Positions 1 through 64,000 of a stretch of 64,000 nt of DNA are shown here, one piece after another. The translations under genes and the position numbers were made by a program. The notes beneath the pieces are model-generated. The model searched no databases. It worked only from the letters and a program-made list of their open reading frames with translations, and was not told the DNA's origin. Within the stretch, counting starts at the first letter, position 1; every line of letters starts with the position of its first letter. Origin of the DNA: Echinarachnius parma (lineage: Eukaryota; Echinodermata; Echinoidea; Clypeasteroida; Echinarachniidae); the NCBI GenBank assembly GCA_037951105.1, contig JBAMJV010003256.1, forward strand, positions 62,001 to 126,000, in the 5' to 3' direction.

Positions 1-36
1 CAAGTTAACACATACTGTAGATACTTCTATATTTAT

Positions 37-145
37 TGTACGCACTGGCGCAGATCTGTAATTGATACCCATTGTTCAGGGGGGATGATCTATTCATTCA
101 TCCCCCGCTGAACAATAGGTAAGGATCTGCACCAGTGATTGTACG
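37..145. repeat. Short inverted-repeat element, CACTGGCGCAGATCTG ends
   Basis: The ends are imperfect inverted repeats (CGCACTGGCGCAGATCTG and GGATCTGCACCAGTG). The centre is a palindrome of GGGGGGATGA and TCATCCCCC. A relative with expanded G and C runs lies at 3118-3268, and a core-only copy at about 15430-15465. Confidence 0.6.
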
Positions 146-208
146 AAAAGAGTTAAGGCGGGACAACACGACAAACACACTAGTAACAGGATACAATGCT
201 CCTCACAA

Positions 209-570
209 TTAAAGGGATCCAATAACACTGTCAAAATCCTCAAAACTTACTGGGAACTCTAGCGGATCTCACATACCTCATTGTATTTGTATTACCAATA
301 GAAGCATTACGGTTTTCCAAATTTCTCTTCCGTTATAAAGATATGTACATGTAATGTTCAGATTTATAATTATCTAGTGGATAATTATAAGTGTGTACAA
401 AGTCAGTGCAATGAGTATGCGAATATCACTTTGAATTCTTGCTCACTACTCGGTCATATGACATTCATTTACCATGGAATTTTCACACATCACTCGGTGG
501 AAATATCAGATCACTGAAATATGGTACACATATTTATCAACTACTTTTGACAGCTCATAGATCCCTTTAA
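209..570 (-). mobile_element. TTAA-flanked MITE, family A (reverse copy)
   Basis: The element is flanked by TTAA at both ends (209-212 and 567-570) and begins AGGGATCCAATAAC. It is the reverse orientation of the elements at 22070, 44620 and 53222, sharing the internal segments around TGTATTTGTATTACCAATAG and the CACTTTGAATTC-like region. It encodes no protein. Confidence 0.75.
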
Positions 571-1698
571 AATGTTAACATATATTTCACAGGATATTCT
601 GTACAGCGAGAATTCATCATCCCAGCCAAGACTCAAAGTTAGCTTTTTTTTCCCCTAGTTGCGGCAGAACAATTTAAATCATGGCTTTCTAAAGTCTTGT
701 AGCCCAAAACCTATATCATGGTGTCTTCCACAAATGAAATAAAAGATTTATAATTTTGTTATACAATGTATTTGGTTGCAAAGTCAGACAATTTATCTGT
801 AACAAAATAAAAAGGTTAGCAGTGCCAAGTCTAATCCCTAATTCATTTCATACAGATGTGATGAACCATTTCAGTCACAAACAATCAAGGCTGTAGTCGA
901 GTCCTAATGTTCCAAGTCCGAGTCCCTAATGAAATAGCATGTTCTCATTTTGTTTACTAGACCATCAAAATCAGTCGAGTCCGGACAGCACTGCAAACGA
1001 TATTTTACTGTTTATAAACAACAATTTTGTTTTCCCTGATGAGTATGTCCACGTACATGATACTGTTGTACAAAAACTCAAAACAAACTTAACATAGTCC
1101 TGAAGAGGTCGAAATATATTTGGCCCTCCAAATATGCTTCTTTTCTTTTTTTACTACAAGTAGTTAACACAAATTTCAAACAACTAATGTATGATAATAG
1201 GAAATAAAAGAAAAATATAATTAGAATTGTTTATATAACCAAACTAACTTTGTATTTCTAGCATACGCAAAGAAAAGGCTACCGATTATTTGAGTTGAAT
1301 TGGAACAAATTCCTTGAGACACCTAAACTGCAATGTACGTCTAAAAAATAAAAAATCAATTTTTCAAACACGGCAATTAAGGCAACTCATGGAATCAAAC
1401 ATTTCAGTATTAAAATTAAATAACAAAAAAGTACTCGTCAAAAACCATTTCTGACTTTGCATCGACGGCAAAATCAAACAATATTTATAAACCAATTTCT
1501 GTTTCTGTACACGTATTGCACTAAGAGGTATTATCCAACGATGAACACAGCATTTACAAAACAAAACACACACACACACGTTTGTATTAAATCAAAACAA
1601 CAAAAATAGGAAGGCAAAACTAAAAGTGCCGTTCATTGCAGCACAAAATCAGTTGACAAATAATCACATCGATTGAGGAAATTTATAAACTCATCCAC
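571..1698. other. Non-coding stretch
   Basis: AT-rich sequence with no convincing ORF or repeat unit. A short (CA)n run sits near 1567-1580. It may be TRAK 3' UTR or flank. Confidence 0.5.
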
Positions 1699-2328
1699 TT
1701 AAAGGGGCCCTGCAACCCAAATGCATGTTGACCTCTGTTCATCTGTATTAGTGTACACATTCAATATTTGTAAACGGTTTGACCCAAATATGTTTTGTAT
1801 ATTTTTAAACATTTTATCATTTATTTGTCTTCATGTTGCTAAGCCCCACCTAAAAAACCGTCCAGAGCAAATTCTATTGTTGACCTGCAGTGACATCATT
1901 TGTCAATCACTGGTCAGCTTGTGATTAGGCTAATCACAATAGCATCACACGGTTGAATAGAATACCAACTCACACAACTTCAATTACAATAGTTGTTGCT
2001 ATGTCAGAAGAAAAGCACTGTCTAAGCTATTGCATGGAGGTATGCAGGGCATGCTTTTGTGTGCATGTTCTTTTTGTACTTTCATCTTTTGTTAATCTCA
2101 TGGTAGCTGACCAGTGATTGACAAATGATGTCACTGCAGGTCAACAATAGAATTTGCTCTGGACGGTTTTTTAGGAGGTGGGGCTTAGCAACATGAAGAC
2201 AAATCAATGATAAAATGTTTAAAAATATACAAAACATATTTGGGTCAAACCGTTTACAAATATTGAATGTGTACACTAATACAGATGAACAGAGGTCAAC
2301 ATGCATTTGGGTTGCAGGGCCCCTTTAA
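1699..2328. mobile_element. TTAA-flanked foldback element, 630 bp
   Basis: Both ends carry TTAA followed by AGGGGCCCTGCAACCCAAAT. The arms are near-perfect inverted repeats of about 220 bp (about 1703-1920 and 2100-2324), so the same 67-74 codon open frame appears on opposite strands. That frame is a by-product of the arms. The centre (1920-2100) is unique. No transposase; a piggyBac-type target site is suggested by TTAA. Confidence 0.85.
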
Positions 2329-3117
2329 AATCGTTGTAAAACTCATTTGAACTGAAAAGTTATTAGAAAAGCATACAAATACAAAAGGAAGACACGACAT
2401 CTTTGAAAGTATGGCCAACAGAATTTTCGTTCACACATTTGATTTACAGCTAACACCACTAACATCGCAGCAGATAATTGTGCAGATTTCAATGGAATCT
2501 TGATTTGTAGCCTTAGCAATCTCGAATGATTTGGTCATTTTCCTTGCGTTCCTACACCTACGCACATAACCACTAGAAAAATAAATGAAATAAAACTGAT
2601 TAATCACAAAAAATTAAATTTGGAAAGAAATGTGCAGAATTGCTTCCTACTTGTATAGCATCGTCATGAAGAAAAGATGTAACAAGTACACTAACCATAA
2701 CAACGCTACTAGTAACCAGGGAAACGCACACAATAAAAGTTTTGAGATTTTTAAATTTGTATTACTCTGTATTAAGAAAAAAAACCATGATATATAAATA
2801 TTGCCTTGTAATAAGTTATTGTTTAACAATGGATTCAATGTTTGTTTGGTGAAGGAAAATAAATTATGTTTGAGGGATACATTGTATATATACAAGTGCT
2901 ATAAATATGACTGATTTTTTTTCTAAAGCTGTTTTAAAGCAATAAAATGCAATAAAAATAAATAAATAACAATTCAGCCAAGCATGAAACGTGAGTTTAA
3001 TGAGAAAATCTACAATGTTGCGCGTCATATCATTATTTCTTTTTACAATTCTGCTCTTCTTACGACCTAGTCTCTTTAAATTTTGTAAATGAGAAGGCAT
3101 GATTATACGACAAGTCT
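2329..3117. other. Non-coding stretch left of the gene
   Basis: No coding sequence or repeat was recognised. The two short minus-strand open frames here (2647-2895 and 2864-3100) are AT-rich and hydrophobic by composition only. Confidence 0.45.
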
Positions 3118-3268
3118 ATATACCACTGCCATAGATCTGCAAGTGATATCTTTTGTCTAGGGGGGGAGGGGGAGGGTTAGGGTTAGGGGATGATATATCC
3201 ATTTAGCCCCCCCCCCCCCCCCCCCCCCCGAAAAAATGAACTTTCCGCAGATCTACGCCAGTGCAATA
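3118..3268. repeat. Relative of the 37-145 element with G/C homopolymers
   Basis: Ends ACTGCCATAGATCTGCAAG and CGCAGATCTACGCCAGTG are inverted. The palindromic centre has grown into long G-rich and C-rich runs (an 18-20 base C run near 3210-3229). Confidence 0.6.
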
Positions 3269-3827
3269 TACCATAAAGGAAGAGCAGATGCTTAAAAAGT
3301 TAAGTTTGGTTGGCAAACATTACTAATCTCTTCACCTCGTTTCCACAGATCCGTCAATTGTATTTCAACAAACCCTCAATGCGAAGACATGCATCGTCTT
3401 CAGAATGTTCTTTTCAAACGTGCGATTTCATGTGACGACACGTGATACGTATTGCTGATTGCAAACAAGCGTTTTGTTCTCTCCGTTGCGAGGCAAAATC
3501 TTGAGACGATCCACATTCCTTGAAAAGTCAATGAAAGAAGACACACAAATAAATATATGTAAAATACAACTTTTGCGATCCATGTCTCCTTTGGTCGATT
3601 TCGAATCAACAAAGAAAAGAACAGTTTACAGGATACAATTTTGTTTAATTACAAGAGATACTTTCTTTCTTTCCATATTGATCAAAGCACCATTATCTAT
3701 CCACGGATTTCATATAATCACAAGCAACCAGAAACCTCATGGTTCTGTACAAAGAACAAACAAACTAGCTTACAGCTCTATGTTATACTTTCTTGGAGCA
3801 AGATATAGCTAAATAGTCTTTTATCTA
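3269..3827 (-). other. TRAK1: Presumptive 3' UTR of TRAK
   Basis: Sequence directly after the stop codon, with no open frame of interest. An ATTAAA variant poly(A) signal reads on the minus strand at 3649-3644, but no strong AATAAA is evident nearby, so the 3' end is not fixed and the UTR could extend further left. Confidence 0.4.
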
Positions 3828-5175
3828 TTATAGTTTCTTAGAGCTAGATTTTAGCTTTGTCTTTGAGATGATGGTTCTTTGTTTGCCCTTGGGACTACCG
3901 GCGATGTCCAAGACTTCGCCTAGTCCCGTTGCTTCGAGGGCTGTTCCAAGTCCTGCCGTCGTGGTCTCACAAGTCGTTGTTGTCATGGCGATTGGTCTAC
4001 TCGCTGCTAACACCGACATGGGACTAGACAGCACTCTAGCCTGGCCTAGTGCTGGAGGGAATGGCGACGACCCCGGCGACAGGAGACCAAAACCTACGCT
4101 CGGTTTCCCTAACATCGATGGTACGCTTTGCGAAGCGGTTAGGGAACTTGGCGCAACGAGTCCGCTCATTCTTGTGGAACTAGAGCTGGATAAGTAGGTG
4201 GTGGCACCGGACAGACTAGACATGTGCATGTTGGAAGCGGATGGTGAAGCAGCTGCAGATGGTATTAAGTACGCTTGGGTGGATGATGGTAATGGCGATG
4301 TCGACGGTGATAGTAGAGACATTGTTTGGGCACTACCGGGAGGCGGTGCCAACAACCCCCCTGATGCCATCAACCCCCCTGATGCCATCCCTGATGCCAT
4401 CCCCATTCCAGGAACGGACATCCGGGGGCCGGAGGAGAAGGTGGACGACATCCCGCCGCCCATGACGGACATGCGAGGCGTTGACGAGTAGCTGGACGAC
4501 ATCATCATTGACCCGCTGCCCATCATCGACATGCCAGAGTTTGAGGGGTAACCGGATGTCCTGGCACTTCCTGGCGGAGGCGCTAGCGCTCCTGTCAATG
4601 AGGTGCCACCGCTCCCCATGACGGACATTCTTGGCATTGAGCTGTATGTGGAGGACATCATCATGGAACCTAGGCTAGCGGTTGTCGATGCTGCGCTTGG
4701 AGCCAAGACGATTGCATTGGTGGTGGGGTAGCTGGCCCTCTGCGCCGCTGCTTTTTCCGCAGCCTTCTCCGCCCTGATGCTGCGAACCTTCTCGAGGAGT
4801 CTCTGCTTCGTGTCCGCATCAAGAATCTTGATCCCGCTGCTTATCGAACCGGCGGGAGACGCGTTACGTGAGAAGATTTTCCCAGAGACCTTGTGCACCC
4901 CGCTGGGCGCATCCACGTCAAGCTCCGCCTTCTTCTCCGAGATGGGGCTCGTGGAGAGGAAGTTGAGCCCAACGGACGACTTCCTGGTCCTACCCGACGA
5001 TGTCTGGCTTGCCTTGAGGCGTACCGCGGACCCGCTAGTGACGTGAGGAGTTGCTAGAACGGATGCGAGGCCGAGGGAAGCACCGGGAGGAGGGTCATAC
5101 ACCCCAGGGATGGAGGAGTCATCATGGTTGTTGTTGTGATGGAGACCGATCGTCATCTTGGTTCCATAAGGGTTC
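3828..5175 (-). CDS. TRAK1: TRAK exon 14, long C-terminal exon and stop
   Basis: 1,348 bp, acceptor ATACAG, phase 2 in, stop at 3828. It encodes 448 residues rich in Ser, Met, Gly and Pro, starting NPYGTKMTIGLHH and ending with a very basic tail KTKLKSSSKKL. A charged helix, DTKQRLLEKVRSIRAEKAAE, lies around residues 697-716. A 52-residue block, MMMSS(T/S)YSS(M/T)PRMSVMG and following, is repeated 156 bp apart (starts at 4664 and 4508), with a shorter third fragment; LAPPPGSA also occurs twice. The plus-strand open frames over this exon are antisense shadows. The equivalent vertebrate region binds OGT and mitochondria, but no motif for this can be recognised here. Confidence 0.92.
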
Positions 5176-8100
5176 CTGTATTGTGCAGAAATCAAGAACC
5201 ACAGATTAAGCGATTTAACACATTATAAAGACGAGGAGGAATGGCATGCATGTGTGAAGCAGAAGCCATCATACAACCCAGCAAATGGTATGGATGGCTT
5301 AACCAACCAAATACTGACATGCCAAGTAATCATTTTATGAAAAAAATATTTCAGTTTATACATTTGTCTCATCACAATCATTATCATATCTTTTGTATCT
5401 ATATATAGCTTTATTTTATTTTATTTTTTTTTTAGCAATTTTTACAATTATTTTTGTTGTCCCAGAAATACTTAAATATTTTTGGGGGTATATTCTGGGG
5501 AAAAAAATCCATTAATAAAATACTGAGAAAAATCTCACCAATAAATCACACTATCACAAAACATGATTCACTATTTTCTATTCGACTTACATGGATGTCA
5601 TCATGGTATTGCCGTGCTGCCCATGCCTGCTGGTTGTGTAGGTGAACGTACTGCTAGTATTTGCAAATCCCCTGCTTGGGACGCAACCTAGAAAAAGAAA
5701 CAGACAGCATGGATATTCAGTGAATCAGTTCAGTTAAATCAATCGTGAAAACAAAATAATATATTACATGTATGATGCATATCAATAAAACAAATCATAC
5801 ACATAAAACAGATTTAAATGGGAAGGCTAAACAAAAAAAAGTAAGAAACTAGATACAAAGTATACACACAATTGTATATGTTTGATACAAATTATACAAT
5901 CTAATATTTATATATGAAAAAATATCACATCTCAAAGAAGCATCACAAGAGCTGCACTTGTTTACATTATCTTATAATAGAAGGTAGTTTTGATTCGTAA
6001 ATCAGAATGCACGGAGCCATCTTGCAAACACAATGCATGCTGTGCGATATATGTGACCGGCTATAGCAAAACCCTGCACTTGTCGGTAAAAATTGAAATG
6101 TTGATTTTCAAACCATTAGAAAGGCCTCGTCACAAGCTTTCAATTGATGCTTTGTTCTTACAAATTGGTAAATAATTGGCGAAGATATGATTGTTTCAAT
6201 TGTACAATCATACATGTAGGTCTTTTACACACATTATGTGAACTTCAGTTTAAATGCCCATTTCTTCAAAACATGAATTACCGACAAGTGCCGGGTTTTG
6301 CTATAGCTGGTCACATATAGACTGGTTCAGTATTGTGTAGTTTGCGCAAAGTAACCTCGGTCTGACCGGTTCTAAGATTCTTGACGATCTTCCAGTGGAT
6401 AATTAAAAATCTGAACCACTTCAATCAGAAATTTCTTTTTAACGAAAGGCGGGAATTCAAGAAAAGAAAAAAAACATGTTCCATGCTTCTATTGGTAATA
6501 CAAATACAACAAGGTATGAATGCACCACTAGAGTTCTAGGTTGAGATTTGTGGATTTGGACAATGTTACTAGATCCCTTTTTTAAAAGTATCTTTGTTTC
6601 AATAACTTACTCGTGACGCATCCATCGTCTTCAATCTCGTCCAGGTGGTAGGAGTCTCGCTTGGTATCGATTTCCCTGAATCCCTTGACGACAACTCCAG
6701 GCCTGGCATCCAGCATGCTAGCAATGTGAGGTGTGGCGAGTCGCTGCCAGTGATGTAGCGTCATTGATCCTAAAAAACAGATGATAAAAATAATTACCCC
6801 AAAAGTCTATCATCAGCAATAATTTCATTATCAACGTCAATATGATTCCTATCGTGGCTTAACCGTTTCAGCGCCGCGGTAGACTCTAGTCGCAATAATC
6901 ATAGAATCAAATCAATTGGTTTGTTCCTTAGTGCAAACAATACATAAATGTGGAGTTAAGAGAATACACACCTAACCCCTTACCAATCTTCTATTCGTTG
7001 AAGACGAATGGCATCCTTTCTGGGATTTAAGCTACTGTATAAGCCAATATTTTCGTGTACAGATATTTTCGCAAATGACAAGGTAATCAACATATTCGCG
7101 AGTGGCAGACGGGCCCATCGAAAATCCGCTGCCGATTCACTCCATCATTTGTATACAGTAGTAATGTATGCAGACTGTGCTTGTGCATGGTACATGCGTC
7201 ATTTGCAACCCAATATGCAATGAAGATTGTCAGGTGGCAATATTTTTGCGTGTTGTTAAATTCGCAACTCTGTAGCGATTCGCAAAATTCGCAAAAATAA
7301 AACCATCCCGAAAATAACAGCGTATACAGTATTCAATTAAACGAGTGAAAAGAAGTGGGTCAAGGGAATTCTTGCAATTAAAAATGTTGGCACTCAGGGG
7401 GTTCAGGATGCCAATGCTGAAGAGTCCTCAAACCTTATTTATAAAAAAACAATAATATACACATTTTTACTCCACCACCTGCTAATGACAGTGAACTATG
7501 GCGTCTCAATTTGTATAGCAATTTAAATTACAAACCTTCCATGGGCTTGACAATCTGCAGTTTCTCCGGCATGCAGCCCCTAAATGTCTGCCCCCCTCCT
7601 CCTCCTCCTCTTCTTCTTTTATTATTCTTATCCTTATACCCTAACTCCATCTCTCCCTTAACTAGAAAAATAGAAGGAACTTTTAAAACAACTTTTACAA
7701 ACTGAAAGAATGACAAAACTCGATAAATAAGACCGCCGCCAGCTATAGCAAAACCCGGCACTTGTCGGTAGAAATCAAAATGTTGATGTTCGTACGATTA
7801 GAAATGCCTCGTCCCATGCTTTCATTCGATGCTTTGTTCTAACTAATTGGTCAATAATTGGCAAAGATATGATTTTTTTCATTTTTACAATCATTGGTCT
7901 TTTACACACATTATATGAACTTTAAAATGCCCATTTCTTCAAAACATGAATTACCGACAAGTGCCGGGTTTTGCTATAGCCGGTCACAAATGATAATGAC
8001 AATTACAAACCTTCCATAGGCTTGACTATCTGCAGTTTCTCTGGCATGTAGCCCCTGAATGTCTGCCCCCCTCCTCCTCCTCCTCTTTCTCCTGCAGGAA

Positions 8101-11100
8101 GAGTTGACATTCCCGACAGCCCAGACAATCCCGACGAGAAACTCCCGGCGGGACTGCGCGTTCCCGTGGGCGAGTCCGCGTGGAGCTCTGCGTAGTCCTT
8201 CTCCGCGCTGTCGTTCTCTCGTCGCAGCTTGAGGCGTCGCAGAGCGGTCGCGAGGTCGTTTGATCCCGGAATGACGGACGCTTGGGGTTTTTGGACGTTC
8301 CTGGTTGAAGCACAGGAAATAATTACATAAAAAGTTCAATTTTGTTCTAATTTTTAATTCGCCTCTAAATTAAAATGGAATAACTTGTTTCTTTCCTCAA
8401 AACTAAATGATGTTCTGAGAAAAACAGAATCTGCCAGACAGATACAATTAACAATTTTGGAATTTCGGTCTACTGGTTATTGAAATATTCCAATTACAAG
8501 CTATTTTTGCATAAATAATGATCCTTGTAACCTTTGACCTAATGTCTCCCAAATCTTATTAGATCATTGTCTGCCTGATATGTACACCCATACCAAGTTT
8601 GACATTGATCCATTGCAACCAATCCTCAAGATATTGCTAGAACAAAAATGGGAGAGATGACTGCTTCGTTGGTGGAAGTATCAATTCATGCAAACAAAAA
8701 TCAATTTGTATGCTTACCCGCTAGAACCGTCGATAGACTCGCTATCTCCCTCATACATCTCACTCCGCTCTGAGCCGACCAATGACACTACGGAACTGGA
8801 TGGGGAAGTCTTACGGCTGAAGTAGTCGCTACTGCTGTATCCAGACGCAGGACCGTTGACGAAATTCCGCTTGTTGACGCCCTTGACCGTGTTCATCACG
8901 CTTTTGTTGTATTCTCTGAAAACAAAGAGTGAGGAAGCAACAAATTAGTTATCAATGTAAATCTTTTTTACCTTAAAAATAACACATTGAATATGATCAA
9001 CTGAAAGTCGTATACAGCCTAGTTACTAACGTAGCCAGACACTTTGTCCTGCATTTATCATGCTTCTGTTGTATTCTCTGTTAAGACGGGAACATTAGGA
9101 TATTTAAACAAACAAAGCTGTGTTGATTTTCCTATTATATCGAAACCACAATAGTAATCATATAAATTTAAAGGGCTAAAACATACTATTGTATTCAGAT
9201 CATGCAGTATCATTTAGTTCTGCTTTTGAAAAGAAAATCTTTCTCTATTCTCTGTTAACCCACTCAGGACTGGTCCCGAAAATACTCGGGCTAGGGTCTA
9301 CGGAGAATACATGCTATAGCAAAACCAATCCGTCCTGAACGGGTTAAAACAGTATTACCCCAAACAAATATCAATATAGAGATGGAAAATTAACAACAAA
9401 TTTTGACCGACCTCTTTCCTTTCTTGGAGAGATGGGGATCTTTCTCCAGGCTCTGCTCAACAGAGTCGACCAGCTCGGCTGCTAGGGAATCCTGGGAAAG
9501 GAAAACAACAAAGAAAATCAATTAGCAAATAAATGAACGAGGAAAACAATTTTGTAATTGTCCAAAAGTTTGTGAGCTATTAACATATACGTGTGTATTA
9601 TAAACATACATACTTGAAAGGAGTGACGTATGTTTAATAAATAATTCAATAATTTTCTTAACTTCAGCATAATTCAAAGATTGGTATTAAACAGAGCTAC
9701 AGGTCTCAGCATGAATGGGTGCAAGTCAAGTTTAATGTTTTTACAAATATTTAAGTGAGATTGATATTGATAATATGCAATCGTAAAATTTGTACAGGAA
9801 GTACAGAAAAAGTATTAATAGCATCAGGTATTTTCTATTCACTTATAATTCCAAAACCAGGGGGACAAGACTTCCACAAGTAGGAGACTAAAGCCTGGCG
9901 CAGATAGAGCCAACTCGACCCGACTGAAAGCCACAGTCTGTCTGATTCAGCATGTTGAATTGGGCCCTATTGGCTAGCGACTGAGGCATGAGGTAATGCA
10001 CACAAACCGAATTGGACTGAAAACCAGTCGGATCGAATCGAGTCGGCGCTGTCTGCACTGGGCTTCAAGCAGTAATAACTTAGTGCTAAAGTGTAGGAAA
10101 CTTACGGCGGGAAAGACGGGAAGGGGGTTGAGGTAGGTGCCGAACCCGATGCCTCCAGACATGGAGCTCCTGTTGGATTTCTTGGCGGTCTCCTGGGCCT
10201 CCTGCAACATGGTGTACACCTCATCATACTTCTCCCTGTACTCAAGGACCTAAGGGCAGGAGACAAAATTTAAAAGTCATTTATAAAAATGTTCATCATT
10301 TTTTTCTAGTGCGGCAAGATCTGAATAAAGGATTTCTTGTAATATGATTGAGCCACCAAGGGTCTCCTGGTCTTCTTGGCAGTCTCCTGCACGTGGTGTA
10401 CACCCACATCATACTTCTCCCTCTTCTCAAGGAGCTAAGGGCAGGAGAAAACTTAAAAGTCATTTATAAATGTTCATCATTTTTTTCTAGTGCGGCAAGA
10501 TCTGAATAAAGGATTTCTTGTAATATGATTGAGCCACCAAGGGTCTCCTGGTCTTCTTGGCAGTCTCCTGCACGTGGTGTACACCCACATCATACTTCTC
10601 CCTCTTCTCAAGGAGCTAAGGGCAGGAGAAAACTTAAAAGTCATTTATCATTTTCCAGTGCGGCAAGATCTGAATAAAGTTTTTCTTGTAATATGATTGA
10701 GCCACCAAGGGTCTCCTGGTCTTCTTGGCAGTCTCCTGCACGTGGTGTACACCCGCATTATACTTCTCTCTCAACTCAAGGAGCTAAGGGCAGGAGAGAA
10801 GAAATATCCACTTATATCTAAAGAAAACTGGGCCATGAGTAAGACTTCTTGGTTTATTCAAGGACTGATGTCGAAGATCTCTGAGAAATATTGTACACCT
10901 TTTAATACACTTCTCTCTCCAAGACCTAGAGGCAGAAATAACACAAAAAATATCCCACTTACATCTTATTTTAAGAAAGGCGACAAAGCGTATTTGGGTA
11001 TTTAAGGGACTAATCTAGGAGATCAAGGAGAAATATTGTAAACCTCTAGTATACTTCTCTCTCATCCCCAGGAGCTAATAGCAGGAGAAACAAGAGAATA

Positions 11101-12071
11101 TCCACTTATATTTCAAGAAAACGGGACCAAGAGCAATATTTATTTGGTTAATACAAAGGTCTGCTATTGGTTCTTACGCTAACTTGCACATCATTTGTTT
11201 TATTTTTTTCCATCTGCAGACATTTGTTCTGATGGTTTATTTAAACCACATTACTGTAAATTACCAGAGGAAATAATGTTGCCAGTCCCATATGTCATGG
11301 AGCCCTGACAAAATAACAATAAATAAAGAGCAATAAATGAAAATGAGCAAAGAAAAAGAAAGGGCTCCCCGGGATACGAACCAGAGACCTCCGGATTGCA
11401 AGACCCGTGCTCTACCAACTGAGCTAGAAAGCCCTTGTGCTGGTTGTATGTCCCTGAAAACCCTTTCAATGCTTATGATGGTCAAAAGCTATTATGAACC
11501 TGATGCAAACCCTAAGGACAAGAAATCAACTTAGGGATAAGTGTGAGGGATCACCGAAGTGATGCAGTTTCTTTTGTATAAATTATTTCAAACATAGGGA
11601 AACTAACCAGAAATTTTAATTTCAATTGTATATATATGTATCACCCATCTCTGTGGCCTCTAAATTCATATTTGCGCTCTAAATCCCTATCATGTGACAA
11701 CTGTTCAATTTGTAAAATCACGCATATCTTTGTACGCACTGTGAGCAAGGTTTTATTATGCGATAATACGGTCATCGAGCAATTTCAGAGCGCAAATGAT
11801 TATTGTATGCAGGATCCTATGCGTGCGCACAGGCCTTGCGGAGGGGCGCTTGGCCACTAGTTATATTATATATTTCTGGTCAGTTTCTCTATGTTTGAAA
11901 TAATAAGACATGAGAGCAGTTACAAACCTCTTTGGTGAGTTCTTGCTGCGCTTCCTTGGAGGCCCGGAGGTGTCTGCTCATCTCCTGATTCTCCACCGAC
12001 AACTGAAGCAAAGATCAACAGATATAAAATAGTTTACAGATGTAATAGCGAGGGATCACAGACTATAATGT

Positions 12072-12106
<35 letters not shown>

Positions 12107-15100
12107 TGGTATGATCATTGTACATTAATGTTATTCCACAAAGGATGGATTTTATACTACACAAATTTTGAGATTGATAATATGATTTCTTGACTAACCA
12201 CTTCCCTATTAAATGCTTCTGTTGTTTGGTTTGCAAATCCTTGAAACTGGGTTACTTACATAGTTCACTGACCTTCTTGACCTTTTGTTGGAGGTCATTA
12301 TACAAGTTTATTTCGTGGGTCGGTGGAATTGTTTGCACGCGGTAACTATGGAAACTAGTCTAAACCCACTCGGCTTCGCCTCGTGGGTTTAACAGTTCCA
12401 TAGTTACCTTGTGCAAACAATTCCTACCGACCCACTCATACCTGCGCATCATCTGTTTTATAGAATGGGCATTGTTACGCCCCCCAAAAAGTCAAAAAAT
12501 TAAAAATTAGAAAAATTACCGGATGCATGAAATAATTTTACCGGACGCATGGTAATTTTTCTAATTTTTAATTTTTTTACTTTTTGGGGGGCGTAACAAT
12601 GCCCATTCTATAAAACAGATGATGCGCAAGTTTATTTCGTGGGTCGGTGGAATTGTTTGCACGCGGTAACTATGGAAACTAGTCTAAACCCACTCGGCTT
12701 CGCCTCGTGGGTTTAACAGTTCCATAGTTACCTTGTGCAAACAATTCCTACCGACCCACTCATACCTGCGCATCATTTGTATAATGACCTATGCTAGCAG
12801 GATTGTGATCTTTTCTTGCTGCATCATGTTATCTATAAAACTTCAAACCTCACGTTGTCTAAACATACAGTGTGCTAATCACTTTACTTTTAGATGTATT
12901 GTTAAATATACAGTAATCCATTCTTATAAATGTACATATTCTATTAAAATAAAGAACTGAAAGTACACTGACCTTCTTGACCTTTTGTTGGAGGTCAACA
13001 AGCTTTGCTAGCAGCATGGTGATCTCTTCTTGCTGCCTCATGGTATCCTCAAACTTTTTACTCAGCTCATCTGTCAGTATTTCTACACTGCCCCTGGCTT
13101 CACCTGTGGGGTAAACAAAGATCGAGACAAAGCTGAACAGATATTCTCACCTTGATAGCATTGTAATTGCAGTTATCATCACTATCAGTATCATATACAT
13201 GTATCACATATTAACTATAAGTAGAATGATTATGATCTCATCATCATCATTATTATCAGCATCATCCTCATCTTCATTATCACCACCATCCCAGACTTTC
13301 ACCACAATCCCAACTAACTCTACCTCCACCACACCACCAACAACACGGCCACACCTACAACCACAACCACTACCACAACCACCATCACCACCACCACCAC
13401 CACCACCATCACCTTTATCACTATCATCATCATCACCACCATCGTTGTAAATCACCATCCCCTTCCCTTCAAGCTACTCCTCATCCTGCCGTCCTTTCCT
13501 CCTCCTCATCATCATCATCTTCACCAAACACTGTTCTTTCTTACCAAGTTGTTTGAAACAGTCCCTAACGAGCTGCTCCTCTTTTTCCTCTATGTGCGTG
13601 CTCTCGGTCCGTAGCTCGGCCGTCTCCATTTGCAGATGGAGGTTAACATAACTATATCATCATCATCATCATCATTGTCCTAACCGATTGCTGTTTTCCT
13701 TACCAAGTTGTTTGAAACAGTCCCTAACAAGCTCCTCCTCTTTCTCCTCTATGTGCACGCTCTCGGTCCGTAGCTCGGCCGTCTCCATTTGCAGATGGAG
13801 GTTAACATAACTATATCATCATCATCATCATCATCACCATCATCTAAAATAATCACTGCCCTTCTTACCAAGTTGTTTGAAACAGTCTCGCACAAGCTCC
13901 TCCTCTTTCTCCTCTATGTCTATGCTCTCGGTCCGTAGCTCTGACGTCTCGATTCGCAGATGGAGGTTCTCTTGTTCCAGGTTCTTAATCTTCTTCTGCA
14001 GGATGTCGATGTTGATGTACTTGGACTGGAGACACATCTTGCTCTTCTCACTTCTGCGATACAATACAAAGAAATTAATGTTAAAATGTTTAAAAAGATG
14101 GGTGAAAATAATGACATGTATGCATTCATTCATTGGCCCTTGATTTTCTTTTGTTATTACAAGTTTGTAGTTCAAAGTTATTAAAAGAATAGTTGTTGTT
14201 GATTGTAGTTCAAAGTTATTAAAAGTTTGTAGTTCATAGTTCAAAGTTATTCAAAGAATAGTTATTGTTGTTGTTGATTGTAGTTCAAAGTTATTAACAG
14301 TTTGTAGTTCAAAGTAATTCAAAGAATAGTTATTGTTGGTGTTGATTGTAGTTCACAGTTATTACAAGTTTGTAGTTCGTAGTTCAAAGTTATTCAAATA
14401 ATAGTTATTGTTGTTGTTGATTGCAGTTCAAAGTTATTCAAAGAATAGTTATTGTTGTTGTTGATTGTGGTACAAAGTTATTAAAAGTTTGTAGTTCAAA
14501 GTTACTAAAAGGATAGAACTTACGGGGTCGCTTCCTCTTCGGAATCGCTCTGGCTGATGTCATTGGTGTAGATCCTGAGCAGGTCATCCTTGAGCTTGAG
14601 CTCGTGATGCAGCTGGATGTTCTGGGATTAAGAAGTTAAATCAGGCAGGTTAGATGCTGCTTGTAAGTATCGGCTTCCATGGTGGTGTAGATATACAGTA
14701 GGATTGCGGTGGCACCATGTGAGAAGGGAGGATTGGATAGTCCCGAGATACTCCTGACGACGGACAAGTCAACCTCAACCTGTTCAAAACGTCGAGCCCC
14801 TCCTACCACCATCCTTTCCTATAACTATAACCCATACCAGCGCTGTAGTTATTTTTTTAGAACTAAAGCTCAATAAAGAATACCAACAGTCCTTTCCAGG
14901 ACTTCCCAAGAAATAATACCAACAGTCCTTTCCAGGACTTCACAAGAAAGAATACCAACAGTCCTTTCCAGGACTTCCCAAGAATAAATACCAACAGTCC
15001 GTCTCCCTTCTCACATGGTGCAACCGCAAGCTGACTGTATAGGCAGGTTAGGATAAAATCAATCTCTCTTTTTATTTTGTTCAATTAGTTCATAAAAAAA

Positions 15101-18100
15101 CATACAGGGAAGAATATGAATATTCTGTTTGTTTTGTATATTGTAAAATGACAACATAACAATTATTAAACGATTCGGTATCGCATAGACAAAGCTCCAA
15201 TCTACAAGATTGTATGCATAACTCAAATTAGCCCCAAAATGAATTACATGTTTCACTCTCACCTGACAATAAAATGGTTTTAATTACAATTTATGACAAA
15301 ATCATAAGTTAAGGCCCTGTCCCATACTGACGATTTTAACGGCGACTCGCAACGATTTACTAGAACGAATCGACTCGATTTAGCCACGGTTTTGGGCATG
15401 GACGTAGCGACTTACGTGATACCTATTCATCAGGGGGGATGAATGAATAGATCATCCCCCCAGTATCAATGGTTTTGGGGAAGAACCGATACGATGTAAT
15501 ACGATGCAACACGACCTAAGCGATTTTCTCGACGAACGTCAAATCGTTGCGATTCGCCGTGAAAATCGTCAGTATGGGACTGGGCCTTTACATAAACACT
15601 TATTTTTACCTGATCACTAGTTACGGTTAGATTTTCCTCTATCAACTCAATCCGGTTCTCAAGTTGCTTGTTCTGTTGCAGCAGGGACTGACCGATCTTT
15701 GCCGCCAACTCAAGATCTTTCTCTTTCTGTGAACAATAAAATAAATACAAACAGGTAAACAAATTTAAAAAACATCAATATGTTTTATAATAAAGGGATC
15801 TACAACATGTCCCAAATTAATTACAACGGGACTTTCTGCAACGATAACTTTAAAGATAGTAGATCAATCAGAATGATATTTCAGGGTATGAAACTATAAC
15901 TTATTACCTACATCTTGCAGAAAACCCTATTCGATTTGCTTCAGTGGTCATGGAGAATGAGGATCTTTTGTCAATCATGTCAGATGTCCCTTCCCTCCAG
16001 GTTTTGTAATGTAAGGAGACGTGTTGTCCATTGTGTTCACGAGTTATGAACGACTGAAGCAAATCGAATAGGGTTTTCTGCAAGATGTAGGTAATAAGTT
16101 ATAGTTTCATACCCTGAAATATCATTCTGATTGATCTACTATTTTAAAGTTATCGTTGTAATTAATTTTGGGACATGTTGTAGTAACATAGTCAAAATCC
16201 ACAAAAACTTAGATAAAACTATAGTGGTTCCCACAAACCTCATTGAATCCGTATTACCAATAGAAGCAGGGAACAGGTCAAGATTTACTGAATTTCTCAT
16301 TCATTATTAAGATATCTATGATTGAAGTGTTCTGGGAAACTTTTAACTGTGTTCAAATTGAGTGCAATGAGTTAGCAACCTACCTGTTTGATACCTTTTT
16401 GATAACTTAGTATTAAAAAGGTAAAATTACTATTCTATTTAATATTGTTTATCTTTTTAATATGAATGAATCAAAAGGTCAAACGGTCAAAGGTGACTTA
16501 CCTCCTCAAGTAGCTTTGTGACTGCGTCAATGTCATTGTAGGTCTTGGTCATCTGCACCACACGGTCACCACATAGCGCTGGGGGTAAAAGAAAGAGTAA
16601 ATTTATTCAAAATTTCAAATTTTATAAAACAATTTATGGAATAAAACATCTACATAATGAAATAAACGAATTAACCAAAAAAATTTGATGTAACTCTGGA
16701 AATGTGTCACATAAAAGCCATCTATCATGATTTATCCTCATTTGTTTTTATACTCTGTGCTATTTTAGGATTATTCTTACGGCAAACATTGACATAAATG
16801 CACTACTACTTGTATGAGTTATTCCTTACACACGTTCAAATGTGTATCTTCCTGAATCAAATCTCTCTTCCCCCAAATTCCTCTCTCTTTCCTTTTTCTA
16901 TCTGACCTCCCATCTTATACCTGCCCTTACCTTATCCGCCTTCTTCTTTAATAATCCAACAAACTACTACAAATGTACTTCTTTATCTCACCATCTTCTT
17001 CACATACTTTATCCCTCTCATCTATTTTTCTACCCCCTCCCCTTCATCTAGTGCTCCCTTCTCTTCTTATTATTCTTCCTCCTCTCCCTCGCCCCAACCT
17101 TTCTCCCTCTCCTCTATTTCTCTCCCCCTCCCCTACATCTAGTGCTCCCTTTCCTTCTTATTCTTCTTCCCCCTCTCCCTCCCTTTCTCACTCTCCTCTA
17201 TTTCTCTCCCCCCCCCCCCCTCCCCTTCATCTAGTGCTCCCTTCTCTTCTTATTATTCTTCCTCCTCTCCCTCACCCCCCCCCCCTTTCTCCTCCTCCGT
17301 TCACCCTCCCTCTCCCCTCTCTAGTCCTTCTTGATGTCCTCCCCCCCCCCCTTCTCTCTCTAGATTGTTAAGACTTCATTACCCCCCCCCCCCCTCTCTA
17401 ACAAACTCTCTGTAACCTTCCCTTTCGCCTTCTCTCCTCCCATCTGTCCCCCCCCCCCCTCTCTCTATTTTCTCTCACTTTCAGTACATATATAATTATC
17501 AAACTCTCTTTACCTTCACTCTCGCCTCCCTCCTCCCATCTCCCTCTCTCTCTATTTTCTCTTACTTTCAGTACATACAGTATATAATTATTTCTCTAAA
17601 CATCTCCGCAGGTAAAGGTAGAGAGCCCCTCCCTTCACACGTCACAAATGTGAAATGTGTGTACCGTATTTTACGCTTAGTTTTCATTTACAGCAAACTC
17701 TGTAGAACATAACGTGGAATTCAAAGCAATGTTTTAAGGAACTGGACAGGTATCATGCATAGTTGCATACCTCAACAAAAATGTGTAAAGAGAAAGTTTA
17801 ATTTTCTTATCTCCCATCCTTTCTACCTCTTTCTTTCTCTTTCTAACCAAATATGCAGAAAGCTCCCTCTTCGTACGAATGTGTGTATTTTAGGCTCGAT
17901 CTCTAGACCGCAAACACTAAAGAACATACAATGCATGTGAACTTCAGAATTGTGGTTTGAGGAACGGAACAGGTATCATCCAAACCTCATCAAAATCCGA
18001 GAAGAATCAAAATGTCCTCAAGTTTAATAGCAATGTCCGCAAGTTTACGTTCTAAAATCTACACATAAATACATTGCATGCTTTTCCATGCATATGTTGC

Positions 18101-21100
18101 CTTGTGGGTTTAAAAAACAACAAAGTACATTGTTTGAATTTGCTCATCCATTATTACTACACTGAGTGTACAAACATTAGGTAAACAGTACTAGCAATAA
18201 CGCATTCCCCATTGATGAGCGCAGTTTGTTAACAGTCCGTGAATGTCTCTTTTGTATCGTTTGGCGCAAAATATTGATTGTGCGAAAACTAGGGCTGAGT
18301 CCAAACGGAAATTCTCGGATATGGGTATACGAAAAGGAAAAAAAAAAAAAAAATTGTTTTTGTTTTTTACATTTCGGATATATCCGATATCCGTCCGTTT
18401 TTACTCGGCTCATATCCGGATATCAAAATATCCGCTTTGACTCGGCTCTAGCGAAAACAACCACTTTTCCAGCACTTTTCACTGACCAGGTGAATAGCAT
18501 CTACCTTAGAAGCAAAGAGATGCCCCCTATGCAGTATGCACGTCACTACTGTTAGCACACATGTAATGTATATAATGTCAGATACTAGACGGAAGACTCG
18601 GTGGAACATATTAAATGCGGAATTCAAAACCGGGGTTTGAGGAGCGAAACAGGTACGAGCAGTACCTGAGCCCTCTCCATACTACCATACATTCATGCTT
18701 GTTATATCCAAATGGTTTTTAAGTTGGTTTCATAATAAGAGGTTTAAAGAAGGACTTATAATGTGTCTCTTTTTTTCTTTCTTTCTGGTAGTCAATGTGG
18801 GTAAATAATAAGGATTTCTGTGAACGTACCTCATATTTATTTTCATTACTAAAGTGCCTATAAAGAGATTTTTCTTCACATTAACATTATAATTGTATTA
18901 TCATTACAAATATACAAAGGTCAAGTATGGCGCCTGAAAGATAAAATAGTCCATGTTTTTAAAGTTGGTTTAGGAAGGACTTAGAACTTTATCTTTTTTT
19001 ATATTTCTGGTAGTCAAGGTGGGTAAATAATAAGGATGTTGTGAACATACCTCATATTTATTTTCATTACTAAAGTGCATATAAAGAGATTTTAATTCAC
19101 ATTAACATTATAATTGTATTATCATTGCAAATATACAAAGGTCAAGTATGGCGCCTGAAAGATAAAATAGTCCACACTTCCACTAGAAGATTACTAATAC
19201 TTCACATAGATAATATAAAAAACATACACAATATAATCATCCAGGTTCTATTAACCCGCCCCCGCTCCTGCCCCCTGCCCCCCCCCCCCCAAAAAAAAAT
19301 TATGAAAAATAAAATAAAATAAAATAACATTAAATAAATAAATAATAAACAAATTAAATACAAATATAACATAGTAATAATAATATTTTTTGTAAATAAA
19401 TAAAATAAATAAATAAATATCAATAAATCTTTCCCTCTATAACTGTTCTTAAATTGGCAACAACCTCGTGTGATAGCATTCATGTGTGACAATAATCACA
19501 GAGTGAGGACACTCCCCCCAAATGGAACAAAAATGTCCTGCTTTTCTGCAAAATTTATATCTATATCCTGACACCTTTGTGCGGGAAATGTGGACTTCCT
19601 TACAACTACAGGTACATGTTGATGGTTGAGAAGGAAAAGGGCGCAGAAGCCACGTTTTGTAACTTTGAGATATTCATAGAGCACTTTTCATACATGTACA
19701 GTATGAACAGATTACTACCAACATTTCATCACAACCAAATATGAAATTGGAATTGAATCTAAGCAGCTGGACTTACTACTTGGACATTCTGGAAAATTCC
19801 AAATATATAATTTTCGTTATCACAACCAAATATTTTTAAAGTTCATGGGATCTTTTGGAACAATTTTCTTTTAAAATAAATAGTGTATATATGTACTCCT
19901 TTGTTAGAGGACATATCAATGAACGATAACCCATGGTCCCGAAAATACTTGGGCTTGAGTCTGTGGAGAATACATGTTATAGAAAAATCAATCAGTTCTG
20001 AATGGGTTAAAATCTCCCTTAACCTACATGAATAGAATACAATATTGCAAGTTCACATTTTTAGGATAGGCCTACCTACATATGGTCCCTATTTGTATAG
20101 GGGTCCCATGATTCCAGACAGGATATAGGCTATCGGCTATGTGCTATGTTTTGTTCTATTTCTAGATGCTATTTTCAGCTTCAGCTTTGCGGTCAAAGGC
20201 AAAAACTTTTGCACGATCATCAGCATTTATAAAGTTCTGAGGTGTGACATCATAGATATTTGAAATGCCATGTGTAATGGTTCTAAAACAATGAATATAA
20301 TAGTAATAGGTGCGATTTATAAAGTGCCTAATATGATATACTATAATCTCAAAGCGCTTTACACTATTATTACCCCGGTCATAGGATACAATGCAAGCCA
20401 GCACACATTGTGTGCGCCATCTCTACTCCCTGGGGAGCATTCCTTCCAAGCGGCCCATGGGCATTGAGAAGATCATTCACGTAAAGGCTTTCACTGGGTC
20501 CCCATTTATACACCTGGGTAGAGAGCAGCAATTATGGATAAATTGTCTTGCTGAAGGACAAACACTGTAGGCATACACATGGTTCGAACTCGGGATCTCA
20601 CGATTGCAAAGCGCACGTTCTATCAATCTTGCCACACCACACCCAAAGAAGGCAACAGGCCAGCTCCAAACCCAATACCAAATGCTTAAATCAAAGTACT
20701 AGTTGATCAGAACCATTACTCATGTTATATGGCTTAAAGGGGTAGTTCAGTTTTGGTAGAGAGGGCGCTGCACATCACAATTTTTTTGTGAGGTAATGAA
20801 AAACTGAGTGTCGAATTTGAGAGAACAGGCAATTTTAATGGCAGAATAAACTTTATTTGGTCAAAATCGACCCAGAAACGGCTGAAATATCAATAAATGT
20901 GGTGATCTTATAATTATTTGGGGCCCAAATAATTAGATGATTTTTTCAAAAAATTAATAATATGCTTGCACTTTTTCAAAAATTTTCAAAAGCGTTTTAA
21001 AAATAGTTGTTGATGATCTCTTTATTGAATCATTATTTCAATAAAACATCACATGCATAATTTTGTATGAAAAATGGTTGAAACTAATGCCTTTTTAGAA

Positions 21101-24100
21101 AGCGCTCTCTTGTGTTTTAATGGCTCTTTTTGAATGATAACGGGCTTTTTACTTAGTCGTTTGTAATTTTGTATACCTTTCGAGCATGGTGGAGTTATAA
21201 CTATTATTTTACAATGTTACTGTCCAGATTTGGTTACTAAAGTTCAGCCTTACCAAAACTGTACTACCCCTTTAAAGAATATGATGACACTTCTTTGTTT
21301 TTCCTTATTGACTGCCCTTCCCATTCAGTTTCTGAGAAATATAGACTTTTGATGATGCTGGTACAAATCATGTTTTCCATGTTAGCTCCAAATCAACATT
21401 TATTTCTGGCTTATGTTTACATTTGATAAATATTAGCTGGAAACATGTTTTGAAATGCCATTATGGGCTAAATAAAAAAAAGACAAACATACCCATATAC
21501 CAAAGTCTAATATTTTGTTGTTGCATCTCGTCCTGAATGGGTTTAAAACAGAATCTGTAATACACAGACCATCACAGCTAAACATTAACTTGTGGTTCTT
21601 TCTATTTAAACACAGAAACAAATATATAAAAAGAGAAAGACTGAGCATCCAATTTAGTTGTTGATATGCACTTACTGTATATCTAAAGTTTATGGGATAA
21701 TCCAGGATGCATATTTATATGACTCATGATTTACACCTTCTTTTCGTCCTTCCTTCCTTCTTTCCTCTTATGTCTGTCCTCTTCTATCTCTCTATCTCTT
21801 TCTTTCTATTGAGCACACATTTTCTTCACTTTTCTTCCTGCTTCACTTTCTACACAAATAAATGAAGACAAAAAATGCGTACCACAGTTTCGATTTCAAG
21901 CTCAAAACAACTGATAAACTGAATTCATTACATTAAACCTGAATGGACGATGAAAACATAGTACTGTATGCCAATAGCTAGAAGTCACTTTACAAATCTT
22001 TAATAAAGCAAGATATCACTTTACTGGGAAACATAAATGTATTTAGGTTTCAAACAAACAGTTTTTTCTTTAAAGGGATCTAGTAACTTTGATGACATGT
22101 GCAAAAAGTGATGAATGGTTGATGCAATGTATATTATTGTTATCTCATATGTCCACAGGGTATTGTGTGAAGATTTCAAGTCAAATGGACATTGCATGGC
22201 CAAGTAATGAGCGAAAATGCAAAGTGATATTCAATAACTCATTGCACTCACTTTGTACACAGAAGAAAAACTCGCCCGGAGTTTTTCTTATCTGAATACT
22301 TCGATCGTACATATCTTTGTAACGAAAGGGAAATTTGAAAAACCGAAACCTGTCCCATGATTTTATTGTTAATACGAATACAACAAGGTATGAGGGAACC
22401 GCTAGAATGAAAAATTTATTTTGAGGATTTGGACAATGTTACTAAGTCCCTTTAAAGACTGTCAACAGACTTCTTCTTTACATGATTGCAAAGAATGGCT
22501 TACTATTTTGTAATACAATATGGTGGATATATGAGAAACACGGCTAATACTTCTAAGGTAAGCAACACTTGAACTTGCTGACAAATCTGTTCATAAACGA
22601 TAAAGTTGATACCTTGGCACAGAACCTTAGTGTTGAATTATAAATTAGTGATTTCCTCTGATAAGTTTCGGTTTTCATGCCAGTTTAAAACCGATAGCTA
22701 CATGAATATCAAAAATATATACAGTACTTAAAATTGAAACTTGAGAATGTTTTGATCCTTGCATAATTTTGATACGTTTTCCTTATTTGTCACACCCAAA
22801 GCTATATCATAAACCTATCACTACATCCTGACAAAAATGTTGAATCTTAAATTAGAATATTTATATTATATCCTCCAGAAAAGGTTAAAGTGATCCAGGT
22901 AAAGTGTCTAACTCCACGAAAAATACTTGGAGTTTCCTCGTTTCTCTTCTGCCGTGTTGTTTAGCTTATGGTAAGAGAAGAATAAAATAGGGATAGATTT
23001 GTTCAAATGTCCCTTTAGTATGAAGATAATTATCATTGAAAATCATTATTTGAAAAGCATTGCCAACGCTTTTCATAAAAAGTACAATTGCATTAGCTGA
23101 ACACGTCCGGCCAGCGTGCGTGGGAAACATTCCGACCCTACTGAACTACTGAGCGGAGTGCGCGCAAATTCCATGAATTCTGTACCGCGTCTGTAAACAT
23201 ACACGGGTGCGGATATCGTCAATGGATGATTATTACTGAGACAAATGTATGGCAGGCCATCAGTATTCGGTGATAAAATATGAACTCAATATTCGTTTTT
23301 TTCACTAGGTAATCAGTGTTCGTTTTCTTTCAAACTTTCACAAATCTTTCAATTCTATTTTACAATGATATTGATATAGGATTGAAGTCTCAAATGTCAT
23401 TTTGTGGAAATATCTGACACTTTACCTGGATCACTTTAACTTCCCAAAGTTCTGATCAGCATTCATTACTCCTAGGGAATTATGAAGAGTAGATTCAACT
23501 CAATTCCCTACTTCATTAATACAGATTTATTCATTTGTTTGTTTGCTTGTTTGTGCATTTGTTGTTTTGTTGTCTGCTGAATAATACTCACTGGAAAGGT
23601 CTCCTATCTCTAGCACATCGTAGAGATAGGAGCTGATGAATTCCCATTCTTTCTTCATACTGATCGTTCTCAGACCACCATCCATTCTACTACCAAGAAG
23701 TGACTATTACCAGTCTAGAACTACATGTACAACACGTAATTCTTCTCCCTTGTGGGCACATCCAAGTTCGAAAAACTGCACTGTGATTCCATATCCATCA
23801 TTCTAGTAGTAGTGATTAGTTTTTTTTTAATAAAACACATTGATAATTCCAGAAGATATGATGGCCTTATCTCCAAGTTTATCAACAAAAAATCTTCACC
23901 AGTGAAATCTTTTGTGATAAAACACAGGAAATGATTTCAAACAATTGTCTGATGGCCTATCTCCTGGTATAGCAACTATTTTCCTCAATCAAAGTCCAAT
24001 CTCACGCCATATTCCAGTCAAATTCAAGCAAATCATCAGCGATAAGAAAGCTAAACTTGTTGATTATCAGTTACGGCAAAATGTTCTCGATACAAAGCTA

Positions 24101-27100
24101 GCACCACTAAACTTCTAAGTAATTCTCTGATGAAAATCTTGAGTAAAAATGATACGCTCAAAGCATGCATGCAAGACTCCACGTTATCATAAACGCTTCA
24201 AATTTCTTTAAAAGTTAGAGTCACCTGTTTCGAAGAAGGGTTATAAAAAGTTCAAACCCTAATATTCTTCCAGTTTTTAAAACAGTTAGCAATAGCGTAC
24301 GTACACCTGTTTTAACCTCTGCGGACACGTGTTCTTTTCAGAGAGGTATTATGAGGTCATCGTTAATCCCCCTTGTACTTAGTCATACCATCTTCAGCAA
24401 TTATGTGACTCAAAAAGTCATCTTGCAGAAAATATAAGTGTTACGAACACGGGCAAATTTTGGCCAGAACATGGGGCCTGGTCGGGAAAGTGGAATAAGC
24501 GGCGACAGTGGTGAAATTTGAGGTGCAACAAGTGTTTACAGCACAGGAAGAGAACTGATTGAAGTTGGACCACAAAAAAACAAGGGAATATCCCGAAATG
24601 GTGTTACGTCACCGGTATCTAAAGCCAGACAAGAAACAAGAGGGTTTATCCCCAATTTGAAAAGACAGCTGGCTAATTTGGGTTAGTTAGCTCTTCTGAA
24701 TAAAACGCTAGGTTTGAAGAATTATAAGGACACCCCCAAAGTTTTTTAGATTGATGATTTCATCAGACTGCAAGAGTGGAATACATCCCAAATCTGCCTA
24801 GACAGTTGACTAGTTCTGTTTTGAGGCAAATCTGATGAAATGTAGACTATTAGGATCATGCATGAGGATGCCCCAAGGTTGTGCATGAAGGTAGTAGTTT
24901 TAGTCAGTTGTGATGAAACATTAGATTTACAGGAACAATAGGAAACGTCCCAGAGCTGCGAAGAATAGTGATTATGTGCACGTAGTCGAGTGATTACAAG
25001 CACGGAGTCAGCCTCTAGACTTTACTCAAAACAAGGAATATCCCGGCCAAAAGCCACCAAGATGGTTGATCCAGTACGAGCACGTAGTCAGCTTAGTCCT
25101 CAAAGAAAACAGGGAATATCCCGGCCAAAAGCCGCCAAGACGGGTGATTTAGTCGGAGCTGATGAAACGTGAAAGCTGGTTTCCTGGGGCACGATGATGA
25201 CACTAATATCTTGTCTCCAGTCTGGAAAAAATAAGACGCAACAATCATTGTCGCGACAAGAAAGCAAATTTCCTAAAATGACTCAAAGTAGGACTTTAAA
25301 CGGCTTATTCTAGGGGCTGAAGCAATTAAACTGTCTGATATCAAGACTGAAATGTGTCTGCACTGCTTTCAAAGTTTTAATCATGTATTAAACAATGAAA
25401 AATAAGTAATTTGCAAAAGTATTGTTTTCTCTTGTAGAAAGTTTTTTTTCTCTCCAAAGAATATCTTTTCTTGATGATGCAATGAGGGAAATTTGCAGAT
25501 GAACAAAACAAATAGCTTAGCAAGAAGGAAGGAGTCTAAAACTTGACACAATAGTTGGAACTTTCTGGAAGAAAGAGGCCAGAGGAAGCGGAGCAAATTC
25601 CGGAGCTGATACACGCTCTTCCTGAAAGCTGTATAGTTCAAGGCCAGTGACAAAGACAAAACACTTGCACAAATTCTCAAGAAGTTCACAAAATTATAGA
25701 TATCCAAGAACCTGTTGATCAAATAGCCAAGAGGTATGCATACTACAAAGTCTGGTAAAATTGATAAAAAAACAAACTATGAAAAATGTTCCTCTCTTCC
25801 GTGAAGTATACGTGTTGGCAGAGTCAAAATTTGTCCAGAAAAGAGCTGAAAGCTTCTTCGACAAAATCCAAACAGCGAGCCAACAAACGAACCGTTATAC
25901 CATGTTCTCAACCATTTTCTAAAACAATTTGAAAGGCACACTCCGGTGGTAAGTCTGCTTTTGATAAAGAGCCATTGTTTCATAAAAAAAAGTTATCGCA
26001 TTTGGTTTTGTCTAAAACCAGAAGGGTGTCATATGTCAGAGAGGAAGCTGCGTCCCGGTTGGTGACTTCCTCTACAATGATACCAGTGCGCAAGTCCAAC
26101 AGACTCTTATAATGCTGTCATATTTGCGAGAATATGTTATTGTGTGTTTATCACAGCAAGTACGCAAACTTGCTCTTCAGCATGTTATGATCAGCTATCG
26201 ATACCAGTGGTGTAGCCATGATCATCAACTCACATGGTTGTTGGGGGGAAAAGGGGGGGGGGGGGCGATGAGTGGGGAGGGGGGGCGAGTGGGGAGGGGG
26301 GGTGAGTGGGGAGGGGGGAGAGTGGGGAGGGGGGGAGCGAGTAGGGAATGGGGGGGGGGCTGCGGATTCCTGTGAAGGGGGACAGATAATTGATTAAGTT
26401 TAATTTTTTCTTTATTCATATCCAGCCTATATGGGACCAAATGGGGACATGGTTCCTTCAGACAAGGCCAAACGCCCAACCAACACCCCCCCCCCCCCCA
26501 ATCCCGGCCCCTCCCCTTAGATACACAGAAAGGGGTAAGGAATTGCATGAGGGGAGTGCCAGGACAGCCTAATAGCTTATACCATTTTCTGTCCTTCTTT
26601 TGTTCATTCTTGGGGGGGGGGGGGGGGGGCACAGACAAGATTTTCTAGTTTTCTACTAAGGGGCAATGCCCCTCTGATTCTCACCCATAGCTACCACAGC
26701 ACAATTATATGTGTATTTGTTCAGAATTATGTTTTAAAAGCCCTGGTATAAAAACTTGGCTCACTTAGTCCCTAGACATCTTTGTGATAACAACAAATAT
26801 AAGTACTCAATCATCAATATTTGATAGCTATGAGTGTTTTAAGTCCTGGTTAAAAAAAAAATTATTACAATACAATACTGACATTTCAATCAAGAACCGC
26901 CCGATACATAAATATTGAATTGCAACAAGCTGTGTGTTTTACAGCCCTAGTATAATAACTACTCTTGTGTCCTATAAACTGAAATAATATTAACATTTAA
27001 ACAACTAACCATGCATCAATATTTAATCATAATCATGGTGTGTTTTATAGCCTAGGTATATAAAGAAGAAAAAAATTGACAGATAAAAAGCAAAGATATA

Positions 27101-30100
27101 GACTGCTCGTCTATATGAGGACAAAGTTCAATGGGAATGTTAAATAATGACAATGCAATGTTTTATTTCCAAATGTTTTGATTGTTAACGAGTAGATGAT
27201 TGATAATAATATTTTGGAGGACGTGGTATCTGGGGAATTAACCCATTGCCTACGGGAACCGGGTGGGCCCTGTATTAACTCTATGGGGATTGTGAAATCT
27301 AGAGGGGAACAGGTTAAGTGAAGTTTAGTAGAAGGGTAAGGTTGACATTGGTGAGCACTTCATATTAAAAACAAGAAGACAAATTACGTTTTCGAAGTAG
27401 GCCTTCATAATTATAACCCTCGGGGGGGGGGGTTCCATGATCTAGTATGTCACAATACTGATAGAATCAGATCTATTAATTTGTTCCTTAATGCCCACAA
27501 TAAATATTAAAGTGCGGAATGAATTGTATAGAACCCCAGACATCTTGTACCCTGTCTTTAATAACAGGCCCCAAAAGTTGGTGTGACATCCAGACGTTGT
27601 CCTGCGAAGAATCTACCCCTTTCCTGTTAAGACGGTACAATCGAGGTTTAGGTCAGGCCTACGTCGGGATACATTTCAACCAAGTCGCGTCAGGGTGAGA
27701 TCGTGGTAACATCCGGACGTCACCCAGCGAGCGAACGAAGCTGGTTATTAAAGACGGTGTCCAAAAGTTCACCCCGTGTTTTGCAGTTAGACCACCAACT
27801 GTTTTCTACCCCGATGTGAGCAGGGCAACATCGATGTACGGTCTGTTAAGACAGGGCTTTATATCAAACTGAACTTTCTTTATTTTCGTTGTAGATGATT
27901 TTTTGTTGTGGGGGGGGGGGGGGGTGGGTTAAGCTATTTAAATCTCTTTTGCCCCGTGTTCAAACACAAACATTTCATCGTATAGCTAGTCAGAAGCTGA
28001 TTCTTTAGTCCGCTCTCGACTAGCTATACGACGGAAATTGTCGGAAATTGTGTGTCTGAACGCTCACTAACGAAACGTCGTATAAAGAATCATGATCAAC
28101 GAAACGGGGGTTTGAGCATCGTTTTGTGTGTGAACGCCCGGTCGATTCGCTAATCATGATTCGCTATACGACACTCGTATAACTGGGCGTGGCGTAACGT
28201 GACAGCAGACAGAAAAAAGACAGTACACTGCGCACTTATACGATGTTTCGTGCAGCTGAATGCCAGCTGTTTTGGGATCTTGTTTTTGTGTGTGTGAACG
28301 TTCGTTAGTTTCGTTAATCATGATTCTTTATACGACGTTTCGTTAGTCATGATTCTTTAGTCATGATTTCGGGATGAAAATTGTTTGTGTGTGAACACGC
28401 TGTTAGAGAACTGAACCAAGTGGTTCCTTTGAAATTGAATTTGGATCTCAGAGTGTTAAACATGCATGAAGCGTGACCTTCAACTTTTCCTTGCAGATGC
28501 TGTATTTAGAACAAAGCCGAGAGCTTTTCCAAACAAAGCGTGTCAGTGCGTGATAACAGATAAGCATACAAGGACCGACACCTCTGCCTCGTCATGGTGT
28601 GTAAAGTGTACTGTTTGTTTTTCACATACAAAATTTTGTTTTTAAAAGCACATTACAAAGAATAAATTTACGCATCAAAACCAGTCAGTTACCTGGACAA
28701 GGAATTGCCCTCGATAATGAGATGTATACACAAAAAAACTGAATAAATATTAAAAGTAAATATCAGTAAATAGTAAATCAGAAACAAGTACATGATTGAC
28801 ATTGGAACACTTTCGATTACAGATGAAGAGTGCATGAGACATCATTTTGGCATTTATTTTCAACTATGGATAAGTTAATGGATTATTTCAAGATATTTAT
28901 TTTGAAGAAAGAAAAACAAAATTAATTGTGAATAGTCCTGAATGGGTTAATTAGGATTAAAACAAGGCTACAATTTATGAATAAGTTATTATACATGCAC
29001 TTTAATCTTGGGATTGTCAGAAATAAAAAGATACTAACCAATGGATGCCCTGCGCCTCCTAAGAGGCACCGTAACGCTCTCCAGAAATTCACTCTCACTT
29101 TGAAAACCTAGTTTCCCCATCTTAAAGAGTAAAGACCACTTCAGATCACTTCCGATGACCAACAGAACACTATTGCTGTAACCATGGTAACAGAACCATA
29201 TCCCTGCTTCCAAGGCATCTACTACAGCAAGATGCCTCTGAACTAGTTAAAACTGGAATTATCTGGTTATAACTGGTCACTGATCACTTCTGACGACAGA
29301 ACACTATTGTGGTAACCATGACAACAGAAACGTTTCCCTGCTTTCAAGGCACCTACTACAGCAGGATGCCTCTGAAATGGTACAAACTAGAGTTATCCAG
29401 CTATAACTGGTTCCAGATTTAGTTTCCAGCTAGTTCCAACTAGTTCTGAACTGTTCTAAGGTAATTTGGGGCTTGTTGTAGGTGATTCTCTGACATATTA
29501 ATTGTTAATAAGTCAAAATTTATCAGAGTAACCAATTCATTTGAATATGAAAGTCACATAATGCTATTGAAATTAATTTGTATAAATATGAAGTTCATAT
29601 TACTTCTAACTAATAATCCACAGGAAGCATATAAACATTCATGAATGTTTACAATTTCATTGGAAGGTGGGCAATCCCCCCTGTACCCCTCTAAAAGTCT
29701 TGAGAACTAGTTGAGTGGTTAATTATCGAGCTCGCAGCATACATACGTAGGTGGGCCAACTCCATCCGATTCAAAGTCCTTCCATTTTTCACTCATTATC
29801 TCAACTTTTATGAATAACCCAGTTAATTTTTCTGTTTATGTTCCTCTTATCACAAAAATGCAATCACTGGTAGATTATGTATTCATTCAAGTGTTGGTTT
29901 ACGTAGATAATTCTGGATAATTATATTTGTTAATCAGGCACATGATTTGGCACAAGAATGAGGAAATCCTCCTCAACCATACGTCAAGTGCAAGCAAAGA
30001 TAAAGCTTTATCATGGAAATAATTTCATGGATACAGCATGAAAGTAGCAAGAAAGTTCAATCTGTATAAATTTATAATGTTTCAAAGTTTAAACATTGAT

Positions 30101-33100
30101 TCAATGATACACCATCATCGGCTGCCAAATATTAGCTCGAATGTTCGTGTCTACCAGATGTTTCAGATATATTCGTTCCAAGGGTCGGTTTATCTTTGCA
30201 CATAGAAAAAGAAAACAGCAGCTTTTGTTCCGAGGTGTAAAACACACTGTCGATTCGTGCGAGAAATGGCACTAAAACAAAGTGGGTGCACATTGCCGAA
30301 TTGTCACGATTCCATCACATTGTTTTCATACTTTCCAGAGAGGTAAGACAAAAATGTCAGAAATCCAGGCAGATGATGTTTAATCTTAAAGTTCTTGAAA
30401 TTTAGCAAGTTTGCCCAAAGAGTTTTACATCTTTAGGCTACCGTCTTCTTCAAGAAAACAAATATCAAGGTAAAAGAATAAGGTTTTTCCTTTAAACTGC
30501 AAGTTGATTACAAATATTAAGTTCCAAAGCAAACAAATTTATTAAGGATTTCCACATGACAAGGGGCGTATCAATAAAAATAAGATCCAAGCTCACAATC
30601 CCCCCAACCACTTCAAATCCCTTTTTACGAGGACTGTTCCAAAACTGGTGCGCAGTGTGGCGGCTATCGTTCTTTTGTCACGCAGCCAGAGAAATTGAGC
30701 CATGATTGGCTGACAAATCATGTGAGAGCATAGGCTTTCGCGCGGCCAGCCAGTCACACATGTGGGCTGTCGCACAAAACTTACAGTCTAACGAAATATG
30801 GATAAGTCCATGGATAAGGGTTGCTGATTGGACTGGAGGCAACAAATGTTTGATCGAGTCGAACATATCTTTTTGTGCAGCAGGGTCACGTAATGCCACT
30901 TCTGACAATAATTGAAGCAGATTTTCACTCGGGTTGATTTGGAAACACTGCTTTAAAACTTGTTTACTCTAATTTGTTTAATTATCCACTGTATTATTCA
31001 CTTATTTTGCGAAAAGAAATAAACATGCCAAATTTCAGCAAAGGATCTGATGGCGTAGTAAATTCATAACAACTTTCTATAATGAAAAATGACGGAGCAA
31101 ATAAAATATGTTTGAAAAGAGAGAAAGGACAAGTGCATTATAGCACAGGATACATTGTAATTGAGTTAGGAGCTTCCAACACAGGCTAGGTTAACCCGTT
31201 CACTTTGAGATTCTGAGATCCCCATAGACTTTGTGCATAGCCTACCCGGTTCCCGTAAGCAACGGGTTAATTATCTTGCATGTAAAGACAGCACTGTGAG
31301 CAGTGGCCTAGCTAGGGGGGCACATGTACCTCCCCCCCCCCCCCCCCCCCCGCCCCCTCCCAAACAGTTTGCAAAAAAAAGAAAATTAAAAACAAAATGG
31401 GGAAGAAATCTTTGAACAAAATAAAGAAATGTATACATAAGAGTGTGGCCCCCGATAATTTGACCATGCTACCTCACTGACTGTGCGCATTATAAAAAGG
31501 AAATGTTCCCAATGTTTTTTCAGGGAAGGGTGCCTCAATGTTCTATTTTAAAAACATATTAATAGGAAACAATTGCTTGACCTGTTTTCAAATGCAGATG
31601 TTTCAGTTTAAGTCTTTTTAAGTCTTTCAGATACATTTAACCTGTTCCCTACTAGATTTTGCAATACCAATAAAGTTAGTACACATGGCCCACCAGGTTC
31701 TCATAGTCAATGGTTTAACCTTTTCCCTACTAAATGTTGCAATCCCCATTGAGGTAATACAGGACCCACCGGCTTCCCGCAGGGAAAGGGGTAAATTTTT
31801 TAGGGAGAGATCTACTTTTGTACTTAATTATGTTATCAACGTATATTAGCCCTCTAACATTTAATTGGGCAGTTGTTTCACTGATGAGACAACCATGCTA
31901 GTACAAGAAGGCTCAAATAAATCAATCAATAATGCACTTCTCGAATATAATGAGATATCATTCCAACAAGCAAATTACCTGTGCTATTTATGATTCTCCC
32001 ATTCCTGTATTCAATTAAAACGGTTGAGTTAATTTTGCAGTTCATGCCTAATAACTATCGTTTATTTGTTTTATAAGAAGAAATAGATGAAATGAAAAGA
32101 AACGACCCTATCAAATAAGAGGATGAAACACTCACTGGAGTTGTTTTACAATTTTGGGAGGGTCTGTTTTAATCATAATTTCAGGGGGGTAAACCCTTTT
32201 GAGCCTACCTTCACTCTTGCTGCTCAAAAACAGGAAAACCGCTATTAGAGTTAAACAACAAGACACTTTCGCGTTAACCTCTATTAGTCAGAAGAAGTGA
32301 ACAAATTTCACTTGACCCCCAAATTACTCCAGAGAACCCTGCCTGGAAGTCTGAAAAGCTCCAATATTAAAACCAGTTGAGTTCTTTATACAAAATATAT
32401 AAGTGTAGGAGTCTTAGAATAGGGCAAATAGGCCAAGCCACATTCAACATCTTGACCACTTTTATAGCTCTTTCAGAATTACTTTCAAATGTTATGATGC
32501 CAATAAAATCCTCAAACAATTCTTGAGTGTTTAATTTGATAAACAAAATTAAAATCAGTGTATGCACTACATGCATAGGTTTTCCATAAGAAGTTTATCA
32601 ATGTTAATTATAAATCAAGCCACCACCCACACCTCAGGGAACTTCTCAAAAACAGGAAGACATACTAACAAGTCTTGCTAACTTGAACAGGTAGACGAAA
32701 AAAGAAGAAGCTTCAAGCTATAGTCCTAAGGGGCTTTAACCAGGAAGAAGTGCTAACAAGTCTAGTTAACCGGAACAGATAGATGAAAGAAGGATCTTCA
32801 AGCATAGACCTACCACCACAAGCTATCGTCCTAAGGGGCTAAAACCAGGAAGACTTGCTAACAAGTCTAGTTAACCGGAACAGGTAGATGGCAAGAAGGA
32901 TCTTCAAGCATATAGACCTAACACCACAAGCTACCGTCCTAAGGGGCTAAAACCAGGAAGACTTGCTAACGAGTCTAGTTAACCGGAACAGGTAGATGAA
33001 AGAAGGATCTTCAAGCATAGACCTACCATCACAAGCTACCGTCCGTCCTAAGTTGCTAAAACCAGGAAGAAGTGCTAACGAGTCTAGTTAACCGGAACAG

Positions 33101-36100
33101 GTAGATGGCAAGAAGGAGCTTCAAGCATAGACCATAATAGACCTACCATTACAAGCTACCGTCCGTCCTAAGGGCCTTTAACCAGGAAGACTTGCTAACA
33201 AGTCTAGTTAACCGGAACAGGTAGATGGCAAGAAGGAGCTTCAAGCATAGACCATATTAGACCTACCATTACAATCTACCGTCTGTCCTAAGGGCCTTTA
33301 ACCAGGAAGACTTGCTAACAAGTCTAGTTAACCGGAACAGGTAGATGGCAAGAAGGAGCTTCAAGCATAGACCATAATAGACCTACCATTACAAGCTACC
33401 GTCCGTCCTAAGGGCCTTTAACCAGGAAGACTTGCTAACAAGTCTAGTTAACCGGAACAGGTAGATGGCAAGAAGGAGCTTCAAGCTACACACGTTGACC
33501 CTCCTGTAGTAATCCAACCTATTATCACCCGTGTCTTGTGATAATAAGCTAGGAAGGTCTAATACATATTAGTTAACAAGGTCTAATGCATATCAGTTCT
33601 CCCCGGAGAAGTTCATGATGTTCAACTATCATGCCATGACCTAGACATGAAGAAAGAGAGCCAAACAGGAAAGCCTGTTAACACTAACAGGTCTAAAGCC
33701 AACACCAACAGCCATCCCCAACAGAGTCTACACATGACTTGATATTAGAGGATTTATATGAAGTCAGAATATCCCACGTTTCTCACACTTCAGCTTGATT
33801 ATTAACTAACAAGGCCTAATATAAATCTGTTCTCCCGGAAAAGTTCACTTTGTTCAACTATCATGCCATGACCTAGACACGAGGCAAGAGATCCAAACAG
33901 GAAAGCCTGTTAACAGGTCTAAGGCCAACACCAACATCCCCCTTCAATTGTGTTAACACATGACTTGATTGTTGGAGGATCAGTAGATCAATCGATATCA
34001 TTTCCCTTGTGAACGATTACCTATTACAAGACCCTGTCCAAATATGACTTTTGTGTTTTAAATTAGGTGATCTCTACCATATTTTTTTTAACTTATCAAT
34101 AAAATTGCCCATGTCGATTTAATTTTCATAACAAGTAGCCAGTGGCCATATTCATAAAACCCCGATAAGCTAGTTGGTTGATCAAATTACGATTTCGATG
34201 TCCGCTAGGCTTAACTGGTATTCACAAAAGGCCGATAGGCTAAATTCGCTATCGTAGTCAAGGCCTGGCCTAGCATGACAACCCATCTGTCTAAATTCCA
34301 CAAGCATTTGGTATTCCACGACATTGTTAGTCGAAATGCGAACAATTACAACAATAGATCTGCGGTGCCGACTAAATGCATTGAAATCTATTTATGCGGG
34401 ACGTTCTGAATAGAGCTTTGTTGGACTTACAACAAAGGCGTGAAGTTGAATGACGACCTAACACCCAGCTAATTTTTTCTTATTCACCAAAGCCAGATAG
34501 GACAAATTTTAGCGACACTGGACAAAAAAATTAGAGGTACTCTGATGTACCTCTAAATTGCTAGCAAGTAACAATCTGCCCGGTTTTGTGTGTATATGCG
34601 AGTGGCGTGATCGTGAACATGGCACGGAGAATATTCGAATAAGGGATATTAGAGATTTTTTTATGATAGCGTGATGTTAGTTCAAAATAGTTCCCCAAGT
34701 AACATACTTTTCCGTGTTTGTCCTAGCATCCTTGTACTTCAGCAATAACATATTTTATCAGTTTAAATTACATGTTTTTATCTGGAGAGTAATTTGCCTT
34801 TATTTGTCCTTTTTGTGACATATTAGCTTACTTTTGCAGTTCGGATTGATTTTATGTGATTTCAATTCTGTTTTGATGAATCTATCTATATAATACTATT
34901 TAATGCAATTTCGTTTCTGTTTTCACTGCAATTGAATAGTTTCCCTTGTCATGCTATCATATTTTAAGCGTGGCGGAGCTTGATCGTAATGAGGAGGGAG
35001 ATGTATTTGGTTTTACTTCATTGGGGTGGCTATGAAAACATGTGCTTACGTGTGATCCCTCCCCCCCCCCCCCCCCGCCCCGAAAAAAACCCATCATTCC
35101 TACTCACGCTCATATCTACAGTAACACCCTTACATATAGGAATTATAGCAAGCTTTTTGTTTTGGACACAAGTTACCGCCCTCCCCCCCCCCCCCCCGTT
35201 TACCCCAGATAAGACACTTATGTTATACTACCCCCCTTACTGTATCACCTTGTTAGAACACATAACAAACTCAATAAGACGCTTTTATGATTGGAACAAT
35301 AAGGAACAATGCGTTCATTCACACGTTCGAGTAACCTGCGCTTTTATGCGATGTCAAACAAACTTGCAACAGATGGAATGTTACCATGACAGCCACGATG
35401 AATAAATTAGATCATCCGAGTTGTTAGCTTGTTATCGGTATGGTTAGCAGTGCTTCTTGAATTACGATTTAGCAACCCGCTACGAAGATTTTAAATGGCT
35501 ATTGTATTACAGGGCATAAACGCTCGTTGATTGGTCGATATGGTAAGGGCATAGGCAGCGTGCAAAATATACACACATAAAAGACATGCCTATGCACGTG
35601 TGTGTTATGCACTGGTCTGTGAAAACAAAGGTGATCATCCAAGCGAGTTTTGTGAGTTACCCGCTAGTTATCGTCCAAAGTGGCATTTTGGCAATGAGAT
35701 AAGGCCTAGCTGACAGATAGGCTATCGGGCTTTTATGAATATGGCCACAGGTCTACAACATGAACATGTGAACTTGGTATATGGATGCTAGATAAAATAG
35801 AATAGATTACTCCCCAAATCCCCAGATTCCCCTGAACTTTAGATGTGGGGTGTGGACACTGGGCAGGAAAAGGGGGCCTCAAGCTTCTTTGGGTATAGTT
35901 GACCCTCCAAACAGAAGGATACATGTATATTAAACCTATTAACGCTGTTGTCCAAGACTCTAAGTGAACTAATCAGTTTGTCAATTGAAAGTGACACCAT
36001 GGTCCCGTTGCAGAAAGAGATACAATCGATTGTATGTAACAAGTAATCGTAAGTCAGATCATGCGTTCGATATGCGCAAATCTGATTGGTTGAAACAGGC

Positions 36101-39100
36101 AATTTTCTGACTTACAATTAATTGCAACTTACAATCGATTATATCTCTTTCTGCAATGGGCCCAGAGGTGATCTTTATATCACTACTACAGACTTTTAAA
36201 TTATGTCTCCTTCCAATAAAGCGCATATTTATATGCACTAGTTGAGTAAAGTGGGAAAATACAACTCTAGCACTTGAATGATTATTTCCAATGACTCTTT
36301 CCACATTCATTTATTCAAAGAGGGCAACATTAATTCTACCACAAGAGTTTTACTTAAGATTATTATTCCAATGGCCCCATTACTTACATTTGTTTGTTAA
36401 AAGAGGGCGACATTAATACTACCACAAAAGTCTTACTTAGAAATTACTTAAATTATTATTCCAATGATCCCATTACATTTGTTTATCAACATGTTCACTT
36501 CGAGATTCTGAAATCCCCATAGATTTTGAGCATAGCCCACCCGGTTCCTGTAAGCAGCGGGTTAAAAGAGGGCGGCACTAATTCTACCACGAATGTCCAT
36601 ATTACGCATCCGCACAAGTTCCAAGTAAAACTTCCTGTCTTCCATGAACGTATTTCATTAAATGCCTGGTTTATTATTTATCAAAAGGCAAGATAAAAAG
36701 AACAATTATAACTCAAAATGTTCCTCACAAGTTGCTTTACAGGTAAATATATGAGAAAATGGAAATCATAAAATTACGATATTATATGAGAACGCACATA
36801 TATGTATTGAATGAACCTTTGTTGTTCCAAAGTTCAAATTAATAACAAGATATTTTGTGGTAAAATGGTTATCAGAAAAGCAAATGTTTATCTTCACAGC
36901 CACGTATGTTTCACTGTCGAGGCATGTTGCCACTTGATAAATGATAAGACAGCCTCAAATATGACCCACCTACAACAAATAACATTTATTGGACAAATGA
37001 TGAACTGTACACGTATACAAATCTTTCTTATCTAACTATTATTCCCCTTAATCTGATAAAATACAATTTTTAATGAGCAAAGAAATTTGGCTGCGCCAAA
37101 AAAAACATTACTCTTCACAAGAAAAAACACTACCCTATGAATATTCCTGATCTATTCCACGTTTACATATATATTTATTTGTAATTAATAATTGGACTCG
37201 GATATTTTTTTATCTGCTCAATATTTGGCCCAAGGTTTCACGGGAAAAAAATCAATAACAGACGGTGGGCGTAACAACCCATTATATCTACATTTGCGAT
37301 GCTTTTTAATATGTATGTGTACAGTACATTGTTGTGTATTCTGGCATAAACAATACAATGATCTTCCTTGCTTCCTTGATCATGTCTGACATTTCATTAC
37401 ATGCAACGGCTCGATACATTCCTATTATGATTGTGCACAGTGCATTGGAATACGCATAATACACTAGTTTCGAAAAAAATTCACTTCCTTGAGTAAAAAT
37501 AGATCTTGTATACATGTTATATTGGCTATAATTAAATGTTTCCTGTATTTAACTGTAGTCTTGTGATCACCAATAGCAGACTGATTTATGTTTGTTATCA
37601 TTTTTTTAAAGTATGATCAATAATTAAATACCAAGAAAATATATATTTTTTACCGATACAAAATAAATGCCATTTTCCATTCTTAGTTTCCATATAAATG
37701 TGTAAATATATGAATTCTTTTCACATTCCTTTCACACTCTTCATCTTTTTTCTCTAACTTCCATATGTGACAATTATTTATAATAACATTACCGTCATCA
37801 ATAAAAGGACATGTTAAATATATACCTAAAGAAACCCAATTGGTATTCTTGTATGTGCACATTCTTTGAACACGGAAAGTGTACATGTCTATATATCAAG
37901 GAATTAATTATCAATTTTAGGGAGCTACTTTTTCAATCTGATGGATATCACAAAATATTTTACATAATACCCTAGATGGTAATTTTAGGGCTACCTACTC
38001 ATTTCAGGGGACTATTTTGAAAATTAGGGGGCAAAGTCGCCTCAGCCCCGTGTATTTCCTACCCTGCTATATATTTGTTTAATAGTCAAAATAGATCATT
38101 TACGTATGTTTAAAATCTATTCTATTATAAAGTTTTTCATACCATACCTGCAAGATTCTCTTCATCGTATATCCAAGCGAGGGGGTCTTCTGGTTCTTCA
38201 TCACCCTGTTTCTCACTGCTCATAATCAATCACCATCAGTTCCATTTAAACATCTCGCAAAAGCATGATCCTGACAAGGGTTAAAGGCCCAGTCACACCT
38301 CCAAAATCAAAATCAAAACCAAAACCACACCGACACCAAACCGTCAAATGTTCGGTTTTGTGTCGACGGTCTTTATTCTGCTCCCAGGTTCAGTGTTACA
38401 TAAGAAAGTTTCGTGCAATTCAGATCCTCTCGGAAATGTGGCAGTGATCAGTTATTAAGATTTAAATAAGTGAAAGCATTTCTGACATAATCAATCACCA
38501 TCAGTTCCGTTTAAACATCTCGCAAAAAACATGATCCTGACAATTAATGGCTACAAAAGTTTCTTGCGATTCGGTTTACATCCTCTCACAAATGTGGTAG
38601 AGAAAAGTTAGTTCTTCTTGTATTTCTTTGTCATCTTCTTTTTCTCTACTCATTATCTCATATCGTAGAATTCCGCTACATCTTGCAAAAACGTGATCCT
38701 GATGATGGATATGAATAAGTGTCTTCCAATTAAAAAAGATCCTCTTAGAAATGAGGCCGTTGTAAGTTATTTCAATTATGTGAAAGTCGTTCTTAACCTC
38801 TTGACTACGGGAACCGGTAGGGTTGTGTACAAAGTCTATGGGGATTTCACAAACTCGAAGGCAACGGGTTAAAAGTTACTTCTAAGAGGATGCCAGATCA
38901 TCTTGTGAAAACATGATTTTAAAAATCAACATGGTTAATTCCTTGATGAATTAAATTCCTCTAGAAATTAACGCACAAAGGTAGCCAACAAATGCTTTAT
39001 AGACAGTTCCTGGTTGTTCACTTCAATTCAGAGAAATTCCTTCACAACAGTCAAATCTAACCTATTCACTAGATGTGCAGAAAATAGAGAGAAAAAACAA

Positions 39101-42100
39101 CTGTGTTTGACGTTTTCCAGTACATGACATCTTTTGCATCCATATTTGTTCACAAGTTTGAGTTCTACAATAAAATAACCAAAACATTGAAAGAGGTTTG
39201 TACGAGGTCTCCATTGTCTGGGTTTCTGATTCAACAAGTTGACAATGCAACCAAGTACTTGAATATATCCCCATGCGGAATCAAATGATGTACACAATGA
39301 CACTGCTAGGAGGGAGGCAATGTCTATAAGAATATGAAGTTCAGAATGAAATCGTGAAACTCTATTACAATTGCTATACTCACTCTGCGAGTATCCATAC
39401 AAAATTGCGTGGTAGCGTCCTTAGCAACGGGGGAGATGTTTCAATACAGACAAAAGCGCAGCTTACATTTAGGTCATATGGTCAAATAAAGGTTAATGGT
39501 TCATGAAGAATATAGCAGCCACTGGGTGATTTCAAGTATGGTGTTTAAGGCCGGTGTTAGTGTTTATTACACACAAACACCAGTTTGATAAACACTAACA
39601 CCAGCCCTAAACACCATACTTGAAATCACCCATTGTATCACCTATTGAGGAGTAATTTACGGATCTTCTCTCCTTCCAACGAAAGAGCTCAAAGATTATA
39701 AAGTCAACTACAGGCTACAGCTACTGATTTTTACTCATGTGCCAAAACTGGATAGTTCCCATTTTTAGTTCAATCTAGCTAAATAAACATATTTCTGGGA
39801 TTTGTTCACTTCATTTCCTTATTAAGATACACTTGATTTTACTTTGGCTACAAAATTAACATTTCATCTCTTTTTTTGTGTGTGCTCATTACAGCCTAGA
39901 ATATAAGGCTACAGCTCTTGTACAATGAAAATGTCTATTCTCTTCTCTCTCACCCAGAGACAAAAACTTGATTTAATTTTGTATTCATCATTAACACAAA
40001 AGAATCCTTTTCAAGAAGCTTTTAGTTTTACTTGTTTACAACAAATGAAACCCATTTTAGGTAGAAGCTGTTCCAATATTCATATAGCTCTTGGGCATGA
40101 AATCACTCTGTAACGGGAGATGAATTATGGACAATGATGGAACAACTAACAGCTTTGAAAGCCTCGAGTCTTGTCGGTTGCTAGGCAACGAGAGTGGGCT
40201 AATCCAATATGCAATAGTCAGGGGTCGGAATTGAAGAATGCGGCATGTTTTGAGTTTAATACCTGTTGCCGCATTAATTTACAAGAAAATGAGGTGCTAG
40301 CTGTTGTGCGAAATTGCATAAATTTTGCATAAAATTAGATCTTGGAGATCTCCTATTCATTTCATCATTTCATCAGGTTCCTGTAGGGCAATAGGTTAAT
40401 TCTGTCATATATTGAAAAAATACCGGTATGAAACTAAACAACACAATTAATACCACACATTTCCTCCCAAATTAGATCTTTTGTTTGTCGCTTTTGTGGA
40501 TCTCAACTTCACCATGAATTTTGAAAATTACTCATCCGAGTAAAACGAATATTGCTATTTGACAACATGATAATTAGTCAACCATCACCCGTCCATCACC
40601 CAAACCTTGTTCAGTTAACGGTATCCACCCATCACTGTGCTGCCATTACAAACAAAAAAGTGTCAATTTGACACTTCTATTTTCCACAAAATGATAAGTA
40701 GATTTGATTTGTTTTTGTGCATCCAAAGTTTCTATTCATGACTCATACATATATACAAAGTCCACACCTTTTTGCATTGGAAACAACGCTTCACTGAAAG
40801 GATAATATTGGTTGCGATATCAAACAATACCGTAGTCCATCGAGTTTGACGCATGTCTCTGTAATGTACGACACGCACCATGTGAATAATATCTAGGTAT
40901 ACATAGGCCTTAATTGTACACAGCTGCAGCTGGAGGGATCCTAGTACATGTGTTATGGTGAGCTGTCACATATCACCGGATAGCGTTTACAGACGCCCGA
41001 CGGAGAGCAACATTTTTCAATCCGTTCGTCTCCGTTCATATATGCATTTCTTGCCCGTTTCTTGTTTGGCGAATGCGTTCCTTGTCAGGCGATGTACGTT
41101 GTTTTATCCAGCGAAAAGTTTTGTACATTATGCAGCAATGAAGATGACTATCACCACCGGATAATTTGATTTTGCAAATTTTCTATCCGTCCGGCATCCG
41201 TTTACGTTATCCGGTGATATGTAACAAGGGCTTTATTACAGTAACATCATGAACTGAAGCAACCGTGGTGTGGACATTACACCATTACATGTACATCGTA
41301 GTTCGTACATCCAACACTTCGCTAGAAATTAAATAATCCTTGTATAGATTTAAACCGTTGATGGACTCAACTTCTGCATTTAATTTGATGCACAAATGAA
41401 TTAAAGACAGAATATCTTTGCAGGTTGGCATAAATCATTAAAAAAATCAATTTACAGTTTTGTACGTACATAGTATACTGTAAAATTACACTTGTGCCTA
41501 TCAAGTCAAAGAAATGGTTGTTTTTAAGTCATGTCCGACCATACTTCAAGTAGATAAATTATCCTCCTGGTATATATTGTGGTATCACATACAGTTGACA
41601 AGCACAGCTTCCACATTTAATTCGCCACACAAATGAAGGTAAAATCCATCAGCAAATTTGAAGGCAACCCGTGAAAAGCACTTACAATTACAGATCTATA
41701 CAGATACATATTTATATAAAAATGTACATGAAAAGGACTGTGGTTTGTACAATACGTGTATATGTCCAACGATACTTGAAATTTTTGGTTATGGTTTATA
41801 GTGGTATCACATACAGTTGACAAGCACAGCTTCCACATTTAATTCGCCACACAAATGAAGGTAAAATCCATCAGCAGATTTGAAGGCAACCGTGAAAAGC
41901 ACTTAAAATTACAGATCTATTCAGATACATATTTATAGAAAATGTCCATGAAAAGGGATGTGGTTTGTACAATACATCCAACCGTACTTCAATTTTTTGT
42001 TATGGTTCTGAAACGGACACGAACCACAGTTGATGGACGCAAACTCTTGTCCAGAAACGAAGACAGAATCTCTACAGACTTGCAGATTGGCATAAATAAT

Positions 42101-45100
42101 TAACAGTAAATATGGAAGCAATTAATGCGTCAAGTCCACTCCAAAGGATTGTGGTTTGTAGTTGTACGTTCATGTACTAAAATATCTGTGCTATGTGTAA
42201 AGACTGTCCAAAGGTTGTTCTCAAGTGGGAGATATTCTCTGGAAATATTTTGGTTTTGTTTCTATATAAATATCAACTAAAGATTACTCCCATATACGTA
42301 CATGTATTTTGTCAACAGATAAATGTATAAGACTTTGACTTCATTACTCAAACACATAAAAGTTCATGTTGTTGTCACTAGTACAAATGCAACAGATACA
42401 TTGAGTCGAATAAACTGTGGTTGTCTAAAGGATGTGTCACCATTTATTTTTGTTTTCTTCATTCTTTCAGTTTTGTTTTCTACAAATGTGTAAAGCGCAT
42501 CAAAGAAATTACTGCAATTAATGCGGGTGATTTTTCCCACGCATCTTGTCATCACAATGGCTGTTTTGAGAATCAGAATAATTAAAGGGTACCACCACCC
42601 AAAAACAATATTCTTATAAATGAAAGGTAACATCTTTAGTATTCCATTCCATCAAGTTCACAAAAATATGTTTCCAGAAAAAAAAATATATAATCTGAAA
42701 ACACATCACCATTCATGCGTTCATGGGTCAGAATGTACGAGACTAATTTGTCCAGAGCAAAACGAACCCTTCGGGATTCTATTGTCTCCAAACGTACGCG
42801 TGAATAGCATTGGCGCACTCGCAAATGTTTGGCCTGTACGGAACCAGGAAATAGAAGTGGTTCCGTAAGTGGTGGAAATGAATTGCTTTGTTTATGAATT
42901 ACACAACCCTTTGCAAAATGTTGGGTATATATTTGATATCACAAAACAGTACCAAAACATATAATTATGTGTTGTTCTTTGCCTAGTGGTCCCCTTTAAA
43001 ATGGGGCACAACTCATGAACAAAATTGTCTGTAAAATGTATACATGCTGCATTAATCCCTTTATTTTCGTCTGAAAAACAAGTCATTGTTTAATACATTG
43101 ACCTCCTTTATACTACAGTGGTTACGTGAAAATGTACTATGTAGTAATGGTTGGTTATCATTTCATAGAGGGATTTTATGATTATTAACCCATTGCCTAC
43201 AGGAACCTGGTGGGTCCTGTATTCAACTCTACTGGGATTGCAATATCTAGTAGGGAACAGGTTAATACGATTCATAGTTCATGCATGGTACATCTTTACC
43301 AATTGAATTATCCATTACTGCTCCAGGATATTTACAACAGATAATAGGTGTTTTTTTCTTCTTTTTTGTTTTGTCTGTAAAACATTTCATTGTTAATACA
43401 TTGACCTCCTTAGACCGAGGTGGTTACGTGAAAAGGTACTATGTTGTAATGGTTGGTTATCATTTAAAGGGCTAATGATTATTAACCCATTGCCTACAGG
43501 AGCCTGGTGGGTCCTGTAGTAACCCTACTGGGAAATGCAAAATCTTGTAAGGAACAGGTTAATATGTTTCATACATGGTACTTCTAGTTCTCTACCAAAC
43601 GAAGTATCAATTCTGCTCCAGGGCATTTACAATTACAACAGATAATAGGTGTTTTTCTCTTAGTTCCCATCATGTTCCAAATAAACATGTACTTCAAGTT
43701 GTGGTCATAAATGAAAATGAATGTCATTAATTATCCCTGGCCATTATCTCCCTGGGAGGTAGACCAATTATGATTCCAAAAACACAAACAATTCCTCTCC
43801 AAAGTTTTTTTTTAAAGAATGATGTTCAGATAAGCACAACAAATGACAAATAAATTGTCATCTTCAAACTGGCAACGCAATAGAGAAATAAATCACTGTA
43901 GACTTCGATGATGACTTTATCATTATGAAAAATTAGGGCACGCTAATAATGACACTTTGAATATCTCCATGGGTGGTAGTCCATTATTACACCATAAAAA
44001 AAAAAAACACAATTTGAAAGTAGAGCTCACACAAATGATCCCCTCCAAAATCACAACACAATGCAGAAAAGAGGCGAAACTGGTCCGATTCTATAGGCAG
44101 TGCCACTCATCAACACTCAAATATGAATGGGAAATATGGAGTGACAAATTTCTCAGGTTGGTTATTTAAACGTACATTTACATTTACACGTCCGTGGTTC
44201 ATTAGTCTTCTTCGATGAAAACAAATAGACGGTTGGCCACATCTGGTGGCTACAATAACCCTCGTATAACAATGAGATATAATGTTTGCCTTCGAGTCTG
44301 GTAATATTGGTATATGAGCAATGCTGAAGGTGACACACGCCGTTTGATTGAGTACATTTTACTTGGGTTGAATTCATATTTCTTTCACTAAAAACACACA
44401 GTAAGTGTAAATAACCACATGTTTTCATCTACCAGGGTATACTTTATTAACTAAGTTCTTGTTTTTTATTATAACTGACAAAATAAAAAAAATTAGGCAA
44501 AGTTCATAGCACTGGCCAAAGACAATCCAAATTGAGCTTTAATTGGCCCCACTCAAATTCCCCCAAATTGTACGTAGGCCTACTTGCCTAACTGGGTAAA
44601 CAAATGTACAGTCTACTTGTTAAAGGAATCTAGTAACTTTGTTGACATGTGCAAAAAGTGATGAAGGGTTGATGCAATGTATATTGTTGTTATCTCATAT
44701 ATATGTCCACAGGGTATTGTGTGAAAATTTCAAGTCAAATGGACATTGCATGGCCAAGTAATGAGCGAAAATGCAAAGTGATATTCACTAACTCACTGCA
44801 CTCACTTTGTACACGGTTTCAAAACTCCGGGGGAGCTTTTCTTATCTGAATACTTCGATCGTACATATCTTTGTAACGAAGGGGAAATTTGAAAAACCGA
44901 AACCGGTCCCATGATTTTATTGTTAATACAAATACAACAAGGTATGAGGGAACCGCTAGAATTAAAATTTTATTTTGAGGATTTGGACAATGTTACTAAG
45001 TTCCTTTAACCTGATACTTAGTTATGTGGAACCAGGTGGGCTGTGTACAAAGTCTATGGGGCTTTCAGAATCTCAAAGGGAAGGGATTATTGTTTTGGGG

Positions 45101-48100
45101 CCACCCAACACTGGTTCTCACTTCCCGGCCACCAAATGATAATAATAGGTTTGATTTTTATCGGCTTATACAATATCATCTCTATAAAGCGCTTTACACT
45201 ATTATTACCCCAGTCATAGGATATAATGCAAACTAGCACACATTGTGTGCAACATCTCCACTCCCTGGGGAGCATTACTAGGGTAAGGCTCATGGGCATT
45301 GAGAAGATCCTTCACAAATCTAAATGGGACCGTTTTCCGTGATAGTGACATATCAAGATTCCACATACTTCCTTATTGCTAAGTGTTTTGCTTTACTTAC
45401 GTCGTCTAAATGTCTAAGATCTTATTTACTTGAACCAGTAATCGATTCAGAGTACAGTACCCTTCTATTGAGTCACATCATATAAAGCAGCCTAGTCTGG
45501 CGGTCCTGGGGTCTGTTGCATGGAAACTTGCAGTTCATCTAGAATCAAACACTAGTTTGCAAATACTCGATGCTCATTGGTCTACATGCTACCTGTATGC
45601 TTCCTCAGATAATGAGTAGCTATTTGTGCAAATGGGGTCCTTATTTACCGAGTGATAAGTGTATTGGATGGAATAGATTGGACAGTCTCTTCTCCTTGAC
45701 CCAGTAAAGCAAATCCAGGCACTCTGTACAAAGTTGGTCAAGCACTGTCTGGGGAAAGAAGTTCAATTTATTTTGCTACCTCCTCTGCAAAAATAAAACC
45801 TACCTGGAGCCCCGTTTCAAAAAACTTTTCCAAATGTTTTAAGTATTCAATTACTGTAACTACCATGACAACAGCTATGATACTTGATGCTGATTGGCTG
45901 CTGCCATACAGTAGTAGATATAATAATTGGACACTTACAACAATTATCAAACAGGGCCCAGAATGATTTGATTTTAAATAATTCCATATCCAATCCAATA
46001 TAAAATCTCCCAAACCAATATGTAATTGACAAAATATTACAAATTACAAATTACTTTTCAAAATGCTAAAACAACATTACACATGAATTATGATCCATAT
46101 TTAGCCATCAGAATACTAAAAACCATCCCCCCTCCCATAAAAAAAAGGAGAAATATATAGGAGTCTCTGTAAAAACCCACAGAAGTAAAATATTAAAATT
46201 AAAAAAAATTCTAGAGTATTGAGTCAGGCTTATAAGGAAAGCCCCCAATAATGTTTATTTCCCATGGCATGATTGATCATCCTTATCTAACGTCTGATGC
46301 CAGTAATGTATTGATGGATGGAACTGTTCGGCTTGACCCATTATTTCAGATCTAGGGAGTCCGTATAAAGTTGGTCAAGTGCTAGTGCCATATTTTGAAA
46401 TGAGGATCAATTCGTTGTTGTTATTGTTGCTGTTGTTGTATTTCTGCTTTCAATCTAGCTCCTTCTGTAGGCAATGGGGGGGGGGGGGGGGGGGAGATCT
46501 ACCAAATGCTTTGGAACCCATAACTTGGTGGCCTCTACATACAAAAATATCATTAAAATCATACAATATTTACTTGTTAAATATATATATGATTTTGTTG
46601 AATTGGTAAAAATTCAAAATTCAAATTCAAATTCATTTGCATAAAGTTATTGTTGTTTTGATTTTACATGTGATCTACCAGCACAAATTGGGGACCCAGA
46701 GGCAATTCTTAATTAACTTCTCAACATTTTCCATTGAGTTGGACCAATAAAATATTGAATTGAATTGAACCATGACTTTTTATTTTTTCATACACTTTCT
46801 CACAATCCTTTTTAGTACTAGTAGAACGATACTGAAACAATTAATCACATTCATAGAAATTAAAGGGACATTATTAAACATGAATTTACAAATGTATGTT
46901 GTCTTCTACAATTCTAAACAAATAATTGATAAAGCTAAAAACACCCCCCCCCCCCCCCCCCTTGATTGTGTGTATGTCTGTGTATAGTGAGCAATCAATC
47001 AATAATGCATGTACTGTAGACATGTAGCTAAACCACGTGCGCTCAGGCAAGCGAGCCCCTATTCATGACGCACTGTGTGCACTGTGCATTTGCATGCACC
47101 AAATGTGTGCACTGTGTGTTCAGTAGAGTGTGTGTGTGTATTGGTGCGCATAATGGCACACATGCACACACAGCGCCCCAAGGCCACAATAGCGTGAAGC
47201 GGATGCCTCCTATTGGACACATGCTAATAGGATTATGCAAATGAGCAAGAGCGATGCTGGATGGTCTGTTTATTACCTTAAAAATCGCATTAAATCTCAT
47301 ATTTTAATGCTTTAGCCTAAAAAGTTCCAATCTTTTGTAAATGATTCAAAAGTTAAATCAATTCCTTGAAGGAATAAATTCGTAATCAAAGAATATCAGC
47401 AGTTAATATTGCCAAAAATACAAATTCTATGCAGGTTTTGACAACTTTTAGCTAACCACTAATAAATGGTACTCCCTATATGTACATATAGGCTGTGAAA
47501 CTTATAATCTTTACTCTGGTTTCTCTGCAATACGCATAAATCTTTCGCCTTTTACTAAAGATTTCCGTGCAGAGGAGCACAATGATGAGTCTATAGACTT
47601 ATTTTTCTCTGCCCTGTAGCAATACGGGGCATGCAATCCAATGAAAAGACAGAAAAAAACATGACAAAAAAATAGGGTTGGTTACTAAAATTTAGTATTT
47701 GGCAAAGTTTAAGATGTATAAAACTAATCGTACTTCAGTCTGATAAATCCTATTAGCATGTGGTCAACAAATGCTTCACAAACTATGTAGTTGATACAGA
47801 AGATATCGTTGATGGAGGGTATCAAGGTATCTGTTGACCGTTTGTCTTGCGGAGTAAACAATCAAAATTCTAAAAAACCATGTCACGCATGGGCCCCGTT
47901 GCAGAAAGAGCTACAATCGATTGTAAGTCATTGTCAATTTGCACGTTTCAACCAATCAGATTGGCGCATTTAGAACACATGATCTGACTTACAATTAATT
48001 GTAACTCACAATCGATTGTATCTCTTTCTGCAACGGGACCATGATGTCACACTGAAACTGGACTACACAGAACACCACTCTCATTAGGATGGAAAAGAGG

Positions 48101-48910
48101 AGCACATATTATTCATGTTCACCTTCTGTTATTTTTGTTCATTTACCATAATTTTCTGTTCTCATATTTTTTAAAACTCATCTTCCCTTCTCATTTCGCC
48201 CTCTCTCTCTCTCTCTCTCACACCATTTTATTCATTCAAGTGCCCAGTATTCTAACTCAAACCACGATCACTGAAATACTTGATGGTATACCAAACATAA
48301 TTCCAATGGGAATTCACTTGAAAGAATTCAATTTCAAAATGTTCTCTAAATGTCTTAATGAAAATGTTAAAAATTCAGACGAAACAAAGTCTGACCTCAA
48401 CAGAATGTCTGGAAGTATAAAGAATGTCTTTATAAGCAAATGCAGATTGAAACTCGCTATTTTTCAATTATACCCTGTTTCTAACAAAAAATGACATTAA
48501 ATTGAAAAGCAAATAAAAATTAAAATTAAAAAATTCCAAACTCACTCAAATACTTGAGTGTCTCCACCATCATCTTATATCAGCTAGCACCATAATAAAA
48601 AAATAAAATCTGAACTAAAATCAAACAAGATAAAAAATAAAATTTTAATTTTAATTAAAAAAATAAAACTCACTGAAATACTTGAGGGTCTCCTCCATCA
48701 TCTCCGAGGACAGGATGTAGCGGTCATCGTCGTCCATCTCGAGCCCGCCGTCGCTGGCCATTAGCCCGGCCGTGGCCGCTGGTCCAAGCCAGTCATCATG
48801 ATCATAGCTGTAGTGGGATGTGGTATCGGCACGCAGCGTGTAGAGAGGGATCTTCTCTTCAAGAAGACTGAAGATCTCCACTTCCGGTATGTTGGAAGAG
48901 TTGTGAAGAT
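3828..48910 (-). CDS. TRAK1: TRAK/Milton mitochondrial transport adaptor, whole spliced gene
   Basis: Spliced minus-strand gene: common exons 2-14 (16578 down to 3828) plus four alternative 5' exons. The joined protein follows vertebrate TRAK1/2 almost block by block: the Q-M-T-K-T-Y-N-D-I-D-A-V-T segment, the coiled coil with the dynein-binding CC1 box AAxxG (residues 59-63 of the 1b isoform), the RQQEEIT..L..LVDLQ segment, DSLAAEL (302-308, in the place of the TRAK Spindly-type motif), a DLATALRRL..RREN block, MPEKLQIVKP and LHHWQRLATPH...DARPGVV. Known family role: it links Miro on mitochondria to kinesin-1 and dynein. The C-terminal 450 residues are Ser/Met/Gly/Pro-rich and not alignable by eye to vertebrates. 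All phases match (2,999 nt common part). Vertebrates have two paralogues; here it is probably the single pre-duplication gene, so TRAK1 is a convenience name. Confidence 0.95.
5176..5590 (-). other. TRAK1: Intron between TRAK exons 13 and 14
   Basis: AT-rich intron; T- and A-runs but no repeat family recognised. Bounded by donor GTAAGT at 5590 and acceptor ATACAG at 5176. Confidence 0.8.
5591..5687 (-). CDS. TRAK1: TRAK exon 13
   Basis: 97 bp, phase 1 to phase 2, acceptor TTTCTAG, donor CCAT|GTAAGT. It encodes VPSRGFANTSSTFTYTTSRH then GQHGNTMMTS, a Ser/Thr-rich linker; TFTYTTSR recalls the STFTFTTCRI segment of vertebrate TRAK2. Phase agrees with both neighbours. Confidence 0.88.
6049..6318. 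mobile_element. MITE with GGCTATAGCAAAACC ends, copy 1
   Basis: About 270 bp. Left end ATGTGACCGGCTATAGCAAA and right end TTTGCTATAGCTGGTCACAT are inverted, and GCACTTGTCGGTAA / TTACCGACAAGTGC extends the arms to about 38 bp. A second copy lies at 7739-7988. Confidence 0.8.
6350..6583 (+). mobile_element. Partial family A MITE (right half)
   Basis: Contains the family A segments CTATTGGTAATACAAATACA, ACAAGGTATGA and GGATTTGGACAATGTTACTA, and ends in AGATCCC plus a T/A run. The left half is absent. Confidence 0.65.
6611..6769 (-). CDS. TRAK1: TRAK exon 12, Milton-family C-terminal block
   Basis: 159 bp, phase 1 at both ends, acceptor TTTTTTAG, donor ACGA|GTAAGT. It encodes SMTLHHWQRLATPHIASMLD, then ARPGVVVKGFREI and an acidic segment YHLDEIEDDG. 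This is the vertebrate sequence S.TLHHWQQLAQPHLG.ILDPRPGVVTKGF with YxLxDxEEDD. The TTAA-type repeat ending near 6583 begins about 25 bp inside the downstream intron. Confidence 0.96.
6770..7535 (-). other. TRAK1: Part of the intron upstream of TRAK exon 12
   Basis: Intronic. No repeat family is confidently recognised; around 7030-7330 Gs and TTCGC/GCGAA words recur and may be a decayed element. Confidence 0.5.
7536..7615 (-). pseudogene. Duplicate of the 3' end of TRAK exon 11
   Basis: On the minus strand it reads RGGGGGGQTFRG then CMPEKLQIVKPMEG and keeps the donor GAAG|GTTTGT at 7536. The exon's acceptor and first two-thirds are missing, and upstream sequence is unrelated. It is a partial tandem copy of 8011-8090, now separated by the MITE at 7739-7988. 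If ever used as a donor it would repeat the PEKLQIVKP block. Confidence 0.85.
7739..7988. mobile_element. MITE with GCTATAGCAAAACC ends, copy 2
   Basis: About 250 bp, the same family as 6049-6318: AGCTATAGCAAAACCCGGCA at the left and GGTTTTGCTATAGCCGGTCA at the right, with the same interior. It sits between exon 11 and its partial duplicate, so it inserted after or beside the duplication. Confidence 0.82.
8011..8300 (-). CDS. TRAK1: TRAK exon 11, MPEKLQIVKP block
   Basis: 290 bp, phase 2 to phase 1, acceptor CAACCAG, donor GAAG|GTTTGT. With the exon 10 phase it reads NVQKPQASVIPGSNDLATAL, then RRLKLRREND, a Ser/Thr/Gly-rich linker including a run of six Gly, then RGYMPEKLQIVKPME. It matches PGS.DL.TALRRLSLRREN and the highly conserved (L/M)PEKLQIVKPLEGS of vertebrate TRAK. 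The two other frames are also long but do not fit the splice phase. The 3' end with its donor is duplicated at 7536-7610. Confidence 0.95.
8521..8655 (+). repeat. Relic of a CCTTTGACCT-type interspersed repeat
   Basis: Contains AACCTTTGACCTAATG, then CCAAGTTTGACATTGATCCA and CCTCAAGATATTGC. The same order of words appears at about 61700-61830 inside the 2-kb element. Confidence 0.5.
8718..8915 (-). CDS. TRAK1: TRAK exon 10
   Basis: 198 bp, phase 2 at both ends, acceptor TTTTCAG, donor CGG|GTAAGC. It encodes REYNKSVMNTVKGVNKRNFV, followed by a Ser/Gly/Asp-rich linker with SSSVVSLVGSERSEMYEGDS. The start matches the TRAK block KRVFETVR.IN. Two decayed copies of the acceptor and first codons lie upstream (exon-start analogues about 9077 and 9251). 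Confidence 0.93.
9060..9260 (-). pseudogene. Two decayed acceptor-side copies of TRAK exon 10
   Basis: CTTCTGTTGTATTCTCTG at about 9063-9080 and TCTCTATTCTCTG near 9242-9254 match the exon 10 start (CTTTTGTTGTATTCTCTG, plus-strand view, at 8901-8918). Spacings are 162 and 174 bp. Only the acceptor and first codons are recognisable. Confidence 0.6.
9264..9345. repeat. Short repeat with GGTCCCGAAAATACTCGGG
   Basis: A dispersed unit of about 80 bp; a relative lies at about 19930-20010 (GGTCCCGAAAATACTTGGGC). Both end in a GGGTTAA word. Confidence 0.55.
9412..9491 (-). CDS. TRAK1: TRAK exon 9, Spindly-type motif region
   Basis: 80 bp, phase 0 to phase 2, acceptor TTCCCAG, donor AG|GTCGGT. It encodes DSLAAELVDSVEQSLEKDPH then LSKKGK. 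DSLAAE corresponds to the conserved (M)DSLAAEIE of vertebrate TRAKs, the site proposed to act as a Spindly-type motif contacting dynactin; function here is by homology. The donor is non-consensus. Confidence 0.93.
9891..10066. mobile_element. Small inverted-repeat element in intron 8
   Basis: Left CTGGCGCAGATAGAGCCAAC and right GAGTCGGCGCTGTCTGCACT are imperfect inverted repeats, and CTCGACCCGACTG pairs with CAGTCGGATCGAATCGAG. No coding content. Confidence 0.55.
10106..10249 (-). CDS. TRAK1: TRAK exon 8, end of coiled coil
   Basis: 144 bp, phase 0 at both ends, acceptor GCCCTTAG, donor GCC|GTAAGT. It encodes VLEYREKYDEVYTMLQEAQE, then a Ser/Asn/Gly linker ending LNPLPVFPA. It corresponds to LEDKYAEC..MLHEAQEE of TRAK. 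Five progressively decayed copies of its 5' half lie upstream in the intron (exon-start analogues at 10434, 10615, 10783, 10925 and 11074). Confidence 0.95.
10250..11100 (-). pseudogene. Tandem array of decayed copies of TRAK exon 8 (5' half)
   Basis: Five units, each a copy of the exon 8 acceptor, its first codons and some flanking intron. Exon-start analogues are at 10434, 10615, 10783, 10925 and 11074 (steps of 185, 181, 168, 142 and 149 bp from the real start at 10249). The nearest two are almost identical to each other over about 180 bp; the outer two are strongly diverged. The coding phase is lost by an indel in the codons after KYD. Confidence 0.85.
11362..11434 (-). tRNA. tRNA-like sequence, Ala(TGC)-type, probable pseudogene
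   Basis: 73 bases on the minus strand with GGGCTTT / GGAGCCC acceptor ends, a TAGCTCAGTTGGTAGAGC D-arm (A box), anticodon loop CTTGCAA, and TCTGGTTCGTATCCCGG in the T-arm position (B box). There is one extra base before the D-arm, two mismatches in the anticodon stem and one in the T stem, so it is likely a decayed tRNA or a tRNA-derived SINE head. Confidence 0.55.
11583..11903. mobile_element. Inverted-repeat element in intron 7
   Basis: Left TTATTTCAAACATAGGGAAA plus CTAACCAGAAAT is inverted at the right as ATTTCTGGTCAGTTTCTCTA plus TGTTTGAAATAA. About 320 bp, no ORF of note. Its right end is 24 bp from the exon 7 donor. Confidence 0.75.
11928..12002 (-). CDS. TRAK1: TRAK exon 7, coiled coil
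   Basis: 75 bp, phase 0 at both ends, acceptor GCTTCAG, donor GAG|GTTTGT. It encodes LSVENQEMSRHLRASKEAQQ then ELTKE, matching vertebrate VENEEL..HL.AAKDAQRQLT. The right end of an inverted-repeat element (11583-11903) lies only 24 bp into the downstream intron. Confidence 0.95.
12273..12855 (-). pseudogene. Decayed TRAK exon 6 copy interrupted by a nested element
   Basis: CTGACCTTCTTGACCTTTTG at 12268-12287 and GCTAGCAGGATTGTGATC plus TCTTGCTGCATCATG after 12790 match the plus-strand view of exon 6 (12968-13045). An inserted element (12293-12789) splits the copy. Without the insert the copy lies about 215 bp from the real exon. Confidence 0.75.
12293..12789. mobile_element. Nested foldback element inside the exon 6 copy
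   Basis: Outer inverted ends GGTCATTATACAA / TTGTATAATGACC. Inside, two direct copies of an approximately 145-bp unit (12305-12450 and 12625-12770), each internally palindromic (GTGGGTCGG...CCGACCCAC, GGTAACTATGG...CCATAGTTACC), flank a 180-bp perfect-looking hairpin (12447-12627) with GGGCATTGTTACGCCCCCCA arms. The hairpin probably inserted into the 145-bp element. Confidence 0.8.
12973..13103 (-). CDS. TRAK1: TRAK exon 6, coiled coil
   Basis: 131 bp, phase 1 to phase 0, acceptor CCCACAG, donor AAG|GTCAGT. It encodes 43 residues including ELSKKFEDTMRQQEEITMLL and AKLVDLQQKVKK, the well conserved TRAK segment EELAKKTED..RQQEEIT.LLSQIVDLQ. A decayed copy split by an inserted element lies at 12273-12297 and about 12785-12855. 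Confidence 0.96.
13199..13545. repeat. (CAT/CAC)n triplet-rich tract
   Basis: A degenerate CAT, CAC and TCC triplet stretch; open frames on both strands are by-products. A purer (CAT)n run lies at 12077-12107. Confidence 0.8.
13545..13812 (-). pseudogene. Two partial copies of TRAK exon 5 (3' half) with donors
   Basis: Copies 13545-13645 and 13704-13805 read LHLQMETAELRTES..IEEKEE(Q/E)LVRDCFKQL and keep the GTAAG donor; the real exon donor is at 13869 (steps 159 and 165 bp). Both break off at the same point (GGAGGTT in plus view) and continue into (CAT)n. No CAG acceptor is next to them, so use as exons is unproven, but the frames are intact and changes are mostly conservative. Confidence 0.85.
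13869..14053 (-). CDS. TRAK1: TRAK exon 5, coiled coil
   Basis: 185 bp, phase 2 to phase 1, acceptor ATCGCAG, donor CTTG|GTAAGA. It encodes SEKSKMCLQSKYINIDILQK, then KIKNLEQENLHLRIETSELR and an acidic segment ending EEKEEELVRDCFKQL. It matches the TRAK block LQ.KLK.LEEEN..L..E followed by YEEKEQQLV.DCVKEL. The 3' half of the exon with its donor is repeated twice downstream (donor analogues at 13704 and 13545). Confidence 0.96.
14160..14515. repeat. Tandem GTTCAAAGTTATT repeats
   Basis: About five imperfect units built from TTGTAGTTCAAAGTTATT and GAATAGTTATTGTTGTTGTT. It ends just downstream of the exon 4 donor. Confidence 0.8.
14524..14621 (-). CDS. TRAK1: TRAK exon 4, coiled coil
   Basis: 98 bp, phase 0 to phase 2, acceptor ATCCCAG, donor CC|GTAAGT. 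It encodes IQLHHELKLKDDLLRIYTND and an acidic Ser/Glu tail, matching the TRAK block QLxHELxxKDELLxxY followed by EESE. Residues 91-122 plus a split Pro. Confidence 0.96.
14696..15037. mobile_element. TA-flanked mariner-like MITE with internal minisatellite
   Basis: Flanked by TA, ends CAGTAGGATTGCGGTGGCAC and GTGCAACCGCAAGCTGACTG, arms of about 40 bp (including CCATGTGAGAAGGGAG). TA|CAGT is typical of Tc1/mariner-derived elements. It contains about 3.5 units of a 40-45 bp repeat (14885-15001; CCAACAGTCCTTTCCAGGAC). No transposase. Confidence 0.82.
15309..15590. mobile_element. Inverted-repeat element with CCCATACTGACGATTTT ends
   Basis: Left GGCCCTGTCCCATACTGACG and right CGTCAGTATGGGACTGGGCC. 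The centre holds an insertion of the small GGGGGGATGA palindrome also seen at 79-113. Lies 20 bp from the exon 3 donor. Confidence 0.82.
15610..15726 (-). CDS. TRAK1: TRAK exon 3, CC1 box coiled coil
   Basis: 117 bp, phase 0 to phase 0, acceptor TTCACAG, donor CAG|GTAAAA. It encodes KEKDLELAAKIGQSLLQQNK followed by a Glu/Asn-rich coiled coil (39 residues). AAKIG is the CC1 box used by dynein adaptors to bind the dynein light intermediate chain. Residues 52-90 of the 1b isoform. Nearly identical to vertebrate TRAK in its first half. Confidence 0.97.
15793..16440. mobile_element. Family A MITE interrupted by a foldback element
   Basis: AAAGGGATCTA at 15795 and GTAGTAACATAGTCAAAATC at 16180 are the two parts of a family A end; between them lie inverted arms of about 135 bp (15802-15945 and 16053-16185, sharing ATCTTGCAGAAAACCCTATT). 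The remainder of family A follows to about 16380. Confidence 0.7.
16502..16578 (-). CDS. TRAK1: TRAK exon 2 (first common exon)
   Basis: 77 bp, acceptor CCCCCAG, donor GAG|GTAAGT. Entered in phase 1, it encodes LCGDRVVQMTKTYNDIDAV then TKLLEE, the signature opening of the HAP1_N/TRAK conserved region. All four alternative 5' exons fit here. Residues 26-51 in the 1b isoform. Confidence 0.96.
16860..17590 (+). repeat. Pyrimidine-rich tract with poly-C runs
   Basis: About 700 bp almost free of purines on this strand. Around 17035-17310 an approximately 92-bp unit with CTTCATCTAGTGCTCCCTTC recurs three times; 17390-17590 holds two copies of a 110-bp unit ending TTTCAGTACATA. Long open frames here (Pro/Leu/Ser) are compositional. 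Confidence 0.85.
17600..18680. repeat. Degenerate repeats with GAACAGGTATCAT-type units
   Basis: Related segments occur near 17705-17790, 17905-17995 and 18605-18670 (GGAATTCAAA, GGTTTGAGGA, ACAGGTA). An inverted-repeat element with GGGCTGAGTCCAAACGGA and CTTTGACTCGGCTCTAG ends sits at about 18291-18451. Confidence 0.5.
18712..19185. repeat. Two-copy tandem duplication, period about 240 bp
   Basis: Units at about 18720-18946 and 18959-19172 share GGTAGTCAA(T/G)GTGGGTAAAT, TTACTAAAGTGC and GGTCAAGTATGGCGCCTGAA. Confidence 0.85.
19186..20307. other. Intron stretch without recognisable genes
   Basis: Contains a C run followed by an A run near 19280-19299, an (AAATA/AAT)n-rich tract to 19420 and a short repeat relic at 19930-20010. 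Nothing coding. Confidence 0.6.
20308..20645 (-). mobile_element. tRNA-derived SINE, full-length copy
   Basis: On the minus strand it starts with a tRNA-like head (GTGTGGCAAGATTGATAGAA, TTTGCAAT, and the B box GAGTTCGAACC near 20581-20591). The body contains GAGATGGCGCACACAATGTG and AGTGTAAAGCGCTTTGAGAT. A head-less copy lies at 45130-45312. It encodes no protein. Confidence 0.75.
20734..21275. mobile_element. TTAA-flanked MITE, family B, 542 bp
   Basis: TTAA at both ends, then AGGGGTAGTTCAGTTTTGG and its inverse CCAAAACTGTACTACCCCT. No ORF. Confidence 0.85.
22070..22455 (+). mobile_element. TTAA-flanked MITE, family A, copy 22.1 kb
   Basis: TTAA + AGGGATCTAGTAAC ... GTTACTAAGTCCCT + TTAA, 386 bp. 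Nearly identical in layout to 44620-45009 and 53222-53601. Confidence 0.88.
22885..23439. mobile_element. TTAA-flanked MITE, family C, 555 bp
   Basis: Ends AAGTGATCCAGGTAAAGTGT and ACACTTTACCTGGATCACTT directly next to TTAA on both sides. The interior is unlike families A and B. Confidence 0.85.
23592..23658 (-). CDS. TRAK1: TRAK alternative first exon 1d
   Basis: ATG at 23658, 22 codons plus one base, donor TCCA|GTGAGT. The peptide begins MKKEWEFISSYLYDVLEIGD and then LS. Its phase-1 end joins exon 2 with split codon ACG (Thr). The predicted full protein is 1,021 aa. It is the alternative start nearest to the common exons. The evidence is an ATG, a strong donor and correct phase; there is no homology to known TRAK N-termini. 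Confidence 0.68.
23659..26220. other. Region upstream of exon 1d, possible promoter, no other gene
   Basis: The exon 1d promoter should lie here but no TATA box or clear motif decides it. Degenerate repeats with GGAATATCCCGGCCAAAAGC occur at about 25035 and 25110 (85-bp step). The minus-strand frames at 25381-25722 and 25777-25983 resemble nothing known. Confidence 0.4.
26240..26365 (+). repeat. G-rich minisatellite, (GAGTGGGGAGGGGGG)n
   Basis: Seven or so units of GAGTGGGGAGGGGGG-type, with many G runs of four or more. Further G or C runs at 26487-26499 and 26611-26629. Confidence 0.9.
26640..27236. other. Intron stretch, nothing recognised
   Basis: AT-rich sequence; a few related TTTTA(C/T)AGCC(C/T)(A/T)GGTATA words recur at about 26735, 26938 and 27045, suggesting an old tandem repeat. 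Confidence 0.45.
27237..27317. repeat. Solo copy of the 80-bp TTAA unit (family D)
   Basis: TTAACCCATTGCCTACGGGA ... GGGGAACAGGTTAA. The same unit forms a tandem array at 58381-58945. Other solos: about 31191-31272, 31636-31793 (two abutting), 36488-36565, 38790-38873, 43183-43265, 43483-43563 and 45008-45090. Confidence 0.85.
27955..28399. mobile_element. MITE with CGTGTTCAAACACAAAC ends
   Basis: Left CGTGTTCAAACACAAACA and right TTTGTGTGTGAACACG are inverted. The interior repeats ATCATGATTCTTTATACGAC-like words on both strands at least six times, mixed with CGTCGTATA words. CpG-rich compared with surroundings. Confidence 0.75.
28400..29038. other. Intron downstream of exon 1c
   Basis: AT-rich, nothing recognised. 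Confidence 0.5.
29039..29120 (-). CDS. TRAK1: TRAK alternative first exon 1c
   Basis: ATG at 29120, 27 codons plus one base, donor ATTG|GTTAGT. The peptide begins MGKLGFQSESEFLESV and ends RRRASI, a basic segment that fits a basophilic kinase (PKA-like) consensus; that reading is an inference. The phase-1 end joins exon 2 with split codon GCG. The predicted full protein is 1,026 aa. The region just upstream in the sense of transcription (about 29130-29420) is a 2-copy tandem repeat with a period of about 135 bp. Support is the ATG, open frame, matching phase and donor; transcript evidence is lacking. Confidence 0.7.
29130..29420. repeat. Tandem duplication of the 5' flank of exon 1c
   Basis: Two units sharing CAGAACACTATTG, GTAACCATG, ACAGAA, CCCTGCTT(C/T)CAAGGCA and CTACTACAGCA, offset by about 135-138 bp. 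It lies directly upstream of the exon 1c ATG and therefore may contain or duplicate promoter or 5' UTR sequence. Confidence 0.8.
30266..30342 (+). CDS. Candidate first exon of a THAP-domain gene
   Basis: ATG at 30266, 25 codons plus two bases, donor AG|GTAAGA. The peptide is MALKQSGCTLPNC then HDSITLFSYFPE. C-x4-C followed by a F-x-F-P segment is the order at the start of THAP zinc-binding domains (often fused to P-element-like transposases in marine invertebrates). The rest of the domain (W, second C-x2-H) would be in later exons and was not found, so this may be a gene start nested in the TRAK intron, a transposon relic or chance. Confidence 0.33.
30343..32640. other. Intron stretch; no further gene found
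   Basis: A moderately GC-rich patch at 30640-30900 contains two ATTGGCTG / GATTGG CCAAT-box-like words. A C run of about 20 at 31332-31351. Three family D units lie at 31.2-31.8 kb. Nothing coding was recognised. Confidence 0.45.
32652..33490. repeat. Minisatellite, 106-121 bp units
   Basis: Eight units beginning (A)CCAGGAAGA(C/A)(T/G)TGCTAAC, starts at about 32652, 32739, 32845, 32951, 33059, 33180, 33300 and 33420. The last three are nearly identical 120-mers; earlier units are 106-108 bp and lack the GACCATAATA insertion. The recent expansion is therefore at the right end. Confidence 0.93.
33545..33990. repeat. Two-copy tandem duplication next to the minisatellite
   Basis: The two copies share TTCAACTATCATGCCATGAC, CCAAACAGGAAAGCCTGTTA and CACATGACTTGAT, offset about 260 bp. 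The words TTAACAAGGTCTAA and AGGTCTAA also echo the minisatellite unit. Confidence 0.85.
34142..35748. mobile_element. 1.6-kb inverted-repeat element
   Basis: Left end GTGGCCATATTCATAAAACC and right end TTTTATGAATATGGCCAC, followed inward by CGATAAGC / GCTATCGG and AAGGCCTGGCCTAG-like words. The inside has a 141-codon plus-strand frame (34980-35405) built round C runs, which resembles no known protein. Target duplication not identified. The most likely reading is a non-autonomous DNA transposon. Confidence 0.75.
36002..36163. mobile_element. Palindromic MITE, family E, copy 1
   Basis: CCCGTTGCAGAAAGAGATAC and its inverse near both ends, then AATCGATTGTA; the whole element folds into one hairpin of about 160 bp. 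Copies at 47891-48040, 50836-51002 and 51032-51200. Confidence 0.85.
36164..38147. other. Intron between exon 1b and the family E copy
   Basis: One family D solo (36488-36565); otherwise AT-rich with no coding signal. The short frames here are compositional. Confidence 0.5.
38148..38223 (-). CDS. TRAK1: TRAK alternative first exon 1b
   Basis: ATG at 38223, 25 codons plus one base, donor GCAG|GTATGG. The peptide starts MSSEKQGDEEPEDPLAW and is strongly acidic, like the short acidic N-terminus of a vertebrate TRAK1 isoform. The phase-1 end fits exon 2 (split codon GCG, Ala, then LCGDRVVQMTK). The predicted full protein is 1,024 aa. No acceptor is needed, so it probably has its own promoter. 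The exon and its 5' flank recur as decayed copies at about 38486, 38651 and near 38899. Confidence 0.8.
38224..38930 (-). pseudogene. Decayed tandem copies of exon 1b and its 5' flank
   Basis: ATAATCAATCACCATCAGTT and CATCTCGCAAAA..CATGATCCTGAC from the exon 1b start region recur at about 38486-38545; a more diverged copy that includes part of the exon is at about 38610-38705, and a trace near 38880-38925. Allowing for an inserted piece after 38283 and a family D unit (38790-38873), the step is about 140-165 bp. Confidence 0.75.
39534..39631. repeat. 98-bp hairpin element
   Basis: GGGTGATTTCAAGTATGGTG at the left and CACCATACTTGAAATCACCC at the right; the arms continue through GTTTA and GGTGTTAGTGTTTAT to a short centre. 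Confidence 0.85.
39640..40955. other. Intron stretch, nothing recognised
   Basis: AT-rich; only a partial family D fragment near 40373-40400. Confidence 0.5.
40956..41225. mobile_element. MITE with TCACATATCACCGGATA ends
   Basis: Left TGTCACATATCACCGGATAG and right TATCCGGTGATATGTAACA are inverted; further in, GACGCCCGACGGA and TCCGTCCGGCATC also pair. About 270 bp. Confidence 0.8.
41230..42190. repeat. Degenerate tandem repeat, period about 200-225 bp
   Basis: Two close copies (41577-41803 and 41803-42010, sharing ACATACAGTTGACAAGCACA and GGCAACC(C)GTGAAAAGCACTT) lie between two diverged ones (about 41340-41560 and 42010-42180, with GTTGATGGACTCAACT / GTTGATGGACGCAAACT and GGCATAAAT). Confidence 0.85.
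42582..42999. mobile_element. TTAA-flanked MITE, family F, copy 1
   Basis: TTAA + AGGGTACCACCACCCAAAAA ... GTGGTCCCCT + TTAA. Shares AAACAGTACCAAAACATATA and ACACAACCCTTTGCAAA with the copy at 60212-60524. Confidence 0.85.
43082..43660. repeat. Tandem duplication, period about 305 bp, each with a family D unit
   Basis: The two halves share AATACATTGACCTCCTT, GTGGTTACGTGAAAA, ATGGTTGGTTATCATTT and CAACAGATAATAGGTGTTTT. Each contains one family D unit at the same site, so the unit inserted before the duplication. Confidence 0.9.
44620..45009 (+). mobile_element. TTAA-flanked MITE, family A, copy 44.6 kb
   Basis: 390 bp, TTAA + AGGAATCTAGTAACTTTG ... CAATGTTACTAAGTTCCT + TTAA. Directly abuts a family D unit (45008-45090) sharing the terminal TTAA. 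Confidence 0.88.
45130..45312 (-). mobile_element. Truncated SINE copy (no tRNA head)
   Basis: AAAGCGCTTTACACTATTAT, ATTGTGTGC and CACTCCCTGGGGAGCATT match the body of 20308-20645; the tRNA-like head is missing. Confidence 0.75.
45808..45960. mobile_element. Small inverted-repeat element, GGGCCCTGTTT ends
   Basis: Left GAGCCCCGTTTCAAAAAAC and right ATTATCAAACAGGGCCC; AATTACTGTAAC..GATTGG interior. About 150 bp, moderate end match. Confidence 0.5.
46044..47030. other. Intron stretch with homopolymer runs
   Basis: A G run of about 20 at 46477-46496 and a C run of about 17 at 46944-46960. Nothing coding. Confidence 0.6.
47086..47241. promoter_or_regulatory. Inverted octamer motifs in a CpG-containing patch
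   Basis: ATTTGCAT (47086-47093) and ATGCAAAT (47234-47241), the POU/Oct-factor site in both orientations, flank a patch with TATTGG (CCAAT) words and (TG)n. No exon can be attached to it. It could be an enhancer or part of an old repeat. Confidence 0.25.
47891..48040. mobile_element. Palindromic MITE, family E, copy 2
   Basis: GGGCCCCGTTGCAGAAAGAG ... CTCTTTCTGCAACGGGACC (imperfect), hairpin of 150 bp with TACAATCGATTGTAAGTC. Confidence 0.88.
48546..48600 (-). pseudogene. Partial copy of the 3' end of TRAK exon 1a
   Basis: CACTCAAATACTTGAGTGTC plus TCCACCATCATCT mirrors the real exon end (CACTGAAATACTTGAGGGTC, at 48672-48691) with its GTGAGT donor. The step is 128 bp. The rest of the exon is not recognisable. 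Confidence 0.7.
48674..48910 (-). CDS. TRAK1: TRAK exon 1a (long-isoform N-terminal block)
   Basis: 237 bp, entered in phase 1 through acceptor tttaaacag and left in phase 1 at donor GTGAGT. It encodes a segment with DLHNSSNIPEVEIFSLLEEK, then LRADT..YSYDHDDWLGP, a Gly/Asp-rich stretch and MEETLKYF. This is the vertebrate TRAK motif order LPEVE.SLLEEQ, Y.LRADT, YDHDDW, EETLKYF just before the common coiled coil, so it belongs to the longest isoform. It has no start codon and so needs at least one upstream exon, perhaps the candidate ending at 49552 or one beyond the window. Partial decayed copies lie on both sides (donor side at about 48546, acceptor side at 49071, 49245 and 49436). Confidence 0.93.
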
Positions 48911-49004
48911 CTGTTTAAAATGTAAAAAATAATTGAGCTGATTAGTGATTAACAACGGATTTGTGTCGTCTAATAGATCGTATTACGGCCTTTACAGAGC
49001 CTAC

Positions 49005-49445
49005 AGAGGTGTCTTTTTCTTGAGAAGACTGAAGAACTCCACTTCCGGAATGTTGGAGGAGTTGTGAAGATCTGTTAAAAGAAAGTAAAAAAGAATGATG
49101 AAATTGACTATTAATTCCCCAAAATATGTATTTTGTATACATATTTGTTGCTGTAGTGGGAGGTATCTTTTCCTCAAAAGGACTATTATTATTATGAGTA
49201 AATAAAAGATCTTTACTTTCAGGATGTTGAAAGAATTGTGAAGATCTGTTACAAACTAACAAAGAAAATAATTACATTTATCACTATTTCCTAAAAGATT
49301 TGATGCTTTGAGTAGTTATTAGTTACTGTAGTGAGATGTTGTTTGTCATGCCGCTTGTACAGTATGATTTTCTTTTCAAGTACATTTAGGTTACATTGAG
49401 ATGTCCACTGCGGAAAGTTGGAAAAATAGTGAAGATCTGTTTACA
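49005..49445 (-). pseudogene. Three decayed acceptor-side copies of TRAK exon 1a
   Basis: Exon-start analogues at 49071, 49245 and 49436 (steps 161, 174 and 191 bp from 48910), each with GAAGATCTGTT in plus view. The nearest reads DLHNSSNIPEVEFFSLLKKK, then a stop codon three codons later, so its use would truncate the frame. The two outer copies have more changes. Confidence 0.82.
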
Positions 49446-49551
49446 TCTTATAAGAACATTTATGACGAGATGGTTAAACGATAAATATTTCATCACCTCA
49501 TTTCAATAACGATCCTGTGCATGTTCATTTTAACTCAAACACCATCCATAC

Positions 49552-49600
49552 CTTGATGAAGAACAAGAGATAGGCTGAGCACATCACAAATCACTCGCCG
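49552..49600 (-). CDS. Candidate exon upstream of TRAK exon 1a
   Basis: A donor CAAG|GTATGG at 49552 closes an open phase-1 frame reading VICDVLSLSLVLHQ before the split codon; joined to exon 1a the split codon is GAT (Asp), as needed. Vertebrate TRAK1 has ACDV at a similar distance before PEVEI, which is the only homology hint. A pyrimidine run followed by GGCGAG could be a weak acceptor near 49600, but no CAG acceptor or in-frame ATG is evident, so the start is a guess. The 640-bp intron it would define contains the three pseudo-copies of the exon 1a acceptor. Confidence 0.3.
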
Positions 49601-49604
49601 GGGA

Positions 49605-50835
49605 AAGAAACACAATTTAAAAAAATATGGTTTGAAAGGGGTAACTAATCAACTCAATTCAATAAGATAAGGCCACCATAGAGACAAAAAGAGAACAAAA
49701 AACAATTGATTTTTTTTCTTCATAAACTGGATGTTAAGTAAACTCAAGCCTGGACTCCCAGGTATATGTATTCTCACGATCTGCTCGCACCAGACAGACG
49801 AAAACACAAACAGAGTACAAAATGACGTGGTAATGAAAGTTGACAGAGCATGCACATCTCCCGAATTCGGTTCAGTACTCGACTTCGAAAGTTCAGCGTT
49901 AAGTGGTCGGCATACATGTATATGTGCATGGATGTAGAATGACTTGGGTAAATGTCAGTATGTTTTTCCAGGGGGACTGTTTTCGACCGGATAAATTCAG
50001 GTAGGAGATGACAGCAAGGATAAATAGTTGTCTTTACCCAGAAAAATTAAATTAATGCTCTTTCATCAGAATGAACAGAACAAATCTTGGGAAGATTCTA
50101 CACAAAGATTTTACTTATAAATTCAGATATTAGTTCTGATAAAACATGAGAGTGAGAACAAATATTTGTGTGTGTATAGAAAATCAAACAGCTGTTCCAT
50201 CTTCATATTGGCAGAAATGTTGGAAAACAAGTTTTTCCAAGATTCTAGGCACACACATTTTGTTAAGATTGAATTATTGTCCTAGCTAGTATACAAAACT
50301 TATATCGCTGATCGACCCATTATTTTTAAACAAATATTCACTTTAGTAGTGAAACTAAAATGTCAACCTATCATCTAGCATTGACAACGACATGTATAAT
50401 GATTGAAGCACCGATGTATATCAGCTTTAATACAAAACTAATTTTGACCCATCATACGCAAATATCCACTAATTAATAAAACAAAAATGCCAGTCCACTA
50501 TCAACAAGCATAAATGTAGGTTATTTAATGCCAGAAAATGGCCCTTCGCTTTCTTTGACCAAAAGCAATCAACCCCTTTTAAGGCTTGTATGGGTTAAAC
50601 TTTATTATTCTTAAACAGGTTTCAATTCATTGCTAAAGATATAAAAAGAAGAAGAAAAAAAAGAAGTAGAGAAAAAACAAATTTATGCTGGAAGGGGAAG
50701 GGGAAGGATAAGTGCTGTCAAATTATGTTGACACTGAGAGAAAGGGAGGACTTTCAAAGTTGAGGACATGTACAGTCCAAAGGCACTGCTGAATAAACAA
50801 GAAAGCCAACAGAGAATTTATTGTGTTAACTCCTT
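49605..50835. other. Non-coding stretch
   Basis: No repeat or coding sequence recognised; short frames (49649-49855, 49731-49937) are not convincing. Confidence 0.5.
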
Positions 50836-51002
50836 GGACCCGTTGCAAAAAGAGATCCAATCGATTGCAAAGTTGCAATTAATTGTAAGTCCGATCATGT
50901 GACTAAATGCGCACATCTGATTGGTTCAAATGCGCAAATTTTCTGACTTGCAATTAATTGCAACTTTACAATCGATTGCAACTCTTTCCGCAACGGGGCC
51001 CT
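50836..51002. mobile_element. Palindromic MITE, family E, copy 3
   Basis: ACCCGTTGCAAAAAGAGATC ... CTCTTTCCGCAACGGGG, hairpin; close beside copy 4. Confidence 0.85.
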
Positions 51003-51031
51003 TGAGTGCCAATGTCTGCCTATTTGCACGA

Positions 51032-51200
51032 GGGGGTGTTGCATAAAGAGTTGCGATCAATCGCAAAGTGGCGTTTAATCGCAAGTCAGAAAATTTGAAC
51101 ATTTTAGCCAATCAGAGTTGGGCATTTAGGCGCATTTTGTAATTTGCGAGTAATCACAACTTTGCCATTGATTGCAACTCTTTATGCAATGTACACCCCC
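51032..51200. mobile_element. Palindromic MITE, family E, diverged copy 4
   Basis: GGGGGTGTTGCATAAAGAGT ... ACTCTTTATGCAATGTACAC; same architecture with GCGATCAATCGCAA in place of AATCGATTG. Confidence 0.8.
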
Positions 51201-51202
51201 CT

Positions 51203-53221
51203 GGTCACAAAATAAACACAAATGCCATAGTGTTATACAATCCCTGGCGCTCAATGTGTTAACCCACCAGTGCCTAAGGCCCACATATTTGTGGTTTGGT
51301 AGTCTAGCACTTAAACTAGAAGAAGACTTGTTATGTGAAGTGTACAAGAAGAAAGAGCATAAATTTCTCTATTTTTAAAGCCCTATTTTGTTACTCTACC
51401 TGCTTTAGTTATTTTTTAATGATTTTTATCAATACGTAAATCGCTATAATTTAGAAAAATCCTTAAATTGGCAACACATTGTGATATTTTTAAAACGGAT
51501 ATTCACGTTCAAATTGGCAACTTTGCGGCAAAGTCACTACATATTTGTCTTAAATTGTAATTACTAAATATTGTCCACCTATTTTTATGTCATTAATAGT
51601 TCGACAAATTTTAGGAGTTGCCAATTTGTAGAGGAAAACAATGATCAATTTTGCCTTAAAATAGCTCTCGTCCTTGATGGGTTAACCCATTGTGGACTGA
51701 TCCGGAGACAAAAACCTTGGGATGATGTCTACGTAGAATGCATGTTGTACATTATGGTTTAATCAATGGTACCTGGGCCAATATTCATGACACTTGCAAG
51801 ATTAGTTTCATGCTAAGTCTATTTTGGATGATGCTGCCAAATAAGAAATGATTGGTCATTTAGTTTCCAAGTAGGGTTAATTTAGAAGGTAACAAATTAT
51901 GCTAAACCAGCTAACACCAGTTAGCAACTAATAAAACAAGGAATGGTTCCATACAATGCTATTTCACGATAGCTTTATCATATTAAAATACACTCACCAG
52001 ACTTTGTATGAACACATATTATAAGATACACTGTGAAGTTTGTTCCACTACGTATTGATGCTGCATCAGCTCAGTTCCTCAAAATATTTTCTACAAATGT
52101 AATACTAGTATTTCCAACAAACACTTGAATGCGAGCTAATTCATCTCGAGACATCACCCGATGAGAGATCCAGTTGTTGCTGCTTCAACTATAGTTTCTT
52201 AAACATTTCCTACAAATGTACTATAATTCCAGCAGAGTAGAATATATCTACTTAAATACACTGTCCTTTGATTGAATGCGTCTTTGAGCTATCACCAATT
52301 TGGGATCAAAAACGGATAACGATATTCAAAGCCACCTGCCTTCAGAAGATCCATCTCACTTTCTGATTGAAACATTAACACCTTTCAGGCCTTCATACAG
52401 ATCTACTGGTCAAGAAGTAAATAGATGAGGGCCACAATAGTCTTTAAAAACTGGAATGCATAATGGCCAGTACTGATAATGGCTGAATTAAAAATCAATA
52501 TCTACCTCTCAATGCTATCTAATTCTAAGGGCTGGAGAAGATGTACACATAGATCTAAATGATTTTCCTTGAAACAACATTCATGTACATCAAAACGAGA
52601 GCATCTCGATCCACTTTATAACTATCAAAACATTGCCAATCTTCTTACATAATCTTTATTTTAACAATTAAATAAAGGGGAGGACTTTTCTTTGTAGTCC
52701 GAACAGTAGGAACATGTGATCAGCAACAAAATCAATAACTGCCTTACAATTGTAGCTGTATAAGATGTAAAATATAATGATTTTCCTTGAAATAGCAGTC
52801 ATGTGCATCACAAAGTGAGTAACATACACAGACAGACATTTGTTGATAAACAGAAATGGAAAAGGGGGGGGGGGAACAAATATAGCTGCACTGCCATCTC
52901 TAATAAGGAATAAATCAATACTGAAACATTATAAAGGGCATGTCTGCATACATTTGATATTTCACCTTGAAACAAAAAAAAAAACATTTAAACATGTCTC
53001 TGATCATGTGATCATGCAAAATGTGAGCATAAAACATAAAAATACTGAAAGATTAAAAAAGGTAGAAAAGAAATATGACCCCTAATGATGAAATCATCAA
53101 TAATCAATCATAAAAAATACATGTTGTCATCCTAATTTTACCTTGAACAAAATTACAACATATAGTATATGAACATGTGATGCAAAATGTGAGGAGAAAA
53201 CAAAGAGGAGGGGACAGTTCT
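51203..53221. other. Non-coding stretch
   Basis: AT-rich. Two loosely similar segments around 52040-52100 and 52170-52225 (CAGCTCAG/ TTCCTCAAA..TTTTCTACAAATGTA and TTTCTTAAACATTTCCTACAAATGTA) hint at an old tandem repeat; a G run at 52865-52873. Confidence 0.5.
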
Positions 53222-53601
53222 TTAAAGGAATTTAGTAACTTTGTTGAAATGTGCAAATTGTGATTAAATGGTTGACACAATGTATATTGTTGTTATCTGA
53301 TATGTCCACTGGGTGTTGTGTGAAAATTTCAAGTTACTGTATATGGCCGAGTAATGAGCAAAAATGCAAAGTGATATTCATTAACTCATTGCACTCACTT
53401 TGTACACGATTTTGACGATCCAGTGTATAATTCAACATCTGAACACTTCAATCATAAATATCTTTTTAACGAAAGGGAAATTTGAAAATCAAAACCTGTC
53501 CCATGCTTTTATTGTTAATACGAATACAACAAGGTATGAGGGAACCGCTAGAATTCCAATTGAATTTTGAGGATTTGGACAATGTTACTAAGTCCCTTTA
53601 A
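53222..53601 (+). mobile_element. TTAA-flanked MITE, family A, copy 53.2 kb
   Basis: 380 bp, TTAA + AGGAATTTAGTAACTTTG ... CAATGTTACTAAGTCCCT + TTAA. Confidence 0.88.
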
Positions 53602-54111
53602 AATAGCACAAACATCCGATCGGAAGAAAGATCAATAATTTAGATTCTCTAGTCGCTGCCTGTGCATAATAAATGAATGCACCTATAAATGTTACATACA
53701 AACATTGTACTAACAGGCACACGTGCCTAAAAATGTGATTAACTCTAATAATAGAGTCAGAGAGAGGATTATGTATATGGGATCAATCAGTATAAAAAAT
53801 AAATAGGGTAGGACCTAAAATAGATCAACTTCAGTTCACTTTCTCACGCACTATTTAAAGAATAAGAGAAACACCAGTTTAACCAATAAAAAGTAAGAAC
53901 CTTCATATCTATCTTTTAAAAAAGATTAAACAAATTATATAAAACATAATTAACTTTGTTTTCTTTGTTAACATAAGCTGTGAAATAAACCATGAACAAT
54001 AATTGATATTAAAGAAATATCCATTAAAAAAAATGAAATTCATGTAACAAGATACTTTTTAACATGTAATTCACATCTAGAGGGGCTGAGTAAGAGTAAA
54101 AGCCCAATAAC

Positions 54112-54380
54112 AGGGATCGACACTAGCACTTGCCCGGGGCAAGTAAAAATTCATGTCGGGCAAGTAAAATTTCATAAATTGTCTAGTTTGCTTGCCCGAT
54201 CGGGCAACTAAATAATAGTTCAACTACAAGAGAACAATGTAATTTCATGTGTTTTAATCTCGTCTAGTGGTAAGAGGGCAAGTAAATTTTATATTGGGGC
54301 AAGTCAAAGTTCAAAATGTATGATTTTACTTGCCCGAATTGGAAAAAGTACAGAAAAAAGTTAGTGTGGAGGCTTGTCAA
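54112..54380 (+). mobile_element. Element with CGACACTAGCACTTGCCCGG end, plus orientation
   Basis: Begins ATCGACACTAGCACTTGCCC, has several GGCAAGTAAAA words and ends near TTAGTGTGGAGGCTTG. A shorter copy in reverse orientation lies at 62618-62780. CACTAGC and GTTAGTGTG form weak inverted ends. Confidence 0.7.
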
Positions 54381-54899
54381 AATCCACCCTGTAGTATGCC
54401 TCAAAGGTTCCAAGAAATGTCAACTACAAGCTTTGAAAATTAGTGCGCTTCAGCAAAAGTTCAAATAAAATATTTTAGTAAATTTGTCAGGAGAAAATCT
54501 TTCCACTACAGATGTTTCAGGGCAAGAAGCTGTTCGCGCAGCTAACTTCCATTGGCTTTGCGCATGCTTGAAAATTCCTGTAAATTATGCTGTAAGATGC
54601 AAAAAAAGACAGCTACACCGGCTGCAAAAAAGCGCGTACAAATGAATGGGAAAATTGGAACGCGAACTTCGATGCCCCTTTTTTTTACCGATTAAAATGA
54701 AATGGTTTTGAAAACTGGGCCAAATAGATCAAATAAAATACATTGAGCAATCTCAAAACAAAAACATGTTCATTATTTACGCTACAGAATATTCTGAATA
54801 AACTGGTGTGAGAATCGTGATTTATAAACATAAATGTATTACTTTTCAAAATATTGCTTAATAGTTATGTGCGCAAAGTTCGATGCCACCATCATACTG

Positions 54900-57060
54900 T
54901 TTATTCCACCACAGAGAGGCAAGAATCAGTATGCAAGCAAGGGATACATGTCTTTACGCACATGAACTCCTGCCCACTGTACATCCATATGCAATGAAAG
55001 TCGCTCCATTGCTGTAAACAGTTGAAAATTATTCTCGAAAAATTCAGCAAACTCGAATCAAATCTAACCACTTTCTTCCTTGGGGAGCACCAAATGCATC
55101 AAATTTCTAAATTTTACATACAAAATTTAACCGAGAGCCCAAATCAGTATGCCTGGGCCCTGGGACGAAGTGCAAATATAGAAGGTACTACTCAATCCTG
55201 GCTGCTGAAATTACACGGAAATGAGCGAATGCTGCGCCATGGATGTAGTGTCAACACTTGAGAACGATTCTAACAGACGTATACACGGTCATACCTATTC
55301 CTAAAATACAGAACGATTCTCAATTTCTCTAAGTCCAACTACATTTTATTCCTTCTGCTTAATAAAGCTACTGCAAAATCAGAGAAATCAGTTATCGCAA
55401 AACATTCTTGGATATTTCAGCAATATCCCTAATTATGCAACTACTGCTTCAGACTGAAGTTGCAGTAAGATGAGTGAATGCAGCGCTATGGGTTTAATGT
55501 AAACAATTGAGATGTAACGATTCTCACAGACACGTATATTCCACAAATTCATGCGAAAGATTCTACATTTTCCCCAAATCTAACATAAACTATATACCTT
55601 TTCTTCCTCTTCCTCCTCCTCCTCCTCCTCCTCCTCCTCCTCCTCTTCTTCAATTACTGATGTGAGTGGAAAATCAGCAATTTCAAAATGGTCTTGGAGG
55701 GAACAGTAATTTTGAGAGAAAAATCAAGAAATCTCAGCCAAATCACCTTCTCCTCCTAGAGTACTAATCAATATTTTACAGACGTTGTCCAACAAAAAAG
55801 GCATCAATTTGCAATTCAATTGCACGATTGTTCTCCAACTGTGATCATCACAGCCACCATCTAAACAAGTATCTTGATATACACTTACTGAGAAACAGTA
55901 CTATAAGAGTACTACTTATCAAAATAGATCTCTGAAAAGTCAGCAATCTCAGCCAAAATGCACCCACTATCTCTGTTGTCTCATCCTGCTCCTTGTCTGC
56001 TGATGTAGAAGTACTATAAGAAATCAGTTATCCACAAAACAAAAACTTTAAAATCCAGAAAATGTTTATACATGTACATGTATATATATATTATCCCATT
56101 CAACCACCTTATCCTCATCCTTATTATATTGTCTACTGTAGTGTGCACAATAGAACTGTAGAAGTCAGTCATTTCAAAACGATTCTCGCAGAATTCAGTA
56201 CGTCGTAATTCAATAATGTATACATGTGTCTATCCCACATCCAAGCCACAGTCCCCTCCTCCTCCTCCTCCTATACACTTGACTGATACATAAATCGTAG
56301 ACCATCTGTCGGGGAACAAAGGGCATTTGCAAATTGCCCAAATCTGTTCTCCTTCAACTTCGATATAGAGATATCACGGGGGCAGACAAATGTACTTAAT
56401 CACAGCATGCCTCATCCCTCGTTTCTCCTAATAAAGCTCTCCCTTAATTTCCCCCACATTAGTCCAATGTTGCATCCTCATTTCATTGCCATTGATGTTG
56501 TTATTGTTGTCGTCTTTGCACTATATAAAACTATTTCACCCACATTAGACCATTGCATCCTCATTTCATTGTCATTGTTGCTGTTGTTGTTGTTGTTATT
56601 GTTGTCGTTATTGTTGCTGCTGTTGTTATTGTTGTCGTTATTGTTGCTGTTGTTGTTATTGTTGTCGTTATTGTTGTTGCCGTTCTCACTACACTATTTC
56701 CAGGTCAAAAGTGAAGGGGGATCATTGTCAGACAAACTGTATCCCATGACCCATCCCTTGTTTCTATCCTTAAAGATTTCCCCTTTCTCTCTTTGCACTA
56801 TATAAAACTATTTCACCCACATAATAGTCCATCCTTATTTCATTGTTGTTGTAGTGCACACACTTCAATATTTCCAGGTCAAAAGAGGAGTATCATTGGC
56901 AGACACACTGCATCCCATGCCACATCCCTTGTTCCTATCGATCAAACTTTTCCTGTCTTTTATTTAAACAACAATAATATAAAACTATTTCATCCACATC
57001 TAATAGTCTGTTGCATCCTGTTGTTGTTGTTGTTGTTGTTGTTGTAGTTGCTGTGTACAC
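54900..57060. repeat. Degenerate tandem repeats, left part of the 55-60 kb region
   Basis: Words such as GTCAGCAATTTCAAAA, ACGATTCTCGCAGA and AAATCAG recur every 150-300 bp. From 56400 a 180-200 bp unit (CACTATATAAAACTATTTCA, TTTCCAGGTCAAAAG, GCATCCCATGCC) is repeated about three times. Microsatellites: (TCC)n 55606-55643, (TTG)n 56572-56690 and 57018-57045. Confidence 0.7.
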
Positions 57061-58380
57061 ACCTCAATATTTCCCAGCCAAAAGAGAAGAAGTATCATTC
57101 GCAGACACTCTGTATCCCATGCCTCTCATCCCACGTTTTCATCACTAAAGCTCTCCGGGTTCTCTCTTATTTGAAATGATTATCAGCGAAGTCAGCAATT
57201 TCAAAATAGTTCTTCAGATAAATATACATGTAAATTATCGTAAATCCAAGTTAAATACAACCCAATTGTTTTAACGTTGTTGAAGGTGTGCATGCACCTT
57301 TGAAATGATTCTCAGCGAAGTCAGTAATTTCAAAATAATTCTTGAAAAGTCATCCTAAATCCAGCTTAATCGCCCCATGATCCTCCTGCTGTAAAATGGA
57401 TTGATTCATAAAAGCTTCTGTCATGAACAAAAGGCATTTGCAAAATGCACATTTTTTTGTTATCGTAATAAAATTCAGCATTTCTCATTCTACGAGAGAG
57501 AAAGTATCATTGCCAGACATTGCACGTCATCCTAGGATGCCTCATCCGTAGTTGTTTTCCTCTCTCGAATTAGACTTTTCCACATGCACGATTCTGTGTC
57601 GTATCGTGTCATTTCATCATCTGTTGTTGTCTCCAAATCCCCTATTTCTATCTTCTTTCAGTGCTCAGAAGCAATATTCCATGCAGTAAATAAAAGATAA
57701 GCTGAACTCGTGTCTCGCCAATCGCCATGAACGTAGCATCACATGTTTATCTCTTGCCGTCTCATATCCCAATGACTATATGTGCACAAATCTTGTTATG
57801 TACGTAACATCTAATTTCATCATCTGAACATCCCAAAATGGCCTTTTTTTTTCTCTCTCTGCTTTTAATAGCAAACCAAATAATTTTTGTTCTTTTTTTA
57901 AAAGCAATATTCCATGCAGTCAATGAAATATGAGCAGACACTGAAATCTGTCTCGCCGTAAATGTAGCGGCCCTCGTTTCTCTCTCCCAGTCTCAATTCT
58001 CAATGACTATCACATTCTTACGTGCACTCATCTTGTTGTACGTACGTAACATCTAATTTCATCATTTGCTCATCCCCAAATGGCTTTTTCTCCCTCTCTA
58101 CTTTAGCAAAATTGTATTTCTTTTTTTAGATTTAGAATATTCGATGCAGTCAAAAAGACAAGCAGACAGTTAAGACACAAAACTTTGTCTTGCCATGAAC
58201 GTAGCATCCCCCGTTTCTCTCTCGCATTCTCACTTCTCAATGACTATCCCATTCGCACGTGTACGTACGTAACATCTAATTTCATCATCTGCTCATCTCA
58301 AAATGGCTCAATTTTGTTCTCTCTCTCTCTCTCAGCTTCAATATTAAACCACATGAACAGAGAAGATGATGAAATTCTGC
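57061..58380. repeat. Degenerate tandem repeats, middle part
   Basis: A unit of about 190-230 bp with TATTCCATGCAGT, CTCGCCATGAACGTAGCAT, TCTCAATGACTATCCCATTC and GTACGTAACATCTAATTTCA is present at about 57670-57840, 57900-58085 and 58135-58310. Confidence 0.8.
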
Positions 58381-58945
58381 CCTTAACCTTTTCCCTCCTA
58401 GATTTTCCACAATCCCCATCTAGAGTTAATACAGGACCCAACAGGTTCCAAAAGGCAATGGGTTAACCTGTTCCCTACTAGATTTTGCAATCCCCTTAGA
58501 GTTAATACAGGACCCACCAGGTTCCAAAAGGCAATGGGTTAACCTGTTCCCTACTAGATTTTGCAATCCCCAATAGAGTTAATACAGGACCCACCAGGTT
58601 CCTGTAGGCAATGGGTTAACCTGTTCACTAATAGATTTTGCAATCCCCATATATAATTAATACAGGGCCCACCAGGTTCCCATACATGTACACAATGGGG
58701 TATTTACCTGTTCCCTCCTAGATTTTCTACAATCCCCATAGAGTTAATACAGGACCCACCAGGTTCCAAAAGGCAATGGGTTAACCGGTTCCCTACTAGA
58801 TTTTGCAATCACCATAGAAATAATACAGGGCCCACCAGGGTCTCATTTATAAGCAATGGGATATTACCTGTTCCCTACTAGATTTTGCAATCCACATAGA
58901 GTTGATACAGGGCCCACCAGGTTCCCATGTAGGCAATGGGTTAAT
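58381..58945. repeat. Tandem array of seven family D units
   Basis: Units of 77-83 bp (starts about 58381, 58464, 58541, 58616, 58700, 58783, 58866): AACCTGTTCCCTACTAGATT, TTGCAATCCCCATAGAG, TTAATACAGGACCCACCAGG, TTCC and GGCAATGGGTTAA. Several units join at a single shared TTAA. Confidence 0.93.
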
Positions 58946-59990
58946 CACTCAAATTCTTCAGCTTCAATTTCTCCCCATCCACTAATTCCACGTGTGAGAG
59001 TCTCTCGCATCCTCTCCTCATTTTTCACCAAAATCGCTAAAATTTCCCCCTCTTTTCAGCCCAGATGATAAAATGCGAGTTGGCTTGGATACCACAGTAC
59101 TAGAGAAAAAACTATGATGAGAGTCTACCTTTTATCCCTCAATGGCAATGCCTCATGTGACATCTCTTTCTCCTCCTTTTGCCTCTTTTTCGACTATCCA
59201 ATGCGTATGCCTCCATCGTCGCGTCATCTCGTTTTATCAAATTATAATAGATCGGTTTTTCTCTCCAAAACGCTTCAATTTTACCTCGTCTCAGGTACAT
59301 GTAATAATACCCTGCGCAGTGCAGAAGAGATAGAAAGATGGAGAAATTCTGCATTTTGTTGTATGATGCCCCACCCCGCCATTTCTCCTGGCACATTTTT
59401 TCCCCCGCTAATTCTCTTTTTGACTATTCTATGCGAGCATCATTTGCTTTTGTTTCCAAAATCGCTTAAAATTTCATCTTCAATATACAAGCAGACTACA
59501 AACATTTAAACATACATGTATTTACACACTAAACAAAGAAGATGAAGAATTTCTGCATTTTATAATTATTATGCCTCACCTTTCTTTTCTCAATCCAAGG
59601 CAGTTTTTCCTCTTAATTATCTATTTTTAAAGATTCCGTGTGAGCTCCATCTGCTTTTTGTCTCCAAAATCACTTACAATTTCCAATAGACCAGACAAAA
59701 TGTAAAATGCAACTATGCAAGTATACACTATACAGGGATGAAGATGGAGAAATCCTGCACTGTATTACACAGTGCCTCATCAGCTAACCCCCTCCCTTTT
59801 TTCTTTGGCAGGTTTTTTTTTCATCTAAAGACTTAATTCTCTTTTTGACTATTCCACGTGTGTGCCTCGGTCCGCGTCGTCTCGTTTCATCGTGCGATTT
59901 CGTCTCCATGACGTGATTCATCGGCGAGCCCCTCGGTTAGCATGGTCATCTATATACATAAAACATGTACGACGACATGGCCTGTGTAGT
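58946..59990. repeat. Degenerate tandem repeats, right part, ending in a CpG-rich unit
   Basis: Units of about 200-240 bp with TTTTTGACTATTC, TTTGTCTCCAAAATCGCTT, GAAGATGGAGAAAT and CTGCATTTT. The last unit (about 59835-59960) is much richer in CpG (GTCCGCGTCGTCTCGTTTCA, TGACGTGA) than the others and may be the intact parent, or the TRAK distal promoter / 5' UTR; no splice donor is obvious. Confidence 0.6.
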
Positions 59991-60211
59991 CTTGTGTTTC
60001 AGACCCTGCTGTGAAAGCATCATGAATTTATAGGTTCAAAGTTTATCAAGCGTTTGGATGCTACACAGCGGATCGCCATTTTGAACTACATGTAGGCTAG
60101 TTTGTGCAGGCTGCATTATAACACTGAGCCAGTGTGTATTTCGCACTGTCTGCAAGACATTAGCAAGATGGCAATGCACGGCTGATCACTTAATCTAAAC
60201 CACCTTTAAGT

Positions 60212-60524
60212 TTAAAGGGAACCAACACCCAACAATATTATTCTTATATAAATGAAAGATTATAGTTTACTACATGTATGTCATGTGTCTGCTGAAGAAG
60301 ACTATCTTCTATTGTCTAGGACATACAATTCTTCCATGCAGACGTTTGGGCGCATTCGGAACCATGAGGCCCTGTTGGTTCCGTAAGTGTTGGTTATTAA
60401 TTGTATCGTTTATTAATACCACAACCCTTTGCAAAGTGTTGGACTGTGGACATCTATTTAATATCAAACAGCGGTACCAAAACATATAAGGCTGTGTTGT
60501 TGTTTGCATGGTGTTCCCCTTTAA
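60212..60524. mobile_element. TTAA-flanked MITE, family F, copy 2
   Basis: TTAA + AGGGAACCAACACCCAACAA ... CATGGTGTTCCCCT + TTAA, 313 bp, same interior words as 42582-42999. Confidence 0.87.
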
Positions 60525-60583
60525 GTTTAACAATCTATTTAAGCATACTACTAGTAGTATGATATTTTTTTCATGTAAAGACA

Positions 60584-62604
60584 TTAAGGGCAATTCCAAG
60601 CAAACGCCGTGACGGTCAGAGGGTGTTTCTCACAATGAAAGTCCAAATAACTCATAAAATCTAAATATCTAGAACCAACTTTTGATATGCATGTGTAACC
60701 ACTATCCTACCAATAATTTACAATAGGCAAGAAAACCAAAATTCCCAATAAATTATTAATTATGAATATCAATATCTGCCGTAACGCCGTGACGGCGAAA
60801 AGACATGGGTTTCTTACATGCTAAGAAACTAAGTAAACTCTGTGAACTACAGGAACATTTTGCACTTTTGTCACATTGATTCTTTGTACTAGACATCAAG
60901 CTAGAACATCCAAATAAAAATGTAGAAAAAATCCAATGCTCATAGTAAATATGATATCATAAATGTATCTATGCACTGTAACGCCGTGACTGTAACACCG
61001 TGACCTCTGAATTGTACATGTTATATATATGGGAGATATTAAAGAGATGAATAATATGATATAATTTTAATGTAGTGATCCAGAATCAATAAAGAACTAG
61101 ATGAATGGGTGATATAACCAAGATGCTATTAAATGATCATCCGCATGACACAAATTTGCAGCACAGCGCCCTCTATTGATCAAAAAATCTTTTAGGACAT
61201 AATTGAAATTCTTATCTATTTCAGAAGTTAGTTAATGGAACCATCAAATATTAAAACCAAAATACATACTTAAATGTAACAATGAAATATGAGACCTTTG
61301 ACATCTGACCTTTGACCTTGTTTCTCAAAATAACATACAAATGTTTAATTTTTGGTCTGCACAGTGCATATTTGCAAGTGATTTGTTTCATGTAACATGA
61401 TTTCAGAGTTAGTAAATGTTTGTTTTTGAATTGGTAATTATCCGAGTGACCTTTGACCTGTGCCCCAAACAGTTTCAGAAAATTGTCTTTTACCTACAGT
61501 ACTCTTTCTAACATTGATTCTGGAACTTAATTGTGAGAACAAAAAACAACAACAATATTTTGACCTGTTGACCTATGACCTCCCATGACCCCATTCCCTA
61601 ATCAGGTCATATACTTCACTGGACGCATACCAGTATTATTATCATGTTATCCTTCAAGGATTCTCAAACTATCTTGATAATAATGTAATTTTTGCATATT
61701 TGTTAGCTATGTGACCTTTGACCTTTGACCTCATGGACCGAAATCATATCCAATAATCCGTACTTCTAAATACATGGATTGTACAAAGTTTGAACGAAAT
61801 CCATCCAACGATTCTTGAGATATTGCAAAAAAAAGAACACTGATGTACAGATGCACATACAGACAGACGGACATACAACCCATACACATACATGACTCAG
61901 GTAACTTTGAGATGGAAACATTATCAACTGACCCTATTCATATAATTATAGCATGAGCAATGCCCAAGCATACCTACAAAAAATATCTTACACTATTTGA
62001 TTATATCTACTGTGTTATGTCAATGGGAATCCAGTAGGTAGCGTCACGGTGTTACACAAAACGTAACGCCGTGACCAAATTGATATTGATTATATTAATA
62101 AGTGGTAAAAGATGATGCTGCTATTCAGCATGCATATTATAGCCCTATGGACTAATACAGAGAAAACAAAAAATTATTTCATTCCCATTCATATTTTTCC
62201 AGAAATATTAAAAATATCTGTTTTTAGTGTAACGCCGTGACATATTAATGATTGTAAATGAGACAGTCACTGAAGCGGAACGAAGAGCGAAAATGACGAA
62301 ATTGATATTTATCTGAAAAATATAAGCAATGATCCTATCAACACTGAAATAAAATTTTATGAAAACTCCTTTTCACAGTTCTTTTATGCTTAATATTTAA
62401 TTGAATGTTTTGTGAAAATAACTGAAAATTAATTTATGCTATATATTAACAATAAAATAATAGTTTACAATTTTTTTTTTCAAAAACAAAATACATTTTT
62501 GGAAAGTTCAATCTTTTAGCTTTCATTTGATACCAAATTTGTTATGGTACAACGAATTTGAAAAATCAGTGGTTATGTCAATGTTTGCTTGGAATTGCCC
62601 TTAA
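60584..62604. mobile_element. 2-kb TTAA-flanked element with GTAACGCCGTGAC repeats
   Basis: Ends TTAAGGGCAATTCCAAGC and GCTTGGAATTGCCCTTAA. Inside are seven copies of a 13-bp imperfect palindrome GTNACGNCGTNAC (60602-60613 truncated by one base, 60781-60793, 60978-60990, 60992-61004, 62043-62055, 62063-62075, 62229-62241), clustered in the outer parts. The centre holds CCTTTGACCT repeats and an AAATCCATCCAACGATTCTT segment that look like a separate inserted repeat. No ORF above 60 codons was found, so it is non-autonomous. Confidence 0.82.
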
Positions 62605-62617
62605 GTCAAATGTTGCA

Positions 62618-62780
62618 GACCTCCACACTAACCTTTTCTCTGCACGACCCATTCGGGAAAGTAGTACAATCATAAATGTTAACATTTTACTTGCCAAATT
62701 ACTTTGAGATGAGATTTTACTCGCCCAAACATCAATTTTTACTTGGCCCGGGCAAGTGCTAGTGTCGAGCCCTGCCTATA
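62618..62780 (-). mobile_element. Element with CGACACTAGCACTTGCCCGG end, reverse copy
   Basis: Reverse of 54112-54380: read on the minus strand it begins CTCGACACTAGCACTTGCCC and ends GGTTAGTGTGGAGGTC. Confidence 0.7.
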
Positions 62781-62790
62781 GCTTTCTGTA

Positions 62791-62930
62791 ATGCAGGTGT
62801 CATTTGTAGGACGCACCTCTTCACCCCTGGGAAAGGTGCGCCATGGGTGCGTCATGGGTGCATCATGGATGCATCCATGACGCACCTTTCCCGGGGGTCA
62901 AGAGGTGCGTCATACAAATGACACCTGCAT
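62791..62930. repeat. 140-bp hairpin element
   Basis: ATGCAGGTGTCATTTGTAGG ... CATACAAATGACACCTGCAT; the arms of about 60 bp continue through GACGCACCTCTT and GGGAAAGGTGCG, with a centre of repeated ATGGGTGCGTC / ATGGATGCATC words. Confidence 0.88.
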
Positions 62931-64000
62931 AACCTTGCCGCTTGGTCAAGTTGTGTATCTACATGTATAGAATCATAAAACATACATGTACAACATGGCC
63001 TGTATGTAGTCTTGTGATTAAGACCCTACTATCATCACGTACCCTTATGAATATTTGACCATGTCTAGATGTACGAAGGTCATGCAGCTTTTGGAACATT
63101 ATTTATGGATTGGATTTTTTTCTTCTCCAAAGTCTTTTTTATGTTAAAAGCAGCATGAAAAGGCTTTTTACTTGCGTCATTATCTAATTATTTTCATGTA
63201 GCCTACATGTATGTAAGTGTTAATTCTGAAATGTTGTATGTGCCAGGTGTCTTTGAATGTGTTTATAAATGGATAAAAAGCGACTATAGATATAAGAATC
63301 ATCAATCATCATTTTAATTTCATAAAAGACAGCTCAATAATTAATTTGTCCTATTCTCTCAATTCCATAGCTGAATTTCTATATTTTTAAAAACAGAACT
63401 ACTGTACATTACATCGTGGCTGCTATAGACAGGTTTGACTGTATCTAGTCAACCTCTCCTACTTAGTCAAACTTGAATAAATTTAATACTGGCTTTAGTC
63501 AAAGATCTATTTCAGTGTCCTTTTCTCTATTTTCTATTGTTTCCCCCACATAACAAATGTATGTAAGTTTCACATGTAGGCTTTCATAGCTGATTTTGAG
63601 CAGTTTTAGAGCAGTTTTCAAAATTTAGTATGACATATTACTAACGTCATGTCTCAAGAAGAGACTGCACACATTCATGACAGAGAGGGCAGTATTTCAA
63701 AGAAATGCAGGAGAATCATACAATCACTACTACTGCACATCCTCCCTCACACATCATCACAAATACAAATCTGCCTGTCCCACATTTGATCCAGAGGGCG
63801 ACATTCTACTTTGTGTACAACTGAAGCTTGCATTTCCTTCTAAACAGTAAAACCTGGCTTTCCATTTACAATTAATACCCTATTATACCCTGGTCTGTGT
63901 CCCTATATTTTAATGCTTTATATAAATACCCATTATAAAAGCAGAGTAACTTCATACCTTCTTGTGAAATTCAATATAATCTTTACATAGTTATCTTCCT
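62931..64000. other. Right edge, nothing recognised
   Basis: AT-rich, no exon with a matching phase-1 donor was found. A GTATGA donor-like site at about 63957 (AAGAAG|GTATGA, minus strand) has stop codons before it in the phase that exon 1a needs. Confidence 0.4.

What the first reader, a model, noticed from the sequence alone, without database searches (positions are those of the whole stretch)
7536..49445. Exon-centred tandem arrays: many TRAK exons have nearby decayed copies of their own splice-site ends
At exons 1a, 1b, 5, 6, 8, 10 and 11 the flanking intron holds one to five partial copies of that same exon, always including one exon edge and its splice site. Spacing is 128-191 bp where no insertion intervenes (1a: 161, 174, 191 and 128; 5: 159, 165; 8: 185, 181, 168, 142, 149; 10: 162, 174) and comes to a similar figure elsewhere when inserts are removed. 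The 5' flank of 1c (about 135 bp) and the coding block in exon 14 (156 bp) fit as well. One gene with so many independent exon-edge arrays at a near-nucleosomal period is not something I know to be described. A chromatin-linked duplication process is a speculation.
Basis: partly seen in the sequence, partly recalled or inferred. Interest (0 to 1): 0.85.

Follow-up and report, generated by a model that had tools for sequence, protein, structure and literature searches.

The report
Exon-edge copies from local duplications
In this genome, probably an echinoderm's, short stretches of DNA are often copied next to themselves, so many exons, not only those of the TRAK gene, have worn partial copies of themselves in the neighbouring intron.

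Summary
The arrays exist. A TRAK/Milton gene lies on the minus strand. Partial exon copies were recovered at exons 1a (my E2), 1b, 5, 6, 8, 10 and 11, most with E below 1e-6, at spacings close to those reported.

TRAK is not special. Local direct duplications cover 11% of 140 kb of arbitrary genome. Within TRAK, exons are no more affected than introns. Kinesin, myosin and chaperonin (CCT) genes show the same anatomy.

The arrays are live: the second haplotype has other copy numbers at exons 8 and 6 and a changed exon 5 array. A duplication spanning one exon edge leaves the exon whole plus a partial copy with its splice site, so the edge rule is largely geometry.

Beyond TRAK, 26 of 52 tested exons are touched against 145 of 786 non-overlapping control segments (ratio 2.7, interval 1.7-4.2). 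Slower decay of exon-anchored similarity predicts 23-32%. Age-matched tests are mixed: p = 0.32, 0.72, 0.02. A real exon preference is possible, not shown; the chromatin link is untested. I read this as an unusually pervasive form of a known process.

The parts
   Evidence: splice sites checked; reading frame read
49002..49443 (-). three acceptor-side partial copies of that exon (49002-49096, 49206-49250, 49399-49443), each with AG
   Evidence: (E 1e-24, 2e-10, 8e-9)
48505..48575 (-). donor-side partial copy, shift 129 (20-bp remnant also at 48268-48287)
38148..38223 (-). probable alternative first exon 1b, from start codon to donor; copies of its start region at 38486-38543 and 38678-38702
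   Evidence: exon inferred from sequence only
29162..29411 (-). two-unit repeat (shift 134) in the 5' flank of the probable first exon 1c (29039-29120)
13869..14053 (-). exon 5
   Evidence: part of the HAP1_N match
13538..13803 (-). two donor-side copies of exon 5 (13699-13803, 13538-13644)
12973..13103 (-). exon 6
12262..12833 (-). donor-side copy of exon 6 split by an inserted element (copy pieces 12789-12833 and 12262-12297)
   Evidence: the other haplotype has such a copy without the insert
10106..10249 (-). exon 8
10369..11088 (-). acceptor-side copies of exon 8 (10369-10467, 10550-10648, 10718-10800, 11037-11088); one more unit in the other haplotype
8718..8915 (-). exon 10
9054..9080 (-). 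acceptor-side copy of exon 10, shift 162 (146 in the other haplotype)
   Evidence: E 1e-6
8011..8300 (-). exon 11
   Evidence: Milton match
7526..7611 (-). donor-side copy of exon 11; a 253-bp repeat element (7739-7991, similar to 6057-6318) lies between
4453..4670 (-). coding repeat inside exon 14, shift 156 bp = 52 codons
18741..19174 (.). example of an intronic duplication away from exons (shift 226) whose copy number differs between haplotypes
57669..58328 (.). example of a duplication upstream of the gene (shift 233) whose copy number differs between haplotypes

Best explanation
This genome undergoes frequent, ongoing short-range direct duplication (mostly tandem, some spaced; typical shift 130-230 bp) in introns, intergenic DNA and across exon edges. 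When a duplicated unit covers part of an exon and part of the intron, the full exon survives on one side and a partial copy with its splice site is left in the intron. Such events are tolerated and pile up as arrays by further duplication and exchange between units. Because the exon is held by selection while the copy drifts, exon-anchored copies stay recognisable longer than wholly intronic ones, which makes exons look favoured. Shown: the arrays, their presence in unrelated genes, allelic copy-number differences, direct orientation at the exons tested, and no excess at exons within TRAK. Inferred: tolerance by selection and the molecular route (slippage, template switching or unequal exchange).
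For: Pervasive: 38 arrays in 140 kb of arbitrary genome, 11% coverage, against 14.6% in TRAK and 20% upstream. No enrichment in TRAK. Same anatomy in kinesin, myosin and CCT genes: all 7 loci picked for overlapping profile rows hold a partial exon copy, 6 of them with an edge. Live: one extra unit at exon 8, two at exon 6, a changed exon 5 array, and intronic and upstream arrays that also differ (the stretch 23.6-51 kb was not searched for indels). Direct: 26 direct, 0 inverted of 48 exons; controls 29 and 5 of 150. Not mobile as far as seen: of 46 genome matches reported (40 of 226 candidates scored), the five that cover the exon-8 unit are this locus or its haplotig. Lens: simulated exon-anchored pairs stay detectable 1.33-1.56 times longer; young age-matched pairs show no significant excess (10 of 67 against 80 of 720, p = 0.32).
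Against: The lens predicts 23-32% of exons touched; 26 of 52 were (p = 0.00004 to 0.005, or to 0.01 with TRAK). Resampling by contig and stretch gives a ratio of 2.7 and a chance of 0.009 that it is 1.56 or less. One age-matched cut stays significant (20 of 67 against 125 of 720, p = 0.02). In CCT genes 12 of 19 exons contrast with 13 of 113 intron segments, which overlap and come from two genes. Exon shifts are less spread than non-exon shifts. Some young copies share much less sequence than their spacing (L031 127 of 203 bp, L059 67 of 252), which a simple tandem duplication does not give.
Confidence: 0.6

Rival explanations
1. Exon-linked (perhaps chromatin-linked) duplication: exon edges are true hot spots for copying at about one nucleosome or Okazaki-fragment length, so that exons gain copies more often than introns and with a tighter period.
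For: 26 of 52 exons against 145 of 786 controls, ratio 2.7 (1.7-4.2) by cluster bootstrap, chance 0.009 of lying at or below the simulated lens of 1.56. Shift median 187.5, IQR 168-209, against 179, IQR 128-234 for 44 non-exon arrays (Levene p = 0.0007, Ansari p = 0.002); p = 0.0009 after weighting for the chance of spanning one edge.
Against: No excess in TRAK, 0 of 4 in myosin. No significant excess among young duplications. The shift distributions do not differ by the KS test (p = 0.15), and the band 145-215 was chosen after seeing the data. Polymorphic arrays are few and mostly not at exons. Three gene families of one genome, ranked by profile score. No nucleosome data; the echinoderm repeat lengths that I recall (about 200-240 bp) do not fit 187 closely.
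Confidence: 0.23
2. The copies are kept because they do something, for example decoy or alternative exons that compete for splicing.
For: All 14 window copies in TRAK whose aligned block covers the edge keep AG or GT although blocks are 75-97% identical to the exon; in other genes 13 of 16 that I could judge by eye keep it in the aligned column. The exon 5 copies are open in frame.
Against: Some copies carry a stop or a frameshift (L036, L037). The exon 5 copies differ from the exon by several amino-acid changes (read). Copy number differs between haplotypes. Copies within one array are not independent, so the retention is weak evidence. No transcript data.
Confidence: 0.08
3. The arrays are assembly errors.
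For: The assembly is fragmented (14,790 contigs) and holds both haplotypes in places.
Against: Copies tested are mostly 70-97% identical, not near-perfect. The separately assembled haplotig has the arrays at 1a, 1b and 1c with the same spacing, at 11 within 2 bp and at 10 with 146 instead of 162.
Confidence: 0.02
4. Transposable elements carried exon pieces into the introns.
For: Repeat elements lie in or between copies (12303-12785, 7739-7991).
Against: The five reported matches to the exon-8 unit are all at the locus or its haplotig (40 of 226 candidates scored). No inverted copies at 48 exons. The element in the exon 6 copy is absent from the other haplotype.
Confidence: 0.03

Closest known systems
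Tandem duplication across an intron-exon boundary in the potato RdRp gene (PMC4974935)
   Same: The duplicate holds the 3' part of an intron and the 5' part of the next exon with its splice signals, as at exons 1a, 8 and 10 here.
   Different: A single event that made a new spliced intron; here many exons and genes, repeated copies, decayed, and no evidence of splicing. I saw its abstract and passages.
Internal gene duplication in eukaryotes (Gao and Lynch 2009)
   Same: Frequent duplication inside genes, some including whole introns.
   Different: Not held in the library, so known to me only from citing passages and recall; worn exon-edge copies left in introns are, as far as I recall, not its subject.
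Small segmental duplications in Drosophila (PMC6380325)
   Same: Frequent, mostly under 500 bp, polymorphic, mostly eliminated (abstract and outline seen).
   Different: Reported as less common in noncoding functional elements; not exon-anchored arrays.
Tandem exon duplication and mutually exclusive exons
   Same: Exon sequence repeated in direct orientation beside the exon.
   Different: As I know them, those are whole exons with both splice sites; the TRAK copies hold one edge only. Papers on them were seen only as a search listing.

Membership tests
Short-range direct (tandem) duplication | copies in the same orientation close together | tested here: met
   26 direct, 0 inverted of 48 exons; controls 29 and 5 of 150
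Short-range direct (tandem) duplication | homologous block about as long as the shift (strict tandem) | tested here: inconclusive
   exon pairs median 0.59 of the shift, non-exon 0.91, p = 0.47; exon 8 inner copies are strict tandem at 181; L031, L034, L059 are spaced
Short-range direct (tandem) duplication | copy number unstable between alleles | tested here: met
   exons 8 and 6, and exon 5 rearranged; 17.0, 18.8, 52.6, 54.0, 56.5-57.1 and 57.9 kb
Mutually exclusive or tandem whole exons | complete exon with acceptor and donor | tested here: not met
   TRAK copies found hold one edge only
Intron gain by boundary duplication | new intron actually spliced | not testable with these tools
   no transcript data
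Exon-targeted duplication | excess at exons after matching for age | tested here: inconclusive
   three cuts: p = 0.32, 0.72 and 0.02
Nucleosome-period process | period equals the species' nucleosome repeat | not tested
   no MNase data; the search was seen as a listing only and no paper was opened
Transposon-borne copies | related copies at unlinked places | tested here: not met
   exon 8 only: the five reported matches to the unit are the locus and its haplotig (40 of 226 candidates scored); other exons not searched genome-wide

The most novel reading that the evidence does not exclude
Exons are true hot spots of local copying in this lineage: a replication- or chromatin-phased process lays partial exon copies, splice sites included, about 187 bp away in the neighbouring intron, at roughly half of all exons. 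It would be a standing source of new splice sites, introns and alternative exons.
Probability: 0.2. Interest if true: 0.8.

Novelty: new variant of a known kind. Interest (0 to 1): 0.5.

Why it matters
If about half of the exons in a genome sit beside worn copies of their own edges, cryptic splice sites with real exon context are abundant raw material for intron gain, alternative exons and mis-splicing, and gene prediction near exons becomes less reliable. The exon acts as a clock, because one copy is frozen while the other drifts, so old local duplications can be dated that are invisible elsewhere. The shift near 187 bp makes a link between duplication and chromatin or Okazaki fragments directly testable with long-read population data and MNase maps.

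Tried and rejected
TRAK-specific array-making was rejected: no excess at its exons and the same pattern in other genes. I then took the whole matter for a conservation artefact; simulations gave too small a factor (1.33, then 1.56 and 1.47), so I kept a modest exon preference open. In one search the control segment was tracked only roughly; one search is the better version. Control segments overlap each other, so their p-values are too small; one search repeats the comparison with non-overlapping 200-bp frames and resampling by stretch and contig. Copies upstream and downstream of the exon: 16 and 10, no clear bias. Promoter and RNA-family searches and structure predictions were not run, as they bear little on the question. 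Literature: searches (listings; one found nothing) showed no report of exon-edge arrays as a genome-wide feature; I saw the abstract and passages of PMC4974935, passages of PMC2809761, and the abstract and outline of PMC6380325. Gao and Lynch 2009 and the remarks on nucleosome repeats and Okazaki fragments are recalled.
Full report
WHAT IS THERE. The window holds a TRAK/Milton gene on the minus strand (Pfam HAP1_N and Milton). I placed 16 exons with their splice sites from the sequence; there was no transcript to check them. Mitochondrial COX1 of the same assembly has AAA, ATA and AGA at positions that I recall as conserved Asn, Ile and Ser, which is the echinoderm code, so the animal is most likely an echinoderm. 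The assembly has 1.2 Gb in 14,790 contigs and keeps both haplotypes here.

CHECK OF THE OBSERVATION. Blastn of each exon edge against its surroundings recovers copies at 1a, 1b, 5, 6, 8, 10 and 11 with E-values from 2e-39 to 5e-5. The exon-10 copy at 174 was not recovered. All 14 window copies whose aligned block covers the edge keep AG or GT.

IS TRAK SPECIAL? No. Direct duplications with shifts of roughly 80-305 bp lie all over the introns and upstream of the gene. In 14 arbitrary 10-kb stretches of the genome they cover 11.0% with 2.7 arrays per 10 kb; in the gene 14.6% and 4.2; upstream 20% and 4.7. Scored in one way, TRAK edge windows reach the cut in 5 of 27 cases (two real arrays, at exon 2 donor and exon 5 donor, were masked as low complexity; with them 7 of 29; exon 10 fell just under) against 120 of 602 intron windows and 33% of 208 windows upstream; rank test for edges above introns p = 0.97. 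With the 1.2-kb test, TRAK exons are touched in 5 of 15 (exon 14 left out for its length), exon-dense introns in 25 of 63, big introns in 35 of 150.

THE SAME THING IN OTHER GENES. Profile searches for CCT, myosin head and kinesin list exons across the genome; each scores only part of its candidates. Seven loci where two rows covered the same model part within 1 kb were fetched. All seven show a partial exon copy, six with one exon edge, at neighbouring shifts of 139-313 bp. Being selected, they show existence only.

TEST OF EXON PREFERENCE. I then took kinesin exons by rank: rows 1-39, one of each pair that looked like haplotypes by model range and score (a judgement by eye), 29 loci, five of which are among the selected seven. 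Of CCT I took 19 exons: ten listed exons of two genes (one row with six stops dropped), eight by rank, and L037, which was among the selected seven and also stands in the rank list; rows 1-3 and 15 were not taken and row 9 was taken for a haplotype. Of myosin I took the four top distinct exons; L036, selected, was left out. Touched: 14 of 29, 12 of 19 and 0 of 4, in all 26 of 52. Two kinesin loci (L032, L033) share one duplication and may be one event (25 of 51 if merged). Controls: 69 of 420 random segments and 66 of 300 TRAK intron segments; a second draw gave 69 of 420 and 76 of 300; CCT introns 13 of 113. The raw odds ratio with TRAK exons included is 3.4, p = 5e-6, but those control segments overlap. 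With 786 non-overlapping control frames (145 touched) and resampling by contig and stretch, exons stand at 35-65%, controls at 13-24%, ratio 2.7 (1.7-4.2) (TRAK exons not included there).

HOW MUCH IS A LENS EFFECT? An exon is held by selection, so similarity between exon and copy decays more slowly than between two intron copies. Simulated duplications in real sequences give a detectability factor of 1.33 (exon rate 0.3 of neutral), 1.56 (0.1) and 1.47 (0.1 with more indels), so 23-32% of exons would be expected. The observed 50% exceeds this (p = 0.00004 to 0.005 without TRAK, up to 0.01 with it), and the chance that the true ratio is 1.56 or less is 0.009. Matching by age instead, with TRAK exons included: exon identity at least 88% against control at least 82.5%: 10 of 67 against 80 of 720, p = 0.32; against control at least 80%: 10 of 67 against 99 of 720, p = 0.72; at least 82% against at least 72%: 20 of 67 against 125 of 720, p = 0.02. 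So the excess sits mainly in older pairs, as a lens would give, but the lens as modelled is not strong enough. Different turnover of sequence near and far from exons could fill the gap; I could not test it.

PERIOD. Shifts at exons: median 187.5, IQR 168-209, 19 of 26 within 145-215. Non-exon arrays: median 179, IQR 128-234, 16 of 44. The exon set is less spread (Levene p = 0.0007, Ansari p = 0.002), also after weighting for the chance of spanning one edge (p = 0.0009), but a KS test of the two sets gives p = 0.15, and the band 145-215 was chosen after seeing the data. The general scale is shared by non-exon arrays, so it belongs to the duplication process first.

MECHANISM. A unit that spans one exon edge leaves one complete exon plus a partial copy with the splice site; this explains the edge rule without any targeting. 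The second haplotype (C4099; 98.4% identical over 28 kb, about 70-97% in the other aligned pieces) shows that arrays move: one more unit at exon 8; two more at exon 6, where the window's single copy is split by an element absent from the other haplotype; and at exon 5 the intron starts after exon and first copy look exchanged. Arrays at 1a, 1b and 1c are the same in both, 11 differs by 2 bp and 10 by 16 bp in spacing. Polymorphic direct duplications also lie at 17.0, 18.8, 52.6, 54.0, 56.5-57.1 and 57.9 kb (which did not cover 23.6-51 kb). No inverted copies were found at 48 exons. Of 46 genome matches to the exon-8 region the five that cover the unit are this locus or its haplotig (with 40 of 226 candidates scored). 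Slippage, template switching or unequal exchange would all fit; several young pairs are spaced rather than strictly tandem, which favours template switching or later deletion for those.

WHAT IS KNOWN. A tandem duplication crossing an intron-exon boundary is published for a potato gene, where it made a new intron (PMC4974935, abstract and passages). Frequent internal gene duplication (Gao and Lynch 2009, not held) is cited there and in PMC2809761 (passages). In my searches I saw no report of worn exon-edge copies at about half of the exons of a genome. I file it as a new variant of a known kind: known in process, unusual in extent.

Noticed in passing
window 13538-14053 and C4099 about 74600-75100: At exon 5 the intron starts behind the exon and behind the first copy look exchanged between the two haplotypes, suggesting conversion or unequal exchange between an exon and its copy (read by eye).
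   Followed up: partly
window 12303-12785: A palindromic element sits inside the exon 6 copy; the other haplotype has such a copy without it.
   Followed up: partly
window copies listed: All 14 TRAK copies whose block covers the edge keep the splice dinucleotide although blocks are 75-97% identical; notable if the copies were independent, which within one array they are not.
   Followed up: partly
C3255 against C4099: Haplotypes differ very unevenly: 98.4% identity over 28 kb, about 70-97% in the pieces on either side, with many indels over 50 bp.
   Followed up: no
window about 15880-16120: A long inverted repeat, seen by eye, lies between exons 3 and 4.
   Followed up: no
window 11360-11435, minus strand: A tRNA-like sequence with an unclear anticodon (ARAGORN) lies in the intron between exons 7 and 8, possibly part of a SINE.
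   Followed up: partly
window 43060-43661 and 58383-58944: Two places carry what looks by eye like related repeat sequence in opposite orientation, one as a 76-80 bp array.
   Followed up: no
window 30681-30968, minus strand: A 96-codon open frame that looks protein-like but has no Pfam match at E <= 1.
   Followed up: no
G000:C14600: The contig with mitochondrial COX1 is 19.7 kb, longer than I recall for usual echinoderm mitochondrial genomes.
   Followed up: no
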